A stretch of 64,000 nt of DNA from Fomitopsis serialis (taxonomy: Eukaryota; Basidiomycota; Agaricomycetes; Polyporales; Fomitopsidaceae), in NCBI RefSeq assembly GCF_022376445.1, contig NW_025955059.1:62001-126000 (forward strand), given 5' to 3'. The notes beneath the pieces are model-generated. The model saw nothing but the letters and a program-made list of their open reading frames with translations. It was not told the DNA's origin and made no database searches. Numbering within the stretch: position 1 is the first letter of the stretch; each line of letters starts with the position of its first letter. Shown piece by piece: positions 1-64,000 of this stretch. The translations under genes and the position numbers were made by a program.

Positions 1-235
1 GCCGCCGCCGGGTGCATGAGGATTGAAGGAGTCTCGCGGCATCGGGATCTCGCTGGTTACAACCTTATCGTCATGCAGCTGGTATTTTTCTCTACCGTCA
101 TCACTTTGTGTCATATGCTACGCATTGATTCGCCGATCTTAACCCTGTCCGCGCTAAGTGCTTTCAGCTATGCACCCGCATGCATTGTGATATTGTGTGT
201 CAAGAGGTTGAATGCATTGAGGCTGCGGGGTCCAC
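1..235. other. No gene seen (left edge)
   Basis: Short stretch downstream of the 3' end of the serine-hydrolase gene. Both strands have only short open frames without recognisable motifs. It may be 3' UTR or intergenic DNA. Confidence 0.4.
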
Positions 236-2382
236 CTACGTGGGCCCATCTATTACCAGTGTTACCAGTGTCGATGCGCCATGGCGGAACATATTTGAGT
301 TCGACATGCGAAGCTCAACGCAACCAGACACCGTGTTTGTCACACTAGCCATGCCCTTTGTCAGCCCAGTCCTGGAACAACACACGCGCACCGACTGATG
401 CGCTGAAAGCGCTTTCTTCAAGATGAGGTCCAGAGACGGCACATGCAACCTCCTATCCGCACCCTCGCCACTCAAGTAGATCGCGTTGATCGCAGCGTTG
501 TTCCGGACACCCCAGATGTCCTGCCCGTTCCAGTACGGGTAGCACCCCGTATGCTTCATCCCGTTGTACCCCGGTATCCCTGTATCGATCCTGCCAATCC
601 CACACGCCATGAGCACCGACAGCGACTCCACAGAACAGGCACGCATACCGGAGTTCGTCGCGGCGCATGCTCGAGCGCAGCGCGAGGCGGCCGGAGGCCC
701 CGAGCTTTCTCAGCGCGTCCACACCGAGGAGCGTGTACTCCTCGACGTACAGCGTCCCCCTCTCAACCACGGCCCGCGCCGAGGAGGACGCGTTCCCTCC
801 GTCCTCCTGGCGAAGGTCGACGTCCGAGTCGCGCCAAGTGCCGGTGTACAGCTCCTCGGCGAGATCGGCGAGCGCCTTGTCGATGGCCGGCTGGACGATC
901 TCGAAGGCGAGCTTGGCGGCGTCGGGGTAGTGCCCGCCCATGAGCACCACGACGCCGTAGCCCGTGCCGGGATGGAAGGCGAGGGCAGCGTGGTAGCCCG
1001 CCATCGCGCCAACTGCCGAATAATCGAACTCTAGTATTAGCACAGCCGATGATCCAACAAAGAAAGCACACATACGTTTCCAGTAGATCTTGCGCAGGCG
1101 ACCGTTGGAGTCCTCCGCCTTGATGATCTCCCAGATGAACCCGATCTCGGTCCAGTCGTCCTCTTCGAACGTGTGCACGGGCTGGAGCCATTTGTTGAGC
1201 GAGTAGTGCGAGAGCTGGCTCCGCGGGTGGTTGGCGTTCAATAAGGTCTGCGTGACAGTGACCATGTCGGCTAGAGAGGAAAATTGGCCGCCGGCTGGAT
1301 TCATGGCGTCCAGAAAGTCTTGATCCTAGGTGCAGACGCCAGACAGTGAGCGTGGGTAGGAGAAGCAACGGTGGCCAAGATACATACTGCAACTTCTGGA
1401 GCAAGAGACGGGACGACAATCAAATGCTTGTTGGCTTCGGTGGCGAGGAAATGACTCCCATTCAGCCCCATAGGGCCGAAGACGTCGCGCTGAAGAAGCT
1501 CAACATAACTGCTCTCAAATGAATCGCCGGCCGCCACGTTGCTCGCCGCCTCGAGGACTACACCCAAGAGGCCCGTCCCAGTGTTCGAGTACGCGGGATA
1601 GGAAGCAGGCGGCGAAGTTATGTGGTGCTTTGCAATAGCGGCGTAGAGCGCTTCGTGCGAAGGGAAGGGAAGACCGTTGGTCGGTGGAGGTCCACCTCCC
1701 AACAGGCTCTCGGGCCACTCGGCTACTGTCCCAGGTGGCCAATCCCTGCCGAGGCCAGATGTGTGTGTTGCTAGCTGGTACATGGTCATTGGAGTACTTT
1801 CGCGGGATACGGAGGGCTTGTTGGGGTCTAAGCCGTCCAAGCGATACCTGAAATCCTGGATGTACTTGTCCACTGGGTCGCCCCTTGCGAGCGTTCCGGT
1901 CAACTCGAGGTCGGAAAGGTAAGCAAGCGTGCTACATACCATCTGATAACCCCTCGTTGTTCCAGTATCAGACCCTCGAGTACAGTGAACAGCTTCGAGA
2001 CCGATGCGATGCGGTACATCAAGTGACGGGTTGTCGGCGGCGACGTCGCCGACTCGTTCCCCCTCATCACACCGAAGTGACCCTCGTACAGCGAGCCAAT
2101 GGATGTCACGACGGCGACCGACAGACTGTCGATGTCGCCCTTGGAGAATCGAGTGGTGAAGAACTCGTCTAGGCTTTGCGTGGCTGCGCGTTTGGCGGGA
2201 TGGTCAGGGGACGGGGGTGTGTCGGCATGAAGGTTTGGGAGGAACGGCCTGCAACTCTATCGCTCGACGTCCGAGTTCTCGTGTCCGGAAGATGGAGAAG
2301 ACGATGGGAGGTAGCTAGAGTAGTGAATGCCAAAGTAAAGAGACACGGCGGCGACAAAACCACTGGTCAGTAGATCCCGCAT
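236..2382 (-). CDS. Beta-lactamase-like serine hydrolase (LACTB/PBP-like), in-frame TAG near N-terminus
   Basis: Five exons can be joined on the minus strand: 1940-2382, 1388-1883, 1076-1325, 649-1012 and 236-590. All introns are GT-AG (56, 62, 63 and 58 bp), and the joined length is a multiple of three (about 635 residues). The predicted protein has an N-terminal hydrophobic anchor (GFVAAVSLYFG), then the SxxK nucleophile motif (SVSK in YRIASVSKLFTVLE) and a YxN motif (YSN in YSNTGTGLLG). It ends with a conserved region around GCYPYWNGQD. These mark the class-C beta-lactamase/penicillin-binding-protein fold (Pfam beta-lactamase), commonly a secreted or membrane-anchored hydrolase; the substrate cannot be predicted. 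A TAG at 2257-2259 interrupts the frame about 41 codons after the Met, between anchor and catalytic domain. The decayed paralogue at 31.3 kb has TGG there. I found no in-phase intron that removes it, so the gene may be a recent pseudogene or use another 5' exon. Confidence 0.7.
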
Positions 2383-3047
2383 GTCGATGACCAGGGCCGG
2401 GTCAGGGAAGGATGGGACGAGATAGGCAATCGCATGGCGCCCCTTCTCAGCTGGTCTTGAATATTCGGTGTATCTGCCTGTGTGCTTCATAACACCGCTC
2501 GATGCTGGGCCTAACGATACTGATCTTGCGCAGACGTACACAGTCGCTTACAGACTAGATGACATCCGGTTCTGTTGACCACGACATTAATTCTGAAGCA
2601 GCTGAAGTTGCAGAGATACTAAGATCATCGCCTGGTGGATTCAAGCAGTGAGTATTAGAATGAATTGAAAGCTACTACGATCATTGAGATGCGTACCAGT
2701 CTACTATGTAGAGCGCTCACGATTGGGCAGACCACCCGGTGTATTGCCGTAACAGGAAATTGTGCTCCTGAAGAGGAGGCTCACGTCGAGTCTGGAGGCT
2801 TCGGAATGGTAGGTTCTCGCCGGCATTTCGGGCAACGCGCAACTGCCTTCGTAGTTCTAGACAACACCCAAGTCGGCCACATCAGAACCTTAACCTTGTA
2901 GGATGAGAACTGCGTGGGTAGTTGCACAGGCCTGCGCTCAGCCTCACCATCACGGAGGCCAACCTAATGACAACTCACGAGGCGCAGGTGAGACCTATCC
3001 TCTGCGTGAGACATTCGACTCTCTGGCCTATCGTCTTCCGCTCAACA
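2383..3047. other. Divergent intergenic region between serine hydrolase and GTPase A
   Basis: No convincing gene. It should contain the promoters of both flanking divergent genes. A splice-donor-like sequence (CAG|GTGAGA) sits about 60 bp before the GTPase A start, but no acceptor is clear. Confidence 0.4.
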
Positions 3048-4211
3048 ATGGGTGGCTGTTGGTCATATTTCTCGCCAGAGCGGCACGAAGACCTGAAAGG
3101 ACAACACCTCACCGGGCCCGGAGCGAGGAGTGAGACGGGGGACCTCGAGTCCATACGGCAGGATGAAGAGGCGAGACAGCGGGTGGAGGCTGAGATGGCG
3201 AAAGCAGAGGCAGAGAGGAAGCATGCTGAGGAACAGGTGAGGGAGGCAGAAGAGGAGAGACGCAGGTTGGAAGAGGAGCGGCAAACGATGGAGGCGGAAG
3301 CTCGAGAGGCAGAGGAAGCACGTCAGAGAGCCGAGGAAGACCTCAAGCAAAAGCTCACCGAGCGCAAAAAGGCAGAGCAGGAACGAGATGCCGCGGAGAG
3401 AGCGGCAGCGGAGGCGCAGGCTGAGCAAGAGGTCGCCGAGCGGCTGCTACGCGAAGGTGCGCGGCCCGTGGTCGTCCCGACCGTCCAGCAGTTTCGGGAG
3501 GCGAAGCAGCGCCTGCAGTACCAGGAGGGCTACGCGCATATAGCCATCACAGGCGTCGCGGGCAGCGGCAAGTCCTCGTTGATCAACGCCCTCCGCGGTC
3601 TCAACAACGGCGAGCTAGGTGCAGCCCCGACTGGGATCGTCGAGACGACGAACACCATCGTACGCTATCCCGACCCGGATCCCAAGAAGCGCGCCGCCTG
3701 GTACGACGTCCCCGGCGCAGGCACGCTCGCAGTCCCAGATTGGGTCTATTTCACCGACCAAGGGCTGTACGTTCTAGACTGCGTGCTCGTGCTCTTCGAC
3801 TCGCGCTTCACAGCGACGGACGTCGCGATCCTGCAGAACTGCGAGAGGTTCCGCATACCCGCGTACGTCGTCCGCTCGAAGGCGCGCCAGCATGTCCGCA
3901 ACCTCGCGCGAGACATGGGCGAAGAGGACAGCGACGAGGAGGGGGAAAACGGTCGTGATGCGCAGGCGGCCGCCCTCGCGCGTGCTGCTGAGCGGTACGT
4001 GAAGGAGTCGCGGGAGAGCGTCGCGCGGAATCTGGAGTTGGCGGAACTACCGCAGCGGCGGGTCTACCTTGTCGACAAGGAGACGGTGAGGCTGCTGGTC
4101 AAGGGGCGGCATCCGAGGAACGCGTTTGACGAGAACGATCTATTGCGGGATCTGGCTGAGGCCACAGGCCCTGGAGGACCGGATGATGCAAAGTCAGCAA
4201 AGTCGGGTTAG
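3048..4211 (+). CDS. IRG-like coiled-coil GTPase, class A (intact)
   Basis: Single-exon frame of 387 residues. I chose the ATG at 3048, not an upstream in-frame one, because it gives MGGCWS, an N-myristoylation consensus (Gly2, Ser6) with a cysteine at position 4 that could be palmitoylated; classes B and D start the same way. Residues about 25-155 are a charged Glu/Arg/Ala-rich coiled coil. The G domain follows: P-loop GVAGSGKSS (about 169-177), GAAPTGIVETT (switch/G2), YDVPGAGT (G3, Asp about 220), then VVRSKARQH where IRGs have TKxD (G4). An acidic linker (EEDSDEEGE) and a C-terminal tail with VYLVDK complete it. The AAPTG-ETT and D-x-PG motifs resemble the interferon-inducible GTPase (IIGP) family, which acts on intracellular membranes in animals. 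Function in fungi is not established. It is the only class present once and lies beside the class B gene in the same orientation. Confidence 0.8.
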   Translation: MGGCWSYFSPERHEDLKGQHLTGPGARSETGDLESIRQDEEARQRVEAEMAKAEAERKHAEEQVREAEEERRRLEEERQTMEAEAREAEEARQRAEEDLKQKLTERKKAEQERDAAERAAAEAQAEQEVAERLLREGARPVVVPTVQQFREAKQRLQYQEGYAHIAITGVAGSGKSSLINALRGLNNGELGAAPTGIVETTNTIVRYPDPDPKKRAAWYDVPGAGTLAVPDWVYFTDQGLYVLDCVLVLFDSRFTATDVAILQNCERFRIPAYVVRSKARQHVRNLARDMGEEDSDEEGENGRDAQAAALARAAERYVKESRESVARNLELAELPQRRVYLVDKETVRLLVKGRHPRNAFDENDLLRDLAEATGPGGPDDAKSAKSG

Positions 4212-4670
4212 CGAGGTAGCCAAGCGCTTGTCTCCTGCCGCGCAGCACAACTTCACGAGTGATATCTGTGGTCGACGTGCTTCTAGTATATAACGCGCAC
4301 GATAAACGGATTTTATTTGAACTGCACAACTGAGCGAGCGACAGGTCGACACGAAGGTGGGAGACGGGCGGGAGTTGGCACACCCTCTGCGGCGCTGCCC
4401 GAAACCTTCTCTGACGGGCGCAGTTGGAAGTCCCATACTGAACGCCTGAGTATCATACTGAGATGCACATCCGCTCAGCGGTGCAAAGTCCTCGAGACGA
4501 GCTGCTCGATCGACCTCGACGACTTTGACCCGGCGACACGCCTACCGTCCCATACGCAAGCGCTCAACGCAGGTACGTATCACTCGCCCAGAGAGCCGCC
4601 ATGTTCCTGAGGGGCATCAAGCATCGTGATAAGGGTACCCAGGTCACCGTGTACACTTAACGTCCACACC
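4212..4670. promoter_or_regulatory. Class B upstream region with 5'-UTR intron
   Basis: Intergenic DNA between GTPases A and B. The part from about 4300 onward is recognisably repeated, inverted, upstream of B'' (about 30761-31060), including the stretch around the predicted intron (donor GGTACGTA near 4573, acceptor CCCAG at 4642). Conservation of non-coding sequence shows that the duplicated segment included the promoter. Confidence 0.5.
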
Positions 4671-6047
4671 ATGGGGAACGAGGCTTCGAAGATAGACTCC
4701 AAGTTCCGGGAGATGGCGGACGAGATGAAGAGTCAGTGGGACGTCCTCGTCCAGATGCAGCAGCCCCAGATCATGCAGGGCTCTGCGGACGCGCTCAAAC
4801 GCGCCGAGGAGACCCTGAAGAAGGCGGGGGAGATGGCGCGCGAGCAGCAGGAGGTGACGCGGCGTATGGAGGAGGCCGTGCGCCAGGCGGAGGAGGCGCG
4901 CCGGGCAGCGGTTGCACAGGCAGACCAGATGCGCGAGGCGATCGGCAGGCTCGAGGAACAGATGCGCCGCGCGAACGACGACCGGGCTCGCGCGGAGGCC
5001 GAGGCGCGCCAGGCGCACAGGGAGGAACAGGATGCGAGGAGCGCACGGGAGGAGGCGGGCAGGGCTGATGCCGCCGCGCGTGAGGCCAAGTAGGCTGCAG
5101 AGAAACAGTTGCGTGAGGGCGTGCAGCCGTTTGTCGTCCCGACGCAGGCGCAGCGCGAGGCGACCAAGCGCAAGTTTGGCTATCGGGAGAGCCTCTTCTA
5201 CTTCGCGATCGCGGGCGTGTCGGGCAGCGGCAAGTCGTCGCTCGTCAACGCATTGCGCGGGCTACGCGACAAGGACAGGGGCGCTGCACCCACCGGTGTC
5301 GTGGAGACCACAGCGGAGATCACTCGCTACCCCGACCCGAGCGCAGGCGTGCCGTACGTGTGGTACGACGTGCCCGGCGCGGGGACGCTGTCCGTCCCCG
5401 ACTGGCAGTACTTCAACGACATGGGGCTCTATGTGTTCGACTGCATCGTCGTCGTCTTCGACAACCGTTTCACCGCTACTGACGTTGCCATCCTCCGGAG
5501 CTGCACGCGCTTCCAGACCCCGACCTTGGTCGTGCGCTCCAAGTCGAACCAGCACGTCCAGAACCTTGCGAGTGACATGGGCGGCGAGGACGATGACGAC
5601 GATGCAGAAGAGGACGTTCCGGACGTGGATCAGCGGATGGAGAGGGCACGCGCGCGTTACGTGCAAGACTCGCGCGAGATCGTGAGGCGGGACCTGCAGG
5701 CGGCGGGCCTGCCCCCGCAGCCGGTGTACCTCGTCGACAAGGACGTGCTCGTGAAGATCGTCCGTGGGGGAAGTCCGAGCGGGATTGACGAGAAGGCCTT
5801 GCTCCGGCACATGTTCGAGCTTGCGCCGCCTCAGGTTGACGACTCTGACGAGTCGGAGGTGACGATGTCGGCGGGCAGTGCCAGTGAGAGTGAGTGGCAG
5901 ACGGGTTGTCCTTCCTCGGGTTGGCTTCGGTCACGGCTGTCGGGCCGACCCTCTGAAACGAGCCGTCGCTCGCCGTCAACTCGCCGTCATGATCACGTCC
6001 TGCTGCTTGCTAGTGACTTTCAAGTACTGTTCTCGAGAGCTCATTGA
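4671..6047 (+). pseudogene. IRG-like coiled-coil GTPase, class B, nonsense-interrupted
   Basis: The frame opens with MGNEASK (predicted N-myristoylation) and a coiled coil of about 140 residues. TAG at 5091-5093 stops it just before the G domain; the inverted copy B'' has GAG (Glu) at that codon. After the stop the same frame continues through P-loop GVSGSGKSS, GAAPTGVVETT, YDVPGAGT, VVRSKSNQH, an acidic Asp/Glu linker and VYLVDKD. The C-terminus departs from B' and B'' after EWQT because about 19-20 bp are missing, giving an unrelated tail to 6047. With both lesions it is probably a pseudogene, though a separate coiled-coil peptide of about 140 residues could still be made. A plausible 5'-UTR intron lies at 4573-4642 and is conserved upstream of B''. 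Confidence 0.75.
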
Positions 6048-6834
6048 TGCCGCCTTGCAACATATTCCCAGTGCGATTTGGCTCAATCATGGCATATGGG
6101 TAACGGCTATGTACAGCATGTGCTGAAAGCACGGCGCGTCTACGATTCGCGAAGGCTACACCGTGCGGGTGCCGCATCTGCACTGTTCACCTTTTCTAAG
6201 TCGTACGAAGATCCGTGCAGATATACAGCACCGTTGGGCATAGGGTGAGCGTGCTTCTTACCTTCGGCCGTTGACTGATAATTGGGTGCTCTTCTCATTT
6301 GCCCCGTGGTTGCAACGCAGCTATGTAGAAGCTGCAGTGCTATATTGAACCTATGTTAACACCGTTTCCCAGCAGGATCATGGACCGTTCCAACCATCCT
6401 TCCTTGAGCTCTCTTGCATCGTAAAGCGCGGAACAACAACAGGTAAGCTGTTGTGGTCGTCGCTCTCATAAGTTCTGTCATCCATGTCAACGATTCCTAC
6501 GCTAGAGTTACCCTGGATTCGGAACTGTAGGGCACTGCAGCAGAATCTAGTCACTTTGGTCATATCAGTCCGCTTCTGCTTCTGAGTGGCATCTAACCTG
6601 AATTGGCGTTGCGAAACCCGAACTCAATCTCCTCGTTTGCGGCACAAGTCGAACCATACTCCTCGTCGATGCTTCATATCCCGGGTCACCGGTCCATATT
6701 GGCTATGTATGGTGTGTTCCGTTGACTGCATGCAGTCGGCGTGGCCTGTCAGGGGATTGCGGTGCGTAGATCCATTGTCGCTGTAATCATATCATCGTCA
6801 AACGACAAGATAGCTGAAAGTCGATCTTGCCACC

Positions 6835-6840
6835 TATAAA
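6835..6840 (+). promoter_or_regulatory. TATA box of class C GTPase
   Basis: TATAAA in the context CACCTATAAAGCCCT, about 145 bp before the class C ATG. The same context recurs before C' (12625) and, inverted, before C'' (28661). Confidence 0.5.
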
Positions 6841-6978
6841 GCCCTCCCGACAATCTTGCGCGCTCTCAGGTCCTCTGGCGACTACCTGTTGTCTTAGAAT
6901 TGGTATGTAATGAACCTATTGTTTCGAGGGATGCTAAATGACGCGCATACTACTTCGTCTCGCTGCTGCTTCCTAGCC

Positions 6979-8265
6979 ATGGATTCTACATTCAAAACAG
7001 TAACTACGGCCATCGGAGTTGCTGCATTGGTCTCTCGGTTCACCGATCTCTACAACGACGCGAGGGCATACTTCCGAGTTGCTCGTCGTGGCGACAGTCA
7101 TGACACAGCGAGCAGATCCCAGATCGAAGCACTGCAAGCGCGCCTCTGGGAGGGGGAAGCGACACTCAACGCTATGAGAGCCAATACCGCTGAGGCTGCA
7201 GACGCCTTTCGGATGGCACAGGCAGCACATGAACAAGTTGAAGCACAATTGTCGATCATGGAAGAGAGCTTCCGACGACGAAATAGACAAGATCCATACT
7301 CCACTGAAGACACCAGGAGCATGGCCGATGGCGACTTCAGGAGCACCGAGCTGGACCGACAGGAGACCGAGTCGGAGGAGAGAAGGCGAGCGGAAGAGGA
7401 TGTCAATCGAGCCCTCGAGGAGCGCAGCAGAGCCATCATCGAGGCGAGTACGGCTAGGCAGGAGCAGGAGGAGGCTCTCCAAGCTCTCCGTAGCGCGGAG
7501 GACGCTGTTGCTGGCGCTCGTATCGAACAGCAGGCGGCGGAGGACAACTTGCGCAAGGGCATCCGCCCTGTCGTCGAGCCTACATGGGCCGAGTCCCAAG
7601 CGGCGAGGGAGCGTCTTGGGTACGAAGAGGGCATGTTCCATTTCGCCGTCGCTGGGATCGCAGGGAGCGGCAAGACGTCGTTAGTGAACGCTTTCCGCGG
7701 ACTACGTAACAGCGACAAGGCAGCGGCACCGACGGGCATCATCGAGACTACGAGTGCCATCGCTCGCTACCCCGATCCCGAATACCCGTTTGTGTGGTAC
7801 GACGTGCCTGGCGCAGGCACGTTGTCTGTGCCGGATTGGCAGTACTTCACGGACCAAGGCTTGTACGCCTTGGACTGCATCATTGTACTGTTTGACGTCC
7901 GTCTCACTTCCACGGATATCGCCATCCTCCGCGACTGTGCCCGCTTCGACATCCCCGCCTACATCGTGCGTTCTAAGGCTACTCAGCATATTCGGAACCT
8001 TGCCGCAGACGTGCCCGATACCGACGACGACGATGATGCGGGGATCTTGGAACGAGCGCGCGAGATGTACATCCAGGAGACCCGCGCGAGCGTTGCCCGG
8101 AACTTGGAGGCCGCGGAGTTACCCAAGCAGCGCGTGTACATGGTCGACAAGGACATTCTCGCTCGGATAGTGAAGGGACGGTCGGTCAGGGATGTTATCG
8201 ACGAAGAGGAGCTGCTCCATGACCTTGCTCAGACATATCGCCGGAATGCAAGTACATACACCTGA
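6979..8265 (+). CDS. IRG-like coiled-coil GTPase, class C (intact)
   Basis: 428 residues from the ATG at 6979. An upstream in-frame ATG at 6910 is probably inside a 5'-UTR intron (donor GGTATGTAA at 6903, acceptor TTCCTAG at 6976) that is conserved in C' and C''. Unlike A, B and D it has no Gly2; the first 30 residues are a hydrophobic or amphipathic segment (TAIGVAALVSRFTDLY) that could insert in a membrane. Residues about 50-205 are heptad-like coiled coil. The G domain has P-loop GIAGSGKTS (about 226-234), AAAPTGIIETT, YDVPGAGT and IVRSKATQHI. It ends with the acidic linker DTDDDDDAG, a helical RA-REMYIQETRASVARNL stretch and VYMVDKD. The long helical domain that follows the G domain in animal IRGs is not evident. 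It is the second gene of the B-C-D unit. Confidence 0.8.
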   Translation: MDSTFKTVTTAIGVAALVSRFTDLYNDARAYFRVARRGDSHDTASRSQIEALQARLWEGEATLNAMRANTAEAADAFRMAQAAHEQVEAQLSIMEESFRRRNRQDPYSTEDTRSMADGDFRSTELDRQETESEERRRAEEDVNRALEERSRAIIEASTARQEQEEALQALRSAEDAVAGARIEQQAAEDNLRKGIRPVVEPTWAESQAARERLGYEEGMFHFAVAGIAGSGKTSLVNAFRGLRNSDKAAAPTGIIETTSAIARYPDPEYPFVWYDVPGAGTLSVPDWQYFTDQGLYALDCIIVLFDVRLTSTDIAILRDCARFDIPAYIVRSKATQHIRNLAADVPDTDDDDDAGILERAREMYIQETRASVARNLEAAELPKQRVYMVDKDILARIVKGRSVRDVIDEEELLHDLAQTYRRNASTYT

Positions 8266-9023
8266 CACTTCATCCCCTCGCCGCAACCCGTCACACTTCC
8301 TCAGATGACAACACTTCCGAGCCTGCGCTCTCGTATCGTCTACGTATGCAGTTGATCGTGGTTTCACTGGGATTACTCGCCCTGCCCCGGGCTCACTGTA
8401 ACACGTACGTATTTCTATACGCCTAGAACAATTCCATTGAATTGGTATGCCAGTGAGTGCTTCCACCGATCCGACAACCTCAAAGTGACTGCTTGAGGGC
8501 ATACAGTCATCTAGCAGATTTTGCAGACAGCATGATAAGAGGTGCCAACGAGAAAAGACGGAGGATGACGTGTGTGTAGGGAAGCACCATATTGGATTCG
8601 CTGCCTGACTACTCTCAGACTCGCAAGTGGTATATGCGCTTACCAAACCACCTGCGATTCTCGCTATCTGCAACGCACCCCTGCTTACGGAGATCCGCAG
8701 TTGCATGCAGGAGGATAGGAATCAAGAAGCTTCATTTCGGCCAACTCTGTAATGCGTGGTAGAAGTCCAAGGACAACGTGCGCTTGAACTCAAACCTTGA
8801 TCCTGCGGGACCCTGAGTGCATGAAGGTCCAGGCGGGATTTATAGGACTCGGAGCTCATTGGGACGTCTTGACATTCCCGTACCAGCGACGACGAGCCTC
8901 CTACACGACGAACTCCACAGTGAGTACATCAAGATCTGTGATGGGAATCCGATATGAGCTGTATCACTAAGCGACGTTACAGAGAAAACATACTCAACAC
9001 GTCGAGTTCCATCTGCCAGAGCT
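8266..9023. promoter_or_regulatory. Class D promoter region with 5'-UTR intron
   Basis: Includes a TTTATA element at 8839-8844, about 185 bp upstream of the class D ATG. A conserved block GGGACGTCTTGACATTCCCG starts near 8861 and recurs almost unchanged before D' (14658) and in diverged form before D''. A predicted 5'-UTR intron at 8920-8982 (GTGAGTACATC to TTACAG) is also shared by all three D copies. The first 450 bp after class C are shared with 14053-14530 and, inverted, 27060-27510. Confidence 0.55.
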
Positions 9024-10190
9024 ATGGGAAGCAGCGAATCCAAGCCGGACCCCGAGCTGTTAAAGAAACAAATCGAGAAGCAGGATCAGCAGCTCGAGGA
9101 TGATAGGGAGGAGCAGAAGAAGACGTTGGACATGCTCAAAGACACTACAGCTGCGATGAAGGGGGCTTTGGAGAGGGTGGAAGACATGACGCGCGAGCAG
9201 AACAGGCTCGTACAGCAAGTGAATGAGGCGAGGCGACGTGCGGACGAGTCGAGACAATTCGCAGAGCAGCGTACGAAAGAACTGGGCGAATCTATGCGCA
9301 AGCTGCAGGAGGATGCGAAGAAGGCCAGAGAAGAACGCGTAGAGGCAGAAGCCGAGGTGAGAAGGGCGCAGGAGAAAGAGCGAGAGGCACGGCACGCACT
9401 AGAGGAGGCGGAGAGGCAGTTGCGCAAGGGCATACGACCGATTGTCGTCCCTACCCAGGCGCAGCACGAGGCGACCAAGCGCAGACTAGGCTACCAGCCT
9501 GGCTTCTTCCACTTCGCGGTTGCCGGCATTTCTGGTAGCGGCAAGTCGTCGCTCATCAATGCCCTGCGCGGCCTTCGTAACAATGACAGAGATACCGCGC
9601 CCACCGGCGTCGTGGAGACGACATCCAATGTCGTTCGCTATCCTGCTCGAGGCACTGACACGCCCTATGTCTGGTTCGACGTTCCAGGCGCCGGGACGCT
9701 GAACATTCCCGACTGGCAGTACTTCACCGAGCAAGGGTTGTACATCTTCAACTGCATCATCGTCATCTTCGACATCCGCTTCACGGCCACCGATATCGCC
9801 ATCCTCCGAAACTGCGTACGATTCCAGATCCCAGCCTTCATCGTGCGCTCGAAGTCAGGCCAGCACATCCAGAACATCGCGACTGACCTGGGCGGTGGCG
9901 ATGATGATGACGATGACGAGGAGGAGGATGGAGAAGGCAAACTGAGGCGCATGGCGAAGGCGCGCGATCTTTATATTCGGGATACTCGCGCGAGTGTTGC
10001 GCAAAACCTGGAGGAGGCAGGCCTGCTTGTACAGCGGGTGTACCTGGTCGATAAGAACGCTCTGGTGAAGGTGGTCAAGGGGACTCGGAGGAGGTCCCAC
10101 GAATGCATTGATGAGGAGGACTTGCTCAGAGACCTGTTTGCACTGGCAGATAGTAACGGGGGCTCACAGGCGGTGGAAGATGCCAGCTAG
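9024..10190 (+). CDS. IRG-like coiled-coil GTPase, class D (intact)
   Basis: 388 residues in one exon. The N-terminus MGSSESK fits N-myristoylation (Gly2, Ser6, basic residue at 7). A long Glu/Arg/Gln-rich coiled coil covers about residues 10-140. The G domain carries P-loop GISGSGKSS (about 168-176), TAPTGVVETT, FDVPGAGT and IVRSKSGQHI, followed by an acidic linker (GGGDDDDDDEEEDGEG) and VYLVDKN. The C-terminal tail runs eight or so residues beyond D', where a CAG is TAG. It is the third gene of the first B-C-D unit, same strand, about 760 bp after class C. Likely a membrane-anchored large-GTPase-like protein; its partner and ligand are unknown. Confidence 0.8.
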   Translation: MGSSESKPDPELLKKQIEKQDQQLEDDREEQKKTLDMLKDTTAAMKGALERVEDMTREQNRLVQQVNEARRRADESRQFAEQRTKELGESMRKLQEDAKKAREERVEAEAEVRRAQEKEREARHALEEAERQLRKGIRPIVVPTQAQHEATKRRLGYQPGFFHFAVAGISGSGKSSLINALRGLRNNDRDTAPTGVVETTSNVVRYPARGTDTPYVWFDVPGAGTLNIPDWQYFTEQGLYIFNCIIVIFDIRFTATDIAILRNCVRFQIPAFIVRSKSGQHIQNIATDLGGGDDDDDDEEEDGEGKLRRMAKARDLYIRDTRASVAQNLEEAGLLVQRVYLVDKNALVKVVKGTRRRSHECIDEEDLLRDLFALADSNGGSQAVEDAS

Positions 10191-11177
10191 TAGGCTTGAG
10201 CAGTCGTAGAGTCGTAAGCTCCATTTCCGCCGAAATACTGTCTGTACACCGGGGATTCGAGGGGGTTGTACGAGGTCGTAGTACCTGAGTGAAATACGAC
10301 GCAGGATCATCGCCATGTCGACGAATATCAATGGCTGGAGAGGCCGACGAACGGTCGACTGTTGAGGCGAATAGTACTGTAAGGATGTCGAGGGTTAGGG
10401 TTCCCAAGGCAGATAGCTCGGACTTCGTAGCTTACATAAGACTATTCGTTTTTCTTGTACCGTCACTACGCTGCGTCGTTTACCGCTATGGAACGGGATC
10501 TAACGCACTTGTGACGACCGACGACTCACCACCACCTCCAGCAACCTTACATGTATACAGACCGGCGGCTTATCAGCCAGTGCTAGACGAGCACCAAAAC
10601 CAGTGCACAGAAGTATCCCCAGTCTCAGGCGGCTTGGCTGTGAAGCTCCAGCCAGTTCAGCCCGTATGCGAGCTAGCCAATGCCATGCTCGAGTATCTTC
10701 GCCAGCTGCAGGCTCCGTTTTGGTGATGAGTGACAATGACCGGCTAGCTTCCGAATCTTCATTCGTGCTAGGAGTCAGTCCGCCGATGGCAGCACAAAGG
10801 TGTTGTATGCCATACCGATGCGGAACTAAGTTGTTCTGCGCAGGGAGCGCTGTCAGGCGCAGCGGGCACAGAGCCTCGAACACCATACGCCGTGCACGGC
10901 ACGGTAATTGAGCAGGCTCAAGGATCTATAAGGGTCACACATTGCGTTCGGGACCACGCGTATTTAAATTGCGTGCTCCGAGGAAGTATGCAGGACCAAC
11001 CACGGGGCGTCGAGACTTCGCCAGCGTTCGATGGGCAGCAGACATACGAGATGCAACACTATGTCCGAATTCGGCTCTACAACTTGAACGTAGTCATCAT
11101 TCCAGCTTGCCTGACTCGGTTCGGAGTTCGCTGCGAGAGTGCTTCAACGAAACGTGACGGTCACGAGAAGCACATAC
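10191..11177. other. Duplicated spacer downstream of class D
   Basis: No gene is convincing. The segment is recognisable, inverted, at about 24869-25590 next to D''. The match ends at about 11177, where the class B' fragment begins, so 11177/11178 marks the tandem-duplication junction. Confidence 0.6.
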
Positions 11178-11748
11178 TACATACTTCACCGACATGGGGC
11201 TCTACGTGTTCGACTGCATCGTCGTCGTCTTCGACAACCGCTTCACCGCCACCGATGTCGCGATCCTCCGGAGCTGCATGCGCTTCCAGATCCCTACCTT
11301 GGTCGTGCGCTCCAAGTCGAGTCAGCATATCCAGCAGAACCTTGCGAGTGATATGGGCGGTGCGGACGCAGACGACGACGATGCGGAAGAGGACGTTCCC
11401 GACGTGGACCAGCGGATGGAGAGCGCGCGCGCGCGATACGTGCAAGACTCGCGCGAGATCGTGAGGCGGGACCTGCAGGCGGCGGGCCTGCCCCCACAGC
11501 CCGTGTATTTTGTCGACAAGGACGTGCTCGTGAAGATCGTCCGTGGGGGAAGTGCGAGCGGGATAGACGAGAAGGCCTTGCTCCGGCGCATGTTCGAGCT
11601 TGCGCCGCCTCAGGTTGACGACTCTGACGAGTCGGAGGTGACAATGTCGGTGGGCAGTGAGAGTCAGCCTGAGTGGCAGACGGACATGTCGTTGTCCGAC
11701 AAGCTGTCCGACTTCGAGTTGGACCCGGTGGCCGGGCCGAGCCCATGA
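11178..11748 (+). pseudogene. Class B' GTPase fragment (5' half missing)
   Basis: An open frame runs from about GLYVFDCIVVVFDNRF to the stop at 11748 and is nearly identical to class B from after the G3 motif on: VVRSKSSQHI, an acidic linker, VYFVDKD and the tail SESQPEWQTDMSLSDKL. The coiled coil, P-loop, switch and DVPGAGT are absent. The sequence just upstream is post-D spacer, so the truncation is the tandem-duplication breakpoint. An ATG at 11194 could start a roughly 184-residue product, but it could not bind nucleotide in the normal way. Confidence 0.8.
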
Positions 11749-12762
11749 ACGTTATGAACCTCCCAACTTGCTTCCAACCTTAAGCTTTAAGCCTGCTGTC
11801 GAGTCCTCCAGTCTCCCTCAAAGCTTCACTCATGATCATGTCTTTCCGCTGTTTACATGTCGGAGCCTAGCTAGTCGACTGTGACTCTTGTTTTCGAGCT
11901 TAACCACAGCGCGACTCTGACCCGGTCGAGTCATGGCGTGCGCATGTCTATGCATCGCCAAATGTGAAAGCGCGATGCATTTACGACGGACAGTACGACA
12001 GTACGTATGGTGACGTACCGCATCTGAAGGAATTCTTCATCTCCCGTTTGAAGATTCGGGCATACATATCTCAAGCAGCGTTGGGCATAGGGCGAGTGTA
12101 CTTCTTACCTTCGGCCGTTGACGCGGACGGTCACAATGCTGATCTTCTCAGTCATCCCGTGGTTACGGCGCAGCTGGAAGCTGCAGTGCGAGATTGAACT
12201 TATTTTCAGCGAGACCATGATGGACCGTTCCAACTATCATCCCCTAAGCTCTCTCGTATCGTATACCCCGGGACAACAACAGATACGCTGTTGTGGTCCT
12301 CCCACCTGGACCCTGGATTCGTAACTGCAGGGCATTGCAGCAGAGCCCAAGTGCATTCGTTCATATCAGTCCGCTTCCGCTTCTGAGCGGTCGTCCTGCC
12401 CTACATAGTAAAAGGACCGTTGCGAAGCCCGAACCTCGTTGCCCGAGTCGAACCACACTCCTCGTCGATGAATCATATTCCAGGTCATCGGTCCATATCG
12501 ACCATACATCGTGCGCTTCTGTCGACTGCATGCAGTCGGCGTGGCTCGTCAGGAAGATTGCGGTGTGAGTTCATTGTCGCCGTAACCATAACTGACAAGA
12601 TAGCTGAAAGTCGACCTTGCTACCTATAAAGCCCTCGCGTAAATCTTGCACGCCCTCAAGCCTCCTGACAACTGCTTTGTGTCTCGCAATCGGTGCGTAA
12701 TTAACCTATCGTTTCGGGGTGTACTGAATGAGACGTATACTTCGTCTAGCTGCTTCCTAGCC
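11749..12762. promoter_or_regulatory. Class C' upstream region
   Basis: Much of the stretch repeats the DNA between B and C. It contains TATAAA at 12625-12630 in the class C context and a predicted 5'-UTR intron at 12693-12760 (GGTGCGTAA to TTCCTAG). No other gene was seen. Confidence 0.5.
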
Positions 12763-14052
12763 ATGAGTTTGCGTTTTGAAACGGTCGCAGCTGCAGTCGT
12801 CGGAATTGGTGCAGTGGTTTCTTTGTTCGACGAACTCTTCAACAACACGAGAGCACGCTTCCCGGGTCGTCGCAATGACCGTAACACAGCGAGGAGCAGA
12901 TCCCGGATCGAAGCACTGCAGGCGCGCCTTTGGGAGGGAGAAGCAACGCTCAATGCTATGAGAGCGAATACCGATGCGGCTACAGAGGCCTTCCGGATGG
13001 CACAGGAAGCAAGTCGGCGAATTGAGGCACAATTGTCGATCATGGAAGAGAGCTTCCGACGACGAAATAGACAAGATCCATACTCCACTGAAGACACCAG
13101 GAGCATGGCCGATGGCGACTTCAGGAGCACCGAGCTGAACCGACAGGAGACCGAGTCGGAGGAGAGAAGGCGAGCGGAAGAAGACGTCAGTCGAGCCCTC
13201 GAGGAGCGCAGCAGAGCCATCATCGAGGCGGATAGGGCTAGGCAGGAGGAGGACGACGCTCTTCAAGCTCTCCGTGGCGCGGAGGTCACTGCTTCTGGTG
13301 CTCGTATCGAACAGCAGATGGCGGAGGTCAACTTGCGCAAGGGCATCCGCCCTGTTATTGAGCCTACACAGGCCGAGTTCCAAGCGGCGAGGGAACATCT
13401 TGGGTACGAAGAAGGCATGTTCCATTTCGCCATCGCTGGGATTGCAGGCAGTGGCAAAACGTCGTTGGTAAACGCTTTTCGCGGACTGCGTAACAGCGAC
13501 AAGGCCGCGGCACCAACGGGCATCATCGAGACCACCAGTGCCATTGCCCGCTACCCGGATCCCGAATACCCGTTTGTATGGTACGACGTGCCTGGCGCAG
13601 GCACGTTGTCTGTGCCGGATTGGCAGTACTTCACAGATCAAGGCCTGTACGCCTTGGACTGCATCATTGTACTGTTCGACGTCCGTCTCACTTCCACGGA
13701 TATCGCCATCCTCCGCGACTGTGCCCGCTTCCACATCCCCGCCTACATCGTGCGTTCCAAGGCTACTCAGCACATCCGGAATCTTGCCGGAGACATGCCC
13801 GAGAACGACGACGACGACGATGCAGGGATCTTGGAACGAGCGCGCGAGATGTACATCCAGGAGACCCGCGCGAGCGTTACCCGGAACTTGGAGGCCGCCG
13901 AGATACCCGAGCAGCGCGTGTACATGGTCGACAAGGACATTCTCGCTCGGATAGTGAAGGGACGACCGGTTAGGGACGGCATCGACGAAGAGGAGCTGCT
14001 CCATGACCTTCTTGCTGAGGCGCAACGCCGGAACGCAAGGGCAGACTGCTGA
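12763..14052 (+). CDS. IRG-like coiled-coil GTPase, class C' (intact)
   Basis: 429 residues from the ATG at 12763; an upstream in-frame ATG at 12646 lies before the TATA-proximal intron and is unlikely to be used. The N-terminus has a hydrophobic or amphipathic segment (AVVGIGAVVSLFDELF), not a myristoylation signal. A coiled coil (about 50-205) precedes P-loop GIAGSGKTS (226-234), AAAPTGIIETT, YDVPGAGT, IVRSKATQHI, the acidic linker ENDDDDDAG and VYMVDKD. The central part (13031-13224) is nearly identical to class C (7247-7440) while the sequence just before it is clearly more diverged, a gene-conversion-like pattern. All G motifs are present, so it is probably functional. Confidence 0.8.
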   Translation: MSLRFETVAAAVVGIGAVVSLFDELFNNTRARFPGRRNDRNTARSRSRIEALQARLWEGEATLNAMRANTDAATEAFRMAQEASRRIEAQLSIMEESFRRRNRQDPYSTEDTRSMADGDFRSTELNRQETESEERRRAEEDVSRALEERSRAIIEADRARQEEDDALQALRGAEVTASGARIEQQMAEVNLRKGIRPVIEPTQAEFQAAREHLGYEEGMFHFAIAGIAGSGKTSLVNAFRGLRNSDKAAAPTGIIETTSAIARYPDPEYPFVWYDVPGAGTLSVPDWQYFTDQGLYALDCIIVLFDVRLTSTDIAILRDCARFHIPAYIVRSKATQHIRNLAGDMPENDDDDDAGILERAREMYIQETRASVTRNLEAAEIPEQRVYMVDKDILARIVKGRPVRDGIDEEELLHDLLAEAQRRNARADC

Positions 14053-14824
14053 CATTTCATCCCTTCGCCGCGACCCGTCACACTTCCTCAGATGTTAGCA
14101 TTTCCAATTTTGGATCGAAATCGGTATGATCTGCACGCTCTCGTATCGTCTATGTACATATGCAGTTGATCGTGGTTTTACTGGGCTCGCTGGACTCCCC
14201 GTAACATGTATTTCTATACGCCCAGAACCATTCCACTGTGTTGGCATGAATGCTTGCACTGATCCAGCAACCTCAAACGGACTGCTTGAGGGTGTACAGT
14301 CATGTAGCGAATTTCGCCGGCAGCATGATAAGAGGTGCCAACGAGACAAGACGAAGAATGACGCGTGCGCAGGATGCTTAGCACCATGAATCCGCGGCCT
14401 GACCACTCTCAGATTCATAAACTGTATATGCACTTACCAGACACCTGCGGTTCTCGCTATCTGCAACGCAGCATCACTGCATACGGAGATCCGCATAAGG
14501 GTTGCATACAGGAGGGTGGTCATCAAGAAGCTTCATATCGGCCAGCCCTGTAATGCGTGGTGATTCAAGGACGGCGCTGGCTTGAACTCAAACCTTGATC
14601 CTGCGGAACCCTGACTGCATGTAGATCCAGCAGGATTTATAGTTCTAGAAGCCCGTTGGGACGTCTTGACATTCCCGCACCAGCGACGAGTCTGCCACAC
14701 AGCGACGAATCCCCCACCAGTGAGCACAATAAGATCTGTGATGGCAATATAATATGAACTGCATCACTAATCATGCGACGTCATAGAGACAACATACGAA
14801 ACACGAGTTCAACCTGCAAGAGCT
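14053..14824. promoter_or_regulatory. Class D' promoter region with 5'-UTR intron
   Basis: Repeats 8266-9023. TTTATA at 14637-14642, the GGGACGTCTTGACATTCCCG block near 14658 and a predicted 5'-UTR intron at 14720-14786 (GTGAGCACA to GTCATAG) are all conserved relative to class D. Confidence 0.55.
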
Positions 14825-16027
14825 ATGGGAGGCGGTGAATCCAAGATAAGTTCGTTGGAGGACCGAGTCCAGAGGCAGGAACAGCTGCTCCAGGAAGCTA
14901 TGAAGCAGCAGGAAACCACGTTGGGCATGCTCAAAGGCGCGACAGACGCGCAGAAAAATGCGACGGCGGCTTTGAAAAAGGCAGAAGACATGACGCGCGA
15001 GCAGGACCAGCTCATACGGCAAGTGAATGAGGCAAGGCGACGCGCGGACGAGGCGAGACAATTCGCAGAGGAGCGTACGAAAGAGCTGCGCGAATCTATG
15101 CGCGAGCTGCAGGAGGATGCAAAGAAGGCCAGAGAGGAACGCGCAGAGGCCGAGGCCGAGGCGAGGAAAGCACGGGAGAATGAGCGAGAAGCGCGGCGCG
15201 CACAAGAGGAAGCCGAGAAAGCGGCGACGGCAGCGCGTGAGGCGAGAGAGGAGGTGGAAAGGCAGTTGCGCGAGGGCATACGGCCGATGCTCGTCCCTAC
15301 CCAGGCGCAGTACGAGGCGACCAAGCAAAGACTGGGCTACCGGCCTGGCTTCTTCCACTTTGCAGTTGCCGGCATTGCTGGCAGCGGCAAGTCGTCGCTC
15401 ATCAATGCCCTCCGTGGTCTTCGTAACAAGGACAGAGGTGCCGCACCCACAGGCGTCGTGGAGACGACATCCGATGTCGTTCGCTATCCTGACCCGAGCG
15501 CTGACATGCCCTATGTCTGGTACGACGTTCCGGGCGCCGGGACGCTGAACATTCCCGACTGGCAGTACTTCACCGAGCAAGGATTGTACATCTTCAACTG
15601 CATCATCGTCATCTTCGACAACCGCTTCACAGCCACCGATATCGCCATCCTCCGCAACTGCGTGCGATTCCAGATTCCAGCCTTCATCGTGCGCTCGAAG
15701 TCGGGCCAGCACATCCAGAACCTCGCTAACGACATTGGGAGTGGTGATGACGACGACGACGATGACGACGACGACGATGACGACGACGAGGATCCAGAAG
15801 GCAAACTGAAGCGCATGGCGAGGGCGCGCGATCGCTATCTTCGGGACACTCGTGCGAGTGTTGCGCGAAACCTGGAGGAGGCGGGCCTGCTTGCGCAGCG
15901 GGTGTACGTGGTCGATAAGGACGCCTTGGTGAAAGTGGTCAAAGGGAGGAAGTCTCACGAATGCATCGATGAAGAGGACTTGCTCAGAGACATGTTTGCG
16001 CTTGCAGACACTAATGGGGACTCATAG
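14825..16027 (+). CDS. IRG-like coiled-coil GTPase, class D' (intact)
   Basis: 400 residues in one exon. It begins MGGGESK (predicted N-myristoylation). The coiled coil is longer than in class D by about 15 residues (EKAATAAREAREEVE). The G domain has GIAGSGKSS (about 183-191), GAAPTGVVETT, YDVPGAGT and IVRSKSGQHI. The acidic linker is expanded to about 15 consecutive Asp, encoded by a GAC/GAT microsatellite near 15748-15790. VYVVDKD precedes the tail, which ends at a TAG where class D has CAG. Lysines and the P-loop are intact, so the protein should bind nucleotide. Confidence 0.8.
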   Translation: MGGGESKISSLEDRVQRQEQLLQEAMKQQETTLGMLKGATDAQKNATAALKKAEDMTREQDQLIRQVNEARRRADEARQFAEERTKELRESMRELQEDAKKAREERAEAEAEARKARENEREARRAQEEAEKAATAAREAREEVERQLREGIRPMLVPTQAQYEATKQRLGYRPGFFHFAVAGIAGSGKSSLINALRGLRNKDRGAAPTGVVETTSDVVRYPDPSADMPYVWYDVPGAGTLNIPDWQYFTEQGLYIFNCIIVIFDNRFTATDIAILRNCVRFQIPAFIVRSKSGQHIQNLANDIGSGDDDDDDDDDDDDDDEDPEGKLKRMARARDRYLRDTRASVARNLEEAGLLAQRVYVVDKDALVKVVKGRKSHECIDEEDLLRDMFALADTNGDS

Positions 16028-16959
16028 GCAGTGGATGGTGCCAGACTCGAGTAGTCGTAGATTGGTACTAGTTGGAAGGGCTACTTTCCCTGGCATATGG
16101 ACAGCGGGCGACGGTGTACATTCTGGGATGAAGCATGCCGTCGCTGCCACATTTACACGAATTATGGGGTGACCTGCTGAGGTGCCCAGGATCCAGGTGC
16201 GTATCAGCAGACGACAACATCTGTTTTGACAACGCACTCGCCGGTTGATACAGAGAACTGGAAATGTACGTGGTTCAGACTTGAGTTGGTGGATCGGTTA
16301 TCTTGATATACCATATCGAACAGTTTGTTGCAACCGTCTCGATGCCCATATGTTGAAGCAACTCAGAGCTGAGGTGCAGTCTCCAAGCCCGAGAACTCCA
16401 GCCGAACTTCCAAGGAAACTGATTGATTGAATTAAGGAACTTCTCCAAGGCCGATGCGTTACACTATCGCAACGATCGCTCCGGAAGGACGAAAGCTCGA
16501 GCTATTGACGACACAGTGAGCGTGCGAGAGAGAAAAGATGCAGACGACGCCCTTCCCGAAAGCCCAATACACTGGGAAAATAATTCGTGAAGCCTGCAAC
16601 GCAAGTTGTAGTAGAGTAGCCCAAGAGCACGACTGGCTGTTTGAACAGGTATCAGATCATGATAGTCAGAGAGGACCCAGACAGGATAGTCAGTTATAAC
16701 CGACCTTCATGCTGGTGTTATGCAGCGCCCCTGACCGGCCTTGCGGACTACATCATGCATCAGCTTGAACTCGTCGGTGGAGATTGTGAATGATCCTCCG
16801 GGCTCCGGCGTGACTTAAGGGCATCCGCGACACGCCTGAGTCATAGGCTCTCTATCGATGGTATACCCGCAGCTTGTCATTCAGTTTGCCGGCTGGTGCC
16901 TCGCGAAGGGATATCTAGGGTTCCTGAGTGAAGACCTCTCGCGCCTCCTGCAGGTCGAA

Positions 16960-17130
16960 TATGCAGGCGTGGGCAGCTGAGATTGGATACGGTATGTCAA
17001 CCAGGCGTGAGTCCCAGAGGATGCTGGTGCAGTTGAAGACGTACACATTGGTCTGTGAAGTACGTCCAACTCAGCACGACCAGCGTCCCCGCACCAGAGA
17101 TGGTGTATCATACGTACGGGTTGGCGTGTT
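16960..17130 (-). pseudogene. Decayed IRG-like GTPase remnant
   Basis: On the minus strand the order NPYV-stop-Y-SGAGTL-YFTDQ-NCTSI matches PYVWYDVPGAGTL-YFTEQGLYIFNC of the array genes, with stops and indels. Only the region around G3 is recognisable; flanking coiled-coil or C-terminal parts were not found. It is an older copy than B'', C'' or D''. Confidence 0.6.
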
Positions 17131-17539
17131 CCGCATCGGATGACCGGTTTATGGAGGTAGTCGCTTCAACCGTACTACGGGACAACGGATGGTCATGATG
17201 AGTCTCGCCGTATGGAAGGTCTCGGAAATCAGAACTCACCCCCAAGCATATGAGATCTCACACTAACCTGCACTCGCTGCACACTGCCCGTACGCCCAAC
17301 GGGTACATACGCTCACTGAAAGTGAGGGCGGTCCACCGATCAACGCGTCTGAGACGTCGCTAGCTTCATCGATGCCAGGACAATAGAGAAGCCATTCTCA
17401 TCATATTCACCGCCATGATCTATGAGTGATCCGTGCTGTACCTCTTCGCTGAAAGTGAGGATATAACCTGGATGGGTATAGCTTCTGCCTCAGAAGTGGT
17501 TCGTGTATCGTCTTGCAGCCAGCGCAGCAAAACATGGAC

Positions 17540-17920
17540 AGGCACTCACAGGTAGAAGCCCACAAGCAAACACGCCGGGAAATTCAATGCAACGACTAAT
17601 CGCCAACCATCGTCGGTAAACTGACGGGCGAGTCCTGCACCCGCCCAACGACTACACATAAATTTCATCGGAGAACAGGTATACAGGCAGACGGCGACGG
17701 GTACGGACAGCGAACACTCACCAGCGCTGACAATTACCACAACCAACATCGCGCGCGCAACCTGTACGCAGGGACTATCATACAGACCGTCAGTACCGAC
17801 TCAAACGCTGCCAGTGTCTGACCACCGACTTTCGCAGTGACAATATCTCTGGCCTCGCCTCGTTTCTCATTGCTGATCTCGATGCACCGCCTCGTCTCGT
17901 CTCGCGGGGGTGATGGCAAA
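17540..17920 (-). pseudogene. Possible MFS-transporter fragment
   Basis: Minus-strand segments read RQFTDDGWRLVVALNFPAC, similar to the WRW-x-F-x-NLP signature of fungal 14-TM MFS drug or siderophore transporters, and an upstream segment reads VTAKVGGQTLAAFESVLTV. Intron-like GT-AG boundaries lie between them. No full-length frame exists, so this is at best a remnant; the assignment is weak. Confidence 0.25.
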
Positions 17921-18324
17921 GACGAGAGCATGGCGCGGACCTGTCGTGAGTACCACTACCACGCACACACAACAGACGAACCTTCTTTATTGCACACGAC
18001 GTATGGAAATAAGTATAGGAAAGAAACAGAAACACCGACCGTACGACACAACGCGCGAGCAAGGCTGTAAGGATAGCAACACGAACGGGGGAAGAGGAAG
18101 GCGAGAGGAAGTAGACAGGAAGAGCCTCGTACCGCTGTTCGGCGCCGCAATCCACCCACCAAGCCAACTCTTCAGCAGGAAACGTGACAGTGAGAAACAG
18201 ACAACGGAGCGGGAGCATGAACGGATGGGACGGACTGGTCTCCCCACGACGCTTCCTCCATCATTTGTCGATCCCAAGGGTAGTTCAGGTGAGCGACACA
18301 CGGGCTGACCTGAATGCGCCGAGT

Positions 18325-19854
18325 CTACAGGAAGTCCTCCGCGCGTGCGCGCTTCTTGCCACGCGATTCCTCCGCCACGAATGCCCCAGCTTGCTGTTGA
18401 TAGGGTTGCTGCGCCTGAGCGTCGGCGTGCTTTTGCGCGTCGCCCTCCTTGGGGAAATAGTACTTGGGATGCGTCGCACGCTTTTCCTCCTATACATCAT
18501 GTTAGTCGGGTTCAAGAAACAGATAGCATAAGACGTACGGGAGAAAAGTTCGAGTTGTCCCACTTAAGCATCGTCGCCTTCTTGAATGGCGGATTCGTCT
18601 GCGACAGACTGGGGTTCGGCAACGTTAGCGGCGGTGCCACTGGCGGGTTTGCAGCGTTCAATGAAGGGTGTGCAGTAGTCGGAGGCACTGTACCAGGAGG
18701 CGCAGGAGGCGACGCTCTAGGGACGCCCATATGCGGGGGCATGACGCCTGGCGGGGGCGGCGCACCGGGAGGCATAGGCGTCGGCGGGACCATGCCGTTA
18801 CCACCTGGGGGAGGCGTGAAGCCGGGTGGCGGGCTGACACCCGGGGGCAGGAAAGGAGGAGGAAAGGGATGGCGCATGCCCGGCGGTGGAAGGAAGGGAG
18901 GCGCACCAGGCAGTGGCATACCTGGTGGTGGGGAGCCTGCAAAGGGTGGCATGGGATAGCCCGGAGGAGGCATGCTAAGTAATAACAGACATTTCGCATC
19001 AGTGATTCTTGTACAATGACGACCAGCTTACCCTGGATGAAACGGCATGCCAGGCGGCGGCGGAAACGGGGGAGGTCCTGGGTAACCTGGCGGAGGTAAC
19101 GCCCCGTGAAAATATGGCGGCGCACCTGGCGGTATCATCCCTGGCGGAGATGCCGACGGGGGTGGCATCATGGCGGGAACAGGCGGTGCGGAATATGCCT
19201 GTGGAGGAGCACCGAAGACAGCGCCTGAGGCATCAGGCGCTGTAGGGGCTGCGGTCTTCTCGCCTGCGCCCATGAGCGCCTTGTGAGCCTCGAGCTGTTG
19301 TCTCAGCTCTTCCTCGGTGAGTGCACGGTTGTCCAGCTTTGGCCTTTTGGACTGCGGTTGTGAGATTGTACCAGGGTTGAGCCCTAGCTCGATCTCCTTT
19401 CGTCGCTTATAGTCTGCCACGTCGGGCGCAGGGATACCCTCCATACCGAAGATCTCCACTTCGTAGCCATCTCGGCCTGGAAGAGCGTTCTCGATACGAG
19501 GCAACCTTTACAGGAGTGTCAGGCAGAAAACTGGCGCCAGCAAGGGGCGATGCTCACTGGTCTGGCTCAAGCTTGTGGACTTGTTGTATGTGAACTGCGA
19601 GACCACCTGCTGTGTTGAGACGTCTAGGGCACATGTTGCACTTAAAGTGCTTGGCCTTTTGATGCTGCATCAGAACTGGGAGGAAATGTCAGTGGCCGGA
19701 GAGTCGACAATGAGGAAGCGTGCGACTGACCCTTCTCATCTTCGAACTCCCGCTCACAATACCAGCACCACGGCCGGATGATCTGTAGCCGGTTAGGTTC
19801 GCTGCTGCACCTGGTGCGGACGATGCCTACCTGCTTGCTCTTCTTCTTTGCCAT
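18325..19854 (-). CDS. BuGZ/ZNF207-type C2H2 zinc-finger protein
   Basis: Six exons: 19831-19854, 19731-19782, 19558-19675, 19032-19505, 18539-18974 and 18325-18489, with GT-AG introns of 48-57 bp. The total (1269 nt) is a multiple of three and gives 422 residues. The N-terminus MAKKKSKQ runs into [15 protein letters not shown] and then [12 protein letters not shown] and VHIQQVHK, the paired zinc fingers of the ZNF207/BuGZ family. Next comes the family's IPGR/GME-like block ([21 protein letters not shown]). The remaining 250 residues are Pro/Gly/Met-rich low complexity. Family members are nuclear; BuGZ binds microtubules, Bub3 and splicing factors through phase separation. The C-terminus ends [10 protein letters not shown], a possible nuclear signal. 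It is divergent from the hydrolase gene, sharing a 316-bp promoter. Confidence 0.85.
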
Positions 19855-20170
19855 GGTTGAGTCGGATGAGTGAGACGGGCGTCGGGAGGGCGAGCGAAAG
19901 TTCGCAAGCAATCGGGTTCCCGCGCTCTGCCGATCGGAGAACGAATACGCGGCATATGCCGGTGGCACGGTGGCGGCAGGAGACGAACCCCACCGCAGGC
20001 TGAGGCATCCCGCAGGGGCATATCCACCAGCCCCAAGGCACTCACTCTGTAATTCGCATATGAATACTATGCCTAACTGCTCTCGTCGGCACACCCTTTC
20101 CATCTCAACCAAGCCTCTGAACGACCGCGACGACCGTGACGACCTCTAGACAACGTGCAACGACGCCAAC
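19855..20170. promoter_or_regulatory. Bidirectional promoter, ZNF207-like / hydrolase
   Basis: 316 bp separate the two divergent start codons. No TATA box is obvious. The region presumably carries both promoters. Confidence 0.4.
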
Positions 20171-22023
20171 ATGATAGGCAACTCCGTTCCGGAGTACATC
20201 TTCATCCGCACCTGCATCGCGGGGCTCCGTCTCGTAGCTCCTCTGAGTTTCGTTTACACTCTCGCCAGTTGGCGGGAAGGCCGCTTTCTGTGCTCTCCGT
20301 GGGTCGGAGCGTACGCGCTGGTGGAGGCGTGCTTTTACTTGTTCGTGTATCTCCCGCGATCCTTTCTCCTTCAGAAGGTCAGTCGTCCGGCACTTCTAGC
20401 CAATTCCTATTGCTAGACCACTTCCCGGAAACGCGTGCACGGGCGGAGGGCGGAGGGTCTTTGTCTGACCTCCTCGTCGAGGGATCCGCACCCTGTGCTG
20501 GTTGACCTCGGCCATAAAACTTGGTCGGACACGCCCTCTCTCGCAAACCCGACATGTCCCGCCCGTGCATACTTTTTCGCCTTGGGTCTAGCGATATGGA
20601 ATCAGCTGTACATATGCACCATTTGTGGATGTATATCTCCCTGCTAACTCGACCCGCCAGGCTGCGACCCATCCGCCTCCGCTCTCCCGCAAGGAGCGCG
20701 AAGCCCTCTTCGAGAAATGTTTCGGCTACATCGCCAAGATGAATATGGCCACCGGCTGGTTCTTCGGCGGCGACGCCTCACTCATCAAGCGCGAGAACAT
20801 GCGGGAATGGCTCCTGTGGGCCCTCTTCGGCTGCAATCGCGACAGCGCACGGCCGGAATGGGACGATGAAATCGAGGGGTATCTCGCAATGCTGGAGAAC
20901 TACATGGGCAAGCCGCTGGAAGGCGGCTGGAGCGAGGTGGCGCGGTGCATGCGCCTGACGCTGGATCCCGTTGTCATGCTGCACAGGCCGCTGGTCTGGT
21001 ACGCGGTGGGTCTCCGTTTCTCAGCCATGCCATGTCGGAGGTCTGACGACGCGCAGATCGTGGGTCTCGTCGATACCGTGACCTGCGTCCGGTTGGCTCT
21101 CGCAGGTTTCACGCACCGCGACACCAGAAACCCGTTCTCTTCGTTCCCCTTCCGGCTGTGGTCCCTCTTCTCGCAGCGCACACCCGAGCCTTCCCTCGCG
21201 TACTGGTACCGGCCGCATCGCTCCAAGACCAAGCTGCCTGTTGTTTTCCTTCATGGCATCGGGGTGCGTCGTATTGCTTCACACGTCTCGCACTTTTCTG
21301 ACATGACTGCAGATCGGGCTCTGGCCCTACGTCACGTTCTTCCGCGAGCTAGCGGCGCAAGACCCAGACGTAGGCATCATCGCCATCGAGAACCTCTCCA
21401 TCAGCATGCGCATCTCCCCGCCTCCCCTCCGGCGCGCGCACATGCTCGCCGCGCTCACGACCGTGCTCCGGCACCACAACATCTCCACGTTCGTCCTCGC
21501 CGCGCACTCTTACGGCACCGTCCTCTCCGCGCACGTCCTGCGCGACGCCGCGCTCTCGCAGCGCGTCGCGGCCACGCTGCTCATCGACCCGATCCCGTTC
21601 CTGCTCTACCTCCCGCCCGTCGCGTACAACTTCGTGTACCGCGAGCCGCGCGCGGCGAGCGAGTGGCAGCTGTGGTACCTCGCGAGCCGCGACCCCGACA
21701 TCGCGCGCGCGCTCTCGCGGCACTTCTTCTGGACGGAGAACGTGCTCTGGAAGGAGGACCTCGAGGGCCGCGAGACGGCGGTCGTGCTCTGTGGCGAGGA
21801 CCAGATCGTCGACTCGCGGGAGGTGATGGCGTACCTCACTGGCTCCGAGGACCTGAGTCTGCGCTGGAAGAAGGACGGCCTAGAAGTCCTGTATTTTCCG
21901 GGCTTGGACCACTCGAACCAATTTTATCACGAGGAGTGTAGACGGCCCATGATCGAGGTGTTGTCGAGGTTCGTGAATAATGGGCTCACGGTAGAGGAGC
22001 TGTCGAAGTCAAAGGAGTCGTAA
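20171..22023 (+). CDS. Membrane-anchored alpha/beta-hydrolase
   Basis: Four exons: 20171-20377, 20661-21005, 21057-21263 and 21313-22023. The introns are 283, 51 and 49 bp, and the joined 1470 nt give 489 residues. The N-terminal 70 residues contain two hydrophobic segments (membrane anchors). HGIGIGLWPY is the oxyanion-loop HG motif and AAHSYGT around the nucleophile elbow gives the catalytic Ser. GEDQIVD (acid) and GLDHS (His) complete a plausible Ser-Asp-His triad. It is a lipase/esterase-like member of a fungal membrane-hydrolase group with unknown substrate. The first intron is long for this genome. A decayed copy of its 3' end lies at 46.5 kb. Confidence 0.8.
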
Positions 22024-22549
22024 CCCCGATCACTACTGTACTATAGTACTTACCGCTTGTTCCCTAAATTGCGCATGTGTACGGAAGACATCTGTAACAT
22101 AGACTACCGATAGAGTTCTTGGTCGAAGCAACGACTGACCATGTCCATGCTCACCCCGTTCGTTCATAACGTCGCTGGCAGCGTAACGACACATGGTACG
22201 CGGCGTGTACACGTTCACGCTGAACGCATTCAGGTCCAGAACGGTGATCATCGCAAAGTAGAAGTACATTCACGGGGTCGGAACGAAGGGAGACACGTCG
22301 TACATGTGGTCGATCTAGGTGCCGAGGCAGCACTCAATCTAGGTCGTCAGTAGCTCGAGATCGGTTTTGTACCCAGGGACGGGTTGTTCAAGTGCATGTT
22401 AAGTGAAGTACAAGAAGTCTGAGTCGAGGCGAAATCAAAACACATGCGCAACGCAGATGAGTCACCTCGAGAGTACGGAAATGTCCTAAGGTTCTGATCA
22501 CAGCCGTCGCTGAGGAAACGAACAATGGACAGAGATGAATGTGCTCACC
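22024..22549. other. Intergenic, convergent 3' ends
   Basis: Nothing recognisable. It lies between the hydrolase stop and the stop of the minus-strand hypothetical gene. Confidence 0.4.
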
Positions 22550-23559
22550 TCACATGAGCAGCTTGGGGCTATCCACCATCCGAGCGCGCGTGGTCAACGC
22601 CTTCAGCGACCGCCAACGCCAGCGGGAACCCGACTTCTCAAGTCGTCCCAGCGTCATCTTGTGTCCGCGACCCGGCTCCTCTCTAAACACCAGGCCATTC
22701 GCAACAGTGCGCCGCAGGCAGTCCAGCCAGCCCCGAGCCAACAGGGACGGCAAGCACTCGGACACGGGAGCGGGCGTCCCGGGAACACTCAACATCGTCG
22801 ACTTCCGTGTGTCCTCGGACTCCCAGATGATGTTGGGGAACTCATAGGTCAAAGGGCGATCCTTTTGTTTCTCCTCCTTCGCGTAGAACTGGTTCACACC
22901 CGCCTCGCTGAAGAAGGTCAGCCGATCGTTCTCCGGGAAGCGCAGGACCTGCGCGTCCTTAACAAAGTATGCCTTGCTGGGGTTGCCGTCGCAGTCCTTC
23001 CGGAACTGCAGGGTGATGTAGAAGGCGTGATACACGGGGATGCCAGTGGGGCCGACGGCGGAGTCCTCCTCGCTCTGTTCGAAGAGCGCGGGCCCGGCAG
23101 TGAATGCCCAATGCGCTATATGTGTATAGAGCTCGATGAAGTCGACGAGGAGTTCGATGCGATGCTCCACAGGCGGCAAGCTCGAAGCTACTTGTTGGGA
23201 AGCGGTGTTCGGACTAGCGTCCTTCGCCCAGCCCTCCAGTGCACGGATTCTCCCTTCACATGATACCCTACGTCACATAAATCAGCGATGGGACCGCAAC
23301 AGTCGCCACATCACTCACTTGTGAAGATCCCATGCCGCCTTCTGACAAGATACACTGCAGTACGCAACTCGATGACACTGCTTGCAAACGGAGAAATGTT
23401 GGCCGTCGTTTGGCGCAGCCGAGCAATGGTTGCACACTGCGCTCTTGTTCCAACAGGACCGGCGTCGGCATTGCGGAACGTGCGACGACTGAGCTCGATC
23501 ATCGGCGCCGGAGGAGGGCCTGTCGGGACCACGCTACTAGCCATCGAGGAGGAATACAT
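22550..23559 (-). CDS. Hypothetical protein, two exons
   Basis: Exon 1 starts at the ATG at 23559 (MYSSSMASSVV) and runs to about 23315. Exon 2 starts at 23267 and contains EGWAKDASPNTASQQ, a long stretch with HRIELLVDFIELYTHIAHWAF, and then ITLQFRKDCDG and RFPENDRLTFFSEAGVNQFY, ending at 22550. The intron acceptor is at 23268. The canonical donor (GTGAGT at 23318) puts exon 2 in a frame that stops early; only the weaker donor GTGATG at 23314 keeps it open. I do not recognise the family. The protein has no signal peptide or clear membrane segment. Confidence 0.45.
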
Positions 23560-24868
23560 ATTCGGCGATCGTTCCCTGTCCGCTGCTAGTCAGTTGATAT
23601 ATACTGGGTGCCCGGCCGTGTAGGCTGAACCTTCCCCTGTCACAAGCATCCTGAGGAGGTATAGTACGGCAGACTCACCACAAGGCTAGGTCCATGATCG
23701 GCACCTCATTTGAATTTCGTTGCGTGCCCCTATACTGTTATTATCGAGGAGGAGGACTCGTCGTATCATGCCAGGGGAACGCACGAATCCGGATTATATG
23801 CAACCGTTGCAGTGACGCCTACTCATCGTCATCGTGTCTGTCCTCGAGCTTCGATCCATTGTAGCAGAATGGGTTGCCCGGCGAACGGTCTGGCTATTAG
23901 TAACTGTCATACGAACCAATGTTCGGGCTGCCAGTGCCGCGCAAACATTCCAGCTGCGACATCGTTTTTGAAATCGTTGCAGCCCCCAAAGAAGCCCACA
24001 CATTGGCGATAGGCCGAGGAAGTGACTGAGAATCCACGTCGCCGTGCATACGCTGAGGATGAACTTAGGTGTTCAGCCCAGGTTCAACCGAGCGTAAAAT
24101 CAAGACACGTACCACGTGACCGTTCACCCCGAGTCCGCCGCGGTCGCGCCGGTCGCCTGCCGATCATCGTCTGACCGCTGGCGCACCTTGAGGCCTTGAG
24201 GACTTGAGGGCCAACCCAAGGCCAACCGTCCTCCCCTCCGTCAACGGCTTCTTTAGTGGCTGCATAGGAGAGACTATTGAGGCGCACCTCTCGGACGGGT
24301 GAGCTGTGTACATCGAGAGCAGGTCGATGTGCAACCCAGGCTGATGGGGTGCCGGTGAGCTCCAATCTCCAGCTTCTTCCATATGGCGACGCTTATGATG
24401 GATGATCATCAGTTCTTGTCGACCTGCGAGGGCGTGAGCGACTCTGGGCACAATCCCCTACCATGCCAGGCTAGTCGAGATGTTATGAGAGCGCACAGAC
24501 GATCGACCATACCGTGCACGAGTCTGCGGGTCTGAGGGTCTGAGTCGCCCAATGCAACACCAAGAACCCCGGACCCGCCCTGAGGCGCGCCCGCAAGCCA
24601 TGCAATTGACGTCGCTCGCGGCTCAATTTCATCCGACCCCGGCAGTCACATCTCTGCTCATGTCAACCGTGGTCAGGGAATTTGAGGGCCTCAAATGCAT
24701 CCCGGCTCTAGACCCTCATGATAGAACGAGAAGATCCCTCCGAGCCAGACCTGGCGACCCGCTGCCATGCGTCACCCTCCCCCACTCGCTCAACACGAAG
24801 CCTTGGTAGGCTTGTAGGCCAGAGCCGGCTTGGACGGAGGCCATACCCGTGCTCCCGATGCGGGACTT
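23560..24868. other. Gene-poor spacer before inverted arm
   Basis: About 1.3 kb without a supported gene. Small open frames on both strands lack motifs. It ends at the outer boundary of the inverted duplication. Confidence 0.4.
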
Positions 24869-25615
24869 TATGCGTATAATATGTGCTTCACATGACTGTG
24901 TTGTTTCGTTGAAGTACTCTCGCAGCGAACTCCGAACCTAGTCGGGCAAGCTGGAACTATGACTACGTTCAAGGTGTAGAGCCGGATTCGGACATAGCGT
25001 TGCATCTCGTATGTCCGCCGCCCATCGAACGCTGGCGCAGTCCCGACGCTCTAGATCTGTGGTTGGTGCTGCGTACCTCCGCATATGTGATTTGATGGCA
25101 TTCGGTACGTCCCGGTTGATACAGTATGTGGAGCCTGCTCAACCGCGCCACGGCGTATAGTGTTCGAGGATGACACCGACGCGTGACTGTGCCATCCGTG
25201 CAAGCTGCCAGCGCGGACAAAGATTCAGAATCTAGTCGGTCATCGTCACACATCAATCGCATCGTTTGGTCTCGTGGAAGTGGGCGAGAGTACTCGGGCA
25301 CCATTGGCTAGCCGCCAGCGAGGCTCGCACATGACGCTGATATACCAAGAGTTTCGCATCGAGGCTGCCCAAGATTGAGGTATCTCTGTGCACTCGTCTC
25401 GGTGCTGGCTAAGGACCGGCTGGTACACTGCTCTGACTTGCTTCAGCTGTTGACCGTGCAGCTGACGGGGTCCCCTACTTTCTAGCGATTTGTGGACATG
25501 ACGATGATCCCGTGTCAATATCACTCGGTTACAACGAAGTACTTCGCACTGCCTCCCCCCAGTCTCCACTTCACAGGTATTTCGGCGAAATTGGAACCTA
25601 TGGCTCTACAACCGC

Positions 25616-26798
25616 TCAAGCCTGGGCATCATCCGTTGCCTGTGATGCCCAATCATTATTTGCCAGTGCAAACATGTCCCTGAGCAGGGCCTCCTCATCA
25701 ATGCATTTACGGGACGTCCTCCCCCTGACCACCTTCAGCAGAACGTCCTTATCGACCGCGTACACCCGCTGCGCAAGCAGGCCCGCCTCCTCCAGGTTTC
25801 GCGCAACACTCGTACGAGTCTCCCGAAGATAACGGTCGCGCGCCGTCGCCATGCGCTCCAGTTCGCCTTCTCGATCCCCCTCCTCGTCGCTGTCGTCGCC
25901 ATCGTCATCATCGCCACCGCCCAGGTCGTTCGCGATGTTCTGAATGTGCTGGCCTGACTTGGAGCGGACGATGAAGGCCGGGATCTGGAATCGTACGCAG
26001 TTGCGGAGGATGGCGATATCGGTGGCTGTGAAGCGGTTGTCGAAGATGACGATGATGCAGTTGAAGATGTACAACCCTTGCTCGGTGAAGTACTGCCAGT
26101 CGGGAATGGTCAGCGTCCCGGCGCCCGGAACGTCGTACCAGACATAGGGCATGTCAGCGCTCACGAACGATATCGGATGTCGTCTCCACGACGCCTGTGG
26201 GTGCGGCACCTCTGTCCTTGTTACGAAGACCACGGAGGGCATTGATGAGCGACGACTTGCCGCTGCCAGCAATGCCGGCAACTGCAAAGTGGAAGAAGCC
26301 AGGCCGGTAGCCCAGTCTTTGCTTGGTCGCCTCGTACTGCGCCTGGGTAGGGACGAGCATCGGCCGTATGCCTTCACGCAGCTGCCTCTCCGCCTCCTCT
26401 CTCCCCTCACGTGCTGCCGCCGCCGCTTTTTCGGCTTCCATTTGTGCGTGCTGCGCCTTTCGCTCGTTCTGCCGTGCCTTCCTAGCCGAGGCTGCAGCCT
26501 CTGCGCGTTCCTCTCTGGCCTCCCTCGTATCCTCCTGCAGCCTGCGTATAGATTCGTGCAGCTCTTTCGTACGCTCCTCTGTGAATTGTCTCGCCTCGTC
26601 CACGCGTCGCATCGCTTCACTCACTTGCCGTCTGAGCTGATCCTGCTCACGCGTCATGTCTTCCACCTTCTTCCTCGAAGCCTCCGTCACATCTTTCTGC
26701 GACGTGGTCTCCTGTTGCTGCATAGCTGCCTGGAGCAGCTGTTCCTGCCTCTGGATTCGTTCCTCCAACAAGCGTATCTGGGACGCGCTGCCTCCCTT
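25616..26798 (-). pseudogene. IRG-like GTPase, class D'' (start lost, 11-bp deletion)
   Basis: Aligns to D' through most of its length. The position of the start codon (26796-26798) reads AAG instead of ATG. The coiled coil and P-loop GIAGSGKSS, GAAPTGVVETT are intact. At about 26152-26160 it lacks 11 bp that in D' encode the YPDP turn before DMPYVWYDVPGAGT, shifting the frame. After the shift G3, IVRSKSGQHI, the acidic linker and VYAVDKD remain readable to the stop at 25616. The lack of start and the non-homopolymer 11-bp deletion make it a real pseudogene. Confidence 0.8.
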
Positions 26799-26982
26799 AA
26801 CTCTGGCAGATGGAACTCGACGTATTAATTATCTTGTCTCTGTAACGCCGCATGGTTAGTGATACAGTTCATATCGGATTGCTAATCACAAAACATAGAA
26901 TGCTCACTGGGGAATTTGTCGCCGCGCAGCGGTCTCGCCGTCGGTATGGGAAGGTCAAGACATTCCGATGAGCGTTGAGAAC

Positions 26983-26988
26983 TATAAA
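26983..26988 (-). promoter_or_regulatory. TATA-like element before D''
   Basis: TTTATA on the minus strand about 185 bp upstream of the lost start codon, at the same distance as in D and D'. The adjacent block is a diverged version of the GACGTCTTGACATTCCCG element. Confidence 0.4.
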
Positions 26989-27512
26989 ACCCGCTTGGAT
27001 TCATATGCACTCACGATTTCGCAGGATCAAGGTTTGAGTTCAAGCGGGCGCCATCCTTGAATCACCACGCATCACAGGGCTGGCCGAAATGAAGCTTCTT
27101 GATTACCACCCTCCTGTACGCAACTGTAGTGCGGATCTCCGCATGCATGTATGCTGCGCCGCAAATGGCGAGAATCCGCAGATGAGTCTGGTAAGTGCCG
27201 TTTGAGGCTGTCGGATCGATGCAGCACTCATACCAATCGACTACAATTATTCTGCGCGTATAGATATATATGTTACAGGGAGTCCGGGGCAGGCCCAGCC
27301 AGACCAGTGTGATCACGATCAACTTCGTACGTGTACTGTCTACATAGGGCTTCGCCCTCAGTGACCACAAAAGGGAATAAACAAACAAACAAACTTCGTA
27401 CGTAGACGATATGAGAGCGTGCAGATCATACCGATTTCGATCCAGACACGGAAGTGCTAACATCTGAGGTATGAATATATGACGGGTCGCGGCGAAGGGT
27501 TGACAGGAAGTG

Positions 27513-28520
27513 TCAGGTGTCTGTACTTGCTTTCTGGCGACGTGCCTCAGCAAGAAGGTCACGAAGCAGCTTCTCTTCGTCGATGCCGTCCATGACCGGT
27601 CGTCCCTTCACCATCCGAGCAAGAGTGTCCTTGTCGACCATGTACACTCGTTGCTCAGGTAACCCCGCGGCCACCAAGTTCCGGGCTATGCTCGCGCGGA
27701 TTTCCTGGATGTACATCTCGCGCGCTCGTTTCGAGATTCCCGCATCGTCGTCGTCGTCGGTATCAGGCATGTCTCTGGCAAGGTTCTGGATGTGCTGAGT
27801 AGCCTTGGAGCGCACGATAAAGGCTGAAATCCCGAAGCGGGTGGAGTCGCGTAGTACAGTGCCGATGTCCGTGGAAATGAGACGACTGTCGAACAGGACG
27901 ATGAGGAACTCGGCCTGTGTAGGCTCAACGACAGGGCGAATGCCCCTGCACAAGTTGTCCTCCGCGTCCAGTTGTTCAATACGAGTACCAGAAGCAGTGA
28001 CCTCCGCGCCACGAAGCCCCTGAAAAGTCTCCTCCTCCTCCTGCCTAGCCTTACTCGCCTCGACGATGGCTCGACTGCGCTCCTCAAGGGCTCGACTGTC
28101 GTGCTCTTCCACTCGCCTTCTCTCCTCCTCGGTCCCCTGTCGGTCCAGCTCGGTACTCCTGAAGTCGCCATCAGCCATGCTCTTGGTGTCTTCGGCGGAG
28201 TATGGATCCGGACTATTTCGTCGTCGGGAGCTCTCTTCCATTATCGATAATTGTGTTTCAACTCGCTGGCGCGCTTCCTGTGCCGCTCGGAAGGCGTCTG
28301 CCGCCTCAGCGGTATTCGCTCTCATAGCGTTGAGCATCGCGTCCCCCTTCTGAAGGCAGGCCTGCAGTGCTTCGATCCGGGATCTGATCCTCGCTGTGTT
28401 ACGGTCGTTACGACGACCCAGGAAGCGTTCTCTCGTGTTGTTGAAGAGGGCGTCGAACAAAAGAACCACTGCATCATTTCTGGCGACTGTAGCTGCGACC
28501 GTTTCAAACCGCGAACTCAT
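27513..28520 (-). pseudogene. Class C'' GTPase paralogue lacking G1-G3 (in-frame deletion)
   Basis: An uninterrupted 335-residue frame from an ATG (28520). The N-terminal hydrophobic segment and coiled coil align with C and C'. After VEPTQAEF the sequence jumps directly to IVLFDSRL: about 94 codons holding the P-loop, AAPTG-ETT switch and DVPGAGT are missing. IVRSKATQHI, the acidic linker DTDDDDDAG, the helical tail and VYMVDKD are kept. The frame is intact on both sides of the junction (near 27908), so a coiled-coil plus C-terminal protein without nucleotide binding could be made. It may be a pseudogene or a functional decoy. The TATA context (28661) and 5'-UTR intron are still present. Confidence 0.75.
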
Positions 28521-29459
28521 AGCTAGGAAGCAGTTACAGTAGACGAGGTATGCGCGTCATTCAGTATCCTGCGAAACTCAAGGTTGATTACGCACCGATT
28601 TCGAGACAACAGGTACTAGTCGTCAGAGGACCTGAGGACGCGCAAGATTGCCGCGAGGGCTTTATAGGTGGCAAGATCGACTTTCAGCTCTCTTGTTGTG
28701 TGTGAACGATATGGCGGTTATGGTTACGGCGACAATGAACCCACACACTGCGATCTCCCTGAAGGCCTGACAGGCTATGCCGACTTTAGTCAACGGAAGC
28801 GCACCATGGTCAATATGGACCGGTGACACGGAATATGAAACATCAATGAGGGATGTGCTTCCACTCGTGCCACACAACGAGGAGATTGAGTTCGGGCTTC
28901 GCAACAGCAGTTTCAGGGCACATACAGATGCGGGACGGCTGCTTAGAAACGGAAGCGGGCTGACATGAACGAAACACCTCAACTCTGCTGCAGTGGCCTC
29001 CCGTTGCGACTCCAGAGTATACGACAAGGGAGAGGACAATCGGAACGGTCATCATCCGGCTGGGAAACGGTGCGAACTTACTTAGCTTCAATATGACAAT
29101 ATCGCACCGCAGGTTCTAGCTGCGCTGCAACCACGGGGCGACTGAGAAGGCATTCAGTTACAGTCAACGGCCAAATGAGAAGCACACTCACCCTACGCCC
29201 AACGGTGCTCGATATGTGCCCGAATCTCGCATGACTTGGGGGAGTGAGCAGCGCCGATGCGGCACTACATATCTAGTCCTTCGTGGTTCGCAGACGCGGC
29301 GTGCTTTCTGCACAAAACCGTTACCCGTACATATGTCTTGACTGCGCCGAATCACACTGGGAATATGTTGCAAAACAGCATTCAACGATCTCTCGAGAAC
29401 AACAGTGAAGGTTACAAACAAGCAGGACGTGATCATGAGCAACGGCTGGAGGACTCATT

Positions 29460-30760
29460 TCATAGGCTCGGCCCGACAGCCGTGACCGAGGCCAACCCGA
29501 GATCGGACAGTTTGGTGGACAACGACATGTCCGTCTGCCACTCACTCTCACTGCCCACCGACATCGTCACCTCCGACTCGTCCGACTCGTCAGCCTGAGG
29601 CGGTGCCAGCTCGAACATGCGCCGGAGCAATGCCTTCTCGTCAATCCCGCTCGGGCTTCCCCACGGACGATCTTCACGAGCACGTCCTTGTCGACGAGGT
29701 ACACCGGCTGCGGGGGCAGGCCCGCCGCCTGCAGGTCCCACTTCACGATCTCGCGCGAGTTTTGCACGTATCGCGCGCGTGCCTTCTCCTTTCGCTGATC
29801 CATGTCCAGAACGTCCTCTTCCGCATCGTTGTCGTCTGCATCCGCACCGCCCATGTCACTGGCAAGGTTCTGGATGTGCTGGCTCGACTTGGAGCGCACG
29901 ACCAAGGTCGGGATTTGGAAGCGCGTGCAGCTCCGGAGGATCGCGACATCAGTGGCGGTGAAGCGGTTTTCGAAGACGACGACGACGCAGTCGAACACGT
30001 AGAGCCCCATGTCGGTAAAGTACTGCCAGTCGGGGACGGACAGCGTCCCCGCGCCGGGCACGTCGTACCACACGTACGGCACGCCTGCGCTCGGGTCGGG
30101 GTAGCGAGTGATTTCCGCTGTGGTCTCCACGATACCGGTGGGCGCAGCGCCCCTGTCCTTGTTGCGCAGTCCGCGCCAGGCGTTGATGAGCGACGACTTG
30201 CCGCTGCCCGACACGCCCGCGACTGCAAAGTGGAAGAGGCTCTCCCGATAGCCAAACTTGCGCTTGGTCGCCTCGCGCTGCGCCTGCGTCGGGACGATGA
30301 ACGGCTGCACGCCCTCGCGCAGTTGTTTCTCTGCAGCCTCCTTGGCCTCACGCGCGGCGGTACCAGCCTTGTCTGCCTCCTCCCGTGCGCTCCTCGCATC
30401 CTGCCCCTCCCTGTGCGCCTGACGCGCCTCAGCATCCGCGCGAGCCCGGTCGTCGTTCGCGCGGCGCATCTGTTCTTCGAGCCTGCCGATCGCCTCGCGC
30501 ATCTGCTCCGCCTGCGCGACCGCTGCCCGGCGCGCCTCCTCCGCCTGGCGCACGGCATCCTCCATGCGCCGCGTCGCCTCCTGCTGCTCGCGCGCCATCT
30601 CCTCCGCCTTCTTCAGTGTGTCCTCGGCACGTTTGAGCGCGTCCGCAGAGCCCTGCACGATTTGCTGCTGCTGCAGTTGGATGAGGACGTCCCGCTGGCT
30701 CTTCATCTCGTCCGCCATCTCCTGGAACCTGGAGTTCATCTTCGATTCCTCGTTTCCCAT
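29460..30760 (-). pseudogene. IRG-like GTPase, class B'' (frameshift near C-terminus)
   Basis: Starts MGNEESK (predicted N-myristoylation) at 30760. The coiled coil is complete and has GAG where class B has its TAG stop. The P-loop GVSGSGKSS, GAAPTGIVETT, YDVPGAGT, VVRSKSSQHI, acidic linker and VYLVDKD are all present. At about 29660-29666 a G run is one base shorter than in B and B' (4 versus 5), so the frame shifts after KIVRG and ends at 29567. In the other frame SPSGIDEKALLRRMFELAPP continues to a normal class B tail ending at 29460. Since only a homopolymer base is missing and the shift is past the G domain, this copy could be functional if the base is a sequencing error. Confidence 0.7.
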
Positions 30761-31060
30761 TGTGTCGACGTCAGGTATGCACGGTGACCTGGGTATCTTA
30801 TCACGATGTACGATGCCCCTCAGGAACGCGGCTGCTCTCTGGGCGAGTGCTACGTACCTGTGTTGAGCGTCCTTGCGTAGGGCACAGTAGACGTATCGCC
30901 GAGTCAAAGTCGTCGAGGTCGATCGAGGAGCTCGTCTCGAGGACTTTGCACCGAGCGACAGGTCGACACGGAAGTGGGAGACGGGCGAGAATAAGGTTGG
31001 CGCATCCTGGACCACTGCGGCGCTGCCCGAAACCTTCTATGACGGGGGTCTCGGACTGGA

Positions 31061-31300
31061 CGCCCGAGTATAACTGGGACACAAATCCGCTCCGCCAGGC
31101 GATGGCCTCTGATATCTCTACAACGTCAGCTGCCTCTTTCATGGACAACAGTGTTGAATGCCATGTAGTCTGTAGGTGACTCGTAGGTCTTCTCGAGATC
31201 AATGTCATTACGCCCAGCAACGAATGGTGTTATCAAGGAGACACACCAAATACTCAGCTGAGCACCATGCGATTGCTCATCTCTTCCTTCCCTGGTCATC
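31061..31300. other. Short spacer right of the inverted arm
   Basis: Nothing recognisable. It lies between the inverted class B upstream region and the decayed serine-hydrolase copy. The class A gene expected here by symmetry with the left arm is missing. Confidence 0.4.
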
Positions 31301-31845
31301 ATGATGCGGACTCTACTCACCAGTGTTAATGCCGTCCCCGCCGTTTCTCTTTACTTTGGCAGTCACTGCATCAGCTCCATCATCGTCTTTTCAATCTTCC
31401 GGACACAAGAACTCGGGCGTCAAGCGATGGAATGGCAGGCGATTCCTTCCCAAACCTTCATGCCGACACGCCCCCGTCCCCTGACTATTCCGCCATATGC
31501 GCAGCCATGTAAAACTCGGATGAGTTCCTCACCTCTCGGTTCTCTGTTGGTTTAGTGACTGGTAATGCCGTTGGTGGTGCTGCGGATAGACAGTCTCGGT
31601 CGCCGTCTTACCATCCAACGGCTTGCTGTTCGATTGCAACTTCGGTGTGATGAGGGGGAACGGACGGTGACGTCGCCGCCGACAACCTGACACTCGTTGT
31701 AAGTCCCGGATCGCTTCAGTTTCGAAGCTGTTCACACTCGAGGGTCTGATATTGGAACAGCGAAGGGTTACAAAGTGGTACGTAGCACGGTATGGTTCAT
31801 TACCGATCTCGAGTTGACCCGAACACTCGCAAGGGACGACCCCAA
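31301..31845 (+). pseudogene. Decayed serine-hydrolase (beta-lactamase-like) 5' fragment
   Basis: Matches the first exon and first intron of the gene at 236-2382. The N-terminal LLTS-AVSLYFG anchor, the RPRPLTIPP-encoding stretch and the SxxK region (about 31700-31740) are followed by the exon-1/intron-1 boundary, with the intron sequence still recognisable (GTACGTAGCACGG). Several stops and frameshifts are present, and nothing of exons 3-5 follows. It mirrors the intact gene on the far left and so marks the outer end of the palindrome. Confidence 0.7.
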
Positions 31846-31909
31846 GCCGTGGCAGCATATTCGGACTGTGGGTAATGGCATGCAAAACAACCACAGCTGG
31901 GACGGGAAG

Positions 31910-32125
31910 GATGCTTGGGAGAGGGCGCGTGGACAACACGTCCAGGAGACACGCGCGAACGTAGCGCAGAACATAGCGGCTTGCCGGATTGCTTGCGCAG
32001 CGGGTGTATACGGCCGACAAGCCTGAGGAGTGGTAAGGCAGCAACCTGAGGACACAGTTGACGATTGGGACCTATTGGTCGATCTTCTGGACGAAGCTCG
32101 GAAGAGACGTCTGACGTGGATGTCG
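31910..32125 (+). pseudogene. C-terminal GTPase relic fused to the serine-hydrolase fragment
   Basis: Reads DAWERARGQHVQETRANVAQN and later DDWDLLVDLLDEARKR, matching the post-linker helix (RAREMYIQETRASVARN) and the EEDLLRDL tail of the array GTPases, with a frameshift between them. It follows the hydrolase fragment by about 65 bp and part of it shares an open frame with it, so it is a recombination junction. Confidence 0.6.
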
Positions 32126-32673
32126 GTCACGGTCCAGGAGTGCTTGGTAAGTTCGCCAGTAATCCACAAGCTATGTAGGTGGCGCCGCCACATTTATTCG
32201 GCACATCCACAGTTTGATTGTCTCCCAAACGACATTTCGCAATCGGAGCGAGGACAAGGATGCTGTGGCATCCTCTTCTGTTGCACTGATTTAGAGTGGG
32301 ATCAGCGTTCAAACGTTCAAGGAGTATGTAAAGTCGTGCATGCCACAGAAGTTGAGATCGCACGGCCAGTGTTAGCGTCCTTCTAGTAGATAATCTTGTC
32401 TCAAGATAGTAGTTTTGCTAAGGCGATGTGATAGAAGGACGAGTGAGGTTAACAAAAAGACAGTGGGCGTGGCCGAGATTCGACAAAGGGGGATGTTCCC
32501 ACGCCACAGTATGTACTTAACGGTGTGTGACAGTGTTTGTGCGCATCTTGTCACTTTTCGTCACGACTGTCACTGGCGACGAGGGGGCTCACGGAAAGGA
32601 GTCCGCCCACAGCGTAACGGTCACCGAGCAGGGCGCATCGTCCGCCGCGAATATCAATATACTCTTTCTCCCC
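32126..32673. other. Intergenic, end of the duplicated locus
   Basis: No gene was seen. Upstream region of the basic-region protein gene. Confidence 0.35.
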
Positions 32674-33868
32674 ATGGACCCCGCCCAGCACGCCCACGAC
32701 CCGTCCCAGCCGCCCATGCAGCTCCCCGCCACGCCCTCTGCGTCCCGCAAGCGGTCGCGCGAGAACGAGACTCCCAGCCAGAGACACAAGCGAGAGAAGG
32801 CTGCAGAGCGGCAGCGCCGTAAACGCGAGAGAGACCGCCAGGCAGGTCTGAATAACATCCTTGCTCTCTCCCAGGTCCAGCAGCCCACCGGCATTGCGCC
32901 GCCGCCTCTCGAGACCATATCCGCCCCGCGGGCATGTCGTCCTCGATCTCAGACTTCGCAAAGGCCGATGATCCCAACATTGAGGATGTTGCAAAGCGGG
33001 ATCGTGTTCGGGCGGCCGCGCGAGAGCGGCAACGCAAGCACCGTGCCCTCGTCAAGGCACGCAAGATGCGCGAGCTCGGCATGGACATGGGCAACGAACT
33101 CCTCCCGGGCATGGAAGACATGCAGTTTCGCGTCAACGCCGACGGCCACTATCAGCCCGTCATGCCTCACGAGATGCCGCCCCACCCCCCGCCCCCGCAG
33201 TCCATACAGGAGCCGCCCTTTCCCCACGGCGTGCACCAGCTCTCAGGGGGACAGACCTTTGCCTCCACTCTCCTCCTCTCCTTCTCATGCGCGCCTCTTC
33301 TCAAGCAACATCTCCTTCGCACGCTCAATATGACTAACGAAGAACTTGCCTCGCTCGAGCCTATCATCGCACAAGCCTGGGACCACTGGGATCAGCAGGT
33401 AAGGCCTCTGGCAGAATGTGGCCACAGCGTCTAACTCGACCACACTCTCATTTCACAGCGCCGGATACACTATGCGCACCATGCAGCAAATAAAGGCCCT
33501 GACGGGTCAGTACAGGGAGATCACAACAACCCCCTCCCCCGCCTCCCTACCCTATGCCCTTCGTCCCGCACGATCCCTCCCAGCCACCCCCGAACGACTT
33601 CCGCGCCCGTTTCCACCGCTCCCTCGTCGCCCCGTCCCCCTTCCGATCCGTCCTCGTCGGCGGCGACAACCAGCAACAGCCACCGCCTCCCGCGCCTCAA
33701 CCCACCGCAGGCACGTCCGCCTCGGCCTCTGTGTCCGCGCCCGTTCAAGCGCCGCCACCCCGCCGCAGGGAGACACGATCAACCCCGCGCTGTCGACGAA
33801 CGCGCCACACCCGCACGCTCATCCACTTCCACATCCGAGCGAGCCACCGCAGCATCCAAATCCGCTGA
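32674..33868 (+). CDS. Basic-region (bZIP-like) nuclear protein, frame unclear
   Basis: The ATG at 32674 opens MDPAQHAHDPSQ. Two strongly basic stretches follow: RHKREKAAERQRRKRERDRQ, and in another frame RDRVRAAARERQRKHRALVK. Next is a conserved-looking helical region (GGQTFASTLLLSFSC, LLKQHLLRTLNMTNEELASLEP) that ends at a GT-AG intron (33399-33458). The C-terminal part is Pro/Gln-rich. The two basic regions lie in different frames, and after the intron the likely frame (PMPFVPHDPSQPPPNDF) is off by one, so at least one indel or an unrecognised short intron exists. It looks like a DNA-binding transcription regulator, but no leucine zipper is evident. Confidence 0.45.
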
Positions 33869-34326
33869 CGATCGTCGCGGGTATCGACCCGCAACTCGGA
33901 CAGGCGCGCGACGAGGCGGCGGGAGTGGCGGGCAAGCTCGAGCGATCATGATGCGCCTCCTCGTCCACCCAGGCTGTTGTTGTGTCCTCTTCCGTAACAT
34001 ATGTATGGTATGTATGCTCTATGGGTATGGACTGTAGACGATTTTCTTGCCCCTGACGACTCCCCACGCAAGCCTCGCTCCGCTTACTGTATGTACCGTG
34101 GCTGTTTCCTTACGTTACTCATGCAGTCCTCCGTATCACCCGCGCAGGAACTCCCGTAATCCATATCGTCATCGTTAGCCGAGTCGCGTAGTTGTCCGTG
34201 TCGTCGCTCCACCCGTGTATCCTCTATCATTCTCTGTCCTGCTGTAGTCTGTATGTCGCATAGTCCACGTTTGTCGGGCGCAATGTGAAGACATCCTGAT
34301 TTTCGCTATACCGTGGTGTGACCTTT
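33869..34326. other. Intergenic, convergent
   Basis: Nothing recognisable; probably 3' UTRs of two convergent genes. Confidence 0.35.
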
Positions 34327-35768
34327 TCATGCGCCTTGGTCATAGTAAGCCGGCCGTGCATCAAGACGCGCTACTCGACGGACTCGTTGTGCTGGTGGCG
34401 ATCGCGCGTAGTAGGGAGGCGTTTGTTCTTCAAGGCGATTGCGAGAACCATCGCCAGGCAGCCGCGCGATGGCCCCACCCACGGACGCGTGAGTGAGGGC
34501 GTACGGTTGTTGTGTTGGTGCGTGGACGATTGGTGGGTAAGGGCGGCTAACGAGGGCTCCTGCGGGTGCGTGAGCCTGGGGGAGGAAGGAGGATACGTGC
34601 GGAGGGTACGAGCTCGGAGTGAGCGCTTGGGCTTGAGCTTGAGGGGCCACAGAGGATGGCGGAGTCCCGTGTTCGAAGATCACAGGTAGGGGAGCGGGCG
34701 TACCAGTGTAAGCTTGAGCAGGAGAGGGAACAACAGCGCCCTCTGCTGGGAGATGGTCGCGAGTTTGGCTTGTGCCGACTGGCAACAGAGGTCGTTGCTT
34801 CATGACGCGCAACGGTCTGTTCGGTCTACGTGTCCCGGCGACACCGTTCACCTGCGTCCTCCGTGGAGGTTTCGAGCTCCTACCGCAGCGACAGTCGTGA
34901 GCTGATTTCCGAGGTGATGTTAGCTCGACTTGGACACGTACCTCACCAGGGTCTGACTGGTGCCCTGCGACCCATTGTCATCTTGCGCAGCGACGGTCGG
35001 CTGCCAGTGGGGTGGTAGAATTGGTTGAGTAATAGTAGCAGTAGCAGTAGTAAGCTGCTTCTGCTTCTGAGCCCTCCGTTGCCTGCTAGTAATTACGTCA
35101 GTGGTATCCGAGAGCGCGATGAACGTGCCACTTACAAGAAGTATATCAGGCCGAAAATGACACCAAGCAGTGCGAGCCCGCCGATAACAGCAGCGCTGAC
35201 CGCTATGTCTCGAGCCACATGACGTGGATGGCCTTCCGCCGTAGACTCGGGGTCTGTCGTTGCGGAAGGTGAAACCGCCGAAGCTGCTGTAGAGCCGGAA
35301 CCGCCTGCATCTGTCGATGGGGGACAGTTTGAACACGCGGACTCAGAAGGGACGCCGGAGCTCTGCGCAGGCGCTGAAGTCGTAGTTGAGCAGATCGCCT
35401 CGAAAAGAGTACTCGTAATGGCTTGCGTAAACGTATATGTCTCGTAAACGGGAACAAGCAGCGTTTCAGTGGCCCATTGCACTGAGATGATGAATAAATC
35501 ATTAAAGCGATGCAAACTGGAAATCGCACGGGTAGGTGTGCTCACCGCTCGTCGTAATTGGCGGATGTCTGGAACGAATGGCGGTTTCGTCCCTGCCGGT
35601 ATACTGTCCCGATGGCGTCGTAGTCGAACTGGAAAGTGGACCAGTTACGATGACCGCGCTGTATGACGTGGAAACGCTCTCGAAGATGAACGTGGAGGTT
35701 TCCGTCACGGTCGTGATCGAACTGCAGGACATCGTGCCAGTGAATAGCCGTATGTCGTAGGTCCTGGC
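34327..35768 (-). CDS. Mucin-like single-pass membrane protein
   Basis: The ectodomain is Ser/Thr-rich (TTVTETSTFIFESVSTSYS, then after an intron at 35482-35545 SVQWATETLLVPVYETYTFTQ, CSTTTSAPAQSSG). A transmembrane helix (AAVIGGLALLGVIFGLIYFL) follows, interrupted at its end by an intron at 35083-35135. A basic QRRAQKQKQ stop-transfer and a Pro/Ala-rich cytoplasmic tail (AYTGTPAPLP, PPIVHAPTQQPY) end at 34327. The architecture resembles fungal cell-wall sensors and other heavily O-mannosylated type-I proteins. No WSC or other extracellular domain is seen. The first exon with a signal peptide was not located, and one internal junction (34850-34960) is unresolved. Confidence 0.5.
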
Positions 35769-36927
35769 GGCCAGTCAGTTTGCCAGCGGGCTTTGCGACT
35801 GCACAAACGTCGCTATAAACCACGTAGCTGCGGCGATAAGGTGACCGACTCCAGAGCCACACACAGCGCTGCGCGCACTGTACTGTTGGCATGGAAGGTT
35901 ACAGATGAGACACAAATGATCAGTCCACGTCCATGCGGTAGGAGACACAGAAACCTACTACAACCGGCACTGAGCCATGAACCAATGAGGAGGCTGTTGG
36001 CCGGGTTGTCGTATCAAAGGCGCATAGTGCACAAGGCAAGGAAAATGTCGCGGTTTGGAGGGAGAACCCGGGTCAGAGTGTGACATCAGACTCGGAGCAA
36101 TGAGACATTGACGACACAAGGTCCTGTCCTGTTGTCTGCGAAGTAGCTACTTGCTGCAATTGATGCGCAATGGGCTTCTGCGACGCAGAAAGTCAATCGA
36201 CGCCGACGAACGGTGCAGCCGCATCAAGACGGTAGGCTCGCGGTAACACTTGACGTGTGCGTCCTGAAACAAGCCCTTACTCAGATTGGCCGTTCTAGCT
36301 TTCGCTGATCCTGCTGGGCTTTGAACGGTAAATATGAGCGTGGAGTTTATCCCGTGTAACCCAGTCGGTACAAACATTCATTCCTACACGCTAGCTCCAG
36401 TCATCGCTCCTTGTCGTCAGAGCATTTTCCTCACCACGTTGAATACGAGACCGACAGATGCACCTGCAGAGATTGGCAACGCGGCCGCCGCAAGAAGGTT
36501 GTGAGTACGTAGGCATTGATGACGCGTTGTTCAGCGAAACTGACCGCTCGAAACCAAACCACATCTGCCGCCCACTCTTCGTCCGCTAGTCATCCCTCTC
36601 GTTCCGTGCTCCATCGGTGTGGACGACCTGTCGACATACTGTACACGTCCGCGCTTGGCGCGTGGCTTCAAGGGTCGTGGGGCAGGGTGCAGACCGAATG
36701 TGCTCGCCCACGCGGCAGTGCACACAGAGGTGGATACGGTGGCAGTGTATAGCGCAAAGCTCAGACCTTTCACGTTGTAGCGTGTGGACCGGCATCGCTC
36801 CACAGAGAGGCATACATTGATGTCAGTTTATAACATAACCTTGAGAATAGCCATGGTGTAGTGTACGTCGTGCGATGGAGATAGTCCAAGAACATGTTGA
36901 AAGATGGGATACGATACCGCCACGACC
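35769..36927. other. Intergenic region of about 1.2 kb
   Basis: No gene found beyond a possible first exon of the mucin-like gene near 35.8 kb. Small open frames lack motifs. Confidence 0.35.
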
Positions 36928-38359
36928 TCAGTAGTCGTCCACATACTCCACGTAACCGTAATGCCGCTTCCCCCTGCTCGGCCCTTGATAATCTACAATC
37001 CATGGTCAGCGCTGCCACTACACGATCAAGGAACGGAGTCAACGTACAAGAGCTCGTGTCGCGAACCGCATTGACTCCGGCGACGTCGGCCAGGTTGACG
37101 TAGCCCTCCGCGTAGCGGCTGCCCCCAGCAGCAGCGCTTTTGCCCGCGCTCGCACCCGCGCCCGCGCCTACCCAGTTCGCGCGACAGAACACGCAAGTGA
37201 CCTGCTGCCCTTTCTGACGCGTCGTCGTACTCCCTGCCCAGCGTCCATCCGCCCGTCAGCTCAACCCCAACAGACGGGCGCAACAGAACTCACACTGCGT
37301 GAAGCACTCCTTGTGCAGCCCGTTCCCGCACTCCTCGCACCACACAAGGACATCCGCCTTCGCGCGGTGCATGTTCTCGTAGCAGATCGGGCAGTCGTCC
37401 TCCGGGCCGGGCACGCGCTTCTTCTCGGGCTGCTTCGCCGCGGCGGAGGAAGAGGTCGCCTTGCCTGTGGCACGCGCGTAGGCCTCGCGCACGCGAGCGT
37501 TGGCGAGAGCGTTGGGCGCGAGCGGGGCTTGCGAGAAGATGTCTTGGAGCTCTGAGGTGAGGAGAGCTCTGTGAGGGGGGAGATTAGCGGGTAGAAGGGA
37601 GGGGCGGGAGAGGTATACTTTTGGAACCAGTACCCGGATGCTTGGGTCACTTGCAGGACTGCTCGGAAGGTGAATTGCGGCGAGGGGGAACATGCGCGAG
37701 ATGCAGCTACCTTTCAGGAAGATGAATAGCTATGGCAAGGACATCAGTGATGCGTCGATCAATAGCAATCTGGAACAAGCTCACGATGTGTTTGCAGTGA
37801 TTGCCCTTCGTGGCGTCAGGACCTACGTGTACACGGTCAGCACTATGGACACATTCGACGGCAGCATACGCACAGTTGCAGCTGGGCGTCTTGTCGACGA
37901 TCACCGTGTAGACCTAGATTTGCATGCGTGTCACTAGTGTGGGACGGGCCAGCGACTCGGATCACTCACGTTCCCCGTCGAACCCAGTACGCTGAACTCT
38001 TCCTTCAACTCGTCGCCGTTCCGATGACGGTCCACCATGAAGAACCTATTGCACGCATGTGAGGCATAGACGACGCGTGCGACGCGCGGAATGACGCGCC
38101 TCTGGGAGATAACTCGGTCCAGCCGGTCGAGGATGTTCTGCGGGCACTTGGCTCTGAACCTGGCAGCGCGCTTCTCCTGGGGCGCCGCGTCGGCTTCCTT
38201 CTTCTTCCGCTGTTTCTTCGCAGGGGGTGCCGACTGAGTGGCGGGCCGACTGGCAGAGGCGTAGGAGGACGACGCGTGCGAGTACGGGCGCGCTGGAAGC
38301 GACGACACCCGGCTGTCGTACTCGTCGACGTCGATGACTTCTGCCTTGCGCTTCGCCAT
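36928..38359 (-). CDS. SWIM + RING zinc-finger protein (E3 ubiquitin-ligase-like)
   Basis: Eight exons on the minus strand: 37970-38359, 37874-37913, 37785-37822, 37711-37729, 37619-37658, 37294-37568, 37048-37233 and 36928-36992. All introns are GT-AG and 50-60 bp; 1053 nt give 350 residues. The N-terminus [15 protein letters not shown] with KKQRKKK suggests nuclear location. A SWIM motif [14 protein letters not shown] spans three exons. [19 protein letters not shown] precedes a RING-like finger: [22 protein letters not shown] and CVFCRANW. This SWIM-RING order is that of ZSWIM2/MEX-type ubiquitin ligases. A 54-bp stretch (38045-38098) with a GC donor and AG acceptor may be an optional in-frame intron before [14 protein letters not shown]. 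One exon is only 19 bp. It is divergent from the prenyltransferase gene. Confidence 0.85.
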
Positions 38360-38511
38360 GGCTTGCGGTAAGCTCGCGAGGGAGCGTGTGGCGAGGAGAG
38401 AAGAGAGAAGGCGAGCTCTGGGGGAGGAGGACAAGGAGAGAGCTTTATGGAGGGAGCGCCACCGGGGTGGCGGCATGCTCGAGCAAAGCAAGCAGGCGGG
38501 ATTCCCACGGC
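38360..38511. promoter_or_regulatory. Bidirectional promoter, SWIM-RING / RER2-like
   Basis: Only 152 bp lie between the two start codons. The segment must hold both promoters and both 5' UTRs. No TATA box is clear. Confidence 0.45.
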
Positions 38512-39761
38512 ATGGACCTCTCCCTCGTCTCCCGCTCAGTGCAGTGGCTCCTCCACGCCGCTGCGACCCACTCCCGCAATGCCGTCCTCGCCGCCCTCGC
38601 CGCAGGCCCCATCCCCCGCCACATCGCCTTCGTCATGGACGGCAACCGGCGGTACGCGCGCTCCCACCACAAACGCGTCCAGGAGGGCCACGCGGACGGC
38701 TTCGTTGCTCTGCGGCGCGTGCGTCTTCCGCGATCTATGAACATGATGGTTCGTTGACTCGGAGCAGATACTAGACATCTGCCTGCGCCTCGACGTCCGT
38801 TGTGTGTCTGTGTATGCGTTCGCCATCGAGAACTTCAAGCGCACGCCCGAGGAAGTCGATGCCCTCATGGCGCTCGCAGAAACCAAGCTCCTCGAGCTCT
38901 GCCAACACGGGTCCGCAGGCTTCGCTACCTTCTATCTCCCTGCTGAATCTCCAGCCTGCCGCACAGGGATCTGCTACACGAGTACGGCGTCCGCCTGAAC
39001 GTCCTCGGCAAGACGAGCCTGCTTCCGCCACACGTACAGGCTGCGATCCGCAAGGCGGAGGACATGACCCGGCACAACGACCGGTGCGTGCCCCCTCCAG
39101 CTCCGACTGCCGTCCTCGAGGCTCGGTCCCTCTCTCCCTGCCCGGGGCACTTCCCAACAATACCGAGCACGCCACCGCAGCCTGCGATGCGTGGCAGGGC
39201 GCACCCTTGTCTTATCGGCACGCCTGCCGTCGCAGCAGCTGACCGCGCTCTCACTTGTGCCCGCAGCGCGATCCTCAACCTCTGCATGCCCTACGCCGCC
39301 CGGAACGAGATCGCCACAGCCGTCGACCGCGCCGTCGAGCACGCGCTCTCCAAAGAGACAGAGCATGGCTCCCAGCAGTGCGTCCCTCCCCCTCTTCGTC
39401 TCGCCGCCCGCCCGGGCACGTCTGACCATTCTGCTTCCACCGCCGCTACCAGCGAGATCACGGAAGCCGACATCGCCGCTCAGCTGATGACCACCCGTGC
39501 AGGCAGTCCGCCGCTCGACCTCCTCGTGCGCACCAGCGGCGTCCGCCGCCTGAGCGACTTCCTCCTCTGGCAGGTGCGTCCCGTCCGCCGTCCACCCCTC
39601 TGACCTCACCCTGATCCTCGTGTGGCGCTTCTTTGACGTAGTGCTGCGAGGACACGCAGCTGCAGTTTAGCTCGACGTACTGGCCGGACTTTGGGCTGTG
39701 GGACTTTGTGCCGATCATCTTGGACTATCAGCGGAGAGCGTGGTCTGTGCCGGCCGCGTAG
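38512..39761 (+). CDS. RER2: Dehydrodolichyl diphosphate synthase (cis-prenyltransferase)
   Basis: Six exons: 38512-38718, 38768-38910, 38967-39083, 39267-39377, 39453-39573 and 39642-39761; 819 nt give 272 residues. [13 protein letters not shown] is the cis-prenyltransferase signature with the catalytic Asp. [11 protein letters not shown] and [18 protein letters not shown] are the further conserved motifs (substrate binding and the RTSG/S-FLLWQ block). The enzyme adds isopentenyl diphosphate units in cis to farnesyl diphosphate to make the dolichol precursor at the ER or lipid droplets. RxG near the C-terminus is not seen; the chain ends soon after [24 protein letters not shown]. Whether this is the RER2 or SRT1 equivalent cannot be told. 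Intron 3 is 183 bp, longer than its neighbours. Confidence 0.88.
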
Positions 39762-40471
39762 GATGCATCGTGCCTTAGGACGTTTTTGGACTTTGTATTG
39801 GTATACTTGCTGTAATCAATCGGCTCGCAGATACAAACCGTAGCCCAGGATCCCAGTTCAACGTCCTGGCTCTCATCACCCTGAGTGGAATACCTTGTCC
39901 GTCTGTAGAACACGCACAAGGTTGCAAACAGTATCCTTTATGCTACTTTCCAATTCAGATTCGGTATGCTCGACTACGTGCGTACTATACAGAAAGCGAC
40001 ATTAAGTCCGTACTAATACACAACCATCAGACGGGGGACAAATGATAAGTGGACGGTGCATGCGGCAGATCGAGCGGGCGATGATAATGAAGAGCGTCAT
40101 GGCATACGTGCACACAGAACCTGCGAAATGCAGTGTAAGGTATAGTAAAGGGCATGGGGCATAACGCCCGCGGAGGCCACGCGAGGCGGTTTGTCGGAAG
40201 GGATACGGACGTTGTTAGACGAGGAGTGAATTCACCGCACCGCGGACGAGAGGTGCAGGGCCGGACGCGCCTTCGGAGGTGCTGCTGCTACAGGTCGGCA
40301 GCGCGAGGAGGTTCAGTGGAAAAGTCGAGGAGGTGGCACAGGCGCAGAGGCGCACATAGTCCAGCAATAAGTTAAGTCGTGACCGCGCCGCGCCGCACTG
40401 TGTCGCCGCCGTCGAGTCTAAGCAGCCGCAGCACACGCAGACGTGCACGCGCACACGCGTCCATCCGCCGC
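39762..40471. other. Convergent intergenic region
   Basis: About 700 bp between the stops of the prenyltransferase and SKN7 genes. No gene seen; probably 3' UTRs. Confidence 0.4.
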
Positions 40472-43400
40472 TCACTCGACGACCTCGAAGCGGCTCCTCT
40501 TCGGCTCGCGCCCGTCGCTGCCGTCGTCCAGCCCGCGCTTGACGCCCGCGCCCATCCCGTCGAGCGAGCCATCGAGCGAGCCGACGCCCATGAAGCTCTC
40601 GCCGTTGACGAGGTTCTGGAGGATCATCGTGTACTGGTCGTCCGTGAGGCCCATGCCAGCAAGCGGGTTGATCTTCCCGTCGTCCTCCCCGCCGCCGAGC
40701 AGCGCGCCGCCCTGCATCTGCATCTGGAGCGCCTGGTCGAACGACGCGTCGCTCAGCGGCGGGATCCCCACCGAGCGCGGGATCTTCGACATCGTCTGGA
40801 TCACCTTGAGGTGCATCAGGTGCTTCTCGAGCATGTCCAGCAGCCCGTCGCGCGTGAACGGCTTCGGGAGCACGTCGTTCATCCCCGAGGAGTAGTACTT
40901 GATGATCTCGTTCGGCTTGCTGTTCGACGTCATGCTGATGATCGGCGTCATGTGGTCGAACTGCCGGATGAGCGACGTCGCGGACACGCCGTCCAGCTTC
41001 GGCATCACGATGTCCTGCACGACGACGGTCAGCTGTATTCTCCCACCGCACGGAGAACGAGACCCACCATGAGCACCAGATCGTACTTCTCCAAGTTCAT
41101 CTTGTTCACCGCGCCCACGCCGTCCACAGCCACGTCGATCGTGCACCCGAAAACCTGCAAGAACTTGCTGCTCAGCCGCCTGCTGACCGCATCGTCGTCC
41201 ACCAGGAGCACCCGCGGCGGGACCGCCCACCCGGGCACGTACGTGCTCCTCCGCACCCTCAGCTTCTGCGCGCTCTCCGGGCGGCCACTCGGCGACACCT
41301 GCGCGGGGCTCGGGCTCGGGCCCACACCCGCCGCGGCGGACGCCGAGTCGATCGCGTTCGCCGCCGCCCCGATACTATACGGCGCCTTCGTGTTCCCCTC
41401 GTCCTCCTGCTCCGGGTCGCCGCCCATGCCCTGCGGCGTGGGCATGACGACCGAGTTGAGCGCGGCCGCGTCGAACGCCCAGTTGCCGTTCTCGTCGTCG
41501 AGCGCGCTCCGCGGGAGGAGGTGCCCCACCGTGAACACCTGCAGGCCCTCGTGCGTCATCACGCTCTGCGGGTAGTTCAGGCTCAGCCCGCCCCCGTTGC
41601 TGAACGTAAAGTCCGCCCCGCCGAACGCGGACGCGTCCCCGCCCTGCGGCGCGCTCGACGAGCCTTGCTGCTGCTGCTGGCTGCTGGAGGACGACGCGGA
41701 CGCGTTGCCGCTCTGCTGGGACGCTCCGTGCGCGATCGCCGCCTGCGCCTGCGCCAGCACATGATGGCCCTGGGCACTCTCAGGCCTCTGGCGCGTGAGT
41801 TCCTCGATGCGATTGAGTGCATCCTGGCGGCTCATCGGCCTGACGATGCCCTCTCCCATCCCCAGCCCATTCACGGCCGCCGCAATCCTCGCGTTCGCAC
41901 CCTGCTGCTGCTGTTGTTGCTGTTGCTGCTGCTGCTGCTGCTGCTGTTGCTGCCTGCCACTTCCCCCCGCCGAGCCGGAGCCAGAGCCCGACGCAGCGGG
42001 CTGGGGCGGCGCGAAGCTCATGCCCGCGACCTCCGCGCGGCGGGAGATCTCGTTCATCTGCGCGAGACTGGCGCGCGCGACGTCGCCGTCGGGGAAGCCG
42101 GCCATCATGCGCTGCGTCTCCGTCGCGGGCAGGAAGGGGTGGTTCGCGTCCTGCACCGCCTGCGCGGACGGCCCGCCGCCGGGCGCGGAGGGCGGGTTCT
42201 GCGCGGAGGAGAGCTCTTCGGCCTTGATTTTGCCTGTGGGGGTTAGCGGGGTGCGCGCGTGGGAGGGTCAGTGGGAACGGTGATACGTGCGAGGGACGTA
42301 GCGTAGTAGGGTGCATAGCCGAGGGATTGGCGTAGGTAGGGTCGAGACGCAGCAAGTAGAGGACGTTCGAGACACCGCAGTGATAGACGAAGAGAGTCGG
42401 TCCAGAGGGTCGCCATCGACAGCCAAGTCCAAGTCCAGACATCACAGCGTTCGAGAGGGGACGAGCAGGAGGATCGAGACAGCGAGGGGCCGAGGCGGGA
42501 TGCAATGGATGCGAAGAGACGGGGGCGGGAGCCGGGTCGCGGCGGGTCGAGGCGGAGGCGCGTCCAGAAGGGGCCAGACCATCGGAGGCGGAGGGTGCGT
42601 GATGGACGGTTGATGTTCGTTTCCGCGTTGCGTGGATGCGTGGGGATTCCGTTTCGTAGAGATGCCGGCGGTGAGGGAGTTCCAGACGAGCATGCCAGAG
42701 TGCGTAATTCGAAGTGCAGATGAAGCGGGGAGTCGACATTAGAGCGAGTGCGTGCCAGCGTAGGAGAGAGTGCGAGCGAGAGAGAGAGAGAGCAGCGGAA
42801 CCAGCGAAGCGCGTTGTTGTACACAGAGAGTATTCGAAATATGCGAACAGAAGCAATAAAAAAAGGGGGAAAACACGGTAGCTCAGCGTCCGATGCGGGG
42901 AGTCTAAGACTGGAAACCCCCACCATTCTCGAGCTGCAAAAAGTACTGTATCAAGTTCTGCATCAACCCGTCCTGCTGCGCCATGTTCCGCTGAAAGTTG
43001 ACCATCTCGGTGAGCACGCTCTGGTAGTTGCTCTCGAGGTTGCGGACGTGCGCGACGAGCTCCTCCTGGTCGCGCGTCATCTGGTCGAGGCGCGCCTGGA
43101 GGGCTTCGACGGACGCGCTGGGCGGGGACGGCGAGCTGGTGTGCGCGGCGGACTTGCGCGCGGCGGGGACCTTGCGCTTGATGTTTTCGAGCGCGTCGCG
43201 GCGGTCGACGTGGAAGTCGGGGTGGCGGAAGGTCCAGCTCTGCAAAGCGGGCGGGGTCAGCGGGGAGTGGCACGGGGGCGGGGGCGTGTATACACACGTG
43301 TTCGCCGAACTGGTTGTCGTCCGAGTTTTTCACCTGCGGGCGTCAGGACGTGGGAGTGAGCGGCGTGCGCGGGGGAGGCGGACGGGAGACGGGTGCGCAC

Positions 43401-44087
43401 CTTGTGAAAGTCGTACTTGTTGAGCTGGCGGACGAAGGAGGCAAAGTTGGAGTGCTTGAACATGCGGGGGAGGATGGACTTTGTGAACTCGTTCATGTCC
43501 TTGACGACGAAGCAGTCGCCGTGGGGGCCCCAGGCGACGACGTGGGCCCAGGAGGTGTCCTCGAGCATCCTGGGCGGGGTCAGCGGTGGCTCAGCGGGGA
43601 CGCGGTGATACGCACTTGTAGAGCTTCTTGACAAAGTCGGAGGTGGAGGGCATGTCGGACTCGCCCTCGTGCTTGACGGCGTCATGATGGACGGGGGTGG
43701 GTGCGGCAGAGCGGTCGTCGCGTTCCATCATCCTCTTTGGGGGCGGCTGGTGGGACGAGGGGTGGCGGGGGTGCTCGCTGTGGGGGCGGAGGGGCGGGGT
43801 GATCTCGTCCCGCGACGAGGAGGTGCGGGACGGCCAGGGGAGGGTGGGGCCGAGGGGCGGGGGCGGGAGCTGGGCGGCTGCGGTGGAGAGGGACGGGTGG
43901 GGGTAGGTGGGGGCGGATAGCGGGCGTTGAGGGACGAGGAGGGGAGGTGGGAGGAGATGGGGGGGAGGGTGTTGTTCGAGGAGCGGGAGAAGGAGGCGAG
44001 CTGGTGGAGCTGGGACGGCGGGGGGAGCTGGGGGGACGCGAAGAGGTGGGAGCGGGAGGAGGGAGGGTAGGACGGGGACTGGTCCAT
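40472..44087 (-). CDS. SKN7: Skn7-type transcription factor (HSF domain + response-regulator receiver)
   Basis: Exons: 43616-44087, 43401-43569, 43298-43333, 42918-43239, 41068-42233 and 40472-41014. A Pro/Ser-rich start (MDQSPSYPP) leads to an HSF-type DNA-binding domain ([76 protein letters not shown]). A coiled coil ([11 protein letters not shown] to [10 protein letters not shown]) follows. After a 684-bp intron come a linker with about 17 Gln and then a receiver domain ([45 protein letters not shown]). The phospho-acceptor Asp is the first codon of the last exon. In yeasts Skn7/Prr1 is the output of the Sln1-Ypd1 phosphorelay for osmotic and oxidative stress. The joined length is one base short of a multiple of three; a C run (43909-43913 on the plus strand as G) appears to lack one base. 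Confidence 0.9.
41900..41955. repeat. CAG/CTG microsatellite coding poly-Gln in SKN7
   Basis: A run of CTG/TTG triplets on the plus strand encodes about 17 glutamines in the linker of the Skn7-type protein. Likely variable in length between strains. Confidence 0.8.
42234..42917 (-). other. Unusually long (684 bp) intron of SKN7
   Basis: Donor GGGG|GTTTCC at 42917 and acceptor CCCACAG at 42234 join ENGGG to KIKAEEL in frame. The sequence is rich in CT tracts (CTCTCTCTCTCTCTCGCTCG). All other introns in the gene are 46-67 bp. Retention of the intron gives a stop after four codons (GFQS-stop), making an HSF-coiled-coil protein without receiver. Confidence 0.6.
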
Positions 44088-45660
44088 GGCGGGCGGTCGG
44101 GATGGCGGGCGAGCGCAGGTATATGTTCTGCGAGTGAGCGCGGTCTGGACGCGGGCGGCGATGCTGGGGAGACTGAAGACGGGTGGGGCCAGCGCCTGAT
44201 CGCCCCGTTATATGCCCTCCTTCCTCATATATCCGCCGAGAACCTTATTTCCCGGCCATCGCCCTTCCCTCGACTCAACCGATCCTATCGATTATTCGTA
44301 TTTGTCCCGGCAACCCCGCCCCGTGCCCCCCTGCACCCCACGCACGCCTCGTCGTCGTCGTCGCACACAGCGAGCAGCCCTCCGCAACCGCGGGCGTCTG
44401 CGTGCGTGCGTCCAGAACATCGCCGCGGAAAGATGGGCGGGCCTGGACCGCGGTCGCTCGCACTCGCCCCCGTCTGCGTCCCTCCAGGGGCATCCAGGCA
44501 CTCCCCAGAGATCCGCTCAGATCCCCGGCGCCTCCGTCTCCCCGCCTCCTCCCATCGCATCCTCGCTGCCTCCCGCACAACGCAAACGCCAGGACGCGCC
44601 CCGTGAATTTGCGGTGGAGCCGCGATGAGTACAGCGCCCGCAGCGTGCGTCGATGGTCCGCCCGCGCGGTGCCGACCGACGCCACGGCGCATTGCGACCT
44701 GCGGAGAGGCGCCCTCCCACGTCCCGGGGCGCCGCGCCGGCTCTCCGGTGTCCTCCCTCGCGCTCATCGACACCCACAACTCTGCCTCGGCCCTCCTCCT
44801 CCCCGTCCCCAGGCCCAGGCCCGCGCTCTGCACCGTCCATCACTGCCCGAATCAGCAGGCACCGCCCCAAACCCGGCGCACGCACGCGCGCCCGTCGCAC
44901 GACACTGCGCGCGCGAGATACGCCAAGGCGGCGGTGCGATAGCGGCTCGCACATGCGTGGAAGAGCCTGCCCTCCTAATCCGTTCTCCCCCTCTACAAAT
45001 TCGGCTCTCACCACTGCCCCCACTACAAATTCCCCTCCCTGTCCATCCCGACCCCCTGCGGTGCGCTCCGAGCCTCCTCAGCGGGCTGTCGACGGACAGA
45101 GACGCGCCGTGCGCGGTGTTCGCGGGTACGACGACGGCGCACGCGAGGTTGTAGGTCCAGTGGAGACATGTCGGAACCTTTTCGCTCGACGCAATACCTC
45201 GGAGCCGGCCCCTCCGTCGATCAGCAGGCCGATCCACATCCTGCCTGAACAACACCGGGCGCGCCGGCGGGCGACGAGGCCTGGCCCGCGCAGTGGGTCC
45301 AGGCGCAGACATACCACCAGCGAGCTCTATTCCTGCGCTAGCGGAACGCCGTGGCTTGCGAGCCTTCGTTGAGCCTCACTGGTCGCTATGGGCGAGACCC
45401 GTCTGCGTCTGCGTCTGGGTGTGCTCGAGATCGCCGTGGTGGGGACTGAGCGGGTCCCCGATGGGTTGGGTGTGTGCCGTCATGCACACTAGTACTGGTG
45501 CGCAGGGACCGACGTGCTTGGCGGGGGAGTCGGTGTCGCAGGTGTGCTGTACCCGGCCACCCTCTAGCACAGCGGCGTCGCGCCCTCGCCCGATGCATCC
45601 CCCCGAGAGCAAGTCACCGACCCCGAAAATCTCGGAAAGCACAGGTCGATCGCATCTGCT

Positions 45661-45790
45661 CATGATTGGCGGGCCTCGCGGGCCAGACCGTCCATTTAGC
45701 GGGTCCATGAACGAGAGCCCGGGAAGCGTCGACGGTGCGGGGTGCGAGCCAATCCCGACCCGTCGTCTGTCCGCCAATCACCGCTGGCCC
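45661..45790. promoter_or_regulatory. CCAAT-box module, copy 1
   Basis: ATTGG at 45665, CCAAT at 45749 and CCAAT at 45774, inside a stretch that begins TGATTGGCGGGCC and includes GCCAATCCCGA and CCAATCACCGCT. The spacing is 84 and 25 bp. Confidence 0.55.
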
Positions 45791-46149
45791 CCGCCGCTCC
45801 AGCGTGCGTACGGGTCCTTGGACGAGCTTGAAAGCGCGCCCGCTCTCGCTGCACCACGCAAGCTTGCCGCCGTATCTCCTCTCCCTCCGAGTCTGTCGGG
45901 AGCAACGCTGCGGTGCGATGCGGAGGACGCAGGCGTGGGCTTTTGCCATCTCTCGCCGGTGTGGGGGGGACACTCTGTGTGGTTCAAGGTACGTTGCAGC
46001 CTGCCGGTTGCTCGCCTCGACACGTCCGACCAGCGGCACACCCAACAAGTCTCGCGACGCACCCCGAGAATCCCGGACTCTCCGCCGCCACACCATCGAC
46101 GTCGCTCGATCGCGTCCGCCCCGTCGTCGATCTCATCGTCAGCCGTGCA

Positions 46150-46281
46150 TGTGATTGGCGGGCCTGGCAGCTTCGAATGAAGCCTGACGGGCCCACGCTC
46201 CAGACCGTCCATTAACGAGAACACCCCCCAGCGCGGAGCCAATCCCGATCCGCGGTGCGTCGACCAATCACCGCTTGCACG
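46150..46281. promoter_or_regulatory. CCAAT-box module, copy 2
   Basis: ATTGG at 46154, CCAAT at 46239 and CCAAT at 46264: spacing 85 and 25 bp, same orientation pattern and shared flanks with copy 1, including CAGACCGTCCATT. Such boxes bind the Hap2/3/5 complex in fungi. Confidence 0.55.
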
Positions 46282-46519
46282 ACGTCAGCGTCGAGATCCC
46301 CGCGTGGTCATGATCGGCGGGGCGTGTGGGCGACGTCGACGAGGCCGAGACCGGTCTCCCGCGAAGCCTTCGACGACAGGGCGCCCGCTCGGGCGGGGTG
46401 CGCACTGCGCCCGATACGGCCCTCCTGGATGTGCATGGTACGCAGTGGTACGCGTTGTTGACGGTTCTGGCCCTTGCTGCCAGTGGCCGTCCGCCAGCTG
46501 TGGCAGCTCCCGCACATCG

Positions 46520-46675
46520 CAAGGCGGTCGTACACTCTGGCCTGCACCAGATTGTCCACGATTCTCGGTCGCTGACATGGAAGACGTGAACCTCAGGTGA
46601 GGGACATTCGGCCTGGAGGTGCTGTATCATCCTGACTTGGATCATCCCAAGTTTGACTGCGAAAAGTGCAGATAG
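46520..46675 (+). pseudogene. 3' relic of the alpha/beta-hydrolase
   Basis: The frame GLEVLYHPDLDHPKFDCEKCR matches the end of the intact hydrolase (GLEVLYFPGLDHSNQFYHEECR, about 21890-21940). Upstream HQIVHDSRS corresponds to DQIVDSRE. The catalytic-His GLDH/DLDH motif is included. A frameshift and a stop separate the two parts and nothing of the rest of the gene was found. Confidence 0.6.
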
Positions 46676-47425
46676 TGCGTGATCAAGGTATAGTCTAAGT
46701 TCATTGACAAAGAGCGCGCGGTGGAGGGACGGCGGGGGCCAAAAGGCTCGACAGCGATGTTCTATTGCAAGTTAGAAGAACATTTACGACGTTGGAACAA
46801 ACGAGGGGGGCGTATCGTACACCTAGTCGGTCGATTCTACAGGACGGATTTCATTAGCCTAGTAACCCGTAGACAGATTTGTAAGCGCATATCTGAACAC
46901 ACAATAAAACACACAAGCGAAACCAGACGACGAAGGAACGTTGGTCTCCCACCGACGCGATATGACATCGCCTTTGATTCTGTTATTGTCTATCATATTT
47001 TCACCGCTCCAGTCGGCGGCGAACAGGTAGCTTCACACAGATCCTTGAACATGTAGACACAACGAGTACGTTCAGTTGTCTCGGAGGGCTAGACGTTCCA
47101 CCGGCCACGGAAGACGATGATTGACGAGGCACACTCCCTTAATGCACGCATTCCAGATACAGACACTGAGAGCCCATGCATCGTTTCATATACACTCCAT
47201 ATACTGCACAAAGACCGTACAAAAGCACTTTTGACCCTACTGTACACGCCATATGGCCCCTACGACTCGGATATTGCCATCCCATCTGGCAGAGTCGCCT
47301 CTACGGAAGCAACCCGAGCCAATACACAGACACTGATCCACGGTACGAATCCACAGCCACATACTTACACAGCTAGCTACAGTCTACGTAAGGAAGTTCG
47401 CCCTAACACGACGATAGAACGGGAT
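46676..47425. other. Intergenic region, AT-richer than its surroundings
   Basis: No gene seen. The catalytic part expected for the neighbouring UBP2-like gene is not here. Confidence 0.4.
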
Positions 47426-49622
47426 TTACAAACATACATACATACTGCCCTTTGCCCGATCCCACGCTGATTCAAGAGTCCGCCTATTCCTAGTGTCGGC
47501 AATGATCTTGAGTGCGGCGTTGAGCCTCATACGCATCTCCCCGCCTCTCTCCGGGTCTGTCCACGTTCGTCTTCTCGCGTTGCGCCATGCGTCCAGAACG
47601 AGCCTATCACCATCGAACTCGACGCCAAGCCCATCGTCCTGGCCGAAGCCCAAGAGGGCAATGGAGTCGCGAAGGTCATCGAACGTGTACCGATGGCGTT
47701 TGCGCTCGTCGTGGATCAACTGCTGGAGTGGCGGCGAGGCTTTGCCGACGTTCGCAAGCATCTGAACGATCTGGCAAAATTTGGTGAAGTACAGCGGCGT
47801 CCGCAGGGGGTCGCAGCGGCACTGCGCCTGATACGCGAAGCCCAGCAGCTCTATGCGAAATGAGCACTATGAAGACTGCCTGTTCTCGTCAACGTACCCC
47901 ATGTATATGAAGACGGCGTCATGCCGAGAGTTCTCCACGCATCGTCCAAGACACCCAGGTTCACGAGATCGTTAGGCAACAACCCTCGCGGAACTAGACG
48001 GGTGTCAGTATCGGTTAACAGACACAAAACGCTGCTTGCGTACTCTGCTTGACATGAGCGCCGATTTCCTCTTGGTACATCTCCCGGACATCCGTGGCAT
48101 CTACGCAAATCACCTGCGAGGAATAGTTGCCAAGATCCCCTTCTGTAACGTGCGTTATTACAATACACGACGCTATGCAGCGAGATACGCACTTGATTTT
48201 CGGTAGATAGCCAACCAGGCTGATATCTCTACCCACGCACGTAACAGCTTCGCCCGTATGTGCTTTCCCTCAGGAGTCGCGGGATCGATGTTCGGAGGCT
48301 GTAAGCTAAGGTTTTCCACGGCCGAGGACATATTGGCGGTAGTAGCCGTTGACTTCTTGATAGCAGGAAACCCTAGAAGCTCGAATATATTGCGACTTCG
48401 GGAGTGTCAGTACGTGCCAAGTGTCATACCCATGAATACTTACACAGTGTTGTTCCAGCCAAGTTTGTGCTGAAAGCGAGGACGGGTGACGGGCAGCGAA
48501 CGCTGCTCGTCTTTCCATAGACGGTTCTCGAGGATGCTGGACGAGGTAAGCGATTGTCACGAGTGTGTATGTGAAGCGGACGCACGTCAACATCGTCTCC
48601 CAGGCTGCCATCACGCTCCCCTTGGGTGTTCGATCGGGAGGAGGGTGGCTCCACTTGTCATGAGTGAAGGCCTGGTGGACGTTGTGAGGGATGACGCCAG
48701 GGAGGACGTCGGACACCATGCAATACTTGCTGCACTGGCAGCAGAGATACAGATCGAGGAGCCTGGGTGTCTCCTCCTCGTGTCTGAACGGTGTGCTCAG
48801 ATTTCGCGAGTCGACGGCGCGCTCATAGCGGTGCCAATGGTGCGTAGCATTCACTTGCGCGAACGGCTGCTCGCCGTCGCCGATGCACGAGGTAGTACCT
48901 TTGCGCCGCGCCGCGTCTGGTAGATTCTCGACTGTGCGTGCGAGAGGCGGGAGGACAGAAGACGAACCCCAGAGGATTAAGACCCAACCATTGTACTCGG
49001 CACAGTAGTAGGAGCGCGCATGAGGGATAGCCATCCGTGCTTCCTCTTGCGACGGCGCAAGCTGTGCGCTGTCAGGAGTGGTAGAGGGAAGGCGAGCCAT
49101 GACATTCACAGAGTAAAGAGCATGCTCTGGGTCGTGAATTTCGTCCGCAAGTAAAGGAGGCAGCATACCCGGCCCAGGCCTGGGCTTCGCTTCGTGCACA
49201 GCGGGATTGTACCAATTGAGCTCCTGGAAATCGTCACGGCCGTCGATGGCTATCTTGTGCGAGTTACCAGATTCTGACCACATATGACCAGACCACTGCG
49301 GCCCCCTGTCCCTGTACGATGACTGGTCCGATACTGACCAGCCTGTTGTGGCATCCTGATACACCTCCGGCCGGCTAGAGGCAAGGCTATCTTCCACGAC
49401 CTCTGGCTCACGATATGGCAATGTTGTTAGTGCTGTATTGCCTGTTCGAGATGATCCAGGCCTTGCGGATCCGTGGAATCTCGATGAAGAGACGGGTGCG
49501 GTCGGGGATGCGTTCGTGAGCTGCTGATAGTAATTCGATTGCGAACCATTAGTGAAAAGGGTCGGAAGCCAGGCGGCCCACGCATCAATCCATCGTATAG
49601 TCCTCTGCTGCTCGTTTGTCAT
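47426..49622 (-). CDS. UBP2-like deubiquitinase N-terminal module without catalytic domain
   Basis: Starts MTNEQQRTIRWIDAW at 49622. A long first exon (to about 48420) ends with a Cys-rich segment DLYLCCQCSKYCMVSDVLPGVIP and HPSSLSAQTWLEQH, as in the N-terminal region of UBP2-type ubiquitin hydrolases. After two or more short introns come LGVLDDAWRTLGMTPSSYTW and AYQAQCRCDPLRTPLYFTK, then a repeat-type helical domain (IALLGFGQDDGLGVEFDGD to NAALKIIADTRNRRTLESAW) like the RPT repeat of Ubp2. The frame stops at 47426. The catalytic C19 domain (the GLxNLGNTCY-type Cys box) is absent and not found downstream. It may be a truncated gene or a regulatory remnant; exon junctions between 47.85 and 48.42 kb are approximate. 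Confidence 0.5.
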
Positions 49623-51229
49623 TGTCGTCAATTCGAGAACAAAATGGCCACAACGAGAGCAGACGACGACAAGAAAGCTTTGAGGAGGCCGGGCAGGCAA
49701 ACGCGAACGAGTCGCGCAGCTCGTCACCACACCCTTCCTATTGCCTTTCTCGGAATGCCCGAGCCATGGCCGCTTATACTGAACGCTCTGCGCGATCGTT
49801 CTCGATCGTGGACCCGAAGTTGATCACACGAATATACATATGTTTGTGCCACATATATGCTCGTGATGACTCCATTCAGGCATCACAAAACCATGGTTAC
49901 CAGCAGGGCAGACAGGAGTAAAATATGACCTGAGTCTGCAGAAAGTGGTTCAACATCCTCATTCGATCCGAGAAAGTTACAGTCACAGCATTGGTACCTG
50001 AAAAGCGACAACAACGACAACACGAATACAGAAAGCTACACAGACACGGATGCAAACTCGAGATCCCACCAAGTACAGGATCCGATCCAAAGCGGAGGCG
50101 ATCAAAGTGCTCCTAAGTACATAGTATCACTGGGCCAGTCGTCTGGACCAGCGACAAGTACAGTTATATGAGTACAACGGCCTATGCGTCCAAACGTGAA
50201 CACTAACCATCGAGTATCTGAAGATAGGCTTTGACTAGCCAGAATGGACATAGGACCAACGGCTCGTGCGATCGCACCTATTATGCAATGCATCAACATT
50301 GAACGAATCGAAGACATCACGACCCGGACAATGACTTACCCTGCGCTTCCACGCACGGCGCGCACTCGCCGAGTAGGGATGGTGGCGTGGCGAAGGTGTA
50401 GGGTTAAACGACGGGACTTTCGGCATTTCAGCTCGTAGAACTGTGTGTTGACGGGTGGAGTTGCGAAAGCCTCGTACTCCGCGGTCATCTTGTACTCGAC
50501 CGGGTACGATGAGGTGTCGTAAGTGTATCTTCTAAAGCTGCGTGAGGCAGCCACGAGGCTGCGTCTGGTTGCTCTTCCGCGCCGTAATTCGCATCCGTGG
50601 ATAATTACATGTATGGGTGCGGCAGTAAATTGTCGAAGGAAGGTTTCAAGGGGCGACACTCACCGGCTGTAGCCGTCTTTTGGGCGCGCATGCGAAGATA
50701 CATATGAATACCTGTACAATTGGGCAAACTTGAACTACCGTCACAGTGACAGCCGAGAGCTTCTGCACCATAGGAACTACTTACAAAGGCAGCCGCCTAT
50801 GAAGCACACCGTGCAGGGCGCAATCGATCGAATGGCCGCAGTTGCTCACCGTGCCTTAGGTATGGTGAGTGCGATTGCTGGCGAATGCTACGCGGAAGGT
50901 AGAGGGGCCGGCTTTCGACGTCTCGGTCAGATGTTGGCCCAAGTCTGACACCACTGTGACGTAAAAAAACAGCCGGCGTTCGCTCAGCGGGCGCAACTGC
51001 TCGCTGGCGGGAACATCGCAGACCCCTAAGTCTGAGTCATATGCAAGCGAGAATGTCAGTAGGATCAGGACGAGTAATACAATTACACTTACAAGTTACC
51101 CCATGTAGATCATGCCCGCGCCGGATCGACTCGGACTGGAGAATCCCAGAGCTGTCAGTGTAACTCGGCTTCGAAACCCAAGAACCATGACATTGCCTTA
51201 CCTTATCTTTAGGTAATGAGGTGGCACAG
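49623..51229. other. Gene-poor region
   Basis: About 1.6 kb with no supported gene. A minus-strand frame at 50336-50659 (contains TAAPIHVIIHGCELRRG and SSYPVEYKMTAEYEAF) may be an exon of something unrecognised. Confidence 0.3.
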
Positions 51230-53250
51230 TGGCTGTCATATTTGATGTAAAAAGTGAGCATAGATTCTTCTCGGCTGACCACTGATTGCGACCTCTACCA
51301 CATGCCCGCCTAGGGTGGCATGTTTGCCTCGAGGCAAGTCAACTCCGAGGGGCTTGACACTTGTACTGACACTCACTGCGGCTTCCAAGGCGCATCGATC
51401 TTGCACCACTCCATCGCAGGCGTCCACTAATACCGTCCGAAGTTGTTGCTGCAGCCTTACTGGTATTGTCAATGTTATTTCGTACTGAACCTTAGCAGCG
51501 GACCCGCACTCACAGCATATCTCATCTGCAGAATCAGATCGGACGGCGGCGCAGAGCGCATCACCAGCCTCGAGTTCGACAGCGGGAAGCCTCTTCGGCA
51601 ATTGATATGCCGGCATCCTTCGAGACCCAAGTTCGCGGCCGCCAAAAAAATCGAAGCGCGACTTGTCTTCTGACATCGCCCCGGATTCTTTGCACGAGGA
51701 ACCACATGAGCGCAGCTATTTGGTATTTCCAAGTCGTCTTACGTCCCATTCACGCCGCGTTCATTCTATGGTCTGTCTGAGCATCGCCCGCTAGGTCTTG
51801 TACAATACCGCTTACCTTTACGACACCCAACTACCTGCTTTTGCCCCTATTTTTGTAGGGACATATACCCAAGTACATCACCGACGGTCAGGTTCGTACC
51901 GATACGCTTGCATAATCGCGATGGTTGCATGGCCATTTTAGGCGAACGCCAGGCGGAACACAACGGACTCATAACGCGCCGGATGCTTGTTGACTTCAGA
52001 TTGCTATATTCGGAGTCAGAACCCCAGACATGCAATCACATCTTCTGCAACGGTCTCCCTGCTTCATAGTGTGTGAGACGGGTCCGTAGAACAGATATGC
52101 AACGGGACTCACCTAGCGCAGATTGAGCGAGCAAGCATCCGATAGCAATCGTTTTCTTCACAGCCTCTTCGTTCGTCCTGAAGGACGGGTTCACCTCCTG
52201 TGTACCGATAAGTTCGGATCCGCAGGACCTCATCTAATCTGCACCTCACAATAATTTTCATTGCGACGAGACAACCCGTCTCGTAGGTCGCCTCGTAGAT
52301 AGTGCTCCTCCCTAAACGTCAGCCCACCACGCACCTATACAGCGCCTTCGTTCCACTACACCCGACATCGCTCGCCAGCCTATCGCTCACCAGCGTCCTT
52401 ATGCTGGGTGCGACCGTCGGCATAAACGTGTTTACATCAAAGGTCAGATGCACGGACTCGTCTCTTGGGGTTGACACAGTCGAGCGAGGTCGAGCGCCAT
52501 CTCGAGGACCCTCCCAATGCACCACTGGTTGACCTCGTGCATAGAAAACGTGTGCTTCTAGCCCGCGTCGACGTCACACAGGCGAATGTAGACGAGGCGG
52601 TGCGCCTGGACGAGCGGGCGCAACCAACTGAACTCGGAAACATTGGAGCCGAGTGTAGACTCCCCGTTTGTCAGTACGCAACATCGCGCGGGGAATGTGC
52701 CGCTTATGCAGTCAATTCGTTCCCGAGATAGTGCGCATGACTTGGGGGCAGAAACAGCTCAGCTGAAGTATGCAATCCGCTTCCAAATCTACCTACCTAG
52801 GGGTGTGATCGCCGTCGAGGGTAAAGACGACTGTCTGCTTCGCGTGACCCTTCGCGACAGCGTCGCAAACACGAGAGGCGAGGCCGGGGTTCTTCACCTT
52901 GCGGATAAAAGGACAGTTGAGTTTGCCCATTTCCTCGAACCTTCCAGCCGAGCCTGGCGAGCTATTCGTAGAGGCCGGCTTCGACGAGACGGACGGACTG
53001 AATGGGCATTCGATCCCAGGACTTCGTTCGGGTAGGCTGACAGGCACTCGTCAGTTGTAGACAACTGTCGGAGGAAGCATGCTGGAGGGGCGCCGTTAGC
53101 TTGGAAGAACGTGCTGTTCGAAGACGTAAGGCAGAATAATCCTTAAGGAGAGCGTCCTGCCGAGAACCCTGGCTAACACGTACAGTGACACTCGCAGCCG
53201 ACCAGTGCACGTTCAGAGCACGGTATACCTGACCACCTCTCCGTGGCGAT
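51230..53250 (-). pseudogene. Possible degenerate multi-exon gene, weak kinase-like segment
   Basis: Minus-strand pieces look like exons: RFEEMGKLNCPFIRKVKNPGL near 52.9 kb, LGRSTIYEATYETGCLVAMKII near 52.28 kb, EVNPSFRTNEEAVKKTIAIG near 52.16 kb, and a 146-codon frame at 51236-51676. The STIYEA-x-ETG-LVAMKII piece resembles a protein-kinase N-lobe (Gly-rich loop and VAxK). No catalytic loop or DFG was found and no consistent exon chain could be built, so identity and integrity are open. Confidence 0.25.
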
Positions 53251-55678
<2,428 letters not shown>

Positions 55679-56285
55679 AGTACAAAGTAATTCCCAAGGA
55701 AAGGTCTCGCTATACCGTTGTCTCATCGTGAACTCGTATCGACGCAACTCGTGTGGGCAGCGGCACAGGAACTGTCGTCCTTTGCCGCATCCGACAAGAA
55801 TCGTCGCCATGCGGGTGAGAGAAGACCGGCGCGTTCCACGACTTTACATGAGTACAGTTACTTCTGCTCACGATGGTGTACGAACGGGCACGTATCGTCT
55901 TCACAACACTTGCGGGGCAACACTGATGTTGAAGGTGAAACGTCGATAGGCCGATGCTCCTTTCGCCCCCACCACTCACGGCTAGGGCGTGGCGGAGCTG
56001 GCTCGACGGGACCTGTGCGTACACTCCAGACACTTCACTTGTCAAGGCTGCTGCTGAGGCTCGATGCATCACCAAATTGAGAGTATGAACAGGAAACACG
56101 TTATGCGTCGATTAAACAGACCACCTCCAGAGGATATAAATCTACTGTTCCTGATGCTTACACGCGATTACAGAGATTAGGTATATAGTGTCCACCAAAG
56201 AAAAAAAAATCCAGACAACCAATCACAGAACGGAGCGCGCACGAAGACAGTAGCCGGCCTGGTCGGCGCATGGAGGACGACGACA
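55679..56285. other. Convergent intergenic region
   Basis: About 600 bp between the ADE12 stop and the C2H2 gene stop. No gene seen. Confidence 0.4.
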
Positions 56286-57846
56286 TTACTCGTCCGACCT
56301 TGAGATGCCGAGCAAGTGGAACAGACCACCTTCACCGACGCACTCGTTACCCTCGTTCCTCACATGCCTGAGCAGCGCATCACGCCTGCTGAAGCCCTTG
56401 AAGCATCCGCCCACCATCTCCCGACCGTTGAACATCTTCTTCGGCGCCTTGTCCAGTCCTCGATCTTGTACTCTCTCCCTCCTCCACCGGCACACCGCAA
56501 CAGACCCACTTCTCGTGGCTGATGTTGTATCGGTGCGACTCCATATGCCGCCGCATGTCCGGCACCCGCCGTTTCTTCTGCACGTAGGAGCAGCCCACCG
56601 GGCACTCCTTCGACGTACCACTCAAGAACCGCTGCTCCGCGAGTCGGTAATCTTCATCACTTATCCTGATCTGCCTGTTACGGGCGCGAGGTGCGCCTCT
56701 GCAACGTTGCGGTCCAGAGGACGGCGCCGACGACAAGCTGGACTCCGAGAAGTTCGAGGGCGCAGGTGAGTGTCGCGGTGGCTGCCGCGAGCGTGCGGCG
56801 AGTGAAGTGGACGCCGATGAGCGAGGATAAGGTTGATAACGTGGTTTATGGTTGGTTGGAGGGGGTGATGGGACGAACTCGTCATCTGTCGCGTTCGCCT
56901 CGCTCTCGACGGAAGACTCGTGCTCGGCGTACGTTCGAATCGTCTTCGCGGCACGCATGCGGCTTGCACGAGGAAGAAGGGGCTCTTCGGGAGCGATCTC
57001 GACGGGTGGCGGACGGCGCGGTGTGCGGGAAGCCGTAGGGTTACGGCGAGGAGCTGGTCTGTTGCGTGGCAAACGAACGGAGTGAAGAGGTATGGACACA
57101 GATGATGCTTCGGAATTCTGGCGTGGAGAGCGAGACGTCGCCGGAGAAGGTGGCTTCTCGTACGGCGAGTAACGGCGCTTCGGTGTCGCTCTGTGACTCG
57201 AGGGGCCTGCCCGGCGACTAGGCGGGGTGGAGGAGGGCAGGTATGGTGGGTCGGCAACGGCGGGATTCGGGCTAAAGTGCCATGTAAGCCAAATGGCATC
57301 TAATGATGGTCATACTGATACGCACCTCCTGCCTGCAGGTTTGAGCCATGCCTGATCACCATTTGTATCCCATTGGTCCTGCTGAGCAGGGCCGACCTCA
57401 GAGCTCGAGCTCGAACCCGAGCGTGATCCGGACTTAGAAGAAGATGAACTTGAACCCGAACTAGAGCCCGAAGACACGTCTGCGTCTGAGGCCGACTCTG
57501 AGCCGGAGTCAGAACTGGATCTCGAGTTGCCGCGAGAGCGACCGCTCGGAGCAGAACTCTTGCTAAACCTGGACTGCGCCTGTTGGCTTGTTGTACGAGA
57601 GTGCGAGAGCGGGCGAGGGACATAGGAAAGGTCTGCCTTGCCTGAGCCTTCTGGAGTTGGTTGAGTGTTGTCCTCTTCGTCGGAACTGCTACTTTCTTCG
57701 GTACTCCAGTCGGTGGTGGTGTGCGTGCGTGCGTTCTCCGAGTCGCTGCGAGAGTGCGCGTCGACAGGGTGATCGTCGGAAGAGTGAGTACGCGAGGTGC
57801 ACGCGACGAGGTTGGAAAGATGTCGCCCGGCGCCGAATATAGCCAT
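56286..57846 (-). CDS. C2H2 zinc-finger protein with disordered N-terminus
   Basis: Starts [13 protein letters not shown] at 57846. A Ser/Asp/Glu-rich disordered region ([29 protein letters not shown]) runs to about 57360. An intron near 57.30-57.36 kb joins to [12 protein letters not shown] and a Pro/Arg/Ser-rich stretch ([18 protein letters not shown]). The C-terminus has [24 protein letters not shown] and then [48 protein letters not shown]2H2 fingers of a type frequent in basidiomycetes. The last finger lies in another frame; two single bases appear to be missing in GC runs between 56480 and 56530. Likely a DNA-binding transcription factor. Treating both halves as one gene is an inference from frame and layout. 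Confidence 0.5.
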
Positions 57847-58501
57847 GCTGATAGCGCGTTGATGTTTCTGGGGTCGAGTATGCGCTACACACAGGGGGAT
57901 CGTTGAAGACCTGCAGGCTGGACGAGGGACAGGGGGCAGCAGACTGAGAGCGGACGAGTGGCACATCGTGCCTGGCTTTTATGGCTAGAGGCATGATAGA
58001 GCGAGCGAAGGACAAAGAGACAAAGAGTGCAATTGACGGCCTTTGACGACGTGCTTTGTCCCGTCTGCTCGCCCGCTGCAAGGGCAAAGCGTGATCTGAG
58101 ATGGTTCCTCCGCGTGCAAGATCGGCGATCGAGGACAAAGCAACGGAGTGGCTCACCGTCACTGGCCGCCACTTATCCATCTGCCCCGCCACTCACCCAT
58201 GCTGTCCTAACGGCCCTTCGACGCGTGTATCAGCTCGGAATCAACCACGACGGAAGCAAAACAGACGGCCCACCGGGACGTCGGAGGGACATAGCGACTC
58301 GGCCATGACCCGGTGACGCCGATCTCGTGCTGGGACCGTTCGGCGTTGCCAGTGGCGCACTCTAGAAGGAAAATAAGCATTGTGTTGTGTATACTTAGGG
58401 ACGTTCTTCGCGTCCGACCGAAAAAAAAGAAGCAGCCATCAATTGTCAAAGAGAGCTTGGACGCAAGCAGAGGGTACAGAGGTATGCCCAACCTGAGGAA
58501 T
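57847..58501. other. Intergenic between VPS11 and C2H2 gene
   Basis: About 650 bp, between the VPS11 stop and the presumed C2H2 start (same strand). No gene was seen; it should include the C2H2 promoter. Confidence 0.35.
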
Positions 58502-61500
58502 CTACGCGCTGACATCCTCAAGTCTCGCAGCGTTGAGCGATCCTCGCCCAAAGCCTGCTGCAAGCGCAGAAAACCCACCCTCCCGAACCTCCTGCAGGAA
58601 CAAGTCGTGCTGATCCGCCAACCGCTCATTGTTTCGTCTGATCTCCTTGATAATACCATGCGAACGGGCGCAGTTGGGACACTCGGTCTCGTGCTCGCCC
58701 AAACATCTACGGCACATAACGCGAACGTGGGTGAGCAAAATGCATGGAAGATACGGTCGCCGAAATCAGCGACAACGAGTGCGGCCCAGAGCTGAGGAAC
58801 GTACCGTTGGTGGTAGCTGTGGTTGCACATGAAGTGCACGCTTGGAAGATCGAGCTGGCCTTGACACGCAGAACATTGAGTGACGTGGAATACCCGAGGA
58901 TGATCAGGGTCAGATAGCTCCTCGACTTGTCGCAACTTGACTTGGGTCTCTGCGCGGTATGAGTCGATAAGCTGCTGATCCTATACCAGGTTTGAGTATC
59001 AGAATAGAGCCCTTAATATTGACTGCGAAGACTCACCGTTCGCACCTCCTCTTGCCCTTGCCTGATTCTCGCCATCAGCCAGTCCTTAACCAGACCCACG
59101 CTCGTCACACCGTTCCGACTGAGTACCTGCACGACGCTTAAGGGCTGCATGATGTTATTTTCTTCGACGACCTTCAACACGCGCTGCAAGTCCTCCGTAT
59201 GACGCGAGAGCAGTTCTGGTGACGACGTCAGGAAGCGGAGTACCAGCGGATATAGCCCAGGATGTTCATCGCCATAATTGTCGAGCGCCCGTACAATCTC
59301 GGCAGAGGCTTCGGGTCGCCATTGCGGTGTGCCTCCATCCAGTGACGGACGATATCTTCATGCATGCCCGCCCGCTCCCACAGAAGAACCAGTCCGGGGG
59401 CAAATGAGCGCGTTGAACAAAGGATCAGAGCATGAGTCGGATCGTAAGGGATGTCCGTGCTGCGTAGAACACGTAGCGCTTTTTCAACGTCGTCCGTATG
59501 ACCCAGGTACAGTTCAAGCAGAGTGTTCCAAACCGCGATCTGGTCCTGGTTTTCAAGAACCTCGTCGGCGTTTGGGTCGGCTTCGACCGACTGGGGCGCG
59601 ACGCTGACGTCCACGCTCTGCCCCCAACGTTTGAGCGCCACGGCTTCAAGAAAACGCACGAAGTGGTCTCTGTGGTCTATAAAGTGGGCAAAGTAGAGCC
59701 GTGGCGAAGGACGCTTGACTCCGTCTGATCGCGTCTTTGCAACAGATAGTACCGTAGGCGTCGCAGGAGGAGGGGTGGACGCTCTCGATGTCTCGGGAGC
59801 AGAGTCGCGTCCAGATATCACTGCAGGCCTAGCAGTCATAGTAGAAGCAGACGACGGCGGCACATTCTCTGAAGCCTGCGCTGGTGTCGCTGAACGGTTC
59901 AGAGCGAGGTAGGAGAGATATGAAGGTCCGTTGCTACTGGCTTGGCGAATCGGGGTCGCACGCTCCTCGTCTTCGTCGAACCTGAGTGGGACAAGACTGG
60001 TACAGATGTCAATCAGTAGTTGTGTCGTCTCCTCCGGTAAATTGTTGAGCATAGCGCGGCCGTATCGAGCAAGGTTTGCCTCCGCCTACGAGACGTATCG
60101 GTGAGTGGGTGCTGCTTGTTTGGACATAAACACGTACAGCCTCGGTCCCTAGCTTCCTTAGATACAAGAGAGCATCCTTGTGTTTCCCTGCGTCCTCGAT
60201 CTGGATTCGAAGGTAGTCCTCATGCCGTTCGTACTTCTTCGCTAGGTATGACGCGTGCTCGAAATAGCCCGCTTGGCGGCAAACACGAATAGCAGTGTCT
60301 AGATCGAACGGCAGCTCGTCCGTCTCACGAGACGCTTCACGCTTGATGAAGCTATCTAGCCTGGATACGTCTTTCAGCTTAGTGTACGTATTCAGCAGGA
60401 GCGTTGTATGGTCCGCATTGGCCCGTCCCTGCGCGTGCAGCTCTTGTAGATACGTGACGAGATTGTGTATTCGCTGGGCATCGAGGAACTGCATGAATGT
60501 CAACAGTTTAGCTGCCACGAGCAACGGCTGTACGTATCTAACTCACCTTCCGAATGACATAGCTCGCCTGGACGTGGCCGATCGTTTTGATGAACTGTTG
60601 CATCGCACCGTCGTAGTCGCCCTTGGTATACAGATGGTCACCGTATTGTCGGTGGATCTCCGCGACGCTCGCCTCGTCGAGCTGCTGACTCTTCGCTAAA
60701 TTCAGAGCAGTGGGGTACAGACCTTTGCGGTACAGCATGTCCAGCTTGACGGGCGTAGGCTTCTCTTCCAAACAAGATAACTACGGGAATTCAGCAAGCC
60801 GAACCGATCCAGCGCGGAGGCAATTGAACTCACCACTCCATCGTTGGACAGGACGAAGATCTTGTCGAAGGCGAAGATGGCCTCTCGTACGCCTTCGTTG
60901 AACGTACCGCTGTAGGCGACGAATTTGTTCTCGAGATCAAATACAGCAACTTTCGTGATATCCGCATTGGCAGAGGAGTTCGCTCTGGCGGCGAAGTTGC
61001 GTACCGTCGCCGAAGCAGACGTCACAGTTGGAATGATAGGAGGGGATACAATGACGAGGTAGTTCCGGTGCGTGTGGATAGAAGCCTTGGGACCTGTGAA
61101 TGTCCATAAGCATCAACCATCGCGAGGAGCCGGACAGACCAACCTTCATACGCATAAGACGATCCGCGACTATCCGTACCACAGACGTAGATCGCTTCGT
61201 CCTTAGCCACCACCATGTTTTTGGCGTGTCGATCCATCGTAGCGCAGCCCAGCCCACAGCCAGCCTCGCTCACAACAGTCGGGGCTGCGCCGCTACCCTT
61301 ACCCGATGCCTGATAAGCAAGCACGCGATTGAGAGTGACGATAAGAGGTAGACGTTCTGCGTCTCCTCGTCGGGCTCGCGGAAGCCGAGACCTGTAACAG
61401 GCTCGGCTGGAGATTCGTGTACTGTGCGTGGCTTGGGTAGTGCCGTGAGCGAAGTGGAGCCAGAGAAGATCGACTGGTCGAGGTGCCGGTAGAGTAGAAC

Positions 61501-62190
61501 TGTCCCGTCAGCGAGGCCGACAGCGAGATAGGACAGATTGGCTGTAACAGCCATTGTTGACACCTAGTCAGGATGGTTATTGCAGGGCCAGCAGGTACAG
61601 CTTGGGCGACTTACAGGATGAGGTCGGCTGCCGCTCTGGAGCTTTATCGACCGCAACAACACCGGGGTCCCGGTCTTCTTGTCCATCACTTCGAGGTTCC
61701 ATACCTTCAAGACAGGGTGTCTGGCAGAGTCTTCCTCCTATGCGTACGTTAGCATGTCGATAATGAGGGATGAGACGGAGTGACGAACCCCCAAGGTGAC
61801 CAGGATGCCCTTCCGCTCAACCATATGTGTCACGCGCCCGCCAGTGTGTGCTATCCAGCTAGTCGTAATTTCGAACTCGCGATTGAGGCTGTAGATGCTT
61901 CCATGAATATCCGCTACCAAAGGTCCGACCGAGGATGCGGCGACAGTCGATATCTCTGGTGTTTTCTGCGCAGACATGGTTTAGGCTACAGGGGATACGG
62001 GCAGACGCACCACACACCTTGAAGATCTCGGGCGTGCTGGCCAGGTCGTGAACGTCCTTCACAGGGACCACGTCGAAGAACGTGAATGCCTCCACTAGAA
62101 GCGGGCTTCTGATCATTCCTGGCAATGCTACGGAATCAGATCGCATGTACTCACTGCGGGCGCTGACAGTATAGCAGTGGGCGCGGCCAT
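58502..62190 (-). CDS. VPS11: Vacuolar protein sorting protein 11 (HOPS/CORVET subunit)
   Basis: Many short introns; the coding segments run in order on the minus strand. An N-terminal beta-propeller comes first (FTFFDVVPVKDVHDL, VADIHGSIYSLNREFE, SYLAVGLADGTVLLYRHLDQS, DEAIYVCGTDSRGSSYAYEG). Clathrin-repeat helices follow (KLDMLYRKGLYPTALNLAKS, QRIHNLVTYLQELHAQG, FDLDTAIRVCRQAGYFEHASYL), then a Ser/Pro-rich insert near 59.75-59.98 kb. A C-terminal RING-like finger (CSACQGQLDLPSVHFMCNHSYH, CLGEHETECPNC) closes it. Vps11 is a core subunit shared by the HOPS and CORVET tethering complexes on vacuole and endosome membranes. The start at 62190 (MAAPTAIL) is tentative: the first intron does not join in phase, so a base may be missing or the donor misread. 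The stop is at 58502. Confidence 0.88.
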
Positions 62191-62700
62191 GATGGTCCGC
62201 TAAATACGTCTCAGGGAGCACGTTCCTCTCCGCTTTTCTGACTTTAGCTCCCGGAGAGTTTGACAAATGCCTTGTATACGATGTTGCAAGCGGGTTTGAG
62301 AGGATGGAGAAGACGAGAGCTGAATCCCTTGGCAGACGATGGCAAAACAAGAGAGTAGCAAGTGAAGATAGCCTAGGACAGTCCACGTTCGGCTGGCTCG
62401 AGATGTGGGACGACGACCGCCGCTACTTCTGCATCGTGCATGCGAACGCGCCCACCGCGTCGGCGATTCGTCGCGCAGTTGAAACCCCGCTGTAGGCTAC
62501 ATTTGCATTGCTTAGAGTTGTCCACTGATGCCGGCCCAAACGGGAAAGTAGGAAACCCCGAGCGCAAAGTGAGGACCGAGTTGGCCCGACGCGAGCAAGC
62601 CTCTCCTTCCTCTCGTCCACATCGTCTGGTGTGTCCTTCTTCCATTCCCTCGTCTACTTCACACAGCTCATACCGTTTTCTGCAAAGACTAGATCCCAAC
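62191..62700. promoter_or_regulatory. Divergent region VPS11 / ATP18
   Basis: About 510 bp between divergent starts. A CT-rich stretch precedes the ATP18 ATG (CTCTCCTTCCTCTCG near 62.60 kb). No TATA box stands out. Confidence 0.35.
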
Positions 62701-62999
62701 ATGAGCTTCCTGGGTCTCCGCAAGTGGCCGACTCCTGCATGTTTGCCCGTTTGCATCCAACTCTATCTGTCTAACTCGTCCGCGCTCTAGGTCGCCAAGC
62801 CCATGTGGCCCTTCGTCGCCGCTGGCGCACTCACTTTCTTCCTCGTCTCGAAGGCGCAGGACATGGGTGTCAAGTGTATGTCTGTCTCCTTGTCCCTGCT
62901 ACGTATCGCTCAAGTCATGCAATGCCCGCAGCCGAGACGTGGCGCAACGACCCGCGCAACCCATATGCTGCGCAAATCGCAAAGGAGGCTCATCATTAG
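62701..62999 (+). CDS. ATP18: Mitochondrial ATP synthase subunit j (i/j)
   Basis: Three exons: 62701-62736, 62791-62875 and 62932-62999, giving 62 residues. MSFLGLRKWPTP-VAKPMWPF starts the protein, a single membrane helix (VAAGALTFFLVSKAQD) follows, and the tail is WRNDPRNPYAAQIAKEAHH. This matches fungal ATP18 in length and motif order. Subunit j sits in the membrane part of F1Fo ATP synthase and contributes to dimer formation. The first intron (62737-62790) has a GC donor (CCT|GCATGT) instead of GT, needed to keep the frame; the second (62876-62931) is GT-AG. Confidence 0.88.
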
Positions 63000-63738
63000 G
63001 ACGTATCCGCAGATGGAGTTGTAGAGCAGTTCCTGATTTCATGCATGTGCCGTATCATTCCCTTCCCGTTTGAGCCGTCCGCCATGGAACAGCGACTTGA
63101 CGTTCAGCATCCCGCGACTTTCGGAAACCTGACGCCGCCTTTCCGTGAACAAGGCGTATGCTGTTATTGCACATCATGACTCTCGGTCGTGTCATCGATG
63201 TATGTGCTCTCAATGTGTCCTCCGTCTTTTACCCGTACTTCCTCACCTACTGCTCATGCGGTTTACCTGCAGATCAGGCTATGCGGTGCCGTATCTTCAA
63301 TTTCTCAACGATGTGCAAACTGCGGGTGAGTTCGACGCTGTGCATGCTCGGGGACGCAGGCTATCGCCCCCTGTCTCGCATCTGAGTTCTGTCGCTTGTG
63401 CGCCCGATATGTGGCCTTAGGACACTGGCGGTAGATTCAAATCGGTCGTGACTCGATGCTGCGCTAGTTAGCAGCATGATAGTTGATCCTCGCTGCGTCC
63501 AGTTGGACAGCGGCAGCGGTGGGTACGTCAGCTGGCGGCTTTTCCAGTCATACCGATCCATGCAGAGGGAGTACGTGGGCTGTTGCACTGTACTTCCGTG
63601 TGCCCGTCGACACGACATCGCTACTGCGCTAGGCGTTCCGGTCTCCCGGGAGCTCGTATTTAAAGACGACCTATGTGCTCTCGGTATCGTATGTAACAAA
63701 TTCCCGTCGTCACCTCTTTACTTGTCTAGCCTCCCACA
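63000..63738. other. Intergenic region before the SDR-like gene
   Basis: About 740 bp. Small open frames have no motif. It includes the 3' UTR of ATP18 and the promoter of the next gene. Confidence 0.4.
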
Positions 63739-64000
63739 ATGAATGTCTTCTCCATCGGTGCATCCCGCAACATCGGCTATCATGCAGCGCGTCGACTGCT
63801 TGGTAAGTTTATTCACCTTTCCGTTTCATCCTTCAGTGATTAGTTTCAATGTTGTGCCCGTCACAGCCAAAGGCGCTACAGTGACGTTCCTCTTGCGCTC
63901 GACCTCTGTCTTCGACAACAACCAGGAAATTCAGGCTCACATCCGTGCCGGAACCGCACGCCTCGTCAAGGGCGATGCCTTGAAGGCAGAAGATGTCAAG
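63739..64000 (+). CDS. NAD(P)-binding Rossmann protein (SDR/NmrA-like), partial
   Basis: Exon 1 63739-63802 and exon 2 from 63867 to the window edge, with a 64-bp GT-AG intron. MNVFSIGASRNIGYHAARRLLAKGATVTFLLRS shows a beta-alpha-beta start with GASxxIG, the NAD(P)-binding glycine motif of extended/atypical short-chain dehydrogenases and NmrA-like proteins. It continues VKGDALKAEDV beyond the edge. Substrate unknown. Confidence 0.75.

Follow-up and report, generated by a model that had tools for sequence, protein, structure and literature searches.

An array of IRG-like GTPase genes in the basidiomycete Fomitopsis serialis differs between two haplotypes of one strain

Introduction

In the mouse, immunity-related GTPases (IRGs) are described as a major arm of cell-autonomous defence against Toxoplasma, a vacuolar parasite, and a cluster of genes with the same type of G domain in Fomitopsis serialis (Polyporales, Fomitopsidaceae) raises the question of what such proteins do in a fungus. 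The window analysed here is a stretch of 64,000 bases (C806:62001-126000, where C806 is contig NW_025955059.1) in the 66-Mb F. serialis assembly, and feature coordinates are given as window positions. A first-pass annotation, made from the letters alone, had correctly placed the sequence in a basidiomycete and had called such an array apparently undescribed there. This holds insofar as a search of the open-licence literature on fungal IRGs found no study of them among the matches listed, and two reviews of fungal immunity leave IRGs unmentioned. The family itself, however, already carries database labels, since the Agaricomycetes proteins named ‘interferon-inducible GTPase-domain-containing protein’ or ‘IRG-type G domain-containing protein’ belong to it. 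What appears new is that the IRG-type G domain occurs in fungi within another protein architecture, together with an undescribed polymorphic locus.

Results

Comparison of the window with itself recovered the palindromic layout that had been proposed, in which a B-C-D gene trio is present three times. The direct repeat of B-C-D and B'-C'-D' (5409-10216 against 11182-16067) matches at 79%, while the inverted unit aligns as 4479-7597 against 30953-27905 (81%) and 13657-16061 against 27911-25605 (79%). The number of copies is ten rather than the nine first counted (Table 1). The two additional decayed remnants that had been claimed were also matched, and are recognised solely by DNA matches of 64-66%. 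Copies of the same class are approximately 75-93% alike in DNA, which is far above chance and too diverged for one sequence assembled twice.

The related hydrolase reported at both ends of the array is indeed present, with 72% DNA likeness between 1875-2639 and 31842-31091. Against the left ORF, the right copy aligns over residues 27-128, is interrupted by two stops and gave no match to residues 129-300; it is therefore decayed.

A search of the whole assembly with the IIGP profile gave 28 matches, of which 14 were on C806, 11 on the haplotype-2 contig C166 and three on C168; these numbers are lower bounds, counted exon by exon. The array extends to the left of the window, with five further matches on C806; the three on C168 also lie outside the window. 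The ORF of the gene at 61 kb crosses the left window edge, and combines an MGxxxS start with a long hydrophobic stretch.

Table 1. Features of the array and its flanks, in window positions unless a contig is named.
Feature	Position	Strand	Description
Serine hydrolase ORF, beta-lactamase type, left end	1301..2203	-	partial PF00144 match; strongly haplotype-divergent
Copy A	3048..4211	+	intact ORF; start MGGCWS; IIGP G domain
Copy B	4671..6047	+	start MGNEAS; one in-frame stop (5091-5093), ahead of G domain
Copy C	6979..8265	+	intact ORF; N-terminus non-myristoyl; IIGP G domain
Copy D	9024..10190	+	intact ORF; start MGSSES; IIGP G domain
Copy B'	11158..11748	+	5'-truncated; first residues already inside G domain
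Copy C'	12763..14052	+	intact ORF; hydrophobic N-terminus; haplotype-2 allele deeply different in N-terminal half
Copy D'	14825..16027	+	intact ORF; start MGGGES; structure modelled
Short decayed remnant	16933..17119	-	64% DNA match to D'
Copy D''	25616..26801	-	frameshifted in both haplotypes; start codon lost
Copy C''	27513..28520	-	G1-G3 part of G domain deleted
Copy B''	29567..30760	-	start MGNEES; frame break near C-terminus
Left-hydrolase relative, partial	31091..31842	+	two stops; 72% DNA
Short decayed remnant, class C type	31842..32021	+	~65% DNA
Eight IIGP matches outside the window	C806 24-27 kb, 43.8 kb, 50 kb, 61 kb; C168 43-56 kb		IIGP profile

The earlier assignment of the G domain to the IRG/IIGP family agrees with the IIGP profile, a phmmer alignment to Irga6 and the structure comparison of a D' model. 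The Pfam scan took in ten ORFs, including two other than array G domains, and seven of the ten (A, B, C, D, C', D' and B'') scored above the IIGP cut-off whereas B' fell under it (12.8 bits vs 24), while Dynamin_N gave no match over its cut-off on the array ORFs (best 13.6 bits vs 27). The IRG-type signature is present in the form of G1 GxxxxGKS, switch I and DxPG, with GKT instead of GKS in class C. In the predicted structure of D', residues 9-149 form a helix, which bears out the long helix (~140 residues) described ahead of the G domain, and the G domain lies at approximately 175-400, aligning to Irga6 68-257. The structure comparison lists place IRGs first, followed by mitofusins.

The IIGP matches are confined to positions 32-165 of the 375 in the profile, and both this end point and the model indicate that D' stops where its G domain ends. 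The C-terminal helical domain of IRGs, which spans residues 255-415 in Irgb6 (PMC8605323), is thus absent, making the array proteins IRG-like rather than IRGs in the full sense. They also differ from mouse IRGs in the helix of ~140 residues that D' has in place of a short N-terminal domain, and in lacking the G4 Asp. The canonical G4 motif [NT]KxD is absent from all ten window copies, which have R, N, S, T or G after RSK[AS], and the G4 Asp of Irga6 pairs with a Gly of D' in the phmmer alignment. GTP specificity is therefore uncertain.

For comparison, 150 different homologues were assembled from the best 120 of 745 and the best 120 of 414 proteins. Of these, 78 were treated as full-length-like (Met start, P-loop at 120-320 and a length of 320-500 residues) and the other 72 were excluded. 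The G4 Asp is present in 17 of the 78 among these listed matches. Many relatives from Boletales and Agaricales retain it, as RSK[AS]D. Following G4, the window copies and many relatives have an Asp-rich acidic loop of variable length, with up to 14 consecutive Asp in D'. Two G4-like motifs were found in 44 of the 150 homologues fetched from the matches listed, many of them from Boletales and Agaricales, and probably mark tandem G domains.

An N-terminal membrane signal of the IRG type is present as a sequence pattern. Met-Gly with Ser6 is the usual pattern for N-myristoylation, and this MGxxxS start is found in A, B, B'', D and D', as well as in haplotype-2 A (MGGLIS). Class C has a non-myristoyl N-terminus; in C' and in the allele of C' on haplotype 2 it is hydrophobic, and these two contain a hydrophobic 19-mer while C has none. 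Among the matches listed, 54 of the 78 full-length-like homologues start with Met-Gly and every one of the 54 has Ser6; at internal Met-Gly sites, Ser is equally far downstream in 6/90. The whole set of 150 listed homologues contains 70 Met-Gly starts (67 with Ser6, the other three with Ala). A different start is annotated in 24 of the 78 listed full-length-like proteins, wrongly so in at least one, P0033. A hydrophobic 19-mer lies within the first 60 residues of 19/54 Met-Gly and 6/24 non-Met-Gly proteins among the same matches. P0033 is the database model of B'', with an annotated start downstream of the Met-Gly terminus; it contains a second G4 motif that resembles class C, and so seems to be fused to the C'' remnant.

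The 57.8-kb contig C166 aligns to C806:34053-97662 at 98-99% outside the array core, and another contig (C543) begins at the C806 base where C166 ends. RPB2-type genes are single-copy in the assembly, indicating that it is phased only in part, and the comparison is between two haplotypes of one strain. Besides the same inverted unit, C166 contains A and B and a single copy each of C and D. Between the starts of the A and D' matches there are 5,985 bases in C166 vs 11,834 in C806, and this difference of 5,849 bases corresponds to one B-C-D unit fewer (~5.85 kb) in haplotype 2. The single D on that haplotype is a 99-100% match to D'. Over part of its G domain, haplotype-2 B is a better match to the inverted B'' than to its own position (95-97% vs 87-93%), which suggests conversion between the arms of the palindrome.

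Excluding eleven named features and the non-aligning B-C interval, the haplotypes differ at 0.61% of sites (272/44,484), a figure that includes a peak of up to 15/199 sites beside the upstream 43.8-kb IIGP gene (1.7% in the gene itself). In C', 22% of aligned sites differ in the N half (114/510) vs 3.2% in the G half (21/662). Copy A differs at 3.2% of sites in its N-part (15/474) and 0.1% in its G-part (1/691), and copy B is 93% identical between haplotypes over 1,363 columns. The left hydrolase ORF differs at 6.8% of sites (61/895), with a maximum of 34/195 in one 200-base bin. It may belong to the polymorphic unit, and the GTPases may therefore not be the sole target of selection. Differences in D', D'', B'' and the upstream 50-kb and 61-kb genes amount to 0-0.2%. 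As most of the array genes compared are nearly identical between haplotypes, the deep divergence is local and not array-wide.

This divergence is greatest in class C, where the haplotype-2 allele and C' share 98% identity over the G half vs 56% over the N half. At DNA level, the allele is 39-70% identical to C' upstream and across most of the N half; identity rises to 80-84% at 13.2-13.4 kb and reaches 94-100% from approximately the P-loop onward. The metagenome protein P0080 is 86% identical to the haplotype-2 allele in the N half and 92% in the G half, while the N half of a second metagenome protein, P0076, is 74% identical to C' vs 54% to the haplotype-2 allele. Each of the two class C N-terminal lineages therefore has a relative outside the strain; coming from two haplotypes of one strain and two metagenome proteins, this is an indication only of allele lineages that cross species.

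Trees of the two halves of haplotype-2 C conflict. In the N-half tree it joins P0080 (94/97, just under the star mark) and C' is rejected (p-AU 1e-45), while in the G-half tree it joins C' (99/97) and P0080 is rejected (p-AU 3e-4), the tested groups having been picked after the identities were known. In the N half, dS between haplotype-2 C and C' is 0.75, vs 0.26 for the paralogues C and C'. All pairs compared have dN/dS below 1, and hence give no direct sign of positive selection.

The ‘many broken copies’ reported earlier are borne out for B, with its in-frame stop in both haplotypes, and for the losses in B' (5' part) and C'' (G1-G3), but some of the others are frameshifts that may be assembly errors. 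B'' has a single frame break in each haplotype, at different places, and in the near-identical flank at C806 80-98 kb the haplotypes differ by 28 gap openings vs 7 mismatches. Single frameshifts may therefore be assembly indels, in which case B'' is possibly intact. Haplotype-2 A (downstream of MGGLIS) and haplotype-2 B also have frame breaks, which may have the same origin.

Discussion

We consider it most likely that the IRG-like GTPases of this array work at intracellular membranes, in defence or in self/non-self recognition, and give this reading a probability of approximately 0.5. The immune or self/non-self role put forward in the first-pass annotation is favoured by the copy-number difference between haplotypes, the deep allele and the MGxxxS starts, and is still a reading drawn from sequence. 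Haplotypes that differ in gene number and in the N-terminal half of a gene are common among genes of immunity or self-recognition. Under such a model, the N-terminus would anchor the protein to a membrane via N-myristate or a hydrophobic helix, and the long helix would join B, C and D in one coiled-coil assembly there. Pairing of G domains could switch this assembly, like the homodimerisation of mouse IRG G domains (PMC8605323). The N-terminal half would set the target or partner that is recognised, or the membrane that the protein goes to, and selection would hold that half variable and the G domain alike.

Alternatively, the array could consist of ordinary membrane-traffic or organelle GTPases, tandem duplicates in which losses, gains and gene conversion are neutral. 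In favour are the dN/dS below 1 in all pairs and the near-identity of most compared copies; mitofusins come next after IRGs in the structure lists, and the family is present in many Agaricomycetes among the matches listed, as a housekeeping family could be. Nevertheless, copy number is unequal between two haplotypes of one strain, the dS of 0.75 in the N-terminal half stands against a haplotype background of ~0.6%, and several copies are plainly dead. A copy-number difference, a deep half-gene allele and dead copies are atypical of housekeeping genes, and we regard this explanation as unlikely. Recent introgression, or ectopic conversion from a paralogue lost elsewhere, might also have produced the divergent haplotype-2 segment in place of balancing selection. 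A search for the N half of haplotype-2 C across the assembly found no second occurrence that could be a donor, with other copies matching at 72-74% only. The near-identity of D' and its right flank implies that any introgressed piece would be short, ending near the middle of C. We thus judge this origin rather improbable, even though the partial likeness of haplotype-2 B to B'' makes conversion between arms plausible, the shift in identity is gradual as far as approximately the P-loop of C, and a single divergent C allele was seen.

Both haplotype differences would be called into question if C166 were chimeric or mis-joined, or if the array repeats had been collapsed or expanded in assembly. 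Indel-type differences do prevail in the near-identical flank and phasing is only partial. However, outside the array core C166 and C806 are collinear as far as both ends of C166, C543 continues at the same base, and the repeat copies differ by up to ~25%. Moreover, the divergent C half was not found in C806 and yet is 86% like an independent metagenome protein, so that it must be real sequence. Such an artefact is very improbable.

Returning to a role in defence or recognition, the G domain of the F. serialis proteins has both its sequence and its fold in common with the mouse IRG/p47 proteins Irga6, Irgb6 and Irgb10. Mouse IRGs form many-gene clusters, as do the genes of the array. Irga6 and Irgb10 are described as using a myristoylated Gly2 and Irgb6 as being without it, a split that parallels the Met-Gly and non-Met-Gly classes of the array. 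To our knowledge, interferon control cannot apply to the fungal genes.

By analogy, local, deep, half-gene polymorphism combined with presence or absence of a unit resembles fungal het loci. In Aspergillus fumigatus, hetA-hetE have divergent alleles with a narrow footprint, presence/absence alleles and lineages common to several species (PMC11138114). F. serialis would share the narrow footprint and the presence/absence, as seen in the sequence of one strain, and the het genes named in the excerpted text of PMC11138114 do not include IRG-type GTPases. Anti-parasite defence would leave marks similar to those of self/non-self recognition, and the present data fit both. More tentatively, mushroom-forming fungi may own an IRG-type system of cell-autonomous recognition, in which membrane-anchored coiled-coil GTPases, encoded in trios, combine a conserved switch domain with old and balanced N-terminal specificities and serve in self/non-self recognition or against parasites.

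If this were true, IRG-based immunity would exist in fungi as well as animals, either by shared heritage or by parallel recruitment of the same G domain. A fungal family that pairs this G domain and the same type of lipid-anchor motif with a locus polymorphic in sequence and variable in copy number would allow the origin of IRG immunity to be tested in organisms amenable to culture and crossing, and the array supplies concrete candidate recognition loci in Polyporales.

The trio seems to be older than its tripling in F. serialis, given that other genera have relatives of each class and that Rhodofomes has B, C and D in the same order. In a tree built with 58 G domains, 11 of them belonging to the F. 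serialis genome and 47 hand-picked from the 150 homologues, proteins of Rhodofomes and Daedalea group with copy A (support 100/100) and with copy B (100/95). Class C joins Rhodofomes (100/99), both lying within a wider group that includes Daedalea and F. betulina (100/96). Class D likewise groups with Rhodofomes (97/93), inside a wider and less certain Daedalea/F. betulina group (92/76). The Rhodofomes roseus proteins EVJ58_g6836, g6837 and g6838 fall with B, C and D, and for all three the listed contig is 30,199 bases long. In Daedalea quercina, the A, B, wider C and wider D groups are each represented, and the contig listed for all these proteins has 383,904 bases.
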